A stretch of DNA of 64,000 bases from Henricia sp. BOLD:AAB3569 (taxonomy: Eukaryota; Echinodermata; Asteroidea; Spinulosida; Echinasteridae): contig JBBELK010000487.1 in assembly GCA_037783545.1 (NCBI GenBank), positions 62,001-126,000 on the forward strand. The letters are read 5' to 3'. A program made the position numbers and the translations under genes. Position 1 is the stretch's first letter. Every line of letters starts with the position of its first letter. The notes under the pieces were generated by a model. That model ran no database searches and was not told where the DNA came from. It saw nothing but the letters and a program-made list of their open reading frames with translations. Below are positions 1 through 64,000 of the stretch, one piece after another.

Positions 1-106
1 CAGTCAAGTTTGTCTCACAGGACAGTCTTCTTCAGCTAGCTCATGACAGACGATTGCAACTTTCAGCGCTGAGAGGTTGTCCAAAAGTGTGGCTTATGTG
101 CCTCGT

Positions 107-118
107 TGGCGCAGTCGG
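107..118 (+). promoter_or_regulatory. A box of tRNA-Met (unit 1)
   Basis: TGGCGCAGTCGG fits the Pol III A-box pattern TRGCNNARYNGG and spans tRNA positions 8-19. The same site is present in the other uninterrupted tRNA-Met genes, except that unit 47 has A14 changed to G. Confidence 0.85.
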
Positions 119-150
119 CAGCGCGTCAGTCTCATAATCTGAAGGTCGTG

Positions 151-161
151 AGTTCGAGCCT
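151..161 (+). promoter_or_regulatory. B box of tRNA-Met (unit 1)
   Basis: AGTTCGAGCCT is a slightly weak match to the GGTTCGANTCC B-box consensus and is the expected TFIIIC site in the T arm. Confidence 0.8.
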
Positions 162-172
162 CACACGGGGCA

Positions 173-315
173 GTCTCTGTCGTTTTGTAATGCTTCCCTT
201 TTATATTATTGTTGTCTGCGTGAGGCTCAGGGTTTGGTAATGTCCTCATTTTAAACTGGAATGGCTCGTTTGGTTCCAACCATGCTGCTTGCGACCTGAA
301 AGACAGCTTCACGTG
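173..315. other. spacer between tRNA-Met and tRNA-Arg (unit 1 as type)
   Basis: 143 bp. It holds the T4 stop of tRNA-Met near its start, then an AT-rich stretch and a 9-nt segment at 220-228 complementary to 156-164 in the tRNA-Met T arm. No open frame with coding character. It is nearly invariant across units; the only change seen is C to T at 804 (unit 2). Confidence 0.8.
183..186 (+). terminator. Pol III terminator of tRNA-Met (unit 1)
   Basis: A run of exactly four T on the coding strand, 11 nt after the discriminator base. T4 is the minimal stop in many animals, so some read-through is plausible. Present in the other units by eye. Confidence 0.8.
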
Positions 316-324
316 GACCACGTG
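310..324. promoter_or_regulatory. palindrome with two E-boxes over the 5' end of tRNA-Arg (unit 1)
   Basis: CACGTGGACCACGTG has 7-bp arms around a single A and contains two CACGTG E-boxes, one ending just before the first tRNA base and one inside the gene. Whether it binds a bHLH factor or is a by-product of the acceptor stem sequence is unknown. Confidence 0.4.
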
Positions 325-333
325 GCCTAATGG
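323..333 (+). promoter_or_regulatory. A box of tRNA-Arg (unit 1)
   Basis: TGGCCTAATGG matches the A-box pattern. Single units carry changes in or beside it: G10T in unit 46, G19T in unit 85, and T20aA in unit 24 just beyond it. Confidence 0.85.
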
Positions 334-366
334 ATAAGGCGTCCGACTTCGGATCGGAAGATTGAG

Positions 367-377
367 GGTTCGAATCC
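367..377 (+). promoter_or_regulatory. B box of tRNA-Arg (unit 1)
   Basis: GGTTCGAATCC is a perfect match to the B-box consensus. In 22 units the C of TTC (tRNA position 56) is G, and in unit 65 the second-last C is A (C61A). Confidence 0.9.
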
Positions 378-388
378 CTTCGTGGTTG

Positions 389-615
389 TGCTATTTTGGC
401 ACGCTGACTCTGTCTTCTGTCTTCTAAAGTCGATCCGAGATGACCGCCGTCTCCAGAAGGGCTTACTTCATGTATCCATGTTATGAACAATGTTATAGCA
501 GGCCTTTGTGTTTGTGCAGTCAAGTTTGTCTCACAGGACAGTCTTCTTCAGCTAGCTCATGACAGACGATTGCAACTTTCAGCGCTGAGAGGTTGTCCAA
601 AAGTGTGGCTTATGT
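389..615. other. spacer from tRNA-Arg to the next tRNA-Met (unit 1/2 as type)
   Basis: 227 bp. It starts with the T4 stop of tRNA-Arg, followed by two adjacent copies of TGTCTTC, an 8-nt segment at 431-438 complementary to the tRNA-Arg anticodon arm, and then sequence with no recognised motif. Two of the insertions in the window (22604 and 35452) landed in this spacer. No evidence of a gene. Confidence 0.8.
394..397 (+). terminator. Pol III terminator of tRNA-Arg (unit 1)
   Basis: A T4 run six bases after the discriminator G of tRNA-Arg; seen in the other units as well. Confidence 0.8.
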
Positions 616-688
616 GCCTCGTTGGCGCAGTCGGCAGCGCGTCAGTCTCATAATCTGAAGGTCGTGAGTTCGAGCCTCACACGGGGCA
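616..688 (+). tRNA. tRNA-Met(CAT), unit 2
   Basis: As unit 1. Confidence 0.96.
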
Positions 689-831
689 GTCTCTGTCGTT
701 TTGTAATGCTTCCCTTTTATATTATTGTTGTCTGCGTGAGGCTCAGGGTTTGGTAATGTCCTCATTTTAAACTGGAATGGCTCGTTTGGTTCCAACCATG
801 CTGTTTGCGACCTGAAAGACAGCTTCACGTG

Positions 832-904
832 GACCACGTGGCCTAATGGATAAGGCGTCCGACTTCGGATCGGAAGATTGAGGGTTCGAATCCCTTCGTG
901 GTTG
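832..904 (+). tRNA. tRNA-Arg(TCG), unit 2
   Basis: As unit 1. The spacer upstream has a private C to T at 804. Confidence 0.96.
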
Positions 905-1131
905 TGCTATTTTGGCACGCTGACTCTGTCTTCTGTCTTCTAAAGTCGATCCGAGATGACCGCCGTCTCCAGAAGGGCTTACTTCATGTATCCATGTTAT
1001 GAACAATGTTATAGCAGGCCTTTGTGTTTGTGCAGTCAAGTTTGTCTCACAGGACAGTCTTCTTCAGCTAGCTCATGACAGACGATTGCAACTTTCAGCG
1101 CTGAGAGGTTGTCCAAAAGTGTGGCTTATGT

Positions 1132-1204
1132 GCCTCGTTGGCGCAGTCGGCAGCGCGTCAGTCTCATAATCTGAAGGTCGTGAGTTCGAGCCTCACACGG
1201 GGCA
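1132..1204 (+). tRNA. tRNA-Met(CAT), unit 3
   Basis: As unit 1. Confidence 0.96.
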
Positions 1205-1347
1205 GTCTCTGTCGTTTTGTAATGCTTCCCTTTTATATTATTGTTGTCTGCGTGAGGCTCAGGGTTTGGTAATGTCCTCATTTTAAACTGGAATGGCTCG
1301 TTTGGTTCCAACCATGCTGCTTGCGACCTGAAAGACAGCTTCACGTG

Positions 1348-1420
1348 GACCACGTGGCCTAATGGATAAGGCGTCCGACTTCGGATCGGAAGATTGAGGG
1401 TTCGAATCCCTTCGTGGTTG
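1348..1420 (+). tRNA. tRNA-Arg(TCG), unit 3
   Basis: As unit 1. Confidence 0.96.
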
Positions 1421-1647
1421 TGCTATTTTGGCACGCTGACTCTGTCTTCTGTCTTCTAAAGTCGATCCGAGATGACCGCCGTCTCCAGAAGGGCTTACTT
1501 CATGTATCCATGTTATGAACAATGTTATAGCAGGCCTTTGTGTTTGTGCAGTCAAGTTTGTCTCACAGGACAGTCTTCTTCAGCTAGCTCATGACAGACG
1601 ATTGCAACTTTCAGCGCTGAGAGGTTGTCCAAAAGTGTGGCTTATGT

Positions 1648-1720
1648 GCCTCGTTGGCGCAGTCGGCAGCGCGTCAGTCTCATAATCTGAAGGTCGTGAG
1701 TTCGAGCCTCACACGGGGCA
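1648..1720 (+). tRNA. tRNA-Met(CAT), unit 4
   Basis: As unit 1. Confidence 0.96.
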
Positions 1721-1863
1721 GTCTCTGTCGTTTTGTAATGCTTCCCTTTTATATTATTGTTGTCTGCGTGAGGCTCAGGGTTTGGTAATGTCCTCATTTT
1801 AAACTGGAATGGCTCGTTTGGTTCCAACCATGCTGCTTGCGACCTGAAAGACAGCTTCACGTG

Positions 1864-1936
1864 GACCACGTGGCCTAATGGATAAGGCGTCCGACTTCGG
1901 ATCGGAAGATTGAGGGTTCGAATCCCTTCGTGGTTG
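1864..1936 (+). tRNA. tRNA-Arg(TCG), unit 4
   Basis: As unit 1. Confidence 0.96.
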
Positions 1937-2147
1937 TGCTATTTTGGCACGCTGACTCTGTCTTCTGTCTTCTAAAGTCGATCCGAGATGACCGCCGTCT
2001 CCAGAAGGGCTTACTTCATGTATCCATGTTATGAACAATGTTATAGCAGGCCTTTGTGTTTGTGCAGTCAAGTTTGTCTCACAGGACAGTCTTCTTCAGC
2101 TAGCTCATGACAGACGATTGCAACTTTCAGCGCAATGTGGCTTATGT

Positions 2148-2220
2148 GCCTCGTTGGCGCAGTCGGCAGCGCGTCAGTCTCATAATCTGAAGGTCGTGAG
2201 TTCGAGCCTCACACGGGGCA
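2148..2220 (+). tRNA. tRNA-Met(CAT), unit 5
   Basis: Gene as unit 1, but 16 bp (net) are missing from about 15 nt upstream of the first base, so the start-site region differs from every other unit. Confidence 0.95.
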
Positions 2221-2363
2221 GTCTCTGTCGTTTTGTAATGCTTCCCTTTTATATTATTGTTGTCTGCGTGAGGCTCAGGGTTTGGTAATGTCCTCATTTT
2301 AAACTGGAATGGCTCGTTTGGTTCCAACCATGCTGCTTGCGACCTGAAAGACAGCTTCACGTG

Positions 2364-2436
2364 GACCACGTGGCCTAATGGATAAGGCGTCCGACTTCGG
2401 ATCGGAAGATTGAGGGTTCGAATCCCTTCGTGGTTG
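2364..2436 (+). tRNA. tRNA-Arg(TCG), unit 5
   Basis: Gene as unit 1. Downstream, one of two adjacent TGTCTTC copies is lost (7 bp, near 2460). Confidence 0.95.
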
Positions 2437-2656
2437 TGCTATTTTGGCACGCTGACTCTGTCTTCTAAAGTCGATCCGAGATGACCGCCGTCTCCAGAAG
2501 GGCTTACTTCATGTATCCATGTTATGAACAATGTTATAGCAGGCCTTTGTGTTTGTGCAGTCAAGTTTGTCTCACAGGACAGTCTTCTTCAGCTAGCTCA
2601 TGACAGACGATTGCAACTTTCAGCGCTGAGAGGTTGTCCAAAAGTGTGGCTTATGT

Positions 2657-2729
2657 GCCTCGTTGGCGCAGTCGGCAGCGCGTCAGTCTCATAATCTGAA
2701 GGTCGTGAGTTCGAGCCTCACACGGGGCA
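2657..2729 (+). tRNA. tRNA-Met(CAT), unit 6
   Basis: As unit 1. Confidence 0.96.
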
Positions 2730-2872
2730 GTCTCTGTCGTTTTGTAATGCTTCCCTTTTATATTATTGTTGTCTGCGTGAGGCTCAGGGTTTGGTAATGT
2801 CCTCATTTTAAACTGGAATGGCTCGTTTGGTTCCAACCATGCTGCTTGCGACCTGAAAGACAGCTTCACGTG

Positions 2873-2945
2873 GACCACGTGGCCTAATGGATAAGGCGTC
2901 CGACTTCGGATCGGAAGATTGAGGGTTGGAATCCCTTCGTGGTTG
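2873..2945 (+). tRNA. tRNA-Arg(TCG), C56G variant, unit 6
   Basis: C56G at 2928: T loop TTGGAAT. This breaks the G19-C56 elbow pair and the core of the B box, so the gene may be silent or its product unstable. First of the 22 variant copies. Confidence 0.7.
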
Positions 2946-3172
2946 TGCTATTTTGGCACGCTGACTCTGTCTTCTGTCTTCTAAAGTCGATCCGAGATGA
3001 CCGCCGTCTCCAGAAGGGCTTACTTCATGTATCCATGTTATGAACAATGTTATAGCAGGCCTTTGTGTTTGTGCAGTCAAGTTTGTCTCACAGGACAGTC
3101 TTCTTCAGCTAGCTCATGACAGACGATTGCAACTTTCAGCGCTGAGAGGTTGTCCAAAAGTGTGGCTTATGT

Positions 3173-3245
3173 GCCTCGTTGGCGCAGTCGGCAGCGCGTC
3201 AGTCTCATAATCTGAAGGTCGTGAGTTCGAGCCTCACACGGGGCA
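3173..3245 (+). tRNA. tRNA-Met(CAT), unit 7
   Basis: As unit 1. Confidence 0.96.
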
Positions 3246-3388
3246 GTCTCTGTCGTTTTGTAATGCTTCCCTTTTATATTATTGTTGTCTGCGTGAGGCT
3301 CAGGGTTTGGTAATGTCCTCATTTTAAACTGGAATGGCTCGTTTGGTTCCAACCATGCTGCTTGCGACCTGAAAGACAGCTTCACGTG

Positions 3389-3461
3389 GACCACGTGGCC
3401 TAATGGATAAGGCGTCCGACTTCGGATCGGAAGATTGAGGGTTCGAATCCCTTCGTGGTTG
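3389..3461 (+). tRNA. tRNA-Arg(TCG), unit 7
   Basis: As unit 1. Confidence 0.96.
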
Positions 3462-3688
3462 TGCTATTTTGGCACGCTGACTCTGTCTTCTGTCTTCTAA
3501 AGTCGATCCGAGATGACCGCCGTCTCCAGAAGGGCTTACTTCATGTATCCATGTTATGAACAATGTTATAGCAGGCCTTTGTGTTTGTGCAGTCAAGTTT
3601 GTCTCACAGGACAGTCTTCTTCAGCTAGCTCATGACAGACGATTGCAACTTTCAGCGCTGAGAGGTTGTCCAAAAGTGTGGCTTATGT

Positions 3689-3761
3689 GCCTCGTTGGCG
3701 CAGTCGGCAGCGCGTCAGTCTCATAATCTGAAGGTCGTGAGTTCGAGCCTCACACGGGGCA
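3689..3761 (+). tRNA. tRNA-Met(CAT), unit 8
   Basis: As unit 1. Confidence 0.96.
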
Positions 3762-3904
3762 GTCTCTGTCGTTTTGTAATGCTTCCCTTTTATATTATTG
3801 TTGTCTGCGTGAGGCTCAGGGTTTGGTAATGTCCTCATTTTAAACTGGAATGGCTCGTTTGGTTCCAACCATGCTGCTTGCGACCTGAAAGACAGCTTCA
3901 CGTG

Positions 3905-3977
3905 GACCACGTGGCCTAATGGATAAGGCGTCCGACTTCGGATCGGAAGATTGAGGGTTCGAATCCCTTCGTGGTTG
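3905..3977 (+). tRNA. tRNA-Arg(TCG), unit 8
   Basis: As unit 1. Confidence 0.96.
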
Positions 3978-4204
3978 TGCTATTTTGGCACGCTGACTCT
4001 GTCTTCTGTCTTCTAAAGTCGATCCGAGATGACCGCCGTCTCCAGAAGGGCTTACTTCATGTATCCATGTTATGAACAATGTTATAGCAGGCCTTTGTGT
4101 TTGTGCAGTCAAGTTTGTCTCACAGGACAGTCTTCTTCAGCTAGCTCATGACAGACGATTGCAACTTTCAGCGCTGAGAGGTTGTCCAAAAGTGTGGCTT
4201 ATGT

Positions 4205-4277
4205 GCCTCGTTGGCGCAGTCGGCAGCGCGTCAGTCTCATAATCTGAAGGTCGTGAGTTCGAGCCTCACACGGGGCT
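4205..4277 (+). tRNA. tRNA-Met(CAT), discriminator variant, unit 9
   Basis: A73T: the discriminator base at 4277 is T. A73 contributes to methionine identity, so charging may be weaker. The cloverleaf itself is intact. Confidence 0.85.
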
Positions 4278-4420
4278 GTCTCTGTCGTTTTGTAATGCTT
4301 CCCTTTTATATTATTGTTGTCTGCGTGAGGCTCAGGGTTTGGTAATGTCCTCATTTTAAACTGGAATGGCTCGTTTGGTTCCAACCATGCTGCTTGCGAC
4401 CTGAAAGACAGCTTCACGTG

Positions 4421-4493
4421 GACCACGTGGCCTAATGGATAAGGCGTCCGACTTCGGATCGGAAGATTGAGGGTTGGAATCCCTTCGTGGTTG
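4421..4493 (+). tRNA. tRNA-Arg(TCG), C56G variant, unit 9
   Basis: C56G at 4476. Both genes of this unit are altered. Confidence 0.7.
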
Positions 4494-4720
4494 TGCTATT
4501 TTGGCACGCTGACTCTGTCTTCTGTCTTCTAAAGTCGATCCGAGATGACCGCCGTCTCCAGAAGGGCTTACTTCATGTATCCATGTTATGAACAATGTTA
4601 TAGCAGGCCTTTGTGTTTGTGCAGTCAAGTTTGTCTCACAGGACAGTCTTCTTCAGCTAGCTCATGACAGACGATTGCAACTTTCAGCGCTGAGAGGTTG
4701 TCCAAAAGTGTGGCTTATGT

Positions 4721-4793
4721 GCCTCGTTGGCGCAGTCGGCAGCGCGTCAGTCTCATAATCTGAAGGTCGTGAGTTCGAGCCTCACACGGGGCA
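4721..4793 (+). tRNA. tRNA-Met(CAT), unit 10
   Basis: As unit 1. Confidence 0.96.
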
Positions 4794-4936
4794 GTCTCTG
4801 TCGTTTTGTAATGCTTCCCTTTTATATTATTGTTGTCTGCGTGAGGCTCAGGGTTTGGTAATGTCCTCATTTTAAACTGGAATGGCTCGTTTGGTTCCAA
4901 CCATGCTGCTTGCGACCTGAAAGACAGCTTCACGTG

Positions 4937-5009
4937 GACCACGTGGCCTAATGGATAAGGCGTCCGACTTCGGATCGGAAGATTGAGGGTTGGAATCCCT
5001 TCGTGGTTG
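4937..5009 (+). tRNA. tRNA-Arg(TCG), C56G variant, unit 10
   Basis: C56G at 4992, directly next to another variant unit (9). Confidence 0.7.
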
Positions 5010-5236
5010 TGCTATTTTGGCACGCTGACTCTGTCTTCTGTCTTCTAAAGTCGATCCGAGATGACCGCCGTCTCCAGAAGGGCTTACTTCATGTATCCAT
5101 GTTATGAACAATGTTATAGCAGGCCTTTGTGTTTGTGCAGTCAAGTTTGTCTCACAGGACAGTCTTCTTCAGCTAGCTCATGACAGACGATTGCAACTTT
5201 CAGCGCTGAGAGGTTGTCCAAAAGTGTGGCTTATGT

Positions 5237-5309
5237 GCCTCGTTGGCGCAGTCGGCAGCGCGTCAGTCTCATAATCTGAAGGTCGTGAGTTCGAGCCTCA
5301 CACGGGGCA
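5237..5309 (+). tRNA. tRNA-Met(CAT), unit 11
   Basis: As unit 1. Confidence 0.96.
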
Positions 5310-5452
5310 GTCTCTGTCGTTTTGTAATGCTTCCCTTTTATATTATTGTTGTCTGCGTGAGGCTCAGGGTTTGGTAATGTCCTCATTTTAAACTGGAATG
5401 GCTCGTTTGGTTCCAACCATGCTGCTTGCGACCTGAAAGACAGCTTCACGTG

Positions 5453-5525
5453 GACCACGTGGCCTAATGGATAAGGCGTCCGACTTCGGATCGGAAGATT
5501 GAGGGTTCGAATCCCTTCGTGGTTG
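5453..5525 (+). tRNA. tRNA-Arg(TCG), unit 11
   Basis: As unit 1. Confidence 0.96.
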
Positions 5526-5752
5526 TGCTATTTTGGCACGCTGACTCTGTCTTCTGTCTTCTAAAGTCGATCCGAGATGACCGCCGTCTCCAGAAGGGCT
5601 TACTTCATGTATCCATGTTATGAACAATGTTATAGCAGGCCTTTGTGTTTGTGCAGTCAAGTTTGTCTCACAGGACAGTCTTCTTCAGCTAGCTCATGAC
5701 AGACGATTGCAACTTTCAGCGCTGAGAGGTTGTCCAAAAGTGTGGCTTATGT

Positions 5753-5825
5753 GCCTCGTTGGCGCAGTCGGCAGCGCGTCAGTCTCATAATCTGAAGGTC
5801 GTGAGTTCGAGCCTCACACGGGGCA
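5753..5825 (+). tRNA. tRNA-Met(CAT), unit 12
   Basis: As unit 1. Confidence 0.96.
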
Positions 5826-5968
5826 GTCTCTGTCGTTTTGTAATGCTTCCCTTTTATATTATTGTTGTCTGCGTGAGGCTCAGGGTTTGGTAATGTCCTC
5901 ATTTTAAACTGGAATGGCTCGTTTGGTTCCAACCATGCTGCTTGCGACCTGAAAGACAGCTTCACGTG

Positions 5969-6041
5969 GACCACGTGGCCTAATGGATAAGGCGTCCGAC
6001 TTCGGATCGGAAGATTGAGGGTTCGAATCCCTTCGTGGTTG
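5969..6041 (+). tRNA. tRNA-Arg(TCG), unit 12
   Basis: As unit 1. Confidence 0.96.
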
Positions 6042-6268
6042 TGCTATTTTGGCACGCTGACTCTGTCTTCTGTCTTCTAAAGTCGATCCGAGATGACCGC
6101 CGTCTCCAGAAGGGCTTACTTCATGTATCCATGTTATGAACAATGTTATAGCAGGCCTTTGTGTTTGTGCAGTCAAGTTTGTCTCACAGGACAGTCTTCT
6201 TCAGCTAGCTCATGACAGACGATTGCAACTTTCAGCGCTGAGAGGTTGTCCAAAAGTGTGGCTTATGT

Positions 6269-6341
6269 GCCTCGTTGGCGCAGTCGGCAGCGCGTCAGTC
6301 TCATAATCTGAAGGTCGTGAGTTCGAGCCTCACACGGGGCA
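6269..6341 (+). tRNA. tRNA-Met(CAT), unit 13
   Basis: As unit 1. Confidence 0.96.
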
Positions 6342-6484
6342 GTCTCTGTCGTTTTGTAATGCTTCCCTTTTATATTATTGTTGTCTGCGTGAGGCTCAGG
6401 GTTTGGTAATGTCCTCATTTTAAACTGGAATGGCTCGTTTGGTTCCAACCATGCTGCTTGCGACCTGAAAGACAGCTTCACGTG

Positions 6485-6557
6485 GACCACGTGGCCTAAT
6501 GGATAAGGCGTCCGACTTCGGATCGGAAGATTGAGGGTTCGAATCCCTTCGTGGTTG
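6485..6557 (+). tRNA. tRNA-Arg(TCG), unit 13
   Basis: As unit 1. Confidence 0.96.
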
Positions 6558-6784
6558 TGCTATTTTGGCACGCTGACTCTGTCTTCTGTCTTCTAAAGTC
6601 GATCCGAGATGACCGCCGTCTCCAGAAGGGCTTACTTCATGTATCCATGTTATGAACAATGTTATAGCAGGCCTTTGTGTTTGTGCAGTCAAGTTTGTCT
6701 CACAGGACAGTCTTCTTCAGCTAGCTCATGACAGACGATTGCAACTTTCAGCGCTGAGAGGTTGTCCAAAAGTGTGGCTTATGT

Positions 6785-6857
6785 GCCTCGTTGGCGCAGT
6801 CGGCAGCGCGTCAGTCTCATAATCTGAAGGTCGTGAGTTCGAGCCTCACACGGGGCA
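6785..6857 (+). tRNA. tRNA-Met(CAT), unit 14
   Basis: As unit 1. Confidence 0.96.
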
Positions 6858-7000
6858 GTCTCTGTCGTTTTGTAATGCTTCCCTTTTATATTATTGTTGT
6901 CTGCGTGAGGCTCAGGGTTTGGTAATGTCCTCATTTTAAACTGGAATGGCTCGTTTGGTTCCAACCATGCTGCTTGCGACCTGAAAGACAGCTTCACGTG

Positions 7001-7073
7001 GACCACGTGGCCTAATGGATAAGGCGTCCGACTTCGGATCGGAAGATTGAGGGTTGGAATCCCTTCGTGGTTG
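7001..7073 (+). tRNA. tRNA-Arg(TCG), C56G variant, unit 14
   Basis: C56G at 7056. Confidence 0.7.
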
Positions 7074-7300
7074 TGCTATTTTGGCACGCTGACTCTGTCT
7101 TCTGTCTTCTAAAGTCGATCCGAGATGACCGCCGTCTCCAGAAGGGCTTACTTCATGTATCCATGTTATGAACAATGTTATAGCAGGCCTTTGTGTTTGT
7201 GCAGTCAAGTTTGTCTCACAGGACAGTCTTCTTCAGCTAGCTCATGACAGACGATTGCAACTTTCAGCGCTGAGAGGTTGTCCAAAAGTGTGGCTTATGT

Positions 7301-7373
7301 GCCTCGTTGGCGCAGTCGGCAGCGCGTCAGTCTCATAATCTGAAGGTCGTGAGTTCGAGCCTCACACGGGGCA
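7301..7373 (+). tRNA. tRNA-Met(CAT), unit 15
   Basis: As unit 1. Confidence 0.96.
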
Positions 7374-7516
7374 GTCTCTGTCGTTTTGTAATGCTTCCCT
7401 TTTATATTATTGTTGTCTGCGTGAGGCTCAGGGTTTGGTAATGTCCTCATTTTAAACTGGAATGGCTCGTTTGGTTCCAACCATGCTGCTTGCGACCTGA
7501 AAGACAGCTTCACGTG

Positions 7517-7589
7517 GACCACGTGGCCTAATGGATAAGGCGTCCGACTTCGGATCGGAAGATTGAGGGTTCGAATCCCTTCGTGGTTG
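7517..7589 (+). tRNA. tRNA-Arg(TCG), unit 15
   Basis: As unit 1. Confidence 0.96.
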
Positions 7590-7816
7590 TGCTATTTTGG
7601 CACGCTGACTCTGTCTTCTGTCTTCTAAAGTCGATCCGAGATGACCGCCGTCTCCAGAAGGGCTTACTTCATGTATCCATGTTATGAACAATGTTATAGC
7701 AGGCCTTTGTGTTTGTGCAGTCAAGTTTGTCTCACAGGACAGTCTTCTTCAGCTAGCTCATGACAGACGATTGCAACTTTCAGCGCTGAGAGGTTGTCCA
7801 AAAGTGTGGCTTATGT

Positions 7817-7889
7817 GCCTCGTTGGCGCAGTCGGCAGCGCGTCAGTCTCATAATCTGAAGGTCGTGAGTTCGAGCCTCACACGGGGCA
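7817..7889 (+). tRNA. tRNA-Met(CAT), unit 16
   Basis: As unit 1. Confidence 0.96.
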
Positions 7890-8032
7890 GTCTCTGTCGT
7901 TTTGTAATGCTTCCCTTTTATATTATTGTTGTCTGCGTGAGGCTCAGGGTTTGGTAATGTCCTCATTTTAAACTGGAATGGCTCGTTTGGTTCCAACCAT
8001 GCTGCTTGCGACCTGAAAGACAGCTTCACGTG

Positions 8033-8105
8033 GACCACGTGGCCTAATGGATAAGGCGTCCGACTTCGGATCGGAAGATTGAGGGTTCGAATCCCTTCGT
8101 GGTTG
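8033..8105 (+). tRNA. tRNA-Arg(TCG), unit 16
   Basis: As unit 1. Confidence 0.96.
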
Positions 8106-8332
8106 TGCTATTTTGGCACGCTGACTCTGTCTTCTGTCTTCTAAAGTCGATCCGAGATGACCGCCGTCTCCAGAAGGGCTTACTTCATGTATCCATGTTA
8201 TGAACAATGTTATAGCAGGCCTTTGTGTTTGTGCAGTCAAGTTTGTCTCACAGGACAGTCTTCTTCAGCTAGCTCATGACAGACGATTGCAACTTTCAGC
8301 GCTGAGAGGTTGTCCAAAAGTGTGGCTTATGT

Positions 8333-8405
8333 GCCTCGTTGGCGCAGTCGGCAGCGCGTCAGTCTCATAATCTGAAGGTCGTGAGTTCGAGCCTCACACG
8401 GGGCA
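8333..8405 (+). tRNA. tRNA-Met(CAT), unit 17
   Basis: As unit 1. Confidence 0.96.
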
Positions 8406-8548
8406 GTCTCTGTCGTTTTGTAATGCTTCCCTTTTATATTATTGTTGTCTGCGTGAGGCTCAGGGTTTGGTAATGTCCTCATTTTAAACTGGAATGGCTC
8501 GTTTGGTTCCAACCATGCTGCTTGCGACCTGAAAGACAGCTTCACGTG

Positions 8549-8621
8549 GACCACGTGGCCTAATGGATAAGGCGTCCGACTTCGGATCGGAAGATTGAGG
8601 GTTCGAATCCCTTCGTGGTTG
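8549..8621 (+). tRNA. tRNA-Arg(TCG), unit 17
   Basis: As unit 1. Confidence 0.96.
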
Positions 8622-8848
8622 TGCTATTTTGGCACGCTGACTCTGTCTTCTGTCTTCTAAAGTCGATCCGAGATGACCGCCGTCTCCAGAAGGGCTTACT
8701 TCATGTATCCATGTTATGAACAATGTTATAGCAGGCCTTTGTGTTTGTGCAGTCAAGTTTGTCTCACAGGACAGTCTTCTTCAGCTAGCTCATGACAGAC
8801 GATTGCAACTTTCAGCGCTGAGAGGTTGTCCAAAAGTGTGGCTTATGT

Positions 8849-8921
8849 GCCTCGTTGGCGCAGTCGGCAGCGCGTCAGTCTCATAATCTGAAGGTCGTGA
8901 GTTCGAGCCTCACACGGGGCA
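8849..8921 (+). tRNA. tRNA-Met(CAT), unit 18
   Basis: As unit 1. Confidence 0.96.
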
Positions 8922-9064
8922 GTCTCTGTCGTTTTGTAATGCTTCCCTTTTATATTATTGTTGTCTGCGTGAGGCTCAGGGTTTGGTAATGTCCTCATTT
9001 TAAACTGGAATGGCTCGTTTGGTTCCAACCATGCTGCTTGCGACCTGAAAGACAGCTTCACGTG

Positions 9065-9137
9065 GACCACGTGGCCTAATGGATAAGGCGTCCGACTTCG
9101 GATCGGAAGATTGAGGGTTCGAATCCCTTCGTGGTTG
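9065..9137 (+). tRNA. tRNA-Arg(TCG), unit 18
   Basis: As unit 1. Confidence 0.96.
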
Positions 9138-9364
9138 TGCTATTTTGGCACGCTGACTCTGTCTTCTGTCTTCTAAAGTCGATCCGAGATGACCGCCGTC
9201 TCCAGAAGGGCTTACTTCATGTATCCATGTTATGAACAATGTTATAGCAGGCCTTTGTGTTTGTGCAGTCAAGTTTGTCTCACAGGACAGTCTTCTTCAG
9301 CTAGCTCATGACAGACGATTGCAACTTTCAGCGCTGAGAGGTTGTCCAAAAGTGTGGCTTATGT

Positions 9365-9385
9365 GCCTCGTTGGCGCAGTCGGCA
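9365..9385 (+). pseudogene. tRNA-Met 5' fragment, unit 19, split by transposon
   Basis: The first 21 nt of tRNA-Met (acceptor 5' strand, D stem 5' strand and D loop). The gene is cut after position 21 by the 4.1-kb element and resumes at 13484. The A box stays with this half and the B box is 4.1 kb away, so normal Pol III transcription of a tRNA is not expected. Confidence 0.95.
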
Positions 9386-9398
9386 CCCAGCAAACACA
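9386..9398. repeat. left terminal inverted repeat
   Basis: CCCAGCAAACACA, inverted copy of the right end at 13469-13481. Confidence 0.85.
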
Positions 9399-9459
9399 TA
9401 ACATTTTAAAAACATTGTTGAAAGGTTGTAAGCAAAACATTGTGAAACTAACATAAAAT

Positions 9460-11430
9460 AACATTATTAAAACGTTAAAATGTCGTCTAATTGAAAACAT
9501 TTTCTCTATAACATTTTTATAATGTTGTGAAAATGTTAAAATTGTGCAGTCTAAAGACGTTATATTGATAACATTTTAAAAACATTCTTAAAAAGTAATA
9601 TACAAAACATTTTTTAAATAGCGTAAAAGAAACGTTATCAAAATGTTTTACTTCGTGGTCACTGAAAACGTTTTGCGTATAGCATTAAAATAACGTTCTT
9701 AAAACGTTAAACTGAAGTCTAATTGCAAACATTTTCTCTATAACATTTGTATAATGTTGTGAAAATGTTAAAACTGTCCAGGCTAAAGACGTTATTTTGA
9801 TAACATTTTAAAAACATTCTTAAAAGTAATATACAAAACATTTTTTAAATAGCGTAAAAGAAACGTTATCAAAATGTTTTACTTCGTGGTCACTGAAAAC
9901 GTTTTGCGTATAGCATTAAAAAAACGTTCTTAAAACGTTAAACTGAAGTCTAATTGAAAACATTCTCTCTATAACATTTTTATAATGTTGTGAAAATGTT
10001 AAAACTGTGCATGTTAAAGACATTATATTGATAACCTTTGTAAAACATTCTTAAAAAGTAATATATCAAACATTTTTTAAATAGCGTAAAAGAAACGTTA
10101 TAAAAATGTTTTACTTCGTGGTCACTGAAAACGTTTTGCGTATAGCATGAAAATAACGTTATTAAAACGTTAAACTGAAATATAATTGAAAACATTTTCT
10201 CTATAACATTTTTATAATGTTGTGAAAATGTTAAAACTGTGCATGTTAAAGACGTTATATTGATAACCTTTGTAAAACATTCTTAAAAAGTAATATACCA
10301 AACATTTTTTAAATAGCGTAAAAGAAACGTTATCAAAATGTTTTACTTCGTGGTCACTTAAAACGTTTTGCGTATAGCGTTAAAATAACGTTCTTAAAAC
10401 GTTAAACTGAAGTCTAATTGAAAACATTTTCTCTATAACATTTGTATAATGTTGTGAAAATGTTAAAACTGTGCAGGCTAAAGACGTTATTTTGATAACA
10501 TTTTAAAAACATTCTTAAAAGTAATATACTAAACATTTTTTAAATAGCGTAAAAGAAACGTTATCAAAATGTTTTACTTCGTGGTCACTGAAAACGTTTT
10601 GCGTATAGCATTCAAATAACGTTCTTAAAACTCTAAACTGAAGTCTAATTGAAAAAAATTTCTCTGTAACATTTTTATAATGTTGTGAAAATGTTAAAAC
10701 TGTGCATGTTAAAGACGTTATATTGAAAACGTTTTGCGTATAGCAGTAAAACAACGTTCTTATAAAACGTTAAAATGAAGTCTAATTATAAACATTTTCC
10801 TAAAAAGTAATATACCAAACATTTTTTAAATATCGTAAAAGAAACGTCAAACTATTTTACTTCGTGGTCACTGAAAACGTTTTGCGTATAGCAGTAAAAC
10901 AACGTTCTTAAAACGTTAAAATGAAGTCTAATTATAAACATTTTCTTAAAAAGTAATATACCCAAAAATTTTTAAATATCGTAAAAGAAACGTTCTCAAA
11001 ATGTTTTACTTCGTGGTCACTGAAAACGTTTTGCGTATAGCAGTAAAACAACGTTCTTAAAACGTTAAAATGAAGTCTAATTATAAACATTTTATTAAAA
11101 AGTAATATACCAAACAATTTTTAAATAGCGTAAAAGAAACGTTATCAAAATGTTTTACTTCGTGGTCACTGAAAAGTTTTGCGTATATAGCATGAAAATA
11201 ACGTTATTAAAACGTTAAACTGAAATCTAATTGAAAACATTTTCTCTATAACATTTTTATAATGTTGTGAAAATGTTAAAACTGTGCAGTCTGAAGACGT
11301 TATATTGATAACATTTTAAAAACATTCTTAAAAAGTAATATACAAAACATTTTTTAAATAGCGTAAAAGAAACGTTATCAAAATGTTTTACTTCGTGGTC
11401 ACTGAAAACGTTTTGCGTATAGCGTTAAAA
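9460..11430. repeat. internal tandem repeats of the TIR element, 231-233 bp and 149 bp monomers
   Basis: The marker CTTCGTGGTC recurs at 9651, 9882, 10114, 10346, 10577, 10860, 11009, 11158 and 11391. Most steps are 231-233 bp. Two steps are 149 bp, as if a shorter monomer with about 83 bp deleted had itself been duplicated; the 10577-10860 step is rearranged. AACATT, AATGTT and AACGTT motifs recur densely throughout. Confidence 0.85.
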
Positions 11431-11822
11431 AGTTAAATAGGTATTTTTCTAGAATAGAAAAAGTTATCAGCTTTCATTTGGTACCAAGAACGTAAAAATC
11501 CGTCAAGGATTAATGCCAGTCGATTAAAAACAAGAAATGATTAAAAGGCTGGCAGGTCATTTAATCGACAGGGTTATGACGTAAATGTACATGTGCGCGT
11601 ATATGTGTACATTGTACACATACTATGTACATGTGCGTACGCGCACATGTACAACATGTGAAGCACGTTTCAAGAAAAAGGCTTGTATCTCCAATTCACG
11701 ACGTCGGAAATTTAAGTTTTTGATATTTTTCGTTACAGAGACACGTAAGCTTTCTAAATTCGTTCGCTTGTGTAAATAATTTTTTTTAATCCTTTCACCG
11801 AAACACGGGCAATGCAACTTTA
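11431..11822. other. unique middle part of the TIR element
   Basis: Not part of either repeat family. It includes the palindrome cluster at 11587-11652. Short frames on both strands have no coding character and I see no domain. Confidence 0.6.
11587..11652. repeat. nested palindrome cluster of alternating purine-pyrimidine sequence
   Basis: Two hairpins: 10-bp arms 11602-11611/11613-11622 around one T, and 11-bp arms 11627-11637/11642-11652 (GTACATGTGCG) around TACG. GTACATGTGCG also occurs directly at 11587-11597. The run is nearly all alternating purine-pyrimidine, so it could form cruciform or Z-DNA. Confidence 0.75.
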
Positions 11823-11925
11823 GACTGAAGTGGGTATGAAGCGGGACTCCCAACCAGAGGTTGGGGGTTCGAGCCCCAATTCGACCAACGTGTCTGTGTC
11901 CCTGGGCGAGGCATTTAATCCCTTT
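11823..11925 (+). repeat. tRNA-derived SINE-like fragment inside the TIR element
   Basis: A G-rich T-arm-like segment with a B-box match GGTTCGAGCC at 11866-11875 is followed by a stretch ending CCTGGGCGAGGCATTTAATCC, which recalls the conserved body of some animal SINEs. No clear A box or complete cloverleaf, so it is a fragment or a chance resemblance. Confidence 0.45.
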
Positions 11926-11927
11926 AC

Positions 11928-12300
11928 GATGTTGTGTCCAAATGTTTTTACAACGTTTTTAAAACCACACATTTTAATGTTAAAAAAACATTTTTCGGAA
12001 ACATTGCTATAACATTGTTAAAACGTTCTTACGGCGTTTGATAAACATTTCAAAAACATTTCCGTGATGTTTTGACAATGCTAATAAAACGTTATAAAAA
12101 CATTTTCGCGATGTTGTGTCCAAATGTTATTGCAACGTTTTTAAAACCACACATTTTAATGTTAAAAAAACATTATTCGAAAACATTGCTATAACATTGT
12201 TAAAACGTTCTTACGACGTTTGATAAACATTTCAAAAACATTTCCGTGATGTTTTGACAATGTTAATAAAACGTTATAAAAACATTTTAATGACGTCTTA
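11928..12300. repeat. 182-bp tandem repeats of the TIR element, first group
   Basis: The marker GATGTTGTGTCCAAATGTT starts at 11928 and 12110. This is a different monomer from the 232-bp family, but with the same AACATT/AACGTT vocabulary. Confidence 0.85.
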
Positions 12301-12739
12301 TAAACGTCTTTTTCTAGCTGTTAAAAAATGCAATGCATTGTGGGATTACATGTAACTCAACAGATTTACCGTGTAAAAAGGCTAATTGGCTTCAGTTTTG
12401 GCAGTTGTTTTGATGTTTGTAAATGGGTTTTTGCTTGATAATAGACAAATTGGCAATTGTCGGGGATGAACAAACTCAAAGTGGCGAGAGATTATAATTA
12501 CATTTGGTATTCGGTTAGTAGGTGTGTGCCAACCATGGTTACAGGGTGCAGGTTTTTGTGGAGCATAAATAGAAGTCGCGCATAAAGCTAATGTATGAGT
12601 AGTGTATGTAATGTATGAGTAGTGTAATGTATGTGTAATGTATGAGTAGTGTATGAGTAGTGTATGAGTCATGTAATGTTAAGTAATGTATGAGGCGTCA
12701 GGAAACGACGTCTTGGAAATTACGTCTTTTGACATTTTA
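12301..12739. other. stretch between the two 182-bp repeat groups
   Basis: Mostly unique sequence that interrupts the 182-bp array; no gene or known family recognised. It includes the TATG-rich simple repeat at 12590-12691. Confidence 0.6.
12590..12691. repeat. degenerate simple repeat, GTATGAGTA/GTAATGTAT type
   Basis: Irregular reiteration of ATGTATGAGTAGTGT blocks over about 100 bp. The 96-codon minus-strand frame here is only this repeat translated. Confidence 0.8.
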
Positions 12740-13450
12740 ACAACATTTCCGTGATGTTTTGACAATGTTAATAAAACGTTATAAAAACATTTTCACGATG
12801 TTGTGTCCAAATGTTATTACAACGTTTTTAAAACCACACATTTTAATGTTAAAAAAACATTATTCGAAAACATTGCTATAACATTGTTAAAACGTTCTTA
12901 CGGCGTTTGATAAACATTTCAAAAACATTTCCGTGATGTTTTGACAATGTTAATAAAACGTTATAAAAACATTTTCGCGATGTTGTGTCCAAATGTTATT
13001 GCAACGTTTTTAAAACCACACATTTTAATGTTAAAAAAACATTATTCGAAAACATTGCTATAACATTGTTAAAACGTTCTTACGACGTTTGATAAACATT
13101 TCAAAAACATTTCCGTGATGTTTTGACAATGTTAATAAAACGTTATAAAAACATTTTCACGATGTTGTGTCCAAATGTTATTACAACGTTTTTAAAACCA
13201 CACATTTTAATGTTAAAAAAACATTTTTTTGGAAACATTGCTATAACATTGTTAAAACGTTCTTACGACGTTTGATAAACATTTTAAAAACATTTCCATG
13301 ATGTTTTGAAACTGTTAATAAAACGTTATAAAAACGTTTTCACGATGTTGTGTCCAAATGTTATTATAACGTTTCTAAAACCACACATTTTAATGTTAAA
13401 AAAACATTTTTTGGAAACATTGCTATAACATTTTCGGAAACATTTTAAAA
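12740..13450. repeat. 182-bp tandem repeats of the TIR element, second group
   Basis: The marker GATGTTGTGTCC starts at 12797, 12979, 13161 and 13344 (steps 182, 182, 183). The last copy runs into the right terminal repeat. Confidence 0.85.
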
Positions 13451-13468
13451 ATGTTATTACAACGTTAT

Positions 13469-13481
13469 TGTGTTTGCTGGG
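13469..13481. repeat. right terminal inverted repeat
   Basis: TGTGTTTGCTGGG, inverted copy of the left end. Confidence 0.85.
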
Positions 13482-13535
13482 CAGCGCGTCAGTCTCATAA
13501 TCTGAAGGTCGTGAGTTCGAGCCTCACACGGGGCA
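13482..13535 (+). pseudogene. tRNA-Met 3' fragment, unit 19, split by transposon
   Basis: Positions 22-73 of tRNA-Met (from 13484), preceded by the duplicated CA of the insertion. Anticodon CAT, T arm, B box and downstream T4 stop are intact, but acceptor 5' strand, D loop and A box are missing. Confidence 0.95.
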
Positions 13536-13678
13536 GTCTCTGTCGTTTTGTAATGCTTCCCTTTTATATTATTGTTGTCTGCGTGAGGCTCAGGGTTTGG
13601 TAATGTCCTCATTTTAAACTGGAATGGCTCGTTTGGTTCCAACCATGCTGCTTGCGACCTGAAAGACAGCTTCACGTG

Positions 13679-13751
13679 GACCACGTGGCCTAATGGATAA
13701 GGCGTCCGACTTCGGATCGGAAGATTGAGGGTTCGAATCCCTTCGTGGTTG
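13679..13751 (+). tRNA. tRNA-Arg(TCG), unit 19
   Basis: As unit 1. Its partner tRNA-Met is the split copy. Confidence 0.96.
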
Positions 13752-13978
13752 TGCTATTTTGGCACGCTGACTCTGTCTTCTGTCTTCTAAAGTCGATCCG
13801 AGATGACCGCCGTCTCCAGAAGGGCTTACTTCATGTATCCATGTTATGAACAATGTTATAGCAGGCCTTTGTGTTTGTGCAGTCAAGTTTGTCTCACAGG
13901 ACAGTCTTCTTCAGCTAGCTCATGACAGACGATTGCAACTTTCAGCGCTGAGAGGTTGTCCAAAAGTGTGGCTTATGT

Positions 13979-14051
13979 GCCTCGTTGGCGCAGTCGGCAG
14001 CGCGTCAGTCTCATAATCTGAAGGTCGTGAGTTCGAGCCTCACACGGGGCA
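13979..14051 (+). tRNA. tRNA-Met(CAT), unit 20
   Basis: As unit 1. Confidence 0.96.
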
Positions 14052-14194
14052 GTCTCTGTCGTTTTGTAATGCTTCCCTTTTATATTATTGTTGTCTGCGT
14101 GAGGCTCAGGGTTTGGTAATGTCCTCATTTTAAACTGGAATGGCTCGTTTGGTTCCAACCATGCTGCTTGCGACCTGAAAGACAGCTTCACGTG

Positions 14195-14267
14195 GACCAC
14201 GTGGCCTAATGGATAAGGCGTCCGACTTCGGATCGGAAGATTGAGGGTTCGAATCCCTTCGTGGTTG
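14195..14267 (+). tRNA. tRNA-Arg(TCG), unit 20
   Basis: As unit 1. Confidence 0.96.
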
Positions 14268-14494
14268 TGCTATTTTGGCACGCTGACTCTGTCTTCTGTC
14301 TTCTAAAGTCGATCCGAGATGACCGCCGTCTCCAGAAGGGCTTACTTCATGTATCCATGTTATGAACAATGTTATAGCAGGCCTTTGTGTTTGTGCAGTC
14401 AAGTTTGTCTCACAGGACAGTCTTCTTCAGCTAGCTCATGACAGACGATTGCAACTTTCAGCGCTGAGAGGTTGTCCAAAAGTGTGGCTTATGT

Positions 14495-14567
14495 GCCTCG
14501 TTGGCGCAGTCGGCAGCGCGTCAGTCTCATAATCTGAAGGTCGTGAGTTCGAGCCTCACACGGGGCA
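14495..14567 (+). tRNA. tRNA-Met(CAT), unit 21
   Basis: As unit 1. Confidence 0.96.
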
Positions 14568-14710
14568 GTCTCTGTCGTTTTGTAATGCTTCCCTTTTATA
14601 TTATTGTTGTCTGCGTGAGGCTCAGGGTTTGGTAATGTCCTCATTTTAAACTGGAATGGCTCGTTTGGTTCCAACCATGCTGCTTGCGACCTGAAAGACA
14701 GCTTCACGTG

Positions 14711-14783
14711 GACCACGTGGCCTAATGGATAAGGCGTCCGACTTCGGATCGGAAGATTGAGGGTTCGAATCCCTTCGTGGTTG
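14711..14783 (+). tRNA. tRNA-Arg(TCG), unit 21
   Basis: As unit 1. Confidence 0.96.
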
Positions 14784-15010
14784 TGCTATTTTGGCACGCT
14801 GACTCTGTCTTCTGTCTTCTAAAGTCGATCCGAGATGACCGCCGTCTCCAGAAGGGCTTACTTCATGTATCCATGTTATGAACAATGTTATAGCAGGCCT
14901 TTGTGTTTGTGCAGTCAAGTTTGTCTCACAGGACAGTCTTCTTCAGCTAGCTCATGACAGACGATTGCAACTTTCAGCGCTGAGAGGTTGTCCAAAAGTG
15001 TGGCTTATGT

Positions 15011-15083
15011 GCCTCGTTGGCGCAGTCGGCAGCGCGTCAGTCTCATAATCTGAAGGTCGTGAGTTCGAGCCTCACACGGGGCA
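15011..15083 (+). tRNA. tRNA-Met(CAT), unit 22
   Basis: As unit 1. Confidence 0.96.
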
Positions 15084-15226
15084 GTCTCTGTCGTTTTGTA
15101 ATGCTTCCCTTTTATATTATTGTTGTCTGCGTGAGGCTCAGGGTTTGGTAATGTCCTCATTTTAAACTGGAATGGCTCGTTTGGTTCCAACCATGCTGCT
15201 TGCGACCTGAAAGACAGCTTCACGTG

Positions 15227-15299
15227 GACCACGTGGCCTAATGGATAAGGCGTCCGACTTCGGATCGGAAGATTGAGGGTTCGAATCCCTTCGTGGTTG
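15227..15299 (+). tRNA. tRNA-Arg(TCG), unit 22
   Basis: As unit 1. Confidence 0.96.
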
Positions 15300-15526
15300 T
15301 GCTATTTTGGCACGCTGACTCTGTCTTCTGTCTTCTAAAGTCGATCCGAGATGACCGCCGTCTCCAGAAGGGCTTACTTCATGTATCCATGTTATGAACA
15401 ATGTTATAGCAGGCCTTTGTGTTTGTGCAGTCAAGTTTGTCTCACAGGACAGTCTTCTTCAGCTAGCTCATGACAGACGATTGCAACTTTCAGCGCTGAG
15501 AGGTTGTCCAAAAGTGTGGCTTATGT

Positions 15527-15599
15527 GCCTCGTTGGCGCAGTCGGCAGCGCGTCAGTCTCATAATCTGAAGGTCGTGAGTTCGAGCCTCACACGGGGCA
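15527..15599 (+). tRNA. tRNA-Met(CAT), unit 23
   Basis: As unit 1. Confidence 0.96.
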
Positions 15600-15742
15600 G
15601 TCTCTGTCGTTTTGTAATGCTTCCCTTTTATATTATTGTTGTCTGCGTGAGGCTCAGGGTTTGGTAATGTCCTCATTTTAAACTGGAATGGCTCGTTTGG
15701 TTCCAACCATGCTGCTTGCGACCTGAAAGACAGCTTCACGTG

Positions 15743-15815
15743 GACCACGTGGCCTAATGGATAAGGCGTCCGACTTCGGATCGGAAGATTGAGGGTTCGA
15801 ATCCCTTCGTGGTTG
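15743..15815 (+). tRNA. tRNA-Arg(TCG), unit 23
   Basis: As unit 1. Confidence 0.96.
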
Positions 15816-16042
15816 TGCTATTTTGGCACGCTGACTCTGTCTTCTGTCTTCTAAAGTCGATCCGAGATGACCGCCGTCTCCAGAAGGGCTTACTTCATGT
15901 ATCCATGTTATGAACAATGTTATAGCAGGCCTTTGTGTTTGTGCAGTCAAGTTTGTCTCACAGGACAGTCTTCTTCAGCTAGCTCATGACAGACGATTGC
16001 AACTTTCAGCGCTGAGAGGTTGTCCAAAAGTGTGGCTTATGT

Positions 16043-16115
16043 GCCTCGTTGGCGCAGTCGGCAGCGCGTCAGTCTCATAATCTGAAGGTCGTGAGTTCGA
16101 GCCTCACACGGGGCA
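16043..16115 (+). tRNA. tRNA-Met(CAT), unit 24
   Basis: As unit 1. Confidence 0.96.
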
Positions 16116-16258
16116 GTCTCTGTCGTTTTGTAATGCTTCCCTTTTATATTATTGTTGTCTGCGTGAGGCTCAGGGTTTGGTAATGTCCTCATTTTAAACT
16201 GGAATGGCTCGTTTGGTTCCAACCATGCTGCTTGCGACCTGAAAGACAGCTTCACGTG

Positions 16259-16331
16259 GACCACGTGGCCTAATGGAAAAGGCGTCCGACTTCGGATCGG
16301 AAGATTGAGGGTTCGAATCCCTTCGTGGTTG
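16259..16331 (+). tRNA. tRNA-Arg(TCG), D-loop variant, unit 24
   Basis: T to A at 16278 (position 20a). The position is variable in tRNAs, so function is probably kept. Confidence 0.92.
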
Positions 16332-16558
16332 TGCTATTTTGGCACGCTGACTCTGTCTTCTGTCTTCTAAAGTCGATCCGAGATGACCGCCGTCTCCAGA
16401 AGGGCTTACTTCATGTATCCATGTTATGAACAATGTTATAGCAGGCCTTTGTGTTTGTGCAGTCAAGTTTGTCTCACAGGACAGTCTTCTTCAGCTAGCT
16501 CATGACAGACGATTGCAACTTTCAGCGCTGAGAGGTTGTCCAAAAGTGTGGCTTATGT

Positions 16559-16631
16559 GCCTCGTTGGCGCAGTCGGCAGCGCGTCAGTCTCATAATCTG
16601 AAGGTCGTGAGTTCGAGCCTCACACGGGGCA
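16559..16631 (+). tRNA. tRNA-Met(CAT), unit 25
   Basis: As unit 1. Confidence 0.96.
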
Positions 16632-16774
16632 GTCTCTGTCGTTTTGTAATGCTTCCCTTTTATATTATTGTTGTCTGCGTGAGGCTCAGGGTTTGGTAAT
16701 GTCCTCATTTTAAACTGGAATGGCTCGTTTGGTTCCAACCATGCTGCTTGCGACCTGAAAGACAGCTTCACGTG

Positions 16775-16847
16775 GACCACGTGGCCTAATGGATAAGGCG
16801 TCCGACTTCGGATCGGAAGATTGAGGGTTCGAATCCCTTCGTGGTTG
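16775..16847 (+). tRNA. tRNA-Arg(TCG), unit 25
   Basis: As unit 1. Confidence 0.96.
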
Positions 16848-17074
16848 TGCTATTTTGGCACGCTGACTCTGTCTTCTGTCTTCTAAAGTCGATCCGAGAT
16901 GACCGCCGTCTCCAGAAGGGCTTACTTCATGTATCCATGTTATGAACAATGTTATAGCAGGCCTTTGTGTTTGTGCAGTCAAGTTTGTCTCACAGGACAG
17001 TCTTCTTCAGCTAGCTCATGACAGACGATTGCAACTTTCAGCGCTGAGAGGTTGTCCAAAAGTGTGGCTTATGT

Positions 17075-17147
17075 GCCTCGTTGGCGCAGTCGGCAGCGCG
17101 TCAGTCTCATAATCTGAAGGTCGTGAGTTCGAGCCTCACACGGGGCA
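17075..17147 (+). tRNA. tRNA-Met(CAT), unit 26
   Basis: As unit 1. Confidence 0.96.
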
Positions 17148-17290
17148 GTCTCTGTCGTTTTGTAATGCTTCCCTTTTATATTATTGTTGTCTGCGTGAGG
17201 CTCAGGGTTTGGTAATGTCCTCATTTTAAACTGGAATGGCTCGTTTGGTTCCAACCATGCTGCTTGCGACCTGAAAGACAGCTTCACGTG

Positions 17291-17363
17291 GACCACGTGG
17301 CCTAATGGATAAGGCGTCCGACTTCGGATCGGAAGATTGAGGGTTCGAATCCCTTCGTGGTTG
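17291..17363 (+). tRNA. tRNA-Arg(TCG), unit 26
   Basis: As unit 1. Confidence 0.96.
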
Positions 17364-17590
17364 TGCTATTTTGGCACGCTGACTCTGTCTTCTGTCTTCT
17401 AAAGTCGATCCGAGATGACCGCCGTCTCCAGAAGGGCTTACTTCATGTATCCATGTTATGAACAATGTTATAGCAGGCCTTTGTGTTTGTGCAGTCAAGT
17501 TTGTCTCACAGGACAGTCTTCTTCAGCTAGCTCATGACAGACGATTGCAACTTTCAGCGCTGAGAGGTTGTCCAAAAGTGTGGCTTATGT

Positions 17591-17663
17591 GCCTCGTTGG
17601 CGCAGTCGGCAGCGCGTCAGTCTCATAATCTGAAGGTCGTGAGTTCGAGCCTCACACGGGGCA
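17591..17663 (+). tRNA. tRNA-Met(CAT), unit 27
   Basis: As unit 1. Confidence 0.96.
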
Positions 17664-17806
17664 GTCTCTGTCGTTTTGTAATGCTTCCCTTTTATATTAT
17701 TGTTGTCTGCGTGAGGCTCAGGGTTTGGTAATGTCCTCATTTTAAACTGGAATGGCTCGTTTGGTTCCAACCATGCTGCTTGCGACCTGAAAGACAGCTT
17801 CACGTG

Positions 17807-17879
17807 GACCACGTGGCCTAATGGATAAGGCGTCCGACTTCGGATCGGAAGATTGAGGGTTCGAATCCCTTCGTGGTTG
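17807..17879 (+). tRNA. tRNA-Arg(TCG), unit 27
   Basis: As unit 1. Confidence 0.96.
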
Positions 17880-18106
17880 TGCTATTTTGGCACGCTGACT
17901 CTGTCTTCTGTCTTCTAAAGTCGATCCGAGATGACCGCCGTCTCCAGAAGGGCTTACTTCATGTATCCATGTTATGAACAATGTTATAGCAGGCCTTTGT
18001 GTTTGTGCAGTCAAGTTTGTCTCACAGGACAGTCTTCTTCAGCTAGCTCATGACAGACGATTGCAACTTTCAGCGCTGAGAGGTTGTCCAAAAGTGTGGC
18101 TTATGT

Positions 18107-18179
18107 GCCTCGTTGGCGCAGTCGGCAGCGCGTCAGTCTCATAATCTGAAGGTCGTGAGTTCGAGCCTCACACGGGGCA
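18107..18179 (+). tRNA. tRNA-Met(CAT), unit 28
   Basis: As unit 1. Confidence 0.96.
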
Positions 18180-18322
18180 GTCTCTGTCGTTTTGTAATGC
18201 TTCCCTTTTATATTATTGTTGTCTGCGTGAGGCTCAGGGTTTGGTAATGTCCTCATTTTAAACTGGAATGGCTCGTTTGGTTCCAACCATGCTGCTTGCG
18301 ACCTGAAAGACAGCTTCACGTG

Positions 18323-18395
18323 GACCACGTGGCCTAATGGATAAGGCGTCCGACTTCGGATCGGAAGATTGAGGGTTCGAATCCCTTCGTGGTTG
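18323..18395 (+). tRNA. tRNA-Arg(TCG), unit 28
   Basis: As unit 1. Confidence 0.96.
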
Positions 18396-18622
18396 TGCTA
18401 TTTTGGCACGCTGACTCTGTCTTCTGTCTTCTAAAGTCGATCCGAGATGACCGCCGTCTCCAGAAGGGCTTACTTCATGTATCCATGTTATGAACAATGT
18501 TATAGCAGGCCTTTGTGTTTGTGCAGTCAAGTTTGTCTCACAGGACAGTCTTCTTCAGCTAGCTCATGACAGACGATTGCAACTTTCAGCGCTGAGAGGT
18601 TGTCCAAAAGTGTGGCTTATGT

Positions 18623-18695
18623 GCCTCGTTGGCGCAGTCGGCAGCGCGTCAGTCTCATAATCTGAAGGTCGTGAGTTCGAGCCTCACACGGGGCA
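18623..18695 (+). tRNA. tRNA-Met(CAT), unit 29
   Basis: As unit 1. Confidence 0.96.
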
Positions 18696-18838
18696 GTCTC
18701 TGTCGTTTTGTAATGCTTCCCTTTTATATTATTGTTGTCTGCGTGAGGCTCAGGGTTTGGTAATGTCCTCATTTTAAACTGGAATGGCTCGTTTGGTTCC
18801 AACCATGCTGCTTGCGACCTGAAAGACAGCTTCACGTG

Positions 18839-18911
18839 GACCACGTGGCCTAATGGATAAGGCGTCCGACTTCGGATCGGAAGATTGAGGGTTGGAATCC
18901 CTTCGTGGTTG
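18839..18911 (+). tRNA. tRNA-Arg(TCG), C56G variant, unit 29
   Basis: C56G at 18894; the only such copy between units 14 and 45. Confidence 0.7.
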
Positions 18912-19138
18912 TGCTATTTTGGCACGCTGACTCTGTCTTCTGTCTTCTAAAGTCGATCCGAGATGACCGCCGTCTCCAGAAGGGCTTACTTCATGTATCC
19001 ATGTTATGAACAATGTTATAGCAGGCCTTTGTGTTTGTGCAGTCAAGTTTGTCTCACAGGACAGTCTTCTTCAGCTAGCTCATGACAGACGATTGCAACT
19101 TTCAGCGCTGAGAGGTTGTCCAAAAGTGTGGCTTATGT

Positions 19139-19211
19139 GCCTCGTTGGCGCAGTCGGCAGCGCGTCAGTCTCATAATCTGAAGGTCGTGAGTTCGAGCCT
19201 CACACGGGGCA
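19139..19211 (+). tRNA. tRNA-Met(CAT), unit 30
   Basis: As unit 1. Confidence 0.96.
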
Positions 19212-19354
19212 GTCTCTGTCGTTTTGTAATGCTTCCCTTTTATATTATTGTTGTCTGCGTGAGGCTCAGGGTTTGGTAATGTCCTCATTTTAAACTGGAA
19301 TGGCTCGTTTGGTTCCAACCATGCTGCTTGCGACCTGAAAGACAGCTTCACGTG

Positions 19355-19427
19355 GACCACGTGGCCTAATGGATAAGGCGTCCGACTTCGGATCGGAAGA
19401 TTGAGGGTTCGAATCCCTTCGTGGTTG
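19355..19427 (+). tRNA. tRNA-Arg(TCG), unit 30
   Basis: As unit 1. Confidence 0.96.
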
Positions 19428-19654
19428 TGCTATTTTGGCACGCTGACTCTGTCTTCTGTCTTCTAAAGTCGATCCGAGATGACCGCCGTCTCCAGAAGGG
19501 CTTACTTCATGTATCCATGTTATGAACAATGTTATAGCAGGCCTTTGTGTTTGTGCAGTCAAGTTTGTCTCACAGGACAGTCTTCTTCAGCTAGCTCATG
19601 ACAGACGATTGCAACTTTCAGCGCTGAGAGGTTGTCCAAAAGTGTGGCTTATGT

Positions 19655-19727
19655 GCCTCGTTGGCGCAGTCGGCAGCGCGTCAGTCTCATAATCTGAAGG
19701 TCGTGAGTTCGAGCCTCACACGGGGCA
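19655..19727 (+). tRNA. tRNA-Met(CAT), unit 31
   Basis: As unit 1. Confidence 0.96.
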
Positions 19728-19870
19728 GTCTCTGTCGTTTTGTAATGCTTCCCTTTTATATTATTGTTGTCTGCGTGAGGCTCAGGGTTTGGTAATGTCC
19801 TCATTTTAAACTGGAATGGCTCGTTTGGTTCCAACCATGCTGCTTGCGACCTGAAAGACAGCTTCACGTG

Positions 19871-19943
19871 GACCACGTGGCCTAATGGATAAGGCGTCCG
19901 ACTTCGGATCGGAAGATTGAGGGTTCGAATCCCTTCGTGGTTG
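19871..19943 (+). tRNA. tRNA-Arg(TCG), unit 31
   Basis: As unit 1. Confidence 0.96.
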
Positions 19944-20170
19944 TGCTATTTTGGCACGCTGACTCTGTCTTCTGTCTTCTAAAGTCGATCCGAGATGACC
20001 GCCGTCTCCAGAAGGGCTTACTTCATGTATCCATGTTATGAACAATGTTATAGCAGGCCTTTGTGTTTGTGCAGTCAAGTTTGTCTCACAGGACAGTCTT
20101 CTTCAGCTAGCTCATGACAGACGATTGCAACTTTCAGCGCTGAGAGGTTGTCCAAAAGTGTGGCTTATGT

Positions 20171-20243
20171 GCCTCGTTGGCGCAGTCGGCAGCGCGTCAG
20201 TCTCATAATCTGAAGGTCGTGAGTTCGAGCCTCACACGGGGCA
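20171..20243 (+). tRNA. tRNA-Met(CAT), unit 32
   Basis: As unit 1. Confidence 0.96.
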
Positions 20244-20386
20244 GTCTCTGTCGTTTTGTAATGCTTCCCTTTTATATTATTGTTGTCTGCGTGAGGCTCA
20301 GGGTTTGGTAATGTCCTCATTTTAAACTGGAATGGCTCGTTTGGTTCCAACCATGCTGCTTGCGACCTGAAAGACAGCTTCACGTG

Positions 20387-20459
20387 GACCACGTGGCCTA
20401 ATGGATAAGGCGTCCGACTTCGGATCGGAAGATTGAGGGTTCGAATCCCTTCGTGGTTG
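20387..20459 (+). tRNA. tRNA-Arg(TCG), unit 32
   Basis: As unit 1. Confidence 0.96.
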
Positions 20460-20686
20460 TGCTATTTTGGCACGCTGACTCTGTCTTCTGTCTTCTAAAG
20501 TCGATCCGAGATGACCGCCGTCTCCAGAAGGGCTTACTTCATGTATCCATGTTATGAACAATGTTATAGCAGGCCTTTGTGTTTGTGCAGTCAAGTTTGT
20601 CTCACAGGACAGTCTTCTTCAGCTAGCTCATGACAGACGATTGCAACTTTCAGCGCTGAGAGGTTGTCCAAAAGTGTGGCTTATGT

Positions 20687-20759
20687 GCCTCGTTGGCGCA
20701 GTCGGCAGCGCGTCAGTCTCACAATCTGAAGGTCGTGAGTTCGAGCCTCACACGGGGCA
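20687..20759 (+). tRNA. tRNA-Met body with CAC (valine) anticodon, unit 33
   Basis: One base differs from unit 1: T36 is C at 20722, so the anticodon at 20720-20722 is CAC, which pairs with the valine codon GUG. The rest of the tRNA-Met body, A and B boxes and T4 stop are intact. Methionyl-tRNA synthetase depends strongly on the CAU anticodon, so loss of methionine charging is likely. Whether any valine is attached is not predictable. A tRNA caller would probably name it tRNA-Val(CAC) or an isotype mismatch. Confidence 0.9.
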
Positions 20760-20902
20760 GTCTCTGTCGTTTTGTAATGCTTCCCTTTTATATTATTGTT
20801 GTCTGCGTGAGGCTCAGGGTTTGGTAATGTCCTCATTTTAAACTGGAATGGCTCGTTTGGTTCCAACCATGCTGCTTGCGACCTGAAAGACAGCTTCACG
20901 TG

Positions 20903-20975
20903 GACCACGTGGCCTAATGGATAAGGCGTCCGACTTCGGATCGGAAGATTGAGGGTTCGAATCCCTTCGTGGTTG
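20903..20975 (+). tRNA. tRNA-Arg(TCG), unit 33
   Basis: As unit 1. Confidence 0.96.
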
Positions 20976-21202
20976 TGCTATTTTGGCACGCTGACTCTGT
21001 CTTCTGTCTTCTAAAGTCGATCCGAGATGACCGCCGTCTCCAGAAGGGCTTACTTCATGTATCCATGTTATGAACAATGTTATAGCAGGCCTTTGTGTTT
21101 GTGCAGTCAAGTTTGTCTCACAGGACAGTCTTCTTCAGCTAGCTCATGACAGACGATTGCAACTTTCAGCGCTGAGAGGTTGTCCAAAAGTGTGGCTTAT
21201 GT

Positions 21203-21275
21203 GCCTCGTTGGCGCAGTCGGCAGCGCGTCAGTCTCATAATCTGAAGGTCGTGAGTTCGAGCCTCACACGGGGCA
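21203..21275 (+). tRNA. tRNA-Met(CAT), unit 34
   Basis: As unit 1. Confidence 0.96.
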
Positions 21276-21418
21276 GTCTCTGTCGTTTTGTAATGCTTCC
21301 CTTTTATATTATTGTTGTCTGCGTGAGGCTCAGGGTTTGGTAATGTCCTCATTTTAAACTGGAATGGCTCGTTTGGTTCCAACCATGCTGCTTGCGACCT
21401 GAAAGACAGCTTCACGTG

Positions 21419-21491
21419 GACCACGTGGCCTAATGGATAAGGCGTCCGACTTCGGATCGGAAGATTGAGGGTTCGAATCCCTTCGTGGTTG
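21419..21491 (+). tRNA. tRNA-Arg(TCG), unit 34
   Basis: As unit 1. Confidence 0.96.
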
Positions 21492-21718
21492 TGCTATTTT
21501 GGCACGCTGACTCTGTCTTCTGTCTTCTAAAGTCGATCCGAGATGACCGCCGTCTCCAGAAGGGCTTACTTCATGTATCCATGTTATGAACAATGTTATA
21601 GCAGGCCTTTGTGTTTGTGCAGTCAAGTTTGTCTCACAGGACAGTCTTCTTCAGCTAGCTCATGACAGACGATTGCAACTTTCAGCGCTGAGAGGTTGTC
21701 CAAAAGTGTGGCTTATGT

Positions 21719-21791
21719 GCCTCGTTGGCGCAGTCGGCAGCGCGTCAGTCTCATAATCTGAAGGTCGTGAGTTCGAGCCTCACACGGGGCA
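21719..21791 (+). tRNA. tRNA-Met(CAT), unit 35
   Basis: As unit 1. Confidence 0.96.
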
Positions 21792-21934
21792 GTCTCTGTC
21801 GTTTTGTAATGCTTCCCTTTTATATTATTGTTGTCTGCGTGAGGCTCAGGGTTTGGTAATGTCCTCATTTTAAACTGGAATGGCTCGTTTGGTTCCAACC
21901 ATGCTGCTTGCGACCTGAAAGACAGCTTCACGTG

Positions 21935-22007
21935 GACCACGTGGCCTAATGGATAAGGCGTCCGACTTCGGATCGGAAGATTGAGGGTTCGAATCCCTTC
22001 GTGGTTG
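21935..22007 (+). tRNA. tRNA-Arg(TCG), unit 35
   Basis: As unit 1. Confidence 0.96.
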
Positions 22008-22234
22008 TGCTATTTTGGCACGCTGACTCTGTCTTCTGTCTTCTAAAGTCGATCCGAGATGACCGCCGTCTCCAGAAGGGCTTACTTCATGTATCCATGT
22101 TATGAACAATGTTATAGCAGGCCTTTGTGTTTGTGCAGTCAAGTTTGTCTCACAGGACAGTCTTCTTCAGCTAGCTCATGACAGACGATTGCAACTTTCA
22201 GCGCTGAGAGGTTGTCCAAAAGTGTGGCTTATGT

Positions 22235-22307
22235 GCCTCGTTGGCGCAGTCGGCAGCGCGTCAGTCTCATAATCTGAAGGTCGTGAGTTCGAGCCTCACA
22301 CGGGGCA
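22235..22307 (+). tRNA. tRNA-Met(CAT), unit 36
   Basis: As unit 1. Confidence 0.96.
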
Positions 22308-22450
22308 GTCTCTGTCGTTTTGTAATGCTTCCCTTTTATATTATTGTTGTCTGCGTGAGGCTCAGGGTTTGGTAATGTCCTCATTTTAAACTGGAATGGC
22401 TCGTTTGGTTCCAACCATGCTGCTTGCGACCTGAAAGACAGCTTCACGTG

Positions 22451-22523
22451 GACCACGTGGCCTAATGGATAAGGCGTCCGACTTCGGATCGGAAGATTGA
22501 GGGTTCGAATCCCTTCGTGGTTG
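22451..22523 (+). tRNA. tRNA-Arg(TCG), unit 36
   Basis: As unit 1. The spacer has a private C to T at 22537, and the retroelement pair follows 80 bp downstream. Confidence 0.96.
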
Positions 22524-22603
22524 TGCTATTTTGGCATGCTGACTCTGTCTTCTGTCTTCTAAAGTCGATCCGAGATGACCGCCGTCTCCAGAAGGGCTTA
22601 CTT

Positions 22604-22736
22604 TCTTCCTCCATACTTCCGTCAGAAAATTCATTTCTTTTCTATTTATACCTCATGTGAGACGAAAAAAGGACAAAAACAGGTCAAATGTTTCCAATGG
22701 TGAACAGTGGCTAGGTCGTTGTGCGAACCTTGCTGT
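22604..22736 (-). repeat. element end repeat B2
   Basis: 133 bp, one mismatch to the copy at 23365-23497. Confidence 0.9.
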
Positions 22737-23216
22737 TCGATTTATTTTAAACTCCGCTAATCAGCTTGATTGGGATCAAATTATATGCACAAATGTAATA
22801 TCCTTCAAATGTGGTTGAAAACAATAATTATACACGACTGGTGTAAGCCGTATTAAAGGCCTATCGATTTAGAGGCTATCAAACTAGCGTCTGAACCAAG
22901 TTTGACGTATGAATTACGAGCTGTAAACAAATAAAAAAGTTCAGTGTCTAGGTCTCGACAATAAAGTGTCGAAGTTCAATAATTATCACCGTGCTAAAAT
23001 CGGTCAGAATCAATCAAGCTGAAAGAGAAAATAAAACACGTGTGTCGGAACTGGAACTGAATTCGGGTCGAGTGTCGGACCAGCACTGTGTGCTGGCGCT
23101 CGGTGGCCACGAAAAACCCCCAGCCATTGGAGGAAACGTGGGTGCATCCAGGGCACTCGACAGGGGTGCACTCCCCCGGTCCGAATTCCGATTGAAGTGG
23201 GAAAATGGGGTGGGCG
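22737..23216. other. 480-bp unique part of the left element
   Basis: No recognised coding region. Overlapping short frames on both strands continue only because stops are rare in the GC-richer part near 23050-23200. On the minus strand a pyrimidine-rich tract ending in TCTTTCAG at about 23017-23037 looks like a 3' splice site. Confidence 0.5.
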
Positions 23217-23360
23217 GGATTGTACAGCAAAGTTGACACGATTGACCGAGAGTGAGCTACTGAAGCGAACGTGGCGTTTATATAGCCAGTTGTTATGTAA
23301 TTCTATTGTGTTCAGTGTGAATACACTGGCACCTGTCGTTCTAAAACGAAAAGAAATTCC
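23217..23360 (-). repeat. element end repeat A2 with TATA box
   Basis: 144 bp, identical by eye to the copy at 24480-24623. It contains TATATAA on the minus strand (23284-23278). Confidence 0.9.
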
Positions 23361-23364
23361 ACTT

Positions 23365-23497
23365 TCTTCCTCCATACTTCCGTCAGAAAATTCATTTCTT
23401 TTCTATTTATACCTCATGTGAGACGAGAAAAGGACAAAAACAGGTCAAATGTTTCCAATGGTGAACAGTGGCTAGGTCGTTGTGCGAACCTTGCTGT
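23365..23497 (-). repeat. element end repeat B1
   Basis: 133 bp, matching 22604-22736. It begins directly after the internal ACTT. Confidence 0.9.
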
Positions 23498-23540
23498 AGT
23501 CTATAGAAAGTCGCAAAAGAAAGGGCGAAGGGGAAACAAA

Positions 23541-24088
23541 AAACAACGAAGGTAAAAAGGTATTAAATAACAAATTACGATTGCCAGTTCCGGTGTGGAA
23601 AGATCAACAATTGAGCATTGTGAGATTAAACTTTGAACGATATGCTCGATGCCAAATATTGGACGGACAAAAATAAAATAAAATAAAATAAATCCGCTGT
23701 CCCTCAAATCGAATTCGATACCAAACGATCGAATAAAATGTGTTATAAACTCAGTGCCATACGACTGGGTATACGCAAATGTCTATGCCGCCTCAAATAG
23801 ACGTTTACTGGCCTTCGGTGCACACGGAACGCGGAAAAAACAACAAAGGTAAAAAAGGTATTAAATAACAAATTACGATTGCCAGTTCCGGTGTGGAAAG
23901 ATCAACAATTTTAAAACATTGTGAAATTAAACTTTGAACGATGTGCTCGATGCCAATATTGGACGGACAAAAAATCCGCTGTCCCTCAAATCGAATTCGA
24001 TACCAAACGATCGAATAAAATGTGTTATAATCTCAGTGCCATACGACTGGGTGGACGCAAATGTCTATGCCGCCTCAATTAGACGTTT
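23541..24088. repeat. internal direct duplication of about 250-265 bp
   Basis: 23541-23806 and 23838-24088 are copies of each other with small indels. The first copy has an extra (AAAAT)n run at about 23668-23693. The second copy overlaps the truncated 3' end of the gag-like frame. Confidence 0.85.
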
Positions 24089-24445
24089 CTGCGATGTACT
24101 CTTTCACAACTCCCCAGCCGAGATCAGAACGGTCAGCAAGTCGTATGAGCTTTTGACGTTCCTTGATGGACTTCACGGCGGCGTTCCAGTCGGTCTTGGC
24201 CGAGTCGATGTCAAGGCTGTCAATGTTCTGAATGGCCGACTCGACAAGCGAAAGAAGCTTCTCGCAGTGCTTGTGCTGCTGTTGATGCCGTCGCGTTTGA
24301 ACGTCGGAACGTCTGATAAGCGTTGCTTCTTGCAAGCCGATTCGACCTTGAAGTCTAATGACTTAGAAAGGGCCTGGATAGCGTTCAGTATCTGATCACT
24401 GCTGGTACCGGACTCCGAACCGCCGACGCCCGGTTCGAGGGACAT
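24075..24445 (-). pseudogene. gag-like ORF1 remnant of a DIRS/Ngaro-type retroelement
   Basis: On the minus strand an ATG in good context (CGAACATGTC) at 24445 opens a frame rich in S and G at its start, then a hydrophobic-charged stretch (about residues 18-40). The frame loses coding character near 24290, where the reading continues in the neighbouring frame down to a TGA at 24077-24075. That second part contains LVESAIQNIDSLD and LADRSDLGWGVVKEYI, a pattern I associate with the ORF1 (Gag-like) proteins of DIRS/Ngaro elements in invertebrates. A single-base indel near 24285-24290 would explain the frame change. The frame then ends at the internal duplication, where family members continue, so it is both frameshifted and truncated. 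The family match is from memory of the motif and was not searched. Confidence 0.55.
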
Positions 24446-24479
24446 GTTCGATGCGGTGCGTGAAGACGTGTGTAGAATA

Positions 24480-24623
24480 GGATTGTACAGCAAAGTTGAC
24501 ACGATTGACCGAGAGTGAGCTACTGAAGCGAACGTGGCGTTTATATAGCCAGTTGTTATGTAATTCTATTGTGTTCAGTGTGAATACACTGGCACCTGTC
24601 GTTCTAAAACGAAAAGAAATTCC
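24480..24623 (-). repeat. element end repeat A1 with TATA box
   Basis: 144 bp, same as 23217-23360. It lies upstream of the gag-like frame on the minus strand, in the place of a promoter and 5' untranslated region. Confidence 0.9.
24541..24547 (-). promoter_or_regulatory. TATA box of the retroelement (A1)
   Basis: TATATAA on the minus strand, about 95 bp upstream of the gag-like ATG. A TCACTC initiator-like site lies about 32 bp downstream of it (24517-24512). A matching TATA box is in A2 at 23278-23284. Confidence 0.55.
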
Positions 24624-24774
24624 ACTTCATGTATCCATGTTATGAACAATGTTATAGCAGGCCTTTGTGTTTGTGCAGTCAAGTTTGTCTCACAGGACAG
24701 TCTTCTTCAGCTAGCTCATGACAGACGATTGCAACTTTCAGCGCTGAGAGGTTGTCCAAAAGTGTGGCTTATGT

Positions 24775-24847
24775 GCCTCGTTGGCGCAGTCGGCAGCGCG
24801 TCAGTCTCATAATCTGAAGGTCGTGAGTTCGAGCCTCACACGGGGCA
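24775..24847 (+). tRNA. tRNA-Met(CAT), unit 37
   Basis: As unit 1. Confidence 0.96.
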
Positions 24848-24990
24848 GTCTCTGTCGTTTTGTAATGCTTCCCTTTTATATTATTGTTGTCTGCGTGAGG
24901 CTCAGGGTTTGGTAATGTCCTCATTTTAAACTGGAATGGCTCGTTTGGTTCCAACCATGCTGCTTGCGACCTGAAAGACAGCTTCACGTG

Positions 24991-25063
24991 GACCACGTGG
25001 CCTAATGGATAAGGCGTCCGACTTCGGATCGGAAGATTGAGGGTTCGAATCCCTTCGTGGTTG
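24991..25063 (+). tRNA. tRNA-Arg(TCG), unit 37
   Basis: As unit 1. Confidence 0.96.
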
Positions 25064-25290
25064 TGCTATTTTGGCACGCTGACTCTGTCTTCTGTCTTCT
25101 AAAGTCGATCCGAGATGACCGCCGTCTCCAGAAGGGCTTACTTCATGTATCCATGTTATGAACAATGTTATAGCAGGCCTTTGTGTTTGTGCAGTCAAGT
25201 TTGTCTCACAGGACAGTCTTCTTCAGCTAGCTCATGACAGACGATTGCAACTTTCAGCGCTGAGAGGTTGTCCAAAAGTGTGGCTTATGT

Positions 25291-25363
25291 GCCTCGTTGG
25301 CGCAGTCGGCAGCGCGTCAGTCTCATAATCTGAAGGTCGTGAGTTCGAGCCTCACACGGGGCA
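25291..25363 (+). tRNA. tRNA-Met(CAT), unit 38
   Basis: As unit 1. Confidence 0.96.
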
Positions 25364-25506
25364 GTCTCTGTCGTTTTGTAATGCTTCCCTTTTATATTAT
25401 TGTTGTCTGCGTGAGGCTCAGGGTTTGGTAATGTCCTCATTTTAAACTGGAATGGCTCGTTTGGTTCCAACCATGCTGCTTGCGACCTGAAAGACAGCTT
25501 CACGTG

Positions 25507-25579
25507 GACCACGTGGCCTAATGGATAAGGCGTCCGACTTCGGATCGGAAGATTGAGGGTTCGAATCCCTTCGTGGTTG
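25507..25579 (+). tRNA. tRNA-Arg(TCG), unit 38
   Basis: As unit 1. Confidence 0.96.
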
Positions 25580-25806
25580 TGCTATTTTGGCACGCTGACT
25601 CTGTCTTCTGTCTTCTAAAGTCGATCCGAGATGACCGCCGTCTCCAGAAGGGCTTACTTCATGTATCCATGTTATGAACAATGTTATAGCAGGCCTTTGT
25701 GTTTGTGCAGTCAAGTTTGTCTCACAGGACAGTCTTCTTCAGCTAGCTCATGACAGACGATTGCAACTTTCAGCGCTGAGAGGTTGTCCAAAAGTGTGGC
25801 TTATGT

Positions 25807-25879
25807 GCCTCGTTGGCGCAGTCGGCAGCGCGTCAGTCTCATAATCTGAAGGTCGTGAGTTCGAGCCTCACACGGGGCA
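25807..25879 (+). tRNA. tRNA-Met(CAT), unit 39
   Basis: As unit 1. Confidence 0.96.
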
Positions 25880-26022
25880 GTCTCTGTCGTTTTGTAATGC
25901 TTCCCTTTTATATTATTGTTGTCTGCGTGAGGCTCAGGGTTTGGTAATGTCCTCATTTTAAACTGGAATGGCTCGTTTGGTTCCAACCATGCTGCTTGCG
26001 ACCTGAAAGACAGCTTCACGTG

Positions 26023-26095
26023 GACCACGTGGCCTAATGGATAAGGCGTCCGACTTCGGATCGGAAGATTGAGGGTTCGAATCCCTTCGTGGTTG
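26023..26095 (+). tRNA. tRNA-Arg(TCG), unit 39
   Basis: As unit 1. Confidence 0.96.
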
Positions 26096-26322
26096 TGCTA
26101 TTTTGGCACGCTGACTCTGTCTTCTGTCTTCTAAAGTCGATCCGAGATGACCGCCGTCTCCAGAAGGGCTTACTTCATGTATCCATGTTATGAACAATGT
26201 TATAGCAGGCCTTTGTGTTTGTGCAGTCAAGTTTGTCTCACAGGACAGTCTTCTTCAGCTAGCTCATGACAGACGATTGCAACTTTCAGCGCTGAGAGGT
26301 TGTCCAAAAGTGTGGCTTATGT

Positions 26323-26395
26323 GCCTCGTTGGCGCAGTCGGCAGCGCGTCAGTCTCATAATCTGAAGGTCGTGAGTTCGAGCCTCACACGGGGCA
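26323..26395 (+). tRNA. tRNA-Met(CAT), unit 40
   Basis: As unit 1. Confidence 0.96.
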
Positions 26396-26538
26396 GTCTC
26401 TGTCGTTTTGTAATGCTTCCCTTTTATATTATTGTTGTCTGCGTGAGGCTCAGGGTTTGGTAATGTCCTCATTTTAAACTGGAATGGCTCGTTTGGTTCC
26501 AACCATGCTGCTTGCGACCTGAAAGACAGCTTCACGTG

Positions 26539-26611
26539 GACCACGTGGCCTAATGGATAAGGCGTCCGACTTCGGATCGGAAGATTGAGGGTTCGAATCC
26601 CTTCGTGGTTG
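26539..26611 (+). tRNA. tRNA-Arg(TCG), unit 40
   Basis: As unit 1. Confidence 0.96.
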
Positions 26612-26838
26612 TGCTATTTTGGCACGCTGACTCTGTCTTCTGTCTTCTAAAGTCGATCCGAGATGACCGCCGTCTCCAGAAGGGCTTACTTCATGTATCC
26701 ATGTTATGAACAATGTTATAGCAGGCCTTTGTGTTTGTGCAGTCAAGTTTGTCTCACAGGACAGTCTTCTTCAGCTAGCTCATGACAGACGATTGCAACT
26801 TTCAGCGCTGAGAGGTTGTCCAAAAGTGTGGCTTATGT

Positions 26839-26911
26839 GCCTCGTTGGCGCAGTCGGCAGCGCGTCAGTCTCATAATCTGAAGGTCGTGAGTTCGAGCCT
26901 CACACGGGGCA
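26839..26911 (+). tRNA. tRNA-Met(CAT), unit 41
   Basis: As unit 1. Confidence 0.96.
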
Positions 26912-27054
26912 GTCTCTGTCGTTTTGTAATGCTTCCCTTTTATATTATTGTTGTCTGCGTGAGGCTCAGGGTTTGGTAATGTCCTCATTTTAAACTGGAA
27001 TGGCTCGTTTGGTTCCAACCATGCTGCTTGCGACCTGAAAGACAGCTTCACGTG

Positions 27055-27127
27055 GACCACGTGGCCTAATGGATAAGGCGTCCGACTTCGGATCGGAAGA
27101 TTGAGGGTTCGAATCCCTTCGTGGTTG
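27055..27127 (+). tRNA. tRNA-Arg(TCG), unit 41
   Basis: As unit 1. Confidence 0.96.
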
Positions 27128-27354
27128 TGCTATTTTGGCACGCTGACTCTGTCTTCTGTCTTCTAAAGTCGATCCGAGATGACCGCCGTCTCCAGAAGGG
27201 CTTACTTCATGTATCCATGTTATGAACAATGTTATAGCAGGCCTTTGTGTTTGTGCAGTCAAGTTTGTCTCACAGGACAGTCTTCTTCAGCTAGCTCATG
27301 ACAGACGATTGCAACTTTCAGCGCTGAGAGGTTGTCCAAAAGTGTGGCTTATGT

Positions 27355-27427
27355 GCCTCGTTGGCGCAGTCGGCAGCGCGTCAGTCTCATAATCTGAAGG
27401 TCGTGAGTTCGAGCCTCACACGGGGCA
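27355..27427 (+). tRNA. tRNA-Met(CAT), unit 42
   Basis: As unit 1. Confidence 0.96.
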
Positions 27428-27570
27428 GTCTCTGTCGTTTTGTAATGCTTCCCTTTTATATTATTGTTGTCTGCGTGAGGCTCAGGGTTTGGTAATGTCC
27501 TCATTTTAAACTGGAATGGCTCGTTTGGTTCCAACCATGCTGCTTGCGACCTGAAAGACAGCTTCACGTG

Positions 27571-27643
27571 GACCACGTGGCCTAATGGATAAGGCGTCCG
27601 ACTTCGGATCGGAAGATTGAGGGTTCGAATCCCTTCGTGGTTG
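27571..27643 (+). tRNA. tRNA-Arg(TCG), unit 42
   Basis: As unit 1. Confidence 0.96.
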
Positions 27644-27870
27644 TGCTATTTTGGCACGCTGACTCTGTCTTCTGTCTTCTAAAGTCGATCCGAGATGACC
27701 GCCGTCTCCAGAAGGGCTTACTTCATGTATCCATGTTATGAACAATGTTATAGCAGGCCTTTGTGTTTGTGCAGTCAAGTTTGTCTCACAGGACAGTCTT
27801 CTTCAGCTAGCTCATGACAGACGATTGCAACTTTCAGCGCTGAGAGGTTGTCCAAAAGTGTGGCTTATGT

Positions 27871-27943
27871 GCCTCGTTGGCGCAGTCGGCAGCGCGTCAG
27901 TCTCATAATCTGAAGGTCGTGAGTTCGAGCCTCACACGGGGCA
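27871..27943 (+). tRNA. tRNA-Met(CAT), unit 43
   Basis: As unit 1. Confidence 0.96.
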
Positions 27944-28086
27944 GTCTCTGTCGTTTTGTAATGCTTCCCTTTTATATTATTGTTGTCTGCGTGAGGCTCA
28001 GGGTTTGGTAATGTCCTCATTTTAAACTGGAATGGCTCGTTTGGTTCCAACCATGCTGCTTGCGACCTGAAAGACAGCTTCACGTG

Positions 28087-28159
28087 GACCACGTGGCCTA
28101 ATGGATAAGGCGTCCGACTTCGGATCGGAAGATTGAGGGTTCGAATCCCTTCGTGGTTG
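28087..28159 (+). tRNA. tRNA-Arg(TCG), unit 43
   Basis: As unit 1. Confidence 0.96.
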
Positions 28160-28386
28160 TGCTATTTTGGCACGCTGACTCTGTCTTCTGTCTTCTAAAG
28201 TCGATCCGAGATGACCGCCGTCTCCAGAAGGGCTTACTTCATGTATCCATGTTATGAACAATGTTATAGCAGGCCTTTGTGTTTGTGCAGTCAAGTTTGT
28301 CTCACAGGACAGTCTTCTTCAGCTAGCTCATGACAGACGATTGCAACTTTCAGCGCTGAGAGGTTGTCCAAAAGTGTGGCTTATGT

Positions 28387-28459
28387 GCCTCGTTGGCGCA
28401 GTCGGCAGCGCGTCAGTCTCATAATCTGAAGGTCGTGAGTTCGAGCCTCACACGGGGCA
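28387..28459 (+). tRNA. tRNA-Met(CAT), unit 44
   Basis: As unit 1. Confidence 0.96.
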
Positions 28460-28602
28460 GTCTCTGTCGTTTTGTAATGCTTCCCTTTTATATTATTGTT
28501 GTCTGCGTGAGGCTCAGGGTTTGGTAATGTCCTCATTTTAAACTGGAATGGCTCGTTTGGTTCCAACCATGCTGCTTGCGACCTGAAAGACAGCTTCACG
28601 TG

Positions 28603-28675
28603 GACCACGTGGCCTAATGGATAAGGCGTCCGACTTCGGATCGGAAGATTGAGGGTTCGAATCCCTTCGTGGTTG
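28603..28675 (+). tRNA. tRNA-Arg(TCG), unit 44
   Basis: As unit 1. Confidence 0.96.
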
Positions 28676-28902
28676 TGCTATTTTGGCACGCTGACTCTGT
28701 CTTCTGTCTTCTAAAGTCGATCCGAGATGACCGCCGTCTCCAGAAGGGCTTACTTCATGTATCCATGTTATGAACAATGTTATAGCAGGCCTTTGTGTTT
28801 GTGCAGTCAAGTTTGTCTCACAGGACAGTCTTCTTCAGCTAGCTCATGACAGACGATTGCAACTTTCAGCGCTGAGAGGTTGTCCAAAAGTGTGGCTTAT
28901 GT

Positions 28903-28975
28903 GCCTCGTTGGCGCAGTCGGCAGCGCGTCAGTCTCATAATCTGAAGGTCGTGAGTTCGAGCCTCACACGGGGCA
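28903..28975 (+). tRNA. tRNA-Met(CAT), unit 45
   Basis: As unit 1. Confidence 0.96.
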
Positions 28976-29118
28976 GTCTCTGTCGTTTTGTAATGCTTCC
29001 CTTTTATATTATTGTTGTCTGCGTGAGGCTCAGGGTTTGGTAATGTCCTCATTTTAAACTGGAATGGCTCGTTTGGTTCCAACCATGCTGCTTGCGACCT
29101 GAAAGACAGCTTCACGTG

Positions 29119-29191
29119 GACCACGTGGCCTAATGGATAAGGCGTCCGACTTCGGATCGGAAGATTGAGGGTTGGAATCCCTTCGTGGTTG
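29119..29191 (+). tRNA. tRNA-Arg(TCG), C56G variant, unit 45
   Basis: C56G at 29174. Confidence 0.7.
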
Positions 29192-29418
29192 TGCTATTTT
29201 GGCACGCTGACTCTGTCTTCTGTCTTCTAAAGTCGATCCGAGATGACCGCCGTCTCCAGAAGGGCTTACTTCATGTATCCATGTTATGAACAATGTTATA
29301 GCAGGCCTTTGTGTTTGTGCAGTCAAGTTTGTCTCACAGGACAGTCTTCTTCAGCTAGCTCATGACAGACGATTGCAACTTTCAGCGCTGAGAGGTTGTC
29401 CAAAAGTGTGGCTTATGT

Positions 29419-29491
29419 GCCTCGTTGGCGCAGTCGGCAGCGCGTCAGTCTCATAATCTGAAGGTCGTGAGTTCGAGCCTCACACGGGGCA
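29419..29491 (+). tRNA. tRNA-Met(CAT), unit 46
   Basis: As unit 1. Confidence 0.96.
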
Positions 29492-29634
29492 GTCTCTGTC
29501 GTTTTGTAATGCTTCCCTTTTATATTATTGTTGTCTGCGTGAGGCTCAGGGTTTGGTAATGTCCTCATTTTAAACTGGAATGGCTCGTTTGGTTCCAACC
29601 ATGCTGCTTGCGACCTGAAAGACAGCTTCACGTG

Positions 29635-29707
29635 GACCACGTGTCCTAATGGATAAGGCGTCCGACTTCGGATCGGAAGATTGAGGGTTCGAATCCCTTC
29701 GTGGTTG
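29635..29707 (+). tRNA. tRNA-Arg(TCG), D-stem variant, unit 46
   Basis: G10T at 29644 breaks the first D-stem pair (G10-C25) and changes the A box. Confidence 0.8.
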
Positions 29708-29934
29708 TGCTATTTTGGCACGCTGACTCTGTCTTCTGTCTTCTAAAGTCGATCCGAGATGACCGCCGTCTCCAGAAGGGCTTACTTCATGTATCCATGT
29801 TATGAACAATGTTATAGCAGGCCTTTGTGTTTGTGCAGTCAAGTTTGTCTCACAGGACAGTCTTCTTCAGCTAGCTCATGACAGACGATTGCAACTTTCA
29901 GCGCTGAGAGGTTGTCCAAAAGTGTGGCTTATGT

Positions 29935-30007
29935 GCCTCGTTGGCGCGGTCGGCAGCGCGTCAGTCTCATAATCTGAAGGTCGTGAGTTCGAGCCTCACA
30001 CGGGGCA
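29935..30007 (+). tRNA. tRNA-Met(CAT), A14G variant, unit 47
   Basis: A14G at 29948. A14 is nearly universal because it pairs with T8 in the tRNA core, and it is also an A-box base, so both folding and transcription may suffer. Confidence 0.8.
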
Positions 30008-30150
30008 GTCTCTGTCGTTTTGTAATGCTTCCCTTTTATATTATTGTTGTCTGCGTGAGGCTCAGGGTTTGGTAATGTCCTCATTTTAAACTGGAATGGC
30101 TCGTTTGGTTCCAACCATGCTGCTTGCGACCTGAAAGACAGCTTCACGTG

Positions 30151-30223
30151 GACCACGTGGCCTAATGGATAAGGCGTCCGACTTCGGATCGGAAGATTGA
30201 GGGTTCGAATCCCTTCGTGGTTG
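30151..30223 (+). tRNA. tRNA-Arg(TCG), unit 47
   Basis: As unit 1. Confidence 0.96.
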
Positions 30224-30450
30224 TGCTATTTTGGCACGCTGACTCTGTCTTCTGTCTTCTAAAGTCGATCCGAGATGACCGCCGTCTCCAGAAGGGCTTA
30301 CTTCATGTATCCATGTTATGAACAATGTTATAGCAGGCCTTTGTGTTTGTGCAGTCAAGTTTGTCTCACAGGACAGTCTTCTTCAGCTAGCTCATGACAG
30401 ACGATTGCAACTTTCAGCGCTGAGAGGTTGTCCAAAAGTGTGGCTTATGT

Positions 30451-30523
30451 GCCTCGTTGGCGCAGTCGGCAGCGCGTCAGTCTCATAATCTGAAGGTCGT
30501 GAGTTCGAGCCTCACACGGGGCA
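30451..30523 (+). tRNA. tRNA-Met(CAT), unit 48
   Basis: As unit 1. Confidence 0.96.
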
Positions 30524-30666
30524 GTCTCTGTCGTTTTGTAATGCTTCCCTTTTATATTATTGTTGTCTGCGTGAGGCTCAGGGTTTGGTAATGTCCTCAT
30601 TTTAAACTGGAATGGCTCGTTTGGTTCCAACCATGCTGCTTGCGACCTGAAAGACAGCTTCACGTG

Positions 30667-30739
30667 GACCACGTGGCCTAATGGATAAGGCGTCCGACTT
30701 CGGATCGGAAGATTGAGGGTTCGAATCCCTTCGTGGTTG
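30667..30739 (+). tRNA. tRNA-Arg(TCG), unit 48
   Basis: As unit 1. Confidence 0.96.
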
Positions 30740-30966
30740 TGCTATTTTGGCACGCTGACTCTGTCTTCTGTCTTCTAAAGTCGATCCGAGATGACCGCCG
30801 TCTCCAGAAGGGCTTACTTCATGTATCCATGTTATGAACAATGTTATAGCAGGCCTTTGTGTTTGTGCAGTCAAGTTTGTCTCACAGGACAGTCTTCTTC
30901 AGCTAGCTCATGACAGACGATTGCAACTTTCAGCGCTGAGAGGTTGTCCAAAAGTGTGGCTTATGT

Positions 30967-31038
30967 GCCTCGTTGGCGCAGTCGGCAGCGCGTCATCTCA
31001 TAATCTGAAGGTCGTGAGTTCGAGCCTCACACGGGGCA
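30967..31038 (+). tRNA. tRNA-Met(CAT) with 1-nt deletion, probable pseudogene, unit 49
   Basis: 72 nt instead of 73: G30 of the anticodon stem is missing (CAGTCTCAT reads CATCTCAT at about 30994-31001). The stem loses a G-C pair and the anticodon loop register is disturbed. Promoter boxes are intact, so it may be transcribed but is unlikely to work. Confidence 0.75.
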
Positions 31039-31181
31039 GTCTCTGTCGTTTTGTAATGCTTCCCTTTTATATTATTGTTGTCTGCGTGAGGCTCAGGGTT
31101 TGGTAATGTCCTCATTTTAAACTGGAATGGCTCGTTTGGTTCCAACCATGCTGCTTGCGACCTGAAAGACAGCTTCACGTG

Positions 31182-31254
31182 GACCACGTGGCCTAATGGA
31201 TAAGGCGTCCGACTTCGGATCGGAAGATTGAGGGTTCGAATCCCTTCGTGGTTG
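31182..31254 (+). tRNA. tRNA-Arg(TCG), unit 49
   Basis: As unit 1. Confidence 0.96.
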
Positions 31255-31481
31255 TGCTATTTTGGCACGCTGACTCTGTCTTCTGTCTTCTAAAGTCGAT
31301 CCGAGATGACCGCCGTCTCCAGAAGGGCTTACTTCATGTATCCATGTTATGAACAATGTTATAGCAGGCCTTTGTGTTTGTGCAGTCAAGTTTGTCTCAC
31401 AGGACAGTCTTCTTCAGCTAGCTCATGACAGACGATTGCAACTTTCAGCGCTGAGAGGTTGTCCAAAAGTGTGGCTTATGT

Positions 31482-31554
31482 GCCTCGTTGGCGCAGTCGG
31501 CAGCGCGTCAGTCTCATAATCTGAAGGTCGTGAGTTCGAGCCTCACACGGGGCA
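31482..31554 (+). tRNA. tRNA-Met(CAT), unit 50
   Basis: As unit 1. Confidence 0.96.
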
Positions 31555-31697
31555 GTCTCTGTCGTTTTGTAATGCTTCCCTTTTATATTATTGTTGTCTG
31601 CGTGAGGCTCAGGGTTTGGTAATGTCCTCATTTTAAACTGGAATGGCTCGTTTGGTTCCAACCATGCTGCTTGCGACCTGAAAGACAGCTTCACGTG

Positions 31698-31770
31698 GAC
31701 CACGTGGCCTAATGGATAAGGCGTCCGACTTCGGATCGGAAGATTGAGGGTTCGAATCCCTTCGTGGTTG
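31698..31770 (+). tRNA. tRNA-Arg(TCG), unit 50
   Basis: As unit 1. Confidence 0.96.
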
Positions 31771-31997
31771 TGCTATTTTGGCACGCTGACTCTGTCTTCT
31801 GTCTTCTAAAGTCGATCCGAGATGACCGCCGTCTCCAGAAGGGCTTACTTCATGTATCCATGTTATGAACAATGTTATAGCAGGCCTTTGTGTTTGTGCA
31901 GTCAAGTTTGTCTCACAGGACAGTCTTCTTCAGCTAGCTCATGACAGACGATTGCAACTTTCAGCGCTGAGAGGTTGTCCAAAAGTGTGGCTTATGT

Positions 31998-32070
31998 GCC
32001 TCGTTGGCGCAGTCGGCAGCGCGTCAGTCTCATAATCTGAAGGTCGTGAGTTCGAGCCTCACACGGGGCA
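31998..32070 (+). tRNA. tRNA-Met(CAT), unit 51
   Basis: As unit 1. Confidence 0.96.
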
Positions 32071-32213
32071 GTCTCTGTCGTTTTGTAATGCTTCCCTTTT
32101 ATATTATTGTTGTCTGCGTGAGGCTCAGGGTTTGGTAATGTCCTCATTTTAAACTGGAATGGCTCGTTTGGTTCCAACCATGCTGCTTGCGACCTGAAAG
32201 ACAGCTTCACGTG

Positions 32214-32286
32214 GACCACGTGGCCTAATGGATAAGGCGTCCGACTTCGGATCGGAAGATTGAGGGTTCGAATCCCTTCGTAGTTG
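32214..32286 (+). tRNA. tRNA-Arg(TCG), acceptor-stem variant, unit 51
   Basis: G69A at 32282 turns the C4-G69 acceptor pair into a C-A mismatch. Unit 76 is hit at the same position. Confidence 0.85.
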
Positions 32287-32513
32287 TGCTATTTTGGCAC
32301 GCTGACTCTGTCTTCTGTCTTCTAAAGTCGATCCGAGATGACCGCCGTCTCCAGAAGGGCTTACTTCATGTATCCATGTTATGAACAATGTTATAGCAGG
32401 CCTTTGTGTTTGTGCAGTCAAGTTTGTCTCACAGGACAGTCTTCTTCAGCTAGCTCATGACAGACGATTGCAACTTTCAGCGCTGAGAGGTTGTCCAAAA
32501 GTGTGGCTTATGT

Positions 32514-32586
32514 GCCTCGTTGGCGCAGTCGGCAGCGCGTCAGTCTCATAATCTGAAGGTCGTGAGTTCGAGCCTCACACGGGGCA
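32514..32586 (+). tRNA. tRNA-Met(CAT), unit 52
   Basis: As unit 1. Confidence 0.96.
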
Positions 32587-32729
32587 GTCTCTGTCGTTTT
32601 GTAATGCTTCCCTTTTATATTATTGTTGTCTGCGTGAGGCTCAGGGTTTGGTAATGTCCTCATTTTAAACTGGAATGGCTCGTTTGGTTCCAACCATGCT
32701 GCTTGCGACCTGAAAGACAGCTTCACGTG

Positions 32730-32802
32730 GACCACGTGGCCTAATGGATAAGGCGTCCGACTTCGGATCGGAAGATTGAGGGTTCGAATCCCTTCGTGGT
32801 TG
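32730..32802 (+). tRNA. tRNA-Arg(TCG), unit 52
   Basis: As unit 1. Confidence 0.96.
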
Positions 32803-33029
32803 TGCTATTTTGGCACGCTGACTCTGTCTTCTGTCTTCTAAAGTCGATCCGAGATGACCGCCGTCTCCAGAAGGGCTTACTTCATGTATCCATGTTATGA
32901 ACAATGTTATAGCAGGCCTTTGTGTTTGTGCAGTCAAGTTTGTCTCACAGGACAGTCTTCTTCAGCTAGCTCATGACAGACGATTGCAACTTTCAGCGCT
33001 GAGAGGTTGTCCAAAAGTGTGGCTTATGT

Positions 33030-33102
33030 GCCTCGTTGGCGCAGTCGGCAGCGCGTCAGTCTCATAATCTGAAGGTCGTGAGTTCGAGCCTCACACGGGG
33101 CA
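33030..33102 (+). tRNA. tRNA-Met(CAT), unit 53
   Basis: As unit 1. Confidence 0.96.
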
Positions 33103-33245
33103 GTCTCTGTCGTTTTGTAATGCTTCCCTTTTATATTATTGTTGTCTGCGTGAGGCTCAGGGTTTGGTAATGTCCTCATTTTAAACTGGAATGGCTCGTT
33201 TGGTTCCAACCATGCTGCTTGCGACCTGAAAGACAGCTTCACGTG

Positions 33246-33318
33246 GACCACGTGGCCTAATGGATAAGGCGTCCGACTTCGGATCGGAAGATTGAGGGTT
33301 GGAATCCCTTCGTGGTTG
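33246..33318 (+). tRNA. tRNA-Arg(TCG), C56G variant, unit 53
   Basis: C56G at 33301. Confidence 0.7.
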
Positions 33319-33545
33319 TGCTATTTTGGCACGCTGACTCTGTCTTCTGTCTTCTAAAGTCGATCCGAGATGACCGCCGTCTCCAGAAGGGCTTACTTCA
33401 TGTATCCATGTTATGAACAATGTTATAGCAGGCCTTTGTGTTTGTGCAGTCAAGTTTGTCTCACAGGACAGTCTTCTTCAGCTAGCTCATGACAGACGAT
33501 TGCAACTTTCAGCGCTGAGAGGTTGTCCAAAAGTGTGGCTTATGT

Positions 33546-33618
33546 GCCTCGTTGGCGCAGTCGGCAGCGCGTCAGTCTCATAATCTGAAGGTCGTGAGTT
33601 CGAGCCTCACACGGGGCA
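33546..33618 (+). tRNA. tRNA-Met(CAT), unit 54
   Basis: As unit 1. Confidence 0.96.
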
Positions 33619-33761
33619 GTCTCTGTCGTTTTGTAATGCTTCCCTTTTATATTATTGTTGTCTGCGTGAGGCTCAGGGTTTGGTAATGTCCTCATTTTAA
33701 ACTGGAATGGCTCGTTTGGTTCCAACCATGCTGCTTGCGACCTGAAAGACAGCTTCACGTG

Positions 33762-33834
33762 GACCACGTGGCCTAATGGATAAGGCGTCCGACTTCGGAT
33801 CGGAAGATTGAGGGTTCGAATCCCTTCGTGGTTG
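33762..33834 (+). tRNA. tRNA-Arg(TCG), unit 54
   Basis: As unit 1. Confidence 0.96.
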
Positions 33835-34061
33835 TGCTATTTTGGCACGCTGACTCTGTCTTCTGTCTTCTAAAGTCGATCCGAGATGACCGCCGTCTCC
33901 AGAAGGGCTTACTTCATGTATCCATGTTATGAACAATGTTATAGCAGGCCTTTGTGTTTGTGCAGTCAAGTTTGTCTCACAGGACAGTCTTCTTCAGCTA
34001 GCTCATGACAGACGATTGCAACTTTCAGCGCTGAGAGGTTGTCCAAAAGTGTGGCTTATGT

Positions 34062-34134
34062 GCCTCGTTGGCGCAGTCGGCAGCGCGTCAGTCTCATAAT
34101 CTGAAGGTCGTGAGTTCGAGCCTCACACGGGGCA
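34062..34134 (+). tRNA. tRNA-Met(CAT), unit 55
   Basis: As unit 1. Confidence 0.96.
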
Positions 34135-34277
34135 GTCTCTGTCGTTTTGTAATGCTTCCCTTTTATATTATTGTTGTCTGCGTGAGGCTCAGGGTTTGGT
34201 AATGTCCTCATTTTAAACTGGAATGGCTCGTTTGGTTCCAACCATGCTGCTTGCGACCTGAAAGACAGCTTCACGTG

Positions 34278-34350
34278 GACCACGTGGCCTAATGGATAAG
34301 GCGTCCGACTTCGGATCGGAAGATTGAGGGTTCGAATCCCTTCGTGGTTG
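34278..34350 (+). tRNA. tRNA-Arg(TCG), unit 55
   Basis: As unit 1. Confidence 0.96.
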
Positions 34351-34577
34351 TGCTATTTTGGCACGCTGACTCTGTCTTCTGTCTTCTAAAGTCGATCCGA
34401 GATGACCGCCGTCTCCAGAAGGGCTTACTTCATGTATCCATGTTATGAACAATGTTATAGCAGGCCTTTGTGTTTGTGCAGTCAAGTTTGTCTCACAGGA
34501 CAGTCTTCTTCAGCTAGCTCATGACAGACGATTGCAACTTTCAGCGCTGAGAGGTTGTCCAAAAGTGTGGCTTATGT

Positions 34578-34650
34578 GCCTCGTTGGCGCAGTCGGCAGC
34601 GCGTCAGTCTCATAATCTGAAGGTCGTGAGTTCGAGCCTCACACGGGGCA
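34578..34650 (+). tRNA. tRNA-Met(CAT), unit 56
   Basis: As unit 1. Confidence 0.96.
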
Positions 34651-34793
34651 GTCTCTGTCGTTTTGTAATGCTTCCCTTTTATATTATTGTTGTCTGCGTG
34701 AGGCTCAGGGTTTGGTAATGTCCTCATTTTAAACTGGAATGGCTCGTTTGGTTCCAACCATGCTGCTTGCGACCTGAAAGACAGCTTCACGTG

Positions 34794-34866
34794 GACCACG
34801 TGGCCTAATGGATAAGGCGTCCGACTTCGGATCGGAAGATTGAGGGTTCGAATCCCTTCGTGGTTG
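34794..34866 (+). tRNA. tRNA-Arg(TCG), unit 56
   Basis: As unit 1. The spacer downstream has a private T to G at 34989. Confidence 0.96.
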
Positions 34867-35093
34867 TGCTATTTTGGCACGCTGACTCTGTCTTCTGTCT
34901 TCTAAAGTCGATCCGAGATGACCGCCGTCTCCAGAAGGGCTTACTTCATGTATCCATGTTATGAACAATGTTATAGCAGGCCTTTGTGGTTGTGCAGTCA
35001 AGTTTGTCTCACAGGACAGTCTTCTTCAGCTAGCTCATGACAGACGATTGCAACTTTCAGCGCTGAGAGGTTGTCCAAAAGTGTGGCTTATGT

Positions 35094-35166
35094 GCCTCGT
35101 TGGCGCAGTCGGCAGCGCGTCAGTCTCATAATCTGAAGGTCGTGAGTTCGAGCCTCACACGGGGCA
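35094..35166 (+). tRNA. tRNA-Met(CAT), unit 57
   Basis: As unit 1. Confidence 0.96.
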
Positions 35167-35309
35167 GTCTCTGTCGTTTTGTAATGCTTCCCTTTTATAT
35201 TATTGTTGTCTGCGTGAGGCTCAGGGTTTGGTAATGTCCTCATTTTAAACTGGAATGGCTCGTTTGGTTCCAACCATGCTGCTTGCGACCTGAAAGACAG
35301 CTTCACGTG

Positions 35310-35382
35310 GACCACGTGGCCTAATGGATAAGGCGTCCGACTTCGGATCGGAAGATTGAGGGTTCGAATCCCTTCGTGGTTG
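35310..35382 (+). tRNA. tRNA-Arg(TCG), unit 57
   Basis: As unit 1. The CACTA-like element lies 69 bp downstream. Confidence 0.96.
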
Positions 35383-35451
35383 TGCTATTTTGGCACGCTG
35401 ACTCTGTCTTCTGTCTTCTAAAGTCGATCCGAGATGACCGCCGTCTCCAGA

Positions 35452-35543
35452 CACTATGAGCAAGAACATGTACATGTTCATTGTTACCCCATTGTTAGTA
35501 ACAATGGTGTGTGCCCAATTTCCATTGTTAGATGTTCATAGTG
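35452..35543. mobile_element. 92-bp CACTA-like miniature transposon
   Basis: The ends are CACTATGA and TCATAGTG, and AGA is duplicated on both sides (35449-35451 and 35544-35546), which exactly accounts for the 95-bp excess of unit 57. CACTA ends with a 3-bp duplication are the mark of the CACTA (EnSpm, CMC) superfamily. Inside are further inverted pieces (ACATGTACATGT, and TTGTTA against TAACAA). There is no coding capacity, so it was moved by an enzyme in trans. Confidence 0.75.
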
Positions 35544-35704
35544 AGAAGGGCTTACTTCATGTATCCATGTTATGAACAATGTTATAGCAGGCCTTTGTGT
35601 TTGTGCAGTCAAGTTTGTCTCACAGGACAGTCTTCTTCAGCTAGCTCATGACAGACGATTGCAACTTTCAGCGCTGAGAGGTTGTCCAAAAGTGTGGCTT
35701 ATGT

Positions 35705-35777
35705 GCCTCGTTGGCGCAGTCGGCAGCGCGTCAGTCTCATAATCTGAAGGTCGTGAGTTCGAGCCTCACACGGGGCA
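35705..35777 (+). tRNA. tRNA-Met(CAT), unit 58
   Basis: As unit 1. Confidence 0.96.
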
Positions 35778-35920
35778 GTCTCTGTCGTTTTGTAATGCTT
35801 CCCTTTTATATTATTGTTGTCTGCGTGAGGCTCAGGGTTTGGTAATGTCCTCATTTTAAACTGGAATGGCTCGTTTGGTTCCAACCATGCTGCTTGCGAC
35901 CTGAAAGACAGCTTCACGTG

Positions 35921-35993
35921 GACCACGTGGCCTAATGGATAAGGCGTCCGACTTCGGATCGGAAGATTGAGGGTTCGAATCCCTTCGTGGTTG
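35921..35993 (+). tRNA. tRNA-Arg(TCG), unit 58
   Basis: As unit 1. Confidence 0.96.
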
Positions 35994-36220
35994 TGCTATT
36001 TTGGCACGCTGACTCTGTCTTCTGTCTTCTAAAGTCGATCCGAGATGACCGCCGTCTCCAGAAGGGCTTACTTCATGTATCCATGTTATGAACAATGTTA
36101 TAGCAGGCCTTTGTGTTTGTGCAGTCAAGTTTGTCTCACAGGACAGTCTTCTTCAGCTAGCTCATGACAGACGATTGCAACTTTCAGCGCTGAGAGGTTG
36201 TCCAAAAGTGTGGCTTATGT

Positions 36221-36293
36221 GCCTCGTTGGCGCAGTCGGCAGCGCGTCAGTCTCATAATCTGAAGGTCGTGAGTTCGAGCCTCACACGGGGCA
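36221..36293 (+). tRNA. tRNA-Met(CAT), unit 59
   Basis: As unit 1. Confidence 0.96.
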
Positions 36294-36436
36294 GTCTCTG
36301 TCGTTTTGTAATGCTTCCCTTTTATATTATTGTTGTCTGCGTGAGGCTCAGGGTTTGGTAATGTCCTCATTTTAAACTGGAATGGCTCGTTTGGTTCCAA
36401 CCATGCTGCTTGCGACCTGAAAGACAGCTTCACGTG

Positions 36437-36509
36437 GACCACGTGGCCTAATGGATAAGGCGTCCGACTTCGGATCGGAAGATTGAGGGTTGGAATCCCT
36501 TCGTGGTTG
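36437..36509 (+). tRNA. tRNA-Arg(TCG), C56G variant, unit 59
   Basis: C56G at 36492. Confidence 0.7.
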
Positions 36510-36736
36510 TGCTATTTTGGCACGCTGACTCTGTCTTCTGTCTTCTAAAGTCGATCCGAGATGACCGCCGTCTCCAGAAGGGCTTACTTCATGTATCCAT
36601 GTTATGAACAATGTTATAGCAGGCCTTTGTGTTTGTGCAGTCAAGTTTGTCTCACAGGACAGTCTTCTTCAGCTAGCTCATGACAGACGATTGCAACTTT
36701 CAGCGCTGAGAGGTTGTCCAAAAGTGTGGCTTATGT

Positions 36737-36809
36737 GCCTCGTTGGCGCAGTCGGCAGCGCGTCAGTCTCATAATCTGAAGGTCGTGAGTTCGAGCCTCA
36801 CACGGGGCA
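36737..36809 (+). tRNA. tRNA-Met(CAT), unit 60
   Basis: As unit 1. Confidence 0.96.
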
Positions 36810-36952
36810 GTCTCTGTCGTTTTGTAATGCTTCCCTTTTATATTATTGTTGTCTGCGTGAGGCTCAGGGTTTGGTAATGTCCTCATTTTAAACTGGAATG
36901 GCTCGTTTGGTTCCAACCATGCTGCTTGCGACCTGAAAGACAGCTTCACGTG

Positions 36953-37025
36953 GACCACGTGGCCTAATGGATAAGGCGTCCGACTTCGGATCGGAAGATT
37001 GAGGGTTCGAATCCCTTCGTGGTTG
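36953..37025 (+). tRNA. tRNA-Arg(TCG), unit 60
   Basis: As unit 1. Confidence 0.96.
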
Positions 37026-37252
37026 TGCTATTTTGGCACGCTGACTCTGTCTTCTGTCTTCTAAAGTCGATCCGAGATGACCGCCGTCTCCAGAAGGGCT
37101 TACTTCATGTATCCATGTTATGAACAATGTTATAGCAGGCCTTTGTGTTTGTGCAGTCAAGTTTGTCTCACAGGACAGTCTTCTTCAGCTAGCTCATGAC
37201 AGACGATTGCAACTTTCAGCGCTGAGAGGTTGTCCAAAAGTGTGGCTTATGT

Positions 37253-37325
37253 GCCTCGTTGGCGCAGTCGGCAGCGCGTCAGTCTCATAATCTGAAGGTC
37301 GTGAGTTCGAGCCTCACACGGGGCA
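37253..37325 (+). tRNA. tRNA-Met(CAT), unit 61
   Basis: As unit 1. Confidence 0.96.
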
Positions 37326-37468
37326 GTCTCTGTCGTTTTGTAATGCTTCCCTTTTATATTATTGTTGTCTGCGTGAGGCTCAGGGTTTGGTAATGTCCTC
37401 ATTTTAAACTGGAATGGCTCGTTTGGTTCCAACCATGCTGCTTGCGACCTGAAAGACAGCTTCACGTG

Positions 37469-37541
37469 GACCACGTGGCCTAATGGATAAGGCGTCCGAC
37501 TTCGGATCGGAAGATTGAGGGTTCGAATCCCTTCGTGGTTG
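37469..37541 (+). tRNA. tRNA-Arg(TCG), unit 61
   Basis: As unit 1. Confidence 0.96.
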
Positions 37542-37768
37542 TGCTATTTTGGCACGCTGACTCTGTCTTCTGTCTTCTAAAGTCGATCCGAGATGACCGC
37601 CGTCTCCAGAAGGGCTTACTTCATGTATCCATGTTATGAACAATGTTATAGCAGGCCTTTGTGTTTGTGCAGTCAAGTTTGTCTCACAGGACAGTCTTCT
37701 TCAGCTAGCTCATGACAGACGATTGCAACTTTCAGCGCTGAGAGGTTGTCCAAAAGTGTGGCTTATGT

Positions 37769-37841
37769 GCCTCGTTGGCGCAGTCGGCAGCGCGTCAGTC
37801 TCATAATCTGAAGGTCGTGAGTTCGAGCCTCACACGGGGCA
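37769..37841 (+). tRNA. tRNA-Met(CAT), unit 62
   Basis: As unit 1. Confidence 0.96.
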
Positions 37842-37984
37842 GTCTCTGTCGTTTTGTAATGCTTCCCTTTTATATTATTGTTGTCTGCGTGAGGCTCAGG
37901 GTTTGGTAATGTCCTCATTTTAAACTGGAATGGCTCGTTTGGTTCCAACCATGCTGCTTGCGACCTGAAAGACAGCTTCACGTG

Positions 37985-38057
37985 GACCACGTGGCCTAAT
38001 GGATAAGGCGTCCGACTTCGGATCGGAAGATTGAGGGTTCGAATCCCTTCGTGGTTG
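37985..38057 (+). tRNA. tRNA-Arg(TCG), unit 62
   Basis: As unit 1. Confidence 0.96.
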
Positions 38058-38284
38058 TGCTATTTTGGCACGCTGACTCTGTCTTCTGTCTTCTAAAGTC
38101 GATCCGAGATGACCGCCGTCTCCAGAAGGGCTTACTTCATGTATCCATGTTATGAACAATGTTATAGCAGGCCTTTGTGTTTGTGCAGTCAAGTTTGTCT
38201 CACAGGACAGTCTTCTTCAGCTAGCTCATGACAGACGATTGCAACTTTCAGCGCTGAGAGGTTGTCCAAAAGTGTGGCTTATGT

Positions 38285-38357
38285 GCCTCGTTGGCGCAGT
38301 CGGCAGCGCGTCAGTCTCATAATCTGAAGGTCGTGAGTTCGAGCCTCACACGGGGCA
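38285..38357 (+). tRNA. tRNA-Met(CAT), unit 63
   Basis: As unit 1. Confidence 0.96.
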
Positions 38358-38500
38358 GTCTCTGTCGTTTTGTAATGCTTCCCTTTTATATTATTGTTGT
38401 CTGCGTGAGGCTCAGGGTTTGGTAATGTCCTCATTTTAAACTGGAATGGCTCGTTTGGTTCCAACCATGCTGCTTGCGACCTGAAAGACAGCTTCACGTG

Positions 38501-38573
38501 GACCACGTGGCCTAATGGATAAGGCGTCCGACTTCGGATCGGAACATTGAGGGTTGGAATCCCTTCGTGGTTG
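38501..38573 (+). tRNA. tRNA-Arg(TCG), C56G plus G45C, unit 63
   Basis: C56G at 38556 and a second, private change G45C in the variable loop at 38545. One of two C56G copies seen with an additional lesion. Confidence 0.65.
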
Positions 38574-38800
38574 TGCTATTTTGGCACGCTGACTCTGTCT
38601 TCTGTCTTCTAAAGTCGATCCGAGATGACCGCCGTCTCCAGAAGGGCTTACTTCATGTATCCATGTTATGAACAATGTTATAGCAGGCCTTTGTGTTTGT
38701 GCAGTCAAGTTTGTCTCACAGGACAGTCTTCTTCAGCTAGCTCATGACAGACGATTGCAACTTTCAGCGCTGAGAGGTTGTCCAAAAGTGTGGCTTATGT

Positions 38801-38873
38801 GCCTCGTTGGCGCAGTCGGCAGCGCGTCAGTCTCATAATCTGAAGGTCGTGAGTTCGAGCCTCACACGGGGCA
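38801..38873 (+). tRNA. tRNA-Met(CAT), unit 64
   Basis: As unit 1. Confidence 0.96.
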
Positions 38874-39016
38874 GTCTCTGTCGTTTTGTAATGCTTCCCT
38901 TTTATATTATTGTTGTCTGCGTGAGGCTCAGGGTTTGGTAATGTCCTCATTTTAAACTGGAATGGCTCGTTTGGTTCCAACCATGCTGCTTGCGACCTGA
39001 AAGACAGCTTCACGTG

Positions 39017-39089
39017 GACCACGTGGCCTAATGGATAAGGCGTCCGACTTCGGATCGGAAGATTGAGGGTTCGAATCCCTTCGTGGTTG
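39017..39089 (+). tRNA. tRNA-Arg(TCG), unit 64
   Basis: As unit 1. Confidence 0.96.
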
Positions 39090-39316
39090 TGCTATTTTGG
39101 CACGCTGACTCTGTCTTCTGTCTTCTAAAGTCGATCCGAGATGACCGCCGTCTCCAGAAGGGCTTACTTCATGTATCCATGTTATGAACAATGTTATAGC
39201 AGGCCTTTGTGTTTGTGCAGTCAAGTTTGTCTCACAGGACAGTCTTCTTCAGCTAGCTCATGACAGACGATTGCAACTTTCAGCGCTGAGAGGTTGTCCA
39301 AAAGTGTGGCTTATGT

Positions 39317-39389
39317 GCCTCGTTGGCGCAGTCGGCAGCGCGTCAGTCTCATAATCTGAAGGTCGTGAGTTCGAGCCTCACACGGGGCA
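39317..39389 (+). tRNA. tRNA-Met(CAT), unit 65
   Basis: As unit 1. Confidence 0.96.
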
Positions 39390-39532
39390 GTCTCTGTCGT
39401 TTTGTAATGCTTCCCTTTTATATTATTGTTGTCTGCGTGAGGCTCAGGGTTTGGTAATGTCCTCATTTTAAACTGGAATGGCTCGTTTGGTTCCAACCAT
39501 GCTGCTTGCGACCTGAAAGACAGCTTCACGTG

Positions 39533-39605
39533 GACCACGTGGCCTAATGGATAAGGCGTCCGACTTCGGATCGGAAGATTGAGGGTTCGAATACCTTCGT
39601 GGTTG
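39533..39605 (+). tRNA. tRNA-Arg(TCG), C61A variant, unit 65
   Basis: C61A at 39593 destroys the universal G53-C61 pair that closes the T loop and also alters the B box. Likely non-functional. Confidence 0.75.
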
Positions 39606-39832
39606 TGCTATTTTGGCACGCTGACTCTGTCTTCTGTCTTCTAAAGTCGATCCGAGATGACCGCCGTCTCCAGAAGGGCTTACTTCATGTATCCATGTTA
39701 TGAACAATGTTATAGCAGGCCTTTGTGTTTGTGCAGTCAAGTTTGTCTCACAGGACAGTCTTCTTCAGCTAGCTCATGACAGACGATTGCAACTTTCAGC
39801 GCTGAGAGGTTGTCCAAAAGTGTGGCTTATGT

Positions 39833-39905
39833 GCCTCGTTGGCGCAGTCGGCAGCGCGTCAGTCTCATAATCTGAAGGTCGTGAGTTCGAGCCTCACACG
39901 GGGCA
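39833..39905 (+). tRNA. tRNA-Met(CAT), unit 66
   Basis: As unit 1. Confidence 0.96.
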
Positions 39906-40048
39906 GTCTCTGTCGTTTTGTAATGCTTCCCTTTTATATTATTGTTGTCTGCGTGAGGCTCAGGGTTTGGTAATGTCCTCATTTTAAACTGGAATGGCTC
40001 GTTTGGTTCCAACCATGCTGCTTGCGACCTGAAAGACAGCTTCACGTG

Positions 40049-40121
40049 GACCACGTGGCCTAATGGATAAGGCGTCCGACTTCGGATCGGAAGATTGAGG
40101 GTTCGAATCCCTTCGTGGTTG
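40049..40121 (+). tRNA. tRNA-Arg(TCG), unit 66
   Basis: As unit 1. Confidence 0.96.
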
Positions 40122-40348
40122 TGCTATTTTGGCACGCTGACTCTGTCTTCTGTCTTCTAAAGTCGATCCGAGATGACCGCCGTCTCCAGAAGGGCTTACT
40201 TCATGTATCCATGTTATGAACAATGTTATAGCAGGCCTTTGTGTTTGTGCAGTCAAGTTTGTCTCACAGGACAGTCTTCTTCAGCTAGCTCATGACAGAC
40301 GATTGCAACTTTCAGCGCTGAGAGGTTGTCCAAAAGTGTGGCTTATGT

Positions 40349-40421
40349 GCCTCGTTGGCGCAGTCGGCAGCGCGTCAGTCTCATAATCTGAAGGTCGTGA
40401 GTTCGAGCCTCACACGGGGCA
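40349..40421 (+). tRNA. tRNA-Met(CAT), unit 67
   Basis: As unit 1. Confidence 0.96.
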
Positions 40422-40564
40422 GTCTCTGTCGTTTTGTAATGCTTCCCTTTTATATTATTGTTGTCTGCGTGAGGCTCAGGGTTTGGTAATGTCCTCATTT
40501 TAAACTGGAATGGCTCGTTTGGTTCCAACCATGCTGCTTGCGACCTGAAAGACAGCTTCACGTG

Positions 40565-40637
40565 GACCACGTGGCCTAATGGATAAGGCGTCCGACTTCG
40601 GATCGGAAGATTGAGGGTTCGAATCCCTTCGTGGTTG
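40565..40637 (+). tRNA. tRNA-Arg(TCG), unit 67
   Basis: As unit 1. Confidence 0.96.
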
Positions 40638-40864
40638 TGCTATTTTGGCACGCTGACTCTGTCTTCTGTCTTCTAAAGTCGATCCGAGATGACCGCCGTC
40701 TCCAGAAGGGCTTACTTCATGTATCCATGTTATGAACAATGTTATAGCAGGCCTTTGTGTTTGTGCAGTCAAGTTTGTCTCACAGGACAGTCTTCTTCAG
40801 CTAGCTCATGACAGACGATTGCAACTTTCAGCGCTGAGAGGTTGTCCAAAAGTGTGGCTTATGT

Positions 40865-40937
40865 GCCTCGTTGGCGCAGTCGGCAGCGCGTCAGTCTCAT
40901 AATCTGAAGGTCGTGAGTTCGAGCCTCACACGGGGCA
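40865..40937 (+). tRNA. tRNA-Met(CAT), unit 68
   Basis: As unit 1. Confidence 0.96.
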
Positions 40938-41080
40938 GTCTCTGTCGTTTTGTAATGCTTCCCTTTTATATTATTGTTGTCTGCGTGAGGCTCAGGGTTT
41001 GGTAATGTCCTCATTTTAAACTGGAATGGCTCGTTTGGTTCCAACCATGCTGCTTGCGACCTGAAAGACAGCTTCACGTG

Positions 41081-41153
41081 GACCACGTGGCCTAATGGAT
41101 AAGGCGTCCGACTTCGGATCGGAAGATTGAGGGTTGGAATCCCTTCGTGGTTG
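41081..41153 (+). tRNA. tRNA-Arg(TCG), C56G variant, unit 68
   Basis: C56G at 41136. Confidence 0.7.
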
Positions 41154-41380
41154 TGCTATTTTGGCACGCTGACTCTGTCTTCTGTCTTCTAAAGTCGATC
41201 CGAGATGACCGCCGTCTCCAGAAGGGCTTACTTCATGTATCCATGTTATGAACAATGTTATAGCAGGCCTTTGTGTTTGTGCAGTCAAGTTTGTCTCACA
41301 GGACAGTCTTCTTCAGCTAGCTCATGACAGACGATTGCAACTTTCAGCGCTGAGAGGTTGTCCAAAAGTGTGGCTTATGT

Positions 41381-41453
41381 GCCTCGTTGGCGCAGTCGGC
41401 AGCGCGTCAGTCTCATAATCTGAAGGTCGTGAGTTCGAGCCTCACACGGGGCA
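41381..41453 (+). tRNA. tRNA-Met(CAT), unit 69
   Basis: As unit 1. Confidence 0.96.
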
Positions 41454-41596
41454 GTCTCTGTCGTTTTGTAATGCTTCCCTTTTATATTATTGTTGTCTGC
41501 GTGAGGCTCAGGGTTTGGTAATGTCCTCATTTTAAACTGGAATGGCTCGTTTGGTTCCAACCATGCTGCTTGCGACCTGAAAGACAGCTTCACGTG

Positions 41597-41669
41597 GACC
41601 ACGTGGCCTAATGGATAAGGCGTCCGACTTCGGATCGGAAGATTGAGGGTTCGAATCCCTTCGTGGTTG
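41597..41669 (+). tRNA. tRNA-Arg(TCG), unit 69
   Basis: As unit 1. Confidence 0.96.
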
Positions 41670-41896
41670 TGCTATTTTGGCACGCTGACTCTGTCTTCTG
41701 TCTTCTAAAGTCGATCCGAGATGACCGCCGTCTCCAGAAGGGCTTACTTCATGTATCCATGTTATGAACAATGTTATAGCAGGCCTTTGTGTTTGTGCAG
41801 TCAAGTTTGTCTCACAGGACAGTCTTCTTCAGCTAGCTCATGACAGACGATTGCAACTTTCAGCGCTGAGAGGTTGTCCAAAAGTGTGGCTTATGT

Positions 41897-41969
41897 GCCT
41901 CGTTGGCGCAGTCGGCAGCGCGTCAGTCTCATAATCTGAAGGTCGTGAGTTCGAGCCTCACACGGGGCA
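41897..41969 (+). tRNA. tRNA-Met(CAT), unit 70
   Basis: As unit 1. Confidence 0.96.
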
Positions 41970-42112
41970 GTCTCTGTCGTTTTGTAATGCTTCCCTTTTA
42001 TATTATTGTTGTCTGCGTGAGGCTCAGGGTTTGGTAATGTCCTCATTTTAAACTGGAATGGCTCGTTTGGTTCCAACCATGCTGCTTGCGACCTGAAAGA
42101 CAGCTTCACGTG

Positions 42113-42185
42113 GACCACGTGGCCTAATGGATAAGGCGTCCGACTTCGGATCGGAAGATTGAGGGTTCGAATCCCTTCGTGGTTG
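42113..42185 (+). tRNA. tRNA-Arg(TCG), unit 70
   Basis: As unit 1. Confidence 0.96.
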
Positions 42186-42412
42186 TGCTATTTTGGCACG
42201 CTGACTCTGTCTTCTGTCTTCTAAAGTCGATCCGAGATGACCGCCGTCTCCAGAAGGGCTTACTTCATGTATCCATGTTATGAACAATGTTATAGCAGGC
42301 CTTTGTGTTTGTGCAGTCAAGTTTGTCTCACAGGACAGTCTTCTTCAGCTAGCTCATGACAGACGATTGCAACTTTCAGCGCTGAGAGGTTGTCCAAAAG
42401 TGTGGCTTATGT

Positions 42413-42485
42413 GCCTCGTTGGCGCAGTCGGCAGCGCGTCAGTCTCATAATCTGAAGGTCGTGAGTTCGAGCCTCACACGGGGCA
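42413..42485 (+). tRNA. tRNA-Met(CAT), unit 71
   Basis: As unit 1. Confidence 0.96.
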
Positions 42486-42628
42486 GTCTCTGTCGTTTTG
42501 TAATGCTTCCCTTTTATATTATTGTTGTCTGCGTGAGGCTCAGGGTTTGGTAATGTCCTCATTTTAAACTGGAATGGCTCGTTTGGTTCCAACCATGCTG
42601 CTTGCGACCTGAAAGACAGCTTCACGTG

Positions 42629-42701
42629 GACCACGTGGCCTAATGGATAAGGCGTCCGACTTCGGATCGGAAGATTGAGGGTTCGAATCCCTTCGTGGTT
42701 G
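42629..42701 (+). tRNA. tRNA-Arg(TCG), unit 71
   Basis: As unit 1. Confidence 0.96.
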
Positions 42702-42928
42702 TGCTATTTTGGCACGCTGACTCTGTCTTCTGTCTTCTAAAGTCGATCCGAGATGACCGCCGTCTCCAGAAGGGCTTACTTCATGTATCCATGTTATGAA
42801 CAATGTTATAGCAGGCCTTTGTGTTTGTGCAGTCAAGTTTGTCTCACAGGACAGTCTTCTTCAGCTAGCTCATGACAGACGATTGCAACTTTCAGCGCTG
42901 AGAGGTTGTCCAAAAGTGTGGCTTATGT

Positions 42929-43001
42929 GCCTCGTTGGCGCAGTCGGCAGCGCGTCAGTCTCATAATCTGAAGGTCGTGAGTTCGAGCCTCACACGGGGC
43001 A
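42929..43001 (+). tRNA. tRNA-Met(CAT), unit 72
   Basis: As unit 1. Confidence 0.96.
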
Positions 43002-43144
43002 GTCTCTGTCGTTTTGTAATGCTTCCCTTTTATATTATTGTTGTCTGCGTGAGGCTCAGGGTTTGGTAATGTCCTCATTTTAAACTGGAATGGCTCGTTT
43101 GGTTCCAACCATGCTGCTTGCGACCTGAAAGACAGCTTCACGTG

Positions 43145-43217
43145 GACCACGTGGCCTAATGGATAAGGCGTCCGACTTCGGATCGGAAGATTGAGGGTTC
43201 GAATCCCTTCGTGGTTG
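43145..43217 (+). tRNA. tRNA-Arg(TCG), unit 72
   Basis: As unit 1. Confidence 0.96.
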
Positions 43218-43444
43218 TGCTATTTTGGCACGCTGACTCTGTCTTCTGTCTTCTAAAGTCGATCCGAGATGACCGCCGTCTCCAGAAGGGCTTACTTCAT
43301 GTATCCATGTTATGAACAATGTTATAGCAGGCCTTTGTGTTTGTGCAGTCAAGTTTGTCTCACAGGACAGTCTTCTTCAGCTAGCTCATGACAGACGATT
43401 GCAACTTTCAGCGCTGAGAGGTTGTCCAAAAGTGTGGCTTATGT

Positions 43445-43517
43445 GCCTCGTTGGCGCAGTCGGCAGCGCGTCAGTCTCATAATCTGAAGGTCGTGAGTTC
43501 GAGCCTCACACGGGGCA
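43445..43517 (+). tRNA. tRNA-Met(CAT), unit 73
   Basis: As unit 1. Confidence 0.96.
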
Positions 43518-43660
43518 GTCTCTGTCGTTTTGTAATGCTTCCCTTTTATATTATTGTTGTCTGCGTGAGGCTCAGGGTTTGGTAATGTCCTCATTTTAAA
43601 CTGGAATGGCTCGTTTGGTTCCAACCATGCTGCTTGCGACCTGAAAGACAGCTTCACGTG

Positions 43661-43733
43661 GACCACGTGGCCTAATGGATAAGGCGTCCGACTTCGGATC
43701 GGAAGATTGAGGGTTCGAATCCCTTCGTGGTTG
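43661..43733 (+). tRNA. tRNA-Arg(TCG), unit 73
   Basis: As unit 1. Confidence 0.96.
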
Positions 43734-43960
43734 TGCTATTTTGGCACGCTGACTCTGTCTTCTGTCTTCTAAAGTCGATCCGAGATGACCGCCGTCTCCA
43801 GAAGGGCTTACTTCATGTATCCATGTTATGAACAATGTTATAGCAGGCCTTTGTGTTTGTGCAGTCAAGTTTGTCTCACAGGACAGTCTTCTTCAGCTAG
43901 CTCATGACAGACGATTGCAACTTTCAGCGCTGAGAGGTTGTCCAAAAGTGTGGCTTATGT

Positions 43961-44033
43961 GCCTCGTTGGCGCAGTCGGCAGCGCGTCAGTCTCATAATC
44001 TGAAGGTCGTGAGTTCGAGCCTCACACGGGGCA
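43961..44033 (+). tRNA. tRNA-Met(CAT), unit 74
   Basis: As unit 1. Confidence 0.96.
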
Positions 44034-44176
44034 GTCTCTGTCGTTTTGTAATGCTTCCCTTTTATATTATTGTTGTCTGCGTGAGGCTCAGGGTTTGGTA
44101 ATGTCCTCATTTTAAACTGGAATGGCTCGTTTGGTTCCAACCATGCTGCTTGCGACCTGAAAGACAGCTTCACGTG

Positions 44177-44249
44177 GACCACGTGGCCTAATGGATAAGG
44201 CGTCCGACTTCGGATCGGAAGATTGAGGGTTCGAATCCCTTCGTGGTTG
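44177..44249 (+). tRNA. tRNA-Arg(TCG), unit 74
   Basis: As unit 1. Confidence 0.96.
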
Positions 44250-44476
44250 TGCTATTTTGGCACGCTGACTCTGTCTTCTGTCTTCTAAAGTCGATCCGAG
44301 ATGACCGCCGTCTCCAGAAGGGCTTACTTCATGTATCCATGTTATGAACAATGTTATAGCAGGCCTTTGTGTTTGTGCAGTCAAGTTTGTCTCACAGGAC
44401 AGTCTTCTTCAGCTAGCTCATGACAGACGATTGCAACTTTCAGCGCTGAGAGGTTGTCCAAAAGTGTGGCTTATGT

Positions 44477-44549
44477 GCCTCGTTGGCGCAGTCGGCAGCG
44501 CGTCAGTCTCATAATCTGAAGGTCGTGAGTTCGAGCCTCACACGGGGCA
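44477..44549 (+). tRNA. tRNA-Met(CAT), unit 75
   Basis: As unit 1. Confidence 0.96.
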
Positions 44550-44692
44550 GTCTCTGTCGTTTTGTAATGCTTCCCTTTTATATTATTGTTGTCTGCGTGA
44601 GGCTCAGGGTTTGGTAATGTCCTCATTTTAAACTGGAATGGCTCGTTTGGTTCCAACCATGCTGCTTGCGACCTGAAAGACAGCTTCACGTG

Positions 44693-44765
44693 GACCACGT
44701 GGCCTAATGGATAAGGCGTCCGACTTCGGATCGGAAGATTGAGGGTTGGAATCCCTTCGTGGTTG
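44693..44765 (+). tRNA. tRNA-Arg(TCG), C56G variant, unit 75
   Basis: C56G at 44748. Confidence 0.7.
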
Positions 44766-44992
44766 TGCTATTTTGGCACGCTGACTCTGTCTTCTGTCTT
44801 CTAAAGTCGATCCGAGATGACCGCCGTCTCCAGAAGGGCTTACTTCATGTATCCATGTTATGAACAATGTTATAGCAGGCCTTTGTGTTTGTGCAGTCAA
44901 GTTTGTCTCACAGGACAGTCTTCTTCAGCTAGCTCATGACAGACGATTGCAACTTTCAGCGCTGAGAGGTTGTCCAAAAGTGTGGCTTATGT

Positions 44993-45065
44993 GCCTCGTT
45001 GGCGCAGTCGGCAGCGCGTCAGTCTCATAATCTGAAGGTCGTGAGTTCGAGCCTCACACGGGGCA
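44993..45065 (+). tRNA. tRNA-Met(CAT), unit 76
   Basis: As unit 1. Confidence 0.96.
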
Positions 45066-45208
45066 GTCTCTGTCGTTTTGTAATGCTTCCCTTTTATATT
45101 ATTGTTGTCTGCGTGAGGCTCAGGGTTTGGTAATGTCCTCATTTTAAACTGGAATGGCTCGTTTGGTTCCAACCATGCTGCTTGCGACCTGAAAGACAGC
45201 TTCACGTG

Positions 45209-45281
45209 GACCACGTGGCCTAATGGATAAGGCGTCCGACTTCGGATCGGAAGATTGAGGGTTCGAATCCCTTCGTTGTTG
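45209..45281 (+). tRNA. tRNA-Arg(TCG), acceptor-stem variant, unit 76
   Basis: G69T at 45277 gives a C4-T69 mismatch; unit 51 has G69A. Confidence 0.85.
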
Positions 45282-45508
45282 TGCTATTTTGGCACGCTGA
45301 CTCTGTCTTCTGTCTTCTAAAGTCGATCCGAGATGACCGCCGTCTCCAGAAGGGCTTACTTCATGTATCCATGTTATGAACAATGTTATAGCAGGCCTTT
45401 GTGTTTGTGCAGTCAAGTTTGTCTCACAGGACAGTCTTCTTCAGCTAGCTCATGACAGACGATTGCAACTTTCAGCGCTGAGAGGTTGTCCAAAAGTGTG
45501 GCTTATGT

Positions 45509-45581
45509 GCCTCGTTGGCGCAGTCGGCAGCGCGTCAGTCTCATAATCTGAAGGTCGTGAGTTCGAGCCTCACACGGGGCA
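45509..45581 (+). tRNA. tRNA-Met(CAT), unit 77
   Basis: As unit 1. Confidence 0.96.
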
Positions 45582-45724
45582 GTCTCTGTCGTTTTGTAAT
45601 GCTTCCCTTTTATATTATTGTTGTCTGCGTGAGGCTCAGGGTTTGGTAATGTCCTCATTTTAAACTGGAATGGCTCGTTTGGTTCCAACCATGCTGCTTG
45701 CGACCTGAAAGACAGCTTCACGTG

Positions 45725-45797
45725 GACCACGTGGCCTAATGGATAAGGCGTCCGACTTCGGATCGGAAGATTGAGGGTTCGAATCCCTTCGTGGTTG
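45725..45797 (+). tRNA. tRNA-Arg(TCG), unit 77
   Basis: As unit 1. Confidence 0.96.
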
Positions 45798-46024
45798 TGC
45801 TATTTTGGCACGCTGACTCTGTCTTCTGTCTTCTAAAGTCGATCCGAGATGACCGCCGTCTCCAGAAGGGCTTACTTCATGTATCCATGTTATGAACAAT
45901 GTTATAGCAGGCCTTTGTGTTTGTGCAGTCAAGTTTGTCTCACAGGACAGTCTTCTTCAGCTAGCTCATGACAGACGATTGCAACTTTCAGCGCTGAGAG
46001 GTTGTCCAAAAGTGTGGCTTATGT

Positions 46025-46097
46025 GCCTCGTTGGCGCAGTCGGCAGCGCGTCAGTCTCATAATCTGAAGGTCGTGAGTTCGAGCCTCACACGGGGCA
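46025..46097 (+). tRNA. tRNA-Met(CAT), unit 78
   Basis: As unit 1. Confidence 0.96.
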
Positions 46098-46240
46098 GTC
46101 TCTGTCGTTTTGTAATGCTTCCCTTTTATATTATTGTTGTCTGCGTGAGGCTCAGGGTTTGGTAATGTCCTCATTTTAAACTGGAATGGCTCGTTTGGTT
46201 CCAACCATGCTGCTTGCGACCTGAAAGACAGCTTCACGTG

Positions 46241-46313
46241 GACCACGTGGCCTAATGGATAAGGCGTCCGACTTCGGATCGGAAGATTGAGGGTTCGAAT
46301 CCCTTCGTGGTTG
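46241..46313 (+). tRNA. tRNA-Arg(TCG), unit 78
   Basis: As unit 1. Confidence 0.96.
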
Positions 46314-46540
46314 TGCTATTTTGGCACGCTGACTCTGTCTTCTGTCTTCTAAAGTCGATCCGAGATGACCGCCGTCTCCAGAAGGGCTTACTTCATGTAT
46401 CCATGTTATGAACAATGTTATAGCAGGCCTTTGTGTTTGTGCAGTCAAGTTTGTCTCACAGGACAGTCTTCTTCAGCTAGCTCATGACAGACGATTGCAA
46501 CTTTCAGCGCTGAGAGGTTGTCCAAAAGTGTGGCTTATGT

Positions 46541-46613
46541 GCCTCGTTGGCGCAGTCGGCAGCGCGTCAGTCTCATAATCTGAAGGTCGTGAGTTCGAGC
46601 CTCACACGGGGCA
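46541..46613 (+). tRNA. tRNA-Met(CAT), unit 79
   Basis: As unit 1. Confidence 0.96.
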
Positions 46614-46756
46614 GTCTCTGTCGTTTTGTAATGCTTCCCTTTTATATTATTGTTGTCTGCGTGAGGCTCAGGGTTTGGTAATGTCCTCATTTTAAACTGG
46701 AATGGCTCGTTTGGTTCCAACCATGCTGCTTGCGACCTGAAAGACAGCTTCACGTG

Positions 46757-46829
46757 GACCACGTGGCCTAATGGATAAGGCGTCCGACTTCGGATCGGAA
46801 GATTGAGGGTTCGAATCCCTTCGTGGTTG
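46757..46829 (+). tRNA. tRNA-Arg(TCG), unit 79
   Basis: As unit 1. Confidence 0.96.
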
Positions 46830-47056
46830 TGCTATTTTGGCACGCTGACTCTGTCTTCTGTCTTCTAAAGTCGATCCGAGATGACCGCCGTCTCCAGAAG
46901 GGCTTACTTCATGTATCCATGTTATGAACAATGTTATAGCAGGCCTTTGTGTTTGTGCAGTCAAGTTTGTCTCACAGGACAGTCTTCTTCAGCTAGCTCA
47001 TGACAGACGATTGCAACTTTCAGCGCTGAGAGGTTGTCCAAAAGTGTGGCTTATGT

Positions 47057-47129
47057 GCCTCGTTGGCGCAGTCGGCAGCGCGTCAGTCTCATAATCTGAA
47101 GGTCGTGAGTTCGAGCCTCACACGGGGCA
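47057..47129 (+). tRNA. tRNA-Met(CAT), unit 80
   Basis: As unit 1. Confidence 0.96.
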
Positions 47130-47272
47130 GTCTCTGTCGTTTTGTAATGCTTCCCTTTTATATTATTGTTGTCTGCGTGAGGCTCAGGGTTTGGTAATGT
47201 CCTCATTTTAAACTGGAATGGCTCGTTTGGTTCCAACCATGCTGCTTGCGACCTGAAAGACAGCTTCACGTG

Positions 47273-47345
47273 GACCACGTGGCCTAATGGATAAGGCGTC
47301 CGACTTCGGATCGGAAGATTGAGGGTTGGAATCCCTTCGTGGTTG
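47273..47345 (+). tRNA. tRNA-Arg(TCG), C56G variant, unit 80
   Basis: C56G at 47328. Confidence 0.7.
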
Positions 47346-47572
47346 TGCTATTTTGGCACGCTGACTCTGTCTTCTGTCTTCTAAAGTCGATCCGAGATGA
47401 CCGCCGTCTCCAGAAGGGCTTACTTCATGTATCCATGTTATGAACAATGTTATAGCAGGCCTTTGTGTTTGTGCAGTCAAGTTTGTCTCACAGGACAGTC
47501 TTCTTCAGCTAGCTCATGACAGACGATTGCAACTTTCAGCGCTGAGAGGTTGTCCAAAAGTGTGGCTTATGT

Positions 47573-47645
47573 GCCTCGTTGGCGCAGTCGGCAGCGCGTC
47601 AGTCTCATAATCTGAAGGTCGTGAGTTCGAGCCTCACACGGGGCA
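47573..47645 (+). tRNA. tRNA-Met(CAT), unit 81
   Basis: As unit 1. Confidence 0.96.
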
Positions 47646-47788
47646 GTCTCTGTCGTTTTGTAATGCTTCCCTTTTATATTATTGTTGTCTGCGTGAGGCT
47701 CAGGGTTTGGTAATGTCCTCATTTTAAACTGGAATGGCTCGTTTGGTTCCAACCATGCTGCTTGCGACCTGAAAGACAGCTTCACGTG

Positions 47789-47861
47789 GACCACGTGGCC
47801 TAATGGATAAGGCGTCCGACTTCGGATCGGAAGATTGAGGGTTCGAATCCCTTCGTGGTTG
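47789..47861 (+). tRNA. tRNA-Arg(TCG), unit 81
   Basis: As unit 1. Confidence 0.96.
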
Positions 47862-48088
47862 TGCTATTTTGGCACGCTGACTCTGTCTTCTGTCTTCTAA
47901 AGTCGATCCGAGATGACCGCCGTCTCCAGAAGGGCTTACTTCATGTATCCATGTTATGAACAATGTTATAGCAGGCCTTTGTGTTTGTGCAGTCAAGTTT
48001 GTCTCACAGGACAGTCTTCTTCAGCTAGCTCATGACAGACGATTGCAACTTTCAGCGCTGAGAGGTTGTCCAAAAGTGTGGCTTATGT

Positions 48089-48161
48089 GCCTCGTTGGCG
48101 CAGTCGGCAGCGCGTCAGTCTCATAATCTGAAGGTCGTGAGTTCGAGCCTCACACGGGGCA
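48089..48161 (+). tRNA. tRNA-Met(CAT), unit 82
   Basis: As unit 1. Confidence 0.96.
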
Positions 48162-48304
48162 GTCTCTGTCGTTTTGTAATGCTTCCCTTTTATATTATTG
48201 TTGTCTGCGTGAGGCTCAGGGTTTGGTAATGTCCTCATTTTAAACTGGAATGGCTCGTTTGGTTCCAACCATGCTGCTTGCGACCTGAAAGACAGCTTCA
48301 CGTG

Positions 48305-48377
48305 GACCACGTGGCCTAATGGATAAGGCGTCCGACTTCGGATCGGAAGATTGAGGGTTCGAATCCCTTCGTGGTTG
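48305..48377 (+). tRNA. tRNA-Arg(TCG), unit 82
   Basis: As unit 1. Confidence 0.96.
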
Positions 48378-48604
48378 TGCTATTTTGGCACGCTGACTCT
48401 GTCTTCTGTCTTCTAAAGTCGATCCGAGATGACCGCCGTCTCCAGAAGGGCTTACTTCATGTATCCATGTTATGAACAATGTTATAGCAGGCCTTTGTGT
48501 TTGTGCAGTCAAGTTTGTCTCACAGGACAGTCTTCTTCAGCTAGCTCATGACAGACGATTGCAACTTTCAGCGCTGAGAGGTTGTCCAAAAGTGTGGCTT
48601 ATGT

Positions 48605-48677
48605 GCCTCGTTGGCGCAGTCGGCAGCGCGTCAGTCTCATAATCTGAAGGTCGTGAGTTCGAGCCTCACACGGGGCA
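48605..48677 (+). tRNA. tRNA-Met(CAT), unit 83
   Basis: As unit 1. Confidence 0.96.
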
Positions 48678-48820
48678 GTCTCTGTCGTTTTGTAATGCTT
48701 CCCTTTTATATTATTGTTGTCTGCGTGAGGCTCAGGGTTTGGTAATGTCCTCATTTTAAACTGGAATGGCTCGTTTGGTTCCAACCATGCTGCTTGCGAC
48801 CTGAAAGACAGCTTCACGTG

Positions 48821-48893
48821 GACCACGTGGCCTAATGGATAAGGCGTCCGACTTCGGATCGGAAGATTGAGGGTTCGAATCCCTTCGTGGTTG
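48821..48893 (+). tRNA. tRNA-Arg(TCG), unit 83
   Basis: As unit 1. Confidence 0.96.
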
Positions 48894-49120
48894 TGCTATT
48901 TTGGCACGCTGACTCTGTCTTCTGTCTTCTAAAGTCGATCCGAGATGACCGCCGTCTCCAGAAGGGCTTACTTCATGTATCCATGTTATGAACAATGTTA
49001 TAGCAGGCCTTTGTGTTTGTGCAGTCAAGTTTGTCTCACAGGACAGTCTTCTTCAGCTAGCTCATGACAGACGATTGCAACTTTCAGCGCTGAGAGGTTG
49101 TCCAAAAGTGTGGCTTATGT

Positions 49121-49193
49121 GCCTCGTTGGCGCAGTCGGCAGCGCGTCAGTCTCATAATCTGAAGGTCGTGAGTTCGAGCCTCACACGGGGCA
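49121..49193 (+). tRNA. tRNA-Met(CAT), unit 84
   Basis: As unit 1. Confidence 0.96.
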
Positions 49194-49336
49194 GTCTCTG
49201 TCGTTTTGTAATGCTTCCCTTTTATATTATTGTTGTCTGCGTGAGGCTCAGGGTTTGGTAATGTCCTCATTTTAAACTGGAATGGCTCGTTTGGTTCCAA
49301 CCATGCTGCTTGCGACCTGAAAGACAGCTTCACGTG

Positions 49337-49409
49337 GACCACGTGGCCTAATGGATAAGGCGTCCGACTTCGGATCGGAAGATTGAGGGTTGGAATCCCT
49401 TCGTGGTTG
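49337..49409 (+). tRNA. tRNA-Arg(TCG), C56G variant, unit 84
   Basis: C56G at 49392. Confidence 0.7.
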
Positions 49410-49636
49410 TGCTATTTTGGCACGCTGACTCTGTCTTCTGTCTTCTAAAGTCGATCCGAGATGACCGCCGTCTCCAGAAGGGCTTACTTCATGTATCCAT
49501 GTTATGAACAATGTTATAGCAGGCCTTTGTGTTTGTGCAGTCAAGTTTGTCTCACAGGACAGTCTTCTTCAGCTAGCTCATGACAGACGATTGCAACTTT
49601 CAGCGCTGAGAGGTTGTCCAAAAGTGTGGCTTATGT

Positions 49637-49709
49637 GCCTCGTTGGCGCAGTCGGCAGCGCGTAAGTCTCATAATCTGAAGGTCGTGAGTTCGAGCCTCA
49701 CACGGGGCA
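49637..49709 (+). tRNA. tRNA-Met(CAT), anticodon-stem variant, unit 85
   Basis: C28A at 49664 breaks the C28-G42 pair of the anticodon stem. Confidence 0.82.
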
Positions 49710-49852
49710 GTCTCTGTCGTTTTGTAATGCTTCCCTTTTATATTATTGTTGTCTGCGTGAGGCTCAGGGTTTGGTAATGTCCTCATTTTAAACTGGAATG
49801 GCTCGTTTGGTTCCAACCATGCTGCTTGCGACCTGAAAGACAGCTTCACGTG

Positions 49853-49925
49853 GACCACGTGGCCTAATGTATAAGGCGTCCGACTTCGGATCGGAAGATT
49901 GAGGGTTGGAATCCCTTCGTGGTTG
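49853..49925 (+). tRNA. tRNA-Arg(TCG), C56G plus G19T, unit 85
   Basis: C56G at 49908 and G19T at 49870. These are the two partners of the same D-loop/T-loop tertiary pair, and the new combination (T19, G56) does not restore a Watson-Crick pair. Probable pseudogene. Confidence 0.6.
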
Positions 49926-50152
49926 TGCTATTTTGGCACGCTGACTCTGTCTTCTGTCTTCTAAAGTCGATCCGAGATGACCGCCGTCTCCAGAAGGGCT
50001 TACTTCATGTATCCATGTTATGAACAATGTTATAGCAGGCCTTTGTGTTTGTGCAGTCAAGTTTGTCTCACAGGACAGTCTTCTTCAGCTAGCTCATGAC
50101 AGACGATTGCAACTTTCAGCGCTGAGAGGTTGTCCAAAAGTGTGGCTTATGT

Positions 50153-50225
50153 GCCTCGTTGGCGCAGTCGGCAGCGCGTCAGTCTCATAATCTGAAGGTC
50201 GTGAGTTCGAGCCTCACACGGGGCA
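50153..50225 (+). tRNA. tRNA-Met(CAT), unit 86
   Basis: As unit 1. Confidence 0.96.
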
Positions 50226-50368
50226 GTCTCTGTCGTTTTGTAATGCTTCCCTTTTATATTATTGTTGTCTGCGTGAGGCTCAGGGTTTGGTAATGTCCTC
50301 ATTTTAAACTGGAATGGCTCGTTTGGTTCCAACCATGCTGCTTGCGACCTGAAAGACAGCTTCACGTG

Positions 50369-50441
50369 GACCACGTGGCCTAATGGATAAGGCGTCCGAC
50401 TTCGGATCGGAAGATTGAGGGTTCGAATCCCTTCGTGGTTG
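50369..50441 (+). tRNA. tRNA-Arg(TCG), unit 86
   Basis: As unit 1. Confidence 0.96.
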
Positions 50442-50668
50442 TGCTATTTTGGCACGCTGACTCTGTCTTCTGTCTTCTAAAGTCGATCCGAGATGACCGC
50501 CGTCTCCAGAAGGGCTTACTTCATGTATCCATGTTATGAACAATGTTATAGCAGGCCTTTGTGTTTGTGCAGTCAAGTTTGTCTCACAGGACAGTCTTCT
50601 TCAGCTAGCTCATGACAGACGATTGCAACTTTCAGCGCTGAGAGGTTGTCCAAAAGTGTGGCTTATGT

Positions 50669-50741
50669 GCCTCGTTGGCGCAGTCGGCAGCGCGTCAGTC
50701 TCATAATCTGAAGGTCGTGAGTTCGAGCCTCACACGGGGCA
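50669..50741 (+). tRNA. tRNA-Met(CAT), unit 87
   Basis: As unit 1. Confidence 0.96.
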
Positions 50742-50884
50742 GTCTCTGTCGTTTTGTAATGCTTCCCTTTTATATTATTGTTGTCTGCGTGAGGCTCAGG
50801 GTTTGGTAATGTCCTCATTTTAAACTGGAATGGCTCGTTTGGTTCCAACCATGCTGCTTGCGACCTGAAAGACAGCTTCACGTG

Positions 50885-50957
50885 GACCACGTGGCCTAAT
50901 GGATAAGGCGTCCGACTTCGGATCGGAAGATTGAGGGTTGGAATCCCTTCGTGGTTG
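50885..50957 (+). tRNA. tRNA-Arg(TCG), C56G variant, unit 87
   Basis: C56G at 50940. Confidence 0.7.
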
Positions 50958-51184
50958 TGCTATTTTGGCACGCTGACTCTGTCTTCTGTCTTCTAAAGTC
51001 GATCCGAGATGACCGCCGTCTCCAGAAGGGCTTACTTCATGTATCCATGTTATGAACAATGTTATAGCAGGCCTTTGTGTTTGTGCAGTCAAGTTTGTCT
51101 CACAGGACAGTCTTCTTCAGCTAGCTCATGACAGACGATTGCAACTTTCAGCGCTGAGAGGTTGTCCAAAAGTGTGGCTTATGT

Positions 51185-51257
51185 GCCTCGTTGGCGCAGT
51201 CGGCAGCGCGTCAGTCTCATAATCTGAAGGTCGTGAGTTCGAGCCTCACACGGGGCA
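51185..51257 (+). tRNA. tRNA-Met(CAT), unit 88
   Basis: As unit 1. Confidence 0.96.
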
Positions 51258-51400
51258 GTCTCTGTCGTTTTGTAATGCTTCCCTTTTATATTATTGTTGT
51301 CTGCGTGAGGCTCAGGGTTTGGTAATGTCCTCATTTTAAACTGGAATGGCTCGTTTGGTTCCAACCATGCTGCTTGCGACCTGAAAGACAGCTTCACGTG

Positions 51401-51473
51401 GACCACGTGGCCTAATGGATAAGGCGTCCGACTTCGGATCGGAAGATTGAGGGTTCGAATCCCTTCGTGGTTG
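51401..51473 (+). tRNA. tRNA-Arg(TCG), unit 88
   Basis: As unit 1. Confidence 0.96.
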
Positions 51474-51700
51474 TGCTATTTTGGCACGCTGACTCTGTCT
51501 TCTGTCTTCTAAAGTCGATCCGAGATGACCGCCGTCTCCAGAAGGGCTTACTTCATGTATCCATGTTATGAACAATGTTATAGCAGGCCTTTGTGTTTGT
51601 GCAGTCAAGTTTGTCTCACAGGACAGTCTTCTTCAGCTAGCTCATGACAGACGATTGCAACTTTCAGCGCTGAGAGGTTGTCCAAAAGTGTGGCTTATGT

Positions 51701-51773
51701 GCCTCGTTGGCGCAGTCGGCAGCGCGTCAGTCTCATAATCTGAAGGTCGTGAGTTCGAGCCTCACACGGGGCA
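51701..51773 (+). tRNA. tRNA-Met(CAT), unit 89
   Basis: As unit 1. Confidence 0.96.
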
Positions 51774-51916
51774 GTCTCTGTCGTTTTGTAATGCTTCCCT
51801 TTTATATTATTGTTGTCTGCGTGAGGCTCAGGGTTTGGTAATGTCCTCATTTTAAACTGGAATGGCTCGTTTGGTTCCAACCATGCTGCTTGCGACCTGA
51901 AAGACAGCTTCACGTG

Positions 51917-51989
51917 GACCACGTGGCCTAATGGATAAGGCGTCCGACTTCGGATCGGAAGATTGAGGGTTCGAATCCCTTCGTGGTTG
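51917..51989 (+). tRNA. tRNA-Arg(TCG), unit 89
   Basis: As unit 1. Confidence 0.96.
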
Positions 51990-52216
51990 TGCTATTTTGG
52001 CACGCTGACTCTGTCTTCTGTCTTCTAAAGTCGATCCGAGATGACCGCCGTCTCCAGAAGGGCTTACTTCATGTATCCATGTTATGAACAATGTTATAGC
52101 AGGCCTTTGTGTTTGTGCAGTCAAGTTTGTCTCACAGGACAGTCTTCTTCAGCTAGCTCATGACAGACGATTGCAACTTTCAGCGCTGAGAGGTTGTCCA
52201 AAAGTGTGGCTTATGT

Positions 52217-52289
52217 GCCTCGTTGGCGCAGTCGGCAGCGCGTCAGTCTCATAATCTGAAGGTCGTGAGTTCGAGCCTCACACGGGGCA
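52217..52289 (+). tRNA. tRNA-Met(CAT), unit 90
   Basis: As unit 1. Confidence 0.96.
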
Positions 52290-52432
52290 GTCTCTGTCGT
52301 TTTGTAATGCTTCCCTTTTATATTATTGTTGTCTGCGTGAGGCTCAGGGTTTGGTAATGTCCTCATTTTAAACTGGAATGGCTCGTTTGGTTCCAACCAT
52401 GCTGCTTGCGACCTGAAAGACAGCTTCACGTG

Positions 52433-52505
52433 GACCACGTGGCCTAATGGATAAGGCGTCCGACTTCGGATCGGAAGATTGAGGGTTCGAATCCCTTCGT
52501 GGTTG
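52433..52505 (+). tRNA. tRNA-Arg(TCG), unit 90
   Basis: As unit 1. Confidence 0.96.
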
Positions 52506-52732
52506 TGCTATTTTGGCACGCTGACTCTGTCTTCTGTCTTCTAAAGTCGATCCGAGATGACCGCCGTCTCCAGAAGGGCTTACTTCATGTATCCATGTTA
52601 TGAACAATGTTATAGCAGGCCTTTGTGTTTGTGCAGTCAAGTTTGTCTCACAGGACAGTCTTCTTCAGCTAGCTCATGACAGACGATTGCAACTTTCAGC
52701 GCTGAGAGGTTGTCCAAAAGTGTGGCTTATGT

Positions 52733-52805
52733 GCCTCGTTGGCGCAGTCGGCAGCGCGTCAGTCTCATAATCTGAAGGTCGTGAGTTCGAGCCTCACACG
52801 GGGCA
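52733..52805 (+). tRNA. tRNA-Met(CAT), unit 91
   Basis: As unit 1. Confidence 0.96.
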
Positions 52806-52948
52806 GTCTCTGTCGTTTTGTAATGCTTCCCTTTTATATTATTGTTGTCTGCGTGAGGCTCAGGGTTTGGTAATGTCCTCATTTTAAACTGGAATGGCTC
52901 GTTTGGTTCCAACCATGCTGCTTGCGACCTGAAAGACAGCTTCACGTG

Positions 52949-53021
52949 GACCACGTGGCCTAATGGATAAGGCGTCCGACTTCGGATCGGAAGATTGAGG
53001 GTTGGAATCCCTTCGTGGTTG
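52949..53021 (+). tRNA. tRNA-Arg(TCG), C56G variant, unit 91
   Basis: C56G at 53004. Confidence 0.7.
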
Positions 53022-53248
53022 TGCTATTTTGGCACGCTGACTCTGTCTTCTGTCTTCTAAAGTCGATCCGAGATGACCGCCGTCTCCAGAAGGGCTTACT
53101 TCATGTATCCATGTTATGAACAATGTTATAGCAGGCCTTTGTGTTTGTGCAGTCAAGTTTGTCTCACAGGACAGTCTTCTTCAGCTAGCTCATGACAGAC
53201 GATTGCAACTTTCAGCGCTGAGAGGTTGTCCAAAAGTGTGGCTTATGT

Positions 53249-53321
53249 GCCTCGTTGGCGCAGTCGGCAGCGCGTCAGTCTCATAATCTGAAGGTCGTGA
53301 GTTCGAGCCTCACACGGGGCA
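53249..53321 (+). tRNA. tRNA-Met(CAT), unit 92
   Basis: As unit 1. Confidence 0.96.
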
Positions 53322-53464
53322 GTCTCTGTCGTTTTGTAATGCTTCCCTTTTATATTATTGTTGTCTGCGTGAGGCTCAGGGTTTGGTAATGTCCTCATTT
53401 TAAACTGGAATGGCTCGTTTGGTTCCAACCATGCTGCTTGCGACCTGAAAGACAGCTTCACGTG

Positions 53465-53537
53465 GACCACGTGGCCTAATGGATAAGGCGTCCGACTTCG
53501 GATCGGAAGATTGAGGGTTCGAATCCCTTCGTGGTTG
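53465..53537 (+). tRNA. tRNA-Arg(TCG), unit 92
   Basis: As unit 1. Confidence 0.96.
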
Positions 53538-53764
53538 TGCTATTTTGGCACGCTGACTCTGTCTTCTGTCTTCTAAAGTCGATCCGAGATGACCGCCGTC
53601 TCCAGAAGGGCTTACTTCATGTATCCATGTTATGAACAATGTTATAGCAGGCCTTTGTGTTTGTGCAGTCAAGTTTGTCTCACAGGACAGTCTTCTTCAG
53701 CTAGCTCATGACAGACGATTGCAACTTTCAGCGCTGAGAGGTTGTCCAAAAGTGTGGCTTATGT

Positions 53765-53837
53765 GCCTCGTTGGCGCAGTCGGCAGCGCGTCAGTCTCAT
53801 AATCTGAAGGTCGTGAGTTCGAGCCTCACACGGGGCA
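53765..53837 (+). tRNA. tRNA-Met(CAT), unit 93
   Basis: As unit 1. Confidence 0.96.
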
Positions 53838-53980
53838 GTCTCTGTCGTTTTGTAATGCTTCCCTTTTATATTATTGTTGTCTGCGTGAGGCTCAGGGTTT
53901 GGTAATGTCCTCATTTTAAACTGGAATGGCTCGTTTGGTTCCAACCATGCTGCTTGCGACCTGAAAGACAGCTTCACGTG

Positions 53981-54053
53981 GACCACGTGGCCTAATGGAT
54001 AAGGCGTCCGACTTCGGATCGGAAGATTGAGGGTTCGAATCCCTTCGTGGTTG
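53981..54053 (+). tRNA. tRNA-Arg(TCG), unit 93
   Basis: As unit 1. Confidence 0.96.
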
Positions 54054-54280
54054 TGCTATTTTGGCACGCTGACTCTGTCTTCTGTCTTCTAAAGTCGATC
54101 CGAGATGACCGCCGTCTCCAGAAGGGCTTACTTCATGTATCCATGTTATGAACAATGTTATAGCAGGCCTTTGTGTTTGTGCAGTCAAGTTTGTCTCACA
54201 GGACAGTCTTCTTCAGCTAGCTCATGACAGACGATTGCAACTTTCAGCGCTGAGAGGTTGTCCAAAAGTGTGGCTTATGT

Positions 54281-54353
54281 GCCTCGTTGGCGCAGTCGGC
54301 AGCGCGTCAGTCTCATAATCTGAAGGTCGTGAGTTCGAGCCTCACACGGGGCA
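54281..54353 (+). tRNA. tRNA-Met(CAT), unit 94
   Basis: As unit 1. Confidence 0.96.
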
Positions 54354-54496
54354 GTCTCTGTCGTTTTGTAATGCTTCCCTTTTATATTATTGTTGTCTGC
54401 GTGAGGCTCAGGGTTTGGTAATGTCCTCATTTTAAACTGGAATGGCTCGTTTGGTTCCAACCATGCTGCTTGCGACCTGAAAGACAGCTTCACGTG

Positions 54497-54569
54497 GACC
54501 ACGTGGCCTAATGGATAAGGCGTCCGACTTCGGATCGGAAGATTGAGGGTTCGAATCCCTTCGTGGTTG
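54497..54569 (+). tRNA. tRNA-Arg(TCG), unit 94
   Basis: As unit 1. Confidence 0.96.
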
Positions 54570-54796
54570 TGCTATTTTGGCACGCTGACTCTGTCTTCTG
54601 TCTTCTAAAGTCGATCCGAGATGACCGCCGTCTCCAGAAGGGCTTACTTCATGTATCCATGTTATGAACAATGTTATAGCAGGCCTTTGTGTTTGTGCAG
54701 TCAAGTTTGTCTCACAGGACAGTCTTCTTCAGCTAGCTCATGACAGACGATTGCAACTTTCAGCGCTGAGAGGTTGTCCAAAAGTGTGGCTTATGT

Positions 54797-54869
54797 GCCT
54801 CGTTGGCGCAGTCGGCAGCGCGTCAGTCTCATAATCTGAAGGTCGTGAGTTCGAGCCTCACACGGGGCA
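54797..54869 (+). tRNA. tRNA-Met(CAT), unit 95
   Basis: As unit 1. Confidence 0.96.
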
Positions 54870-55012
54870 GTCTCTGTCGTTTTGTAATGCTTCCCTTTTA
54901 TATTATTGTTGTCTGCGTGAGGCTCAGGGTTTGGTAATGTCCTCATTTTAAACTGGAATGGCTCGTTTGGTTCCAACCATGCTGCTTGCGACCTGAAAGA
55001 CAGCTTCACGTG

Positions 55013-55085
55013 GACCACGTGGCCTAATGGATAAGGCGTCCGACTTCGGATCGGAAGATTGAGGGTTGGAATCCCTTCGTGGTTG
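55013..55085 (+). tRNA. tRNA-Arg(TCG), C56G variant, unit 95
   Basis: C56G at 55068. Confidence 0.7.
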
Positions 55086-55312
55086 TGCTATTTTGGCACG
55101 CTGACTCTGTCTTCTGTCTTCTAAAGTCGATCCGAGATGACCGCCGTCTCCAGAAGGGCTTACTTCATGTATCCATGTTATGAACAATGTTATAGCAGGC
55201 CTTTGTGTTTGTGCAGTCAAGTTTGTCTCACAGGACAGTCTTCTTCAGCTAGCTCATGACAGACGATTGCAACTTTCAGCGCTGAGAGGTTGTCCAAAAG
55301 TGTGGCTTATGT

Positions 55313-55385
55313 GCCTCGTTGGCGCAGTCGGCAGCGCGTCAGTCTCATAATCTGAAGGTCGTGAGTTCGAGCCTCACACGGGGCA
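55313..55385 (+). tRNA. tRNA-Met(CAT), unit 96
   Basis: As unit 1. Confidence 0.96.
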
Positions 55386-55528
55386 GTCTCTGTCGTTTTG
55401 TAATGCTTCCCTTTTATATTATTGTTGTCTGCGTGAGGCTCAGGGTTTGGTAATGTCCTCATTTTAAACTGGAATGGCTCGTTTGGTTCCAACCATGCTG
55501 CTTGCGACCTGAAAGACAGCTTCACGTG

Positions 55529-55601
55529 GACCACGTGGCCTAATGGATAAGGCGTCCGACTTCGGATCGGAAGATTGAGGGTTCGAATCCCTTCGTGGTT
55601 G
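55529..55601 (+). tRNA. tRNA-Arg(TCG), unit 96
   Basis: As unit 1. Confidence 0.96.
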
Positions 55602-55828
55602 TGCTATTTTGGCACGCTGACTCTGTCTTCTGTCTTCTAAAGTCGATCCGAGATGACCGCCGTCTCCAGAAGGGCTTACTTCATGTATCCATGTTATGAA
55701 CAATGTTATAGCAGGCCTTTGTGTTTGTGCAGTCAAGTTTGTCTCACAGGACAGTCTTCTTCAGCTAGCTCATGACAGACGATTGCAACTTTCAGCGCTG
55801 AGAGGTTGTCCAAAAGTGTGGCTTATGT

Positions 55829-55901
55829 GCCTCGTTGGCGCAGTCGGCAGCGCGTCAGTCTCATAATCTGAAGGTCGTGAGTTCGAGCCTCACACGGGGC
55901 A
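55829..55901 (+). tRNA. tRNA-Met(CAT), unit 97
   Basis: As unit 1. Confidence 0.96.
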
Positions 55902-56044
55902 GTCTCTGTCGTTTTGTAATGCTTCCCTTTTATATTATTGTTGTCTGCGTGAGGCTCAGGGTTTGGTAATGTCCTCATTTTAAACTGGAATGGCTCGTTT
56001 GGTTCCAACCATGCTGCTTGCGACCTGAAAGACAGCTTCACGTG

Positions 56045-56117
56045 GACCACGTGGCCTAATGGATAAGGCGTCCGACTTCGGATCGGAAGATTGAGGGTTG
56101 GAATCCCTTCGTGGTTG
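56045..56117 (+). tRNA. tRNA-Arg(TCG), C56G variant, unit 97
   Basis: C56G at 56100. Confidence 0.7.
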
Positions 56118-56344
56118 TGCTATTTTGGCACGCTGACTCTGTCTTCTGTCTTCTAAAGTCGATCCGAGATGACCGCCGTCTCCAGAAGGGCTTACTTCAT
56201 GTATCCATGTTATGAACAATGTTATAGCAGGCCTTTGTGTTTGTGCAGTCAAGTTTGTCTCACAGGACAGTCTTCTTCAGCTAGCTCATGACAGACGATT
56301 GCAACTTTCAGCGCTGAGAGGTTGTCCAAAAGTGTGGCTTATGT

Positions 56345-56417
56345 GCCTCGTTGGCGCAGTCGGCAGCGCGTCAGTCTCATAATCTGAAGGTCGTGAGTTC
56401 GAGCCTCACACGGGGCA
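56345..56417 (+). tRNA. tRNA-Met(CAT), unit 98
   Basis: As unit 1. Confidence 0.96.
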
Positions 56418-56560
56418 GTCTCTGTCGTTTTGTAATGCTTCCCTTTTATATTATTGTTGTCTGCGTGAGGCTCAGGGTTTGGTAATGTCCTCATTTTAAA
56501 CTGGAATGGCTCGTTTGGTTCCAACCATGCTGCTTGCGACCTGAAAGACAGCTTCACGTG

Positions 56561-56633
56561 GACCACGTGGCCTAATGGATAAGGCGTCCGACTTCGGATC
56601 GGAAGATTGAGGGTTCGAATCCCTTCGTGGTTG
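56561..56633 (+). tRNA. tRNA-Arg(TCG), unit 98
   Basis: As unit 1. Confidence 0.96.
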
Positions 56634-56860
56634 TGCTATTTTGGCACGCTGACTCTGTCTTCTGTCTTCTAAAGTCGATCCGAGATGACCGCCGTCTCCA
56701 GAAGGGCTTACTTCATGTATCCATGTTATGAACAATGTTATAGCAGGCCTTTGTGTTTGTGCAGTCAAGTTTGTCTCACAGGACAGTCTTCTTCAGCTAG
56801 CTCATGACAGACGATTGCAACTTTCAGCGCTGAGAGGTTGTCCAAAAGTGTGGCTTATGT

Positions 56861-56933
56861 GCCTCGTTGGCGCAGTCGGCAGCGCGTCAGTCTCATAATC
56901 TGAAGGTCGTGAGTTCGAGCCTCACACGGGGCA
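56861..56933 (+). tRNA. tRNA-Met(CAT), unit 99
   Basis: As unit 1. Confidence 0.96.
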
Positions 56934-57076
56934 GTCTCTGTCGTTTTGTAATGCTTCCCTTTTATATTATTGTTGTCTGCGTGAGGCTCAGGGTTTGGTA
57001 ATGTCCTCATTTTAAACTGGAATGGCTCGTTTGGTTCCAACCATGCTGCTTGCGACCTGAAAGACAGCTTCACGTG

Positions 57077-57149
57077 GACCACGTGGCCTAATGGATAAGG
57101 CGTCCGACTTCGGATCGGAAGATTGAGGGTTCGAATCCCTTCGTGGTTG
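57077..57149 (+). tRNA. tRNA-Arg(TCG), unit 99
   Basis: As unit 1. Confidence 0.96.
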
Positions 57150-57376
57150 TGCTATTTTGGCACGCTGACTCTGTCTTCTGTCTTCTAAAGTCGATCCGAG
57201 ATGACCGCCGTCTCCAGAAGGGCTTACTTCATGTATCCATGTTATGAACAATGTTATAGCAGGCCTTTGTGTTTGTGCAGTCAAGTTTGTCTCACAGGAC
57301 AGTCTTCTTCAGCTAGCTCATGACAGACGATTGCAACTTTCAGCGCTGAGAGGTTGTCCAAAAGTGTGGCTTATGT

Positions 57377-57449
57377 GCCTCGTTGGCGCAGTCGGCAGCG
57401 CGTCAGTCTCATAATCTGAAGGTCGTGAGTTCGAGCCTCACACGGGGCA
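57377..57449 (+). tRNA. tRNA-Met(CAT), unit 100
   Basis: As unit 1. Confidence 0.96.
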
Positions 57450-57592
57450 GTCTCTGTCGTTTTGTAATGCTTCCCTTTTATATTATTGTTGTCTGCGTGA
57501 GGCTCAGGGTTTGGTAATGTCCTCATTTTAAACTGGAATGGCTCGTTTGGTTCCAACCATGCTGCTTGCGACCTGAAAGACAGCTTCACGTG

Positions 57593-57665
57593 GACCACGT
57601 GGCCTAATGGATAAGGCGTCCGACTTCGGATCGGAAGATTGAGGGTTCGAATCCCTTCGTGGTTG
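57593..57665 (+). tRNA. tRNA-Arg(TCG), unit 100
   Basis: As unit 1. Confidence 0.96.
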
Positions 57666-57892
57666 TGCTATTTTGGCACGCTGACTCTGTCTTCTGTCTT
57701 CTAAAGTCGATCCGAGATGACCGCCGTCTCCAGAAGGGCTTACTTCATGTATCCATGTTATGAACAATGTTATAGCAGGCCTTTGTGTTTGTGCAGTCAA
57801 GTTTGTCTCACAGGACAGTCTTCTTCAGCTAGCTCATGACAGACGATTGCAACTTTCAGCGCTGAGAGGTTGTCCAAAAGTGTGGCTTATGT

Positions 57893-57965
57893 GCCTCGTT
57901 GGCGCAGTCGGCAGCGCGTCAGTCTCATAATCTGAAGGTCGTGAGTTCGAGCCTCACACGGGGCA
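57893..57965 (+). tRNA. tRNA-Met(CAT), unit 101
   Basis: As unit 1. Confidence 0.96.
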
Positions 57966-58108
57966 GTCTCTGTCGTTTTGTAATGCTTCCCTTTTATATT
58001 ATTGTTGTCTGCGTGAGGCTCAGGGTTTGGTAATGTCCTCATTTTAAACTGGAATGGCTCGTTTGGTTCCAACCATGCTGCTTGCGACCTGAAAGACAGC
58101 TTCACGTG

Positions 58109-58181
58109 GACCACGTGGCCTAATGGATAAGGCGTCCGACTTCGGATCGGAAGATTGAGGGTTCGAATCCCTTCGTGGTTG
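58109..58181 (+). tRNA. tRNA-Arg(TCG), unit 101
   Basis: As unit 1. Confidence 0.96.
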
Positions 58182-58408
58182 TGCTATTTTGGCACGCTGA
58201 CTCTGTCTTCTGTCTTCTAAAGTCGATCCGAGATGACCGCCGTCTCCAGAAGGGCTTACTTCATGTATCCATGTTATGAACAATGTTATAGCAGGCCTTT
58301 GTGTTTGTGCAGTCAAGTTTGTCTCACAGGACAGTCTTCTTCAGCTAGCTCATGACAGACGATTGCAACTTTCAGCGCTGAGAGGTTGTCCAAAAGTGTG
58401 GCTTATGT

Positions 58409-58481
58409 GCCTCGTTGGCGCAGTCGGCAGCGCGTCAGTCTCATAATCTGAAGGTCGTGAGTTCGAGCCTCACACGGGGCA
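58409..58481 (+). tRNA. tRNA-Met(CAT), unit 102
   Basis: As unit 1. Confidence 0.96.
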
Positions 58482-58624
58482 GTCTCTGTCGTTTTGTAAT
58501 GCTTCCCTTTTATATTATTGTTGTCTGCGTGAGGCTCAGGGTTTGGTAATGTCCTCATTTTAAACTGGAATGGCTCGTTTGGTTCCAACCATGCTGCTTG
58601 CGACCTGAAAGACAGCTTCACGTG

Positions 58625-58697
58625 GACCACGTGGCCTAATGGATAAGGCGTCCGACTTCGGATCGGAAGATTGAGGGTTGGAATCCCTTCGTGGTTG
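58625..58697 (+). tRNA. tRNA-Arg(TCG), C56G variant, unit 102
   Basis: C56G at 58680. Confidence 0.7.
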
Positions 58698-58924
58698 TGC
58701 TATTTTGGCACGCTGACTCTGTCTTCTGTCTTCTAAAGTCGATCCGAGATGACCGCCGTCTCCAGAAGGGCTTACTTCATGTATCCATGTTATGAACAAT
58801 GTTATAGCAGGCCTTTGTGTTTGTGCAGTCAAGTTTGTCTCACAGGACAGTCTTCTTCAGCTAGCTCATGACAGACGATTGCAACTTTCAGCGCTGAGAG
58901 GTTGTCCAAAAGTGTGGCTTATGT

Positions 58925-58997
58925 GCCTCGTTGGCGCAGTCGGCAGCGCGTCAGTCTCATAATCTGAAGGTCGTGAGTTCGAGCCTCACACGGGGCA
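58925..58997 (+). tRNA. tRNA-Met(CAT), unit 103
   Basis: As unit 1. Confidence 0.96.
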
Positions 58998-59140
58998 GTC
59001 TCTGTCGTTTTGTAATGCTTCCCTTTTATATTATTGTTGTCTGCGTGAGGCTCAGGGTTTGGTAATGTCCTCATTTTAAACTGGAATGGCTCGTTTGGTT
59101 CCAACCATGCTGCTTGCGACCTGAAAGACAGCTTCACGTG

Positions 59141-59213
59141 GACCACGTGGCCTAATGGATAAGGCGTCCGACTTCGGATCGGAAGATTGAGGGTTCGAAT
59201 CCCTTCGTGGTTG
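59141..59213 (+). tRNA. tRNA-Arg(TCG), unit 103
   Basis: As unit 1. Confidence 0.96.
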
Positions 59214-59440
59214 TGCTATTTTGGCACGCTGACTCTGTCTTCTGTCTTCTAAAGTCGATCCGAGATGACCGCCGTCTCCAGAAGGGCTTACTTCATGTAT
59301 CCATGTTATGAACAATGTTATAGCAGGCCTTTGTGTTTGTGCAGTCAAGTTTGTCTCACAGGACAGTCTTCTTCAGCTAGCTCATGACAGACGATTGCAA
59401 CTTTCAGCGCTGAGAGGTTGTCCAAAAGTGTGGCTTATGT

Positions 59441-59513
59441 GCCTCGTTGGCGCAGTCGGCAGCGCGTCAGTCTCATAATCTGAAGGTCGTGAGTTCGAGC
59501 CTCACACGGGGCA
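59441..59513 (+). tRNA. tRNA-Met(CAT), unit 104
   Basis: As unit 1. Confidence 0.96.
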
Positions 59514-59656
59514 GTCTCTGTCGTTTTGTAATGCTTCCCTTTTATATTATTGTTGTCTGCGTGAGGCTCAGGGTTTGGTAATGTCCTCATTTTAAACTGG
59601 AATGGCTCGTTTGGTTCCAACCATGCTGCTTGCGACCTGAAAGACAGCTTCACGTG

Positions 59657-59729
59657 GACCACGTGGCCTAATGGATAAGGCGTCCGACTTCGGATCGGAA
59701 GATTGAGGGTTCGAATCCCTTCGTGGTTG
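59657..59729 (+). tRNA. tRNA-Arg(TCG), unit 104
   Basis: As unit 1. Confidence 0.96.
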
Positions 59730-59956
59730 TGCTATTTTGGCACGCTGACTCTGTCTTCTGTCTTCTAAAGTCGATCCGAGATGACCGCCGTCTCCAGAAG
59801 GGCTTACTTCATGTATCCATGTTATGAACAATGTTATAGCAGGCCTTTGTGTTTGTGCAGTCAAGTTTGTCTCACAGGACAGTCTTCTTCAGCTAGCTCA
59901 TGACAGACGATTGCAACTTTCAGCGCTGAGAGGTTGTCCAAAAGTGTGGCTTATGT

Positions 59957-60029
59957 GCCTCGTTGGCGCAGTCGGCAGCGCGTCAGTCTCATAATCTGAA
60001 GGTCGTGAGTTCGAGCCTCACACGGGGCA
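59957..60029 (+). tRNA. tRNA-Met(CAT), unit 105
   Basis: As unit 1. Confidence 0.96.
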
Positions 60030-60172
60030 GTCTCTGTCGTTTTGTAATGCTTCCCTTTTATATTATTGTTGTCTGCGTGAGGCTCAGGGTTTGGTAATGT
60101 CCTCATTTTAAACTGGAATGGCTCGTTTGGTTCCAACCATGCTGCTTGCGACCTGAAAGACAGCTTCACGTG

Positions 60173-60245
60173 GACCACGTGGCCTAATGGATAAGGCGTC
60201 CGACTTCGGATCGGAAGATTGAGGGTTCGAATCCCTTCGTGGTTG
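60173..60245 (+). tRNA. tRNA-Arg(TCG), unit 105
   Basis: As unit 1. Confidence 0.96.
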
Positions 60246-60472
60246 TGCTATTTTGGCACGCTGACTCTGTCTTCTGTCTTCTAAAGTCGATCCGAGATGA
60301 CCGCCGTCTCCAGAAGGGCTTACTTCATGTATCCATGTTATGAACAATGTTATAGCAGGCCTTTGTGTTTGTGCAGTCAAGTTTGTCTCACAGGACAGTC
60401 TTCTTCAGCTAGCTCATGACAGACGATTGCAACTTTCAGCGCTGAGAGGTTGTCCAAAAGTGTGGCTTATGT

Positions 60473-60545
60473 GCCTCGTTGGCGCAGTCGGCAGCGCGTC
60501 AGTCTCATAATCTGAAGGTCGTGAGTTCGAGCCTCACACGGGGCA
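60473..60545 (+). tRNA. tRNA-Met(CAT), unit 106
   Basis: As unit 1. Confidence 0.96.
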
Positions 60546-60688
60546 GTCTCTGTCGTTTTGTAATGCTTCCCTTTTATATTATTGTTGTCTGCGTGAGGCT
60601 CAGGGTTTGGTAATGTCCTCATTTTAAACTGGAATGGCTCGTTTGGTTCCAACCATGCTGCTTGCGACCTGAAAGACAGCTTCACGTG

Positions 60689-60761
60689 GACCACGTGGCC
60701 TAATGGATAAGGCGTCCGACTTCGGATCGGAAGATTGAGGGTTGGAATCCCTTCGTGGTTG
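60689..60761 (+). tRNA. tRNA-Arg(TCG), C56G variant, unit 106
   Basis: C56G at 60744. Confidence 0.7.
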
Positions 60762-60988
60762 TGCTATTTTGGCACGCTGACTCTGTCTTCTGTCTTCTAA
60801 AGTCGATCCGAGATGACCGCCGTCTCCAGAAGGGCTTACTTCATGTATCCATGTTATGAACAATGTTATAGCAGGCCTTTGTGTTTGTGCAGTCAAGTTT
60901 GTCTCACAGGACAGTCTTCTTCAGCTAGCTCATGACAGACGATTGCAACTTTCAGCGCTGAGAGGTTGTCCAAAAGTGTGGCTTATGT

Positions 60989-61061
60989 GCCTCGTTGGCG
61001 CAGTCGGCAGCGCGTCAGTCTCATAATCTGAAGGTCGTGAGTTCGAGCCTCACACGGGGCA
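60989..61061 (+). tRNA. tRNA-Met(CAT), unit 107
   Basis: As unit 1. Confidence 0.96.
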
Positions 61062-61204
61062 GTCTCTGTCGTTTTGTAATGCTTCCCTTTTATATTATTG
61101 TTGTCTGCGTGAGGCTCAGGGTTTGGTAATGTCCTCATTTTAAACTGGAATGGCTCGTTTGGTTCCAACCATGCTGCTTGCGACCTGAAAGACAGCTTCA
61201 CGTG

Positions 61205-61277
61205 GACCACGTGGCCTAATGGATAAGGCGTCCGACTTCGGATCGGAAGATTGAGGGTTCGAATCCCTTCGTGGTTG
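61205..61277 (+). tRNA. tRNA-Arg(TCG), unit 107
   Basis: As unit 1. Confidence 0.96.
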
Positions 61278-61504
61278 TGCTATTTTGGCACGCTGACTCT
61301 GTCTTCTGTCTTCTAAAGTCGATCCGAGATGACCGCCGTCTCCAGAAGGGCTTACTTCATGTATCCATGTTATGAACAATGTTATAGCAGGCCTTTGTGT
61401 TTGTGCAGTCAAGTTTGTCTCACAGGACAGTCTTCTTCAGCTAGCTCATGACAGACGATTGCAACTTTCAGCGCTGAGAGGTTGTCCAAAAGTGTGGCTT
61501 ATGT

Positions 61505-61577
61505 GCCTCGTTGGCGCAGTCGGCAGCGCGTCAGTCTCATAATCTGAAGGTCGTGAGTTCGAGCCTCACACGGGGCA
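61505..61577 (+). tRNA. tRNA-Met(CAT), unit 108
   Basis: As unit 1. Confidence 0.96.
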
Positions 61578-61720
61578 GTCTCTGTCGTTTTGTAATGCTT
61601 CCCTTTTATATTATTGTTGTCTGCGTGAGGCTCAGGGTTTGGTAATGTCCTCATTTTAAACTGGAATGGCTCGTTTGGTTCCAACCATGCTGCTTGCGAC
61701 CTGAAAGACAGCTTCACGTG

Positions 61721-61793
61721 GACCACGTGGCCTAATGGATAAGGCGTCCGACTTCGGATCGGAAGATTGAGGGTTCGAATCCCTTCGTGGTTG
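61721..61793 (+). tRNA. tRNA-Arg(TCG), unit 108
   Basis: As unit 1. Confidence 0.96.
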
Positions 61794-62020
61794 TGCTATT
61801 TTGGCACGCTGACTCTGTCTTCTGTCTTCTAAAGTCGATCCGAGATGACCGCCGTCTCCAGAAGGGCTTACTTCATGTATCCATGTTATGAACAATGTTA
61901 TAGCAGGCCTTTGTGTTTGTGCAGTCAAGTTTGTCTCACAGGACAGTCTTCTTCAGCTAGCTCATGACAGACGATTGCAACTTTCAGCGCTGAGAGGTTG
62001 TCCAAAAGTGTGGCTTATGT

Positions 62021-62093
62021 GCCTCGTTGGCGCAGTCGGCAGCGCGTCAGTCTCATAATCTGAAGGTCGTGAGTTCGAGCCTCACACGGGGCA
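62021..62093 (+). tRNA. tRNA-Met(CAT), unit 109
   Basis: As unit 1. Confidence 0.96.
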
Positions 62094-62236
62094 GTCTCTG
62101 TCGTTTTGTAATGCTTCCCTTTTATATTATTGTTGTCTGCGTGAGGCTCAGGGTTTGGTAATGTCCTCATTTTAAACTGGAATGGCTCGTTTGGTTCCAA
62201 CCATGCTGCTTGCGACCTGAAAGACAGCTTCACGTG

Positions 62237-62309
62237 GACCACGTGGCCTAATGGATAAGGCGTCCGACTTCGGATCGGAAGATTGAGGGTTGGAATCCCT
62301 TCGTGGTTG
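62237..62309 (+). tRNA. tRNA-Arg(TCG), C56G variant, unit 109
   Basis: C56G at 62292. The spacer downstream has a private G to T at 62458. Confidence 0.7.
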
Positions 62310-62536
62310 TGCTATTTTGGCACGCTGACTCTGTCTTCTGTCTTCTAAAGTCGATCCGAGATGACCGCCGTCTCCAGAAGGGCTTACTTCATGTATCCAT
62401 GTTATGAACAATGTTATAGCAGGCCTTTGTGTTTGTGCAGTCAAGTTTGTCTCACAGTACAGTCTTCTTCAGCTAGCTCATGACAGACGATTGCAACTTT
62501 CAGCGCTGAGAGGTTGTCCAAAAGTGTGGCTTATGT

Positions 62537-62609
62537 GCCTCGTTGGCGCAGTCGGCAGCGCGTCAGTCTCATAATCTGAAGGTCGTGAGTTCGAGCCTCA
62601 CACGGGGCA
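62537..62609 (+). tRNA. tRNA-Met(CAT), unit 110
   Basis: As unit 1. Confidence 0.96.
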
Positions 62610-62752
62610 GTCTCTGTCGTTTTGTAATGCTTCCCTTTTATATTATTGTTGTCTGCGTGAGGCTCAGGGTTTGGTAATGTCCTCATTTTAAACTGGAATG
62701 GCTCGTTTGGTTCCAACCATGCTGCTTGCGACCTGAAAGACAGCTTCACGTG

Positions 62753-62825
62753 GACCACGTGGCCTAATGGATAAGGCGTCCGACTTCGGATCGGAAGATT
62801 GAGGGTTCGAATCCCTTCGTGGTTG
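62753..62825 (+). tRNA. tRNA-Arg(TCG), unit 110
   Basis: As unit 1. Confidence 0.96.
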
Positions 62826-63052
62826 TGCTATTTTGGCACGCTGACTCTGTCTTCTGTCTTCTAAAGTCGATCCGAGATGACCGCCGTCTCCAGAAGGGCT
62901 TACTTCATGTATCCATGTTATGAACAATGTTATAGCAGGCCTTTGTGTTTGTGCAGTCAAGTTTGTCTCACAGGACAGTCTTCTTCAGCTAGCTCATGAC
63001 AGACGATTGCAACTTTCAGCGCTGAGAGGTTGTCCAAAAGTGTGGCTTATGT

Positions 63053-63125
63053 GCCTCGTTGGCGCAGTCGGCAGCGCGTCAGTCTCATAATCTGAAGGTC
63101 GTGAGTTCGAGCCTCACACGGGGCA
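63053..63125 (+). tRNA. tRNA-Met(CAT), unit 111
   Basis: As unit 1. Confidence 0.96.
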
Positions 63126-63268
63126 GTCTCTGTCGTTTTGTAATGCTTCCCTTTTATATTATTGTTGTCTGCGTGAGGCTCAGGGTTTGGTAATGTCCTC
63201 ATTTTAAACTGGAATGGCTCGTTTGGTTCCAACCATGCTGCTTGCGACCTGAAAGACAGCTTCACGTG

Positions 63269-63341
63269 GACCACGTGGCCTAATGGATAAGGCGTCCGAC
63301 TTCGGATCGGAAGATTGAGGGTTCGAATCCCTTCGTGGTTG
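63269..63341 (+). tRNA. tRNA-Arg(TCG), unit 111
   Basis: As unit 1. Confidence 0.96.
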
Positions 63342-63568
63342 TGCTATTTTGGCACGCTGACTCTGTCTTCTGTCTTCTAAAGTCGATCCGAGATGACCGC
63401 CGTCTCCAGAAGGGCTTACTTCATGTATCCATGTTATGAACAATGTTATAGCAGGCCTTTGTGTTTGTGCAGTCAAGTTTGTCTCACAGGACAGTCTTCT
63501 TCAGCTAGCTCATGACAGACGATTGCAACTTTCAGCGCTGAGAGGTTGTCCAAAAGTGTGGCTTATGT

Positions 63569-63641
63569 GCCTCGTTGGCGCAGTCGGCAGCGCGTCAGTC
63601 TCATAATCTGAAGGTCGTGAGTTCGAGCCTCACACGGGGCA
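63569..63641 (+). tRNA. tRNA-Met(CAT), unit 112
   Basis: As unit 1. Confidence 0.96.
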
Positions 63642-63784
63642 GTCTCTGTCGTTTTGTAATGCTTCCCTTTTATATTATTGTTGTCTGCGTGAGGCTCAGG
63701 GTTTGGTAATGTCCTCATTTTAAACTGGAATGGCTCGTTTGGTTCCAACCATGCTGCTTGCGACCTGAAAGACAGCTTCACGTG

Positions 63785-63857
63785 GACCACGTGGCCTAAT
63801 GGATAAGGCGTCCGACTTCGGATCGGAAGATTGAGGGTTGGAATCCCTTCGTGGTTG
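63785..63857 (+). tRNA. tRNA-Arg(TCG), C56G variant, unit 112
   Basis: C56G at 63840. Last gene in the window. Confidence 0.7.
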
Positions 63858-64000
63858 TGCTATTTTGGCACGCTGACTCTGTCTTCTGTCTTCTAAAGTC
63901 GATCCGAGATGACCGCCGTCTCCAGAAGGGCTTACTTCATGTATCCATGTTATGAACAATGTTATAGCAGGCCTTTGTGTTTGTGCAGTCAAGTTTGTCT

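Follow-up and report, generated by a model that had tools for sequence, protein, structure and literature searches.

A C56G tRNA-Arg allele, probably promoter-disabling, in a tandem tRNA-Met/tRNA-Arg array of Henricia and its likely spread by unequal exchange

A C-to-G substitution at base 56 of the tRNA-Arg gene was observed in 63 of 356 Arg genes along a single contig of Henricia sp., and is likely to reflect one mutation, probably disabling TFIIIC binding, that was tolerated by redundancy and carried through the array by ordinary unequal exchange. The window analyzed here is a stretch of 64,000 nucleotides (C487:62001-126000, where C487 is contig JBBELK010000487.1 of assembly GCA_037783545.1), and the contig was also read whole. 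The window holds a tandem array of 516-bp units (1..64000, + strand) interrupted by two large insertions, and is part of a longer array of at least 356 units on the contig, in which window units 1-112 are contig units 120-231 in the order given by the assembly alone. Each unit consists of one elongator tRNA-Met(CAT) gene and one tRNA-Arg(TCG) gene, both on the + strand. Only one window unit of 112 has a 1-nt indel, which lies outside any homopolymer of 4 or more, thus the sequence quality is good. Variants across the contig were counted in 341 full-length 516-bp units; outside the window, per-base rates and unit comparisons cover readable letters only, and shared changes there could be missed.

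All 112 tRNA-Arg genes of the window were located, and the units reading TTGGAAT at 54-60 are exactly the 22 that an earlier note had listed. The changed base was said there to be the standard C56, and linear position 56 is indeed placed in the T loop by the Rfam tRNA alignment, in which the G56 form scores 64.1 bits and the C56 form 68.6. The G56 genes, all on the + strand, are those of units 6 (2873..2945, with the substitution at base 2928), 9 (4421..4493; the accompanying Met gene carries A73T), 10 (4937..5009), 14 (7001..7073), 29 (18839..18911), 45 (29119..29191), 53 (33246..33318), 59 (36437..36509), 63 (38501..38573, with G45C in addition), 68 (41081..41153), 75 (44693..44765), 80 (47273..47345), 84 (49337..49409), 85 (49853..49925, with a further G-to-T change at linear position 18; Rfam score 61.4 bits), 87 (50885..50957), 91 (52949..53021), 95 (55013..55085), 97 (56045..56117), 102 (58625..58697), 106 (60689..60761), 109 (62237..62309) and 112 (63785..63857). 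Position 18 of unit 85 is the standard G19 by our numbering, the partner of C56.

The 105 window units that are exactly 516 bp long carry 15 variants, with C56G in 21 units and the 14 others seen once each. The 22nd G56 gene belongs to unit 6, whose spacer has a 7-bp deletion, and two further single substitutions sit in indel-bearing units. All 22 changes at base 56 in the window are C to G and none is to another base, while the hexamer GTTCGA in the T arm of the Met gene is unaltered in 112 of 112 copies; the recurrence of C56G therefore exceeds chance. Inside the window every other substitution is limited to one unit, as had been claimed, but on the contig there are six more shared variants.

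Base 56 shows no C-to-A or C-to-T change anywhere on the contig, and the distribution of G56 along it is markedly uneven. G56 is found in 0/124 of contig units 1-124 and 5/36 of units 125-160, then in 7/40, 14/48 and 36/54 (units 249-302), and finally in 1/54. Across units 125-302 the correlation of G56 density with position is 0.41, a value unreached in 5,000 permutations. An isolated G56 copy lies at contig unit 340. In the assembly, a G56 30-mer has 62 exact matches, all on this contig, and a C56 38-mer has 647. The allele had been said to occupy about a fifth of the array, which describes the window (22/112) and is close to the contig figure (18%), but G56 accounts for only about 9% of the exact assembly matches, a ratio that compares patterns of different length. 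Once the 293 C56 genes of this contig are subtracted, roughly 350 of the 647 C56 matches are left, which may belong to the other haplotype or to further parts of the array. The T37C and A38G markers (15 and 7 assembly matches, respectively) are likewise confined to this contig. In two collections ill-suited to animals, no relative outside the assembly was found for either a 22-mer with G56 or a 29-mer from the spacer (viral_contigs), nor for a 47-mer spanning both alleles (genome_contigs).

G56 is probably of single origin, because all 63 G56 genes share one flanking haplotype, in which the sites 54-55 bp downstream read TA, and G56 is absent (0/23) from the A38G (8/8 with C56) and T37C (15/15 with C56) haplotypes. 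Its spacing is more regular than random after allowing for local density, with P of about 0.004-0.005 in the window and 0.005-0.008 in units 125-302, several statistics having been tried. Independent placement of G56 was rejected on spacing (P = 0.0035). A test for higher-order repeats gave no single multi-unit period over the array, only a local 7-unit repeat. Greater regularity in the second half of the window (P = 0.0009) came from a split picked after looking and was set aside.

The 341 full-length contig units contain only 42 variants, 35 of them singletons, and are far more alike than independent copies would be. The remaining seven are shared substitutions, of which C56G is the commonest but not unique, the other six being present in 12, 8, 2, 2, 2 and 2 units. 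Pairs of markers 5-9 units apart show block duplication. At an offset of five units, G219C is shared by contig units 109/114; at six, A367T is shared by 41/47 and an identical 505-bp unit occurs at 46/52; at seven, A38G is shared by 264/271 and C325T by 267/274; at eight, a 4,937-bp unit recurs at 346/354 with identical readable letters; and at nine, T312A is shared by 323/332. The C/G pattern of units 257-268 recurs at 264-275, at the 7-unit offset also shown by the two markers that it contains. Since strings of equal length match also at offsets 36 and 53, this pattern alone is weak evidence, and A38G and C325T carry the point. The confinement of the exact G56 copies to one contig and of G56 to one flanking haplotype, together with the block duplications, fits concerted evolution by unequal exchange.

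As we reconstruct it, C56G would have had a single origin, in a Met/Arg unit of the C56 form, in the array segment now represented by this contig. Exchange between misaligned sister or homologous arrays would then have spread G56 there, as blocks of about 5-9 units (2.6-4.6 kb) were duplicated and deleted. The substitution probably switches off the tRNA-Arg gene: G56 copies would bind TFIIIC poorly and be little transcribed, and may be tolerated through redundancy, with hundreds of C56 copies remaining. No selection for G56 would be needed.

This spread was simulated as a neutral, single-origin process with duplications and deletions of 5-9 units, and 150 arrays were sampled at 50-75 copies. 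The medians were 33.5 separate G runs (37 observed), 27 G copies within the densest stretch of 54 units (36 observed) and a span of 146.5 (216 observed). With blocks of 1-3 units the median was 5 runs, and the fraction of 150 arrays reaching 37 was 0.00; exchange of 1-3 units was rejected as the spreading mode, as was single-unit tandem duplication, since both misfit the G56 pattern. Neutral spread in 5-9-unit blocks thus yields G56 patterns of the observed kind, with a modest joint fit: arrays that joined a long C-only run to a dense core and a broad span made up a fraction of 0.03, or 0.05-0.06 with conversion added, at thresholds (100, 30, 150) looser than the observed values (124, 36, 216) and with the gradient itself unscored. 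Block exchange accounts only in part for the gradient of G56 and for its sharp edge, and the copy at unit 340 counts against this explanation, which leaves it unaccounted for. A one-step founder expansion was rejected, since no more than about 0.1% of its runs showed the observed clustering. C56G as the lone founder allele of a burst, a candidate from the window data alone, was dropped in view of the other shared variants on the contig. Taking all 35 singletons as true mutations, the array has too many of them and far too few shared variants for steady neutral turnover, its counts being matched by none of 150 equilibrium runs (112 units each). On the same premise, exchange since homogenisation never yielded a variant of at least 50 copies accompanied by at most 8 shared ones, with 0/400 runs for every one of nine rates. 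C56G would then have to predate the last homogenisation; otherwise many of the singletons are assembly errors.

The earlier note had preferred unequal exchange or gene conversion, and this part of its interpretation is supported and sharpened by the 5-9-unit blocks and the neutral simulation; the uniqueness of C56G does not extend beyond the window. A consensus error, which the note had named as a possible refutation, is contradicted by the data. Systematic sequencing or consensus error at base 56 would fit the scatter of G56 in the window without linked markers, and many array singletons may be errors (20 of 35 on the contig are transversions). Nevertheless, such an error would have to produce 0/124, then 36/54, then 1/54 along one contig, in complete linkage to downstream markers, while sparing the Met-gene copy of GTTCGA (0/112 changed) in sequence of good quality, and we regard it as very improbable. 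Recurrent mutation at a hypermutable base is equally hard to credit: elevated mutation rates have been reported for tRNA genes (PMC9023262, citing Thornlow 2018), but 63 changes to G with zero to A or T, the T37C and A38G haplotypes without G56 and the empty left end of the contig all argue against it. Directional spread, e.g., biased gene conversion starting out around contig unit 302, is unlikely, if less so. It would account for the climb in density and the abrupt fall after unit 302, but clustered patterns also come from random block exchange, in simulations where the gradient itself was unscored. Moreover, known GC-biased conversion does not act in the C-to-G direction. A38G and G56, 54-55 bp apart, never occur together on a haplotype, thus no very short patches have brought the two together.

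Selection could also be invoked. Each duplication brings in one Met and one Arg gene, and if silencing of the latter cuts back excess tRNA-Arg(UCG) without loss of Met supply, G56 may be favored by such decoupling of dosage. In line with this, the most frequent of the seven shared substitutions on the contig strikes one B-box base, a small target in 516 bp, and the Met gene has no shared change in the window. On the other hand, neutral spread simulates patterns of the observed kind, two spacer variants reached 15 and 8 copies without obvious function, and exact C56 matches in the assembly far outnumber those of G56 (647 vs 62). We consider this decoupling quite unlikely, and are a little more doubtful that promoter-dead Arg copies have been retained and raised in number to compensate dosage, the Arg gene being silenced copy by copy while the Met partner of the co-amplified pair stays active. 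No evidence of a selected "silent copy" function was met in the array, contig or assembly sequence analyses.

The probable null effect of C56G here rests on work in other systems. In yeast SUP4, C56G is reported to cut TFIIIC binding 370-fold, and the base is contacted by TFIIIC (PMC11811891); a substitution at this contacted B-box base is what 22 of the 112 window units carry. In a Dictyostelium assay of TRE5-A, integration is reported to be lost with C56G (PMC5391098). The base change is the same, but in those systems it was laboratory-made, whereas here it is a natural high-copy allele known from sequence. The Arabidopsis SYY cluster (tRNA-Ser/Tyr/Tyr) is similarly a duplication-expanded tandem array with an identical core and a pseudogene-like minority, 13 of 54 clustered tRNA-Tyr genes being described as tRNA-like pseudogene copies (PMC12308677). 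It differs in having several minor sequences, as far as that account goes, while here one B-box substitution makes up most variant Arg copies. The tRNA arrays of Entamoeba also repeat long units in tandem, each containing several tRNA genes, and the spread of variant units was put down to concerted evolution, a random process needing no advantage (PMC2652664). Clear evidence for nonfunctional copies is reported to be lacking there, whereas 18% of the Arg copies on the Henricia contig are probably promoter-null. The tRNA clusters of sea anemone, zebrafish and others likewise contain many genes and are heterogeneous and largely same-strand, but the survey, in the portion available, gives no within-unit variants (PMC2888827). 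A literature search turned up neither this array nor a naturally occurring many-copy C56G allele, which is no proof of absence. The array is a clean natural record of a probably dead gene copy, marked by one null-type base, spreading through hundreds of near-identical units, with the footprints of single exchanges readable as block sizes. G56 and C56 genes in otherwise identical adjacent units also provide a paired test of TFIIIC dependence in one chromatin environment.

An enrichment of singletons in tRNA genes, as by transcription-associated mutation, was suggested by the window, where 11 of 14 fall in tRNA bodies (P = 1.4e-4). This claim was dropped because outside the window the singleton rates of Arg genes (3 in 17,155 readable bases) and spacer (15 in 86,022) are equal. 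Against dropping it, the Met gene outside the window has a higher rate on few bases (3 in 4,163 readable bases), and over the whole contig Arg singletons are still above those of the spacer (odds ratio 2.8, P = 0.018).

The window (G000:C487:62001-126000, in the 741-Mb source assembly) is built of tandem 516-bp units, each pairing an elongator tRNA-Met gene with a tRNA-Arg(TCG) gene. Arg genes were located in all 112 units (unit 1 is incomplete, the window boundary running through it), and 22 of the 112 carry C56G, exactly the units that the earlier note had listed. The Rfam tRNA model still scores either form as a tRNA (68.6 bits for C56, 64.1 bits for G56). The same note held every other substitution to be confined to one unit, which is true of the window (14 further variants, each in a single unit, among 105 full-length units) but not of the contig: of the 42 variants in its 341 full-length units, 35 are singletons, four occur in two units each and three are commoner (8, 12 and 61 units). 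This surplus of singletons reflects either recent homogenisation of the array or assembly errors among the singletons; C56G itself stands under both readings.

The analysis covered the whole of C487 (279,748 bases) apart from withheld stretches. The array extends to the very first bases of the contig and at its other side stops near 200 kb, the last unit having a truncated Arg gene. Allowing at most 8 substitutions from the reference, 356 Arg genes were counted on the contig, 293 with C56 and 63 with G56. Window unit n corresponds to contig unit n+119. In contig numbering, units 1-124 have no G56; its share is then 5/36, 7/40, 14/48 and 36/54 in successive segments to unit 302, and 1/54 beyond.

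Linked variation points to one origin of C56G. Two variable sites 54-55 bp downstream of base 56 have the common bases in 63/63 G56 genes, and the spacer markers T37C (15) and A38G (8), numbered within the repeat unit, always lie behind C56 on C487; the mutual exclusion of A38G and G56 over units 249-302 has P = 0.003. These commonest spacer variants sit side by side, just 3' of the Arg gene, and unit positions 37-38 read GA at one further place on the contig. Assembly-wide, exact matches to G56 (62), T37C (15) and A38G (7) occur on C487 only. Exact C56-form matches number 647, thus several hundred units without these markers must lie on other contigs. Among the C56-match places listed, contig C245 holds three full units and a truncated end unit of the C487 type, and the right flanks of the arrays on the two contigs are identical at 99.96% over 2,451 bp. 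The left side of this cluster has an inverted copy of part of the right flank (G000:C245:3008300-3013300). The cluster may represent a short haplotype, stem from an inverted duplication or have been created by the assembly.

The spread by unequal exchange or gene conversion that the earlier note preferred is supported by block duplications with linked markers at offsets of 5, 6, 7, 8 and 9 units. The four paired variants on C487 sit at offsets 5, 6, 7 and 9, and a 505-bp unit repeats identically at offset 6. A 4,937-bp unit whose spacer holds a 4.4-kb insertion occurs twice, 8 units apart (units 346 and 354, C487 ~184.9-198.4 kb); the two are identical across readable letters, and the insertion junction has 2 matches in the whole assembly, both on C487. 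The C/G string of units 257-268 equals that of units 264-275, and A38G and C325T both recur at the same 7-unit offset, which rests on these markers because equally long C/G strings match also at offsets 36 and 53. These marker offsets and repeated units are the traces left by unequal exchange of 5-9 units at a time.

One neutral C56G mutation was probably carried through the array by such exchange. In simulations of a single neutral mutation, 5-9-unit events gave a number of G runs, a density of G56 and a span of G56 of the observed order; 1-3-unit events gave a few solid G runs. The joint fit of the 5-9-unit simulation is modest (0.03-0.06), because the real allele is both wide and dense. Neutral spread requires no benefit of C56G. 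The G56 gradient, its sharp edge at unit 302/303, a mild regularity of spacing and the isolated G56 at unit 340 have at most a partial explanation; a wrong assembly join could also create the edge.

According to passages of PMC11811891, the base pair at C56, in the B box, is contacted by TFIIIC, and C56G lowers yeast binding 370-fold; passages of PMC5391098 report that C56G abolishes TRE5-A integration in Dictyostelium, and those of PMC9023262 that C56 is conserved across all tRNAs analysed there. On these grounds G56 is a probable promoter-null allele, whose transcripts, if any, would be without the G19-C56 pair. Gene redundancy would make such a loss of function cheap. The G56 gene of unit 85 (window 49853-49925) also has G19 changed to T; a U19-G56 wobble could replace the lost pair, a single case possibly due to chance.

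Apart from unit 1, the window units that are not full-length are either shortened by deletions (16, 7 and 1 bp) or lengthened by insertions (4,098, 2,024 and 95 bp). The 4.1-kb insertion (9386-13481, unit 19; ends CCCAGCAAACACA and TGTGTTTGCTGGG) lies in the D-arm of the tRNA-Met gene, contains tandem repeats and is likely flanked by a 2-bp CA duplication. By eye, a tRNA-like, SINE-type stretch is seen within it at ~11820-11930, for which an Rfam search gave no match. The 2.0-kb insertion (22600-24638, unit 37) has split direct repeats (22600-22736, 23217-23375, 23361-23497 and 24480-24638) in the order A1-B1A2-B2, the layout of PAT/Ngaro-type DIRS elements; a 95-aa reverse-strand frame has only weak Pfam matches, below cut-off. 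The 95-bp insertion (35449-35543, unit 58) is MITE-like, with inverted ends CACTATGA... and ...TCATAGTG. Unit 32 contains a single-copy tRNA-Met body with anticodon CAC (Val) at 20686-20760, possibly a missense tRNA gene.
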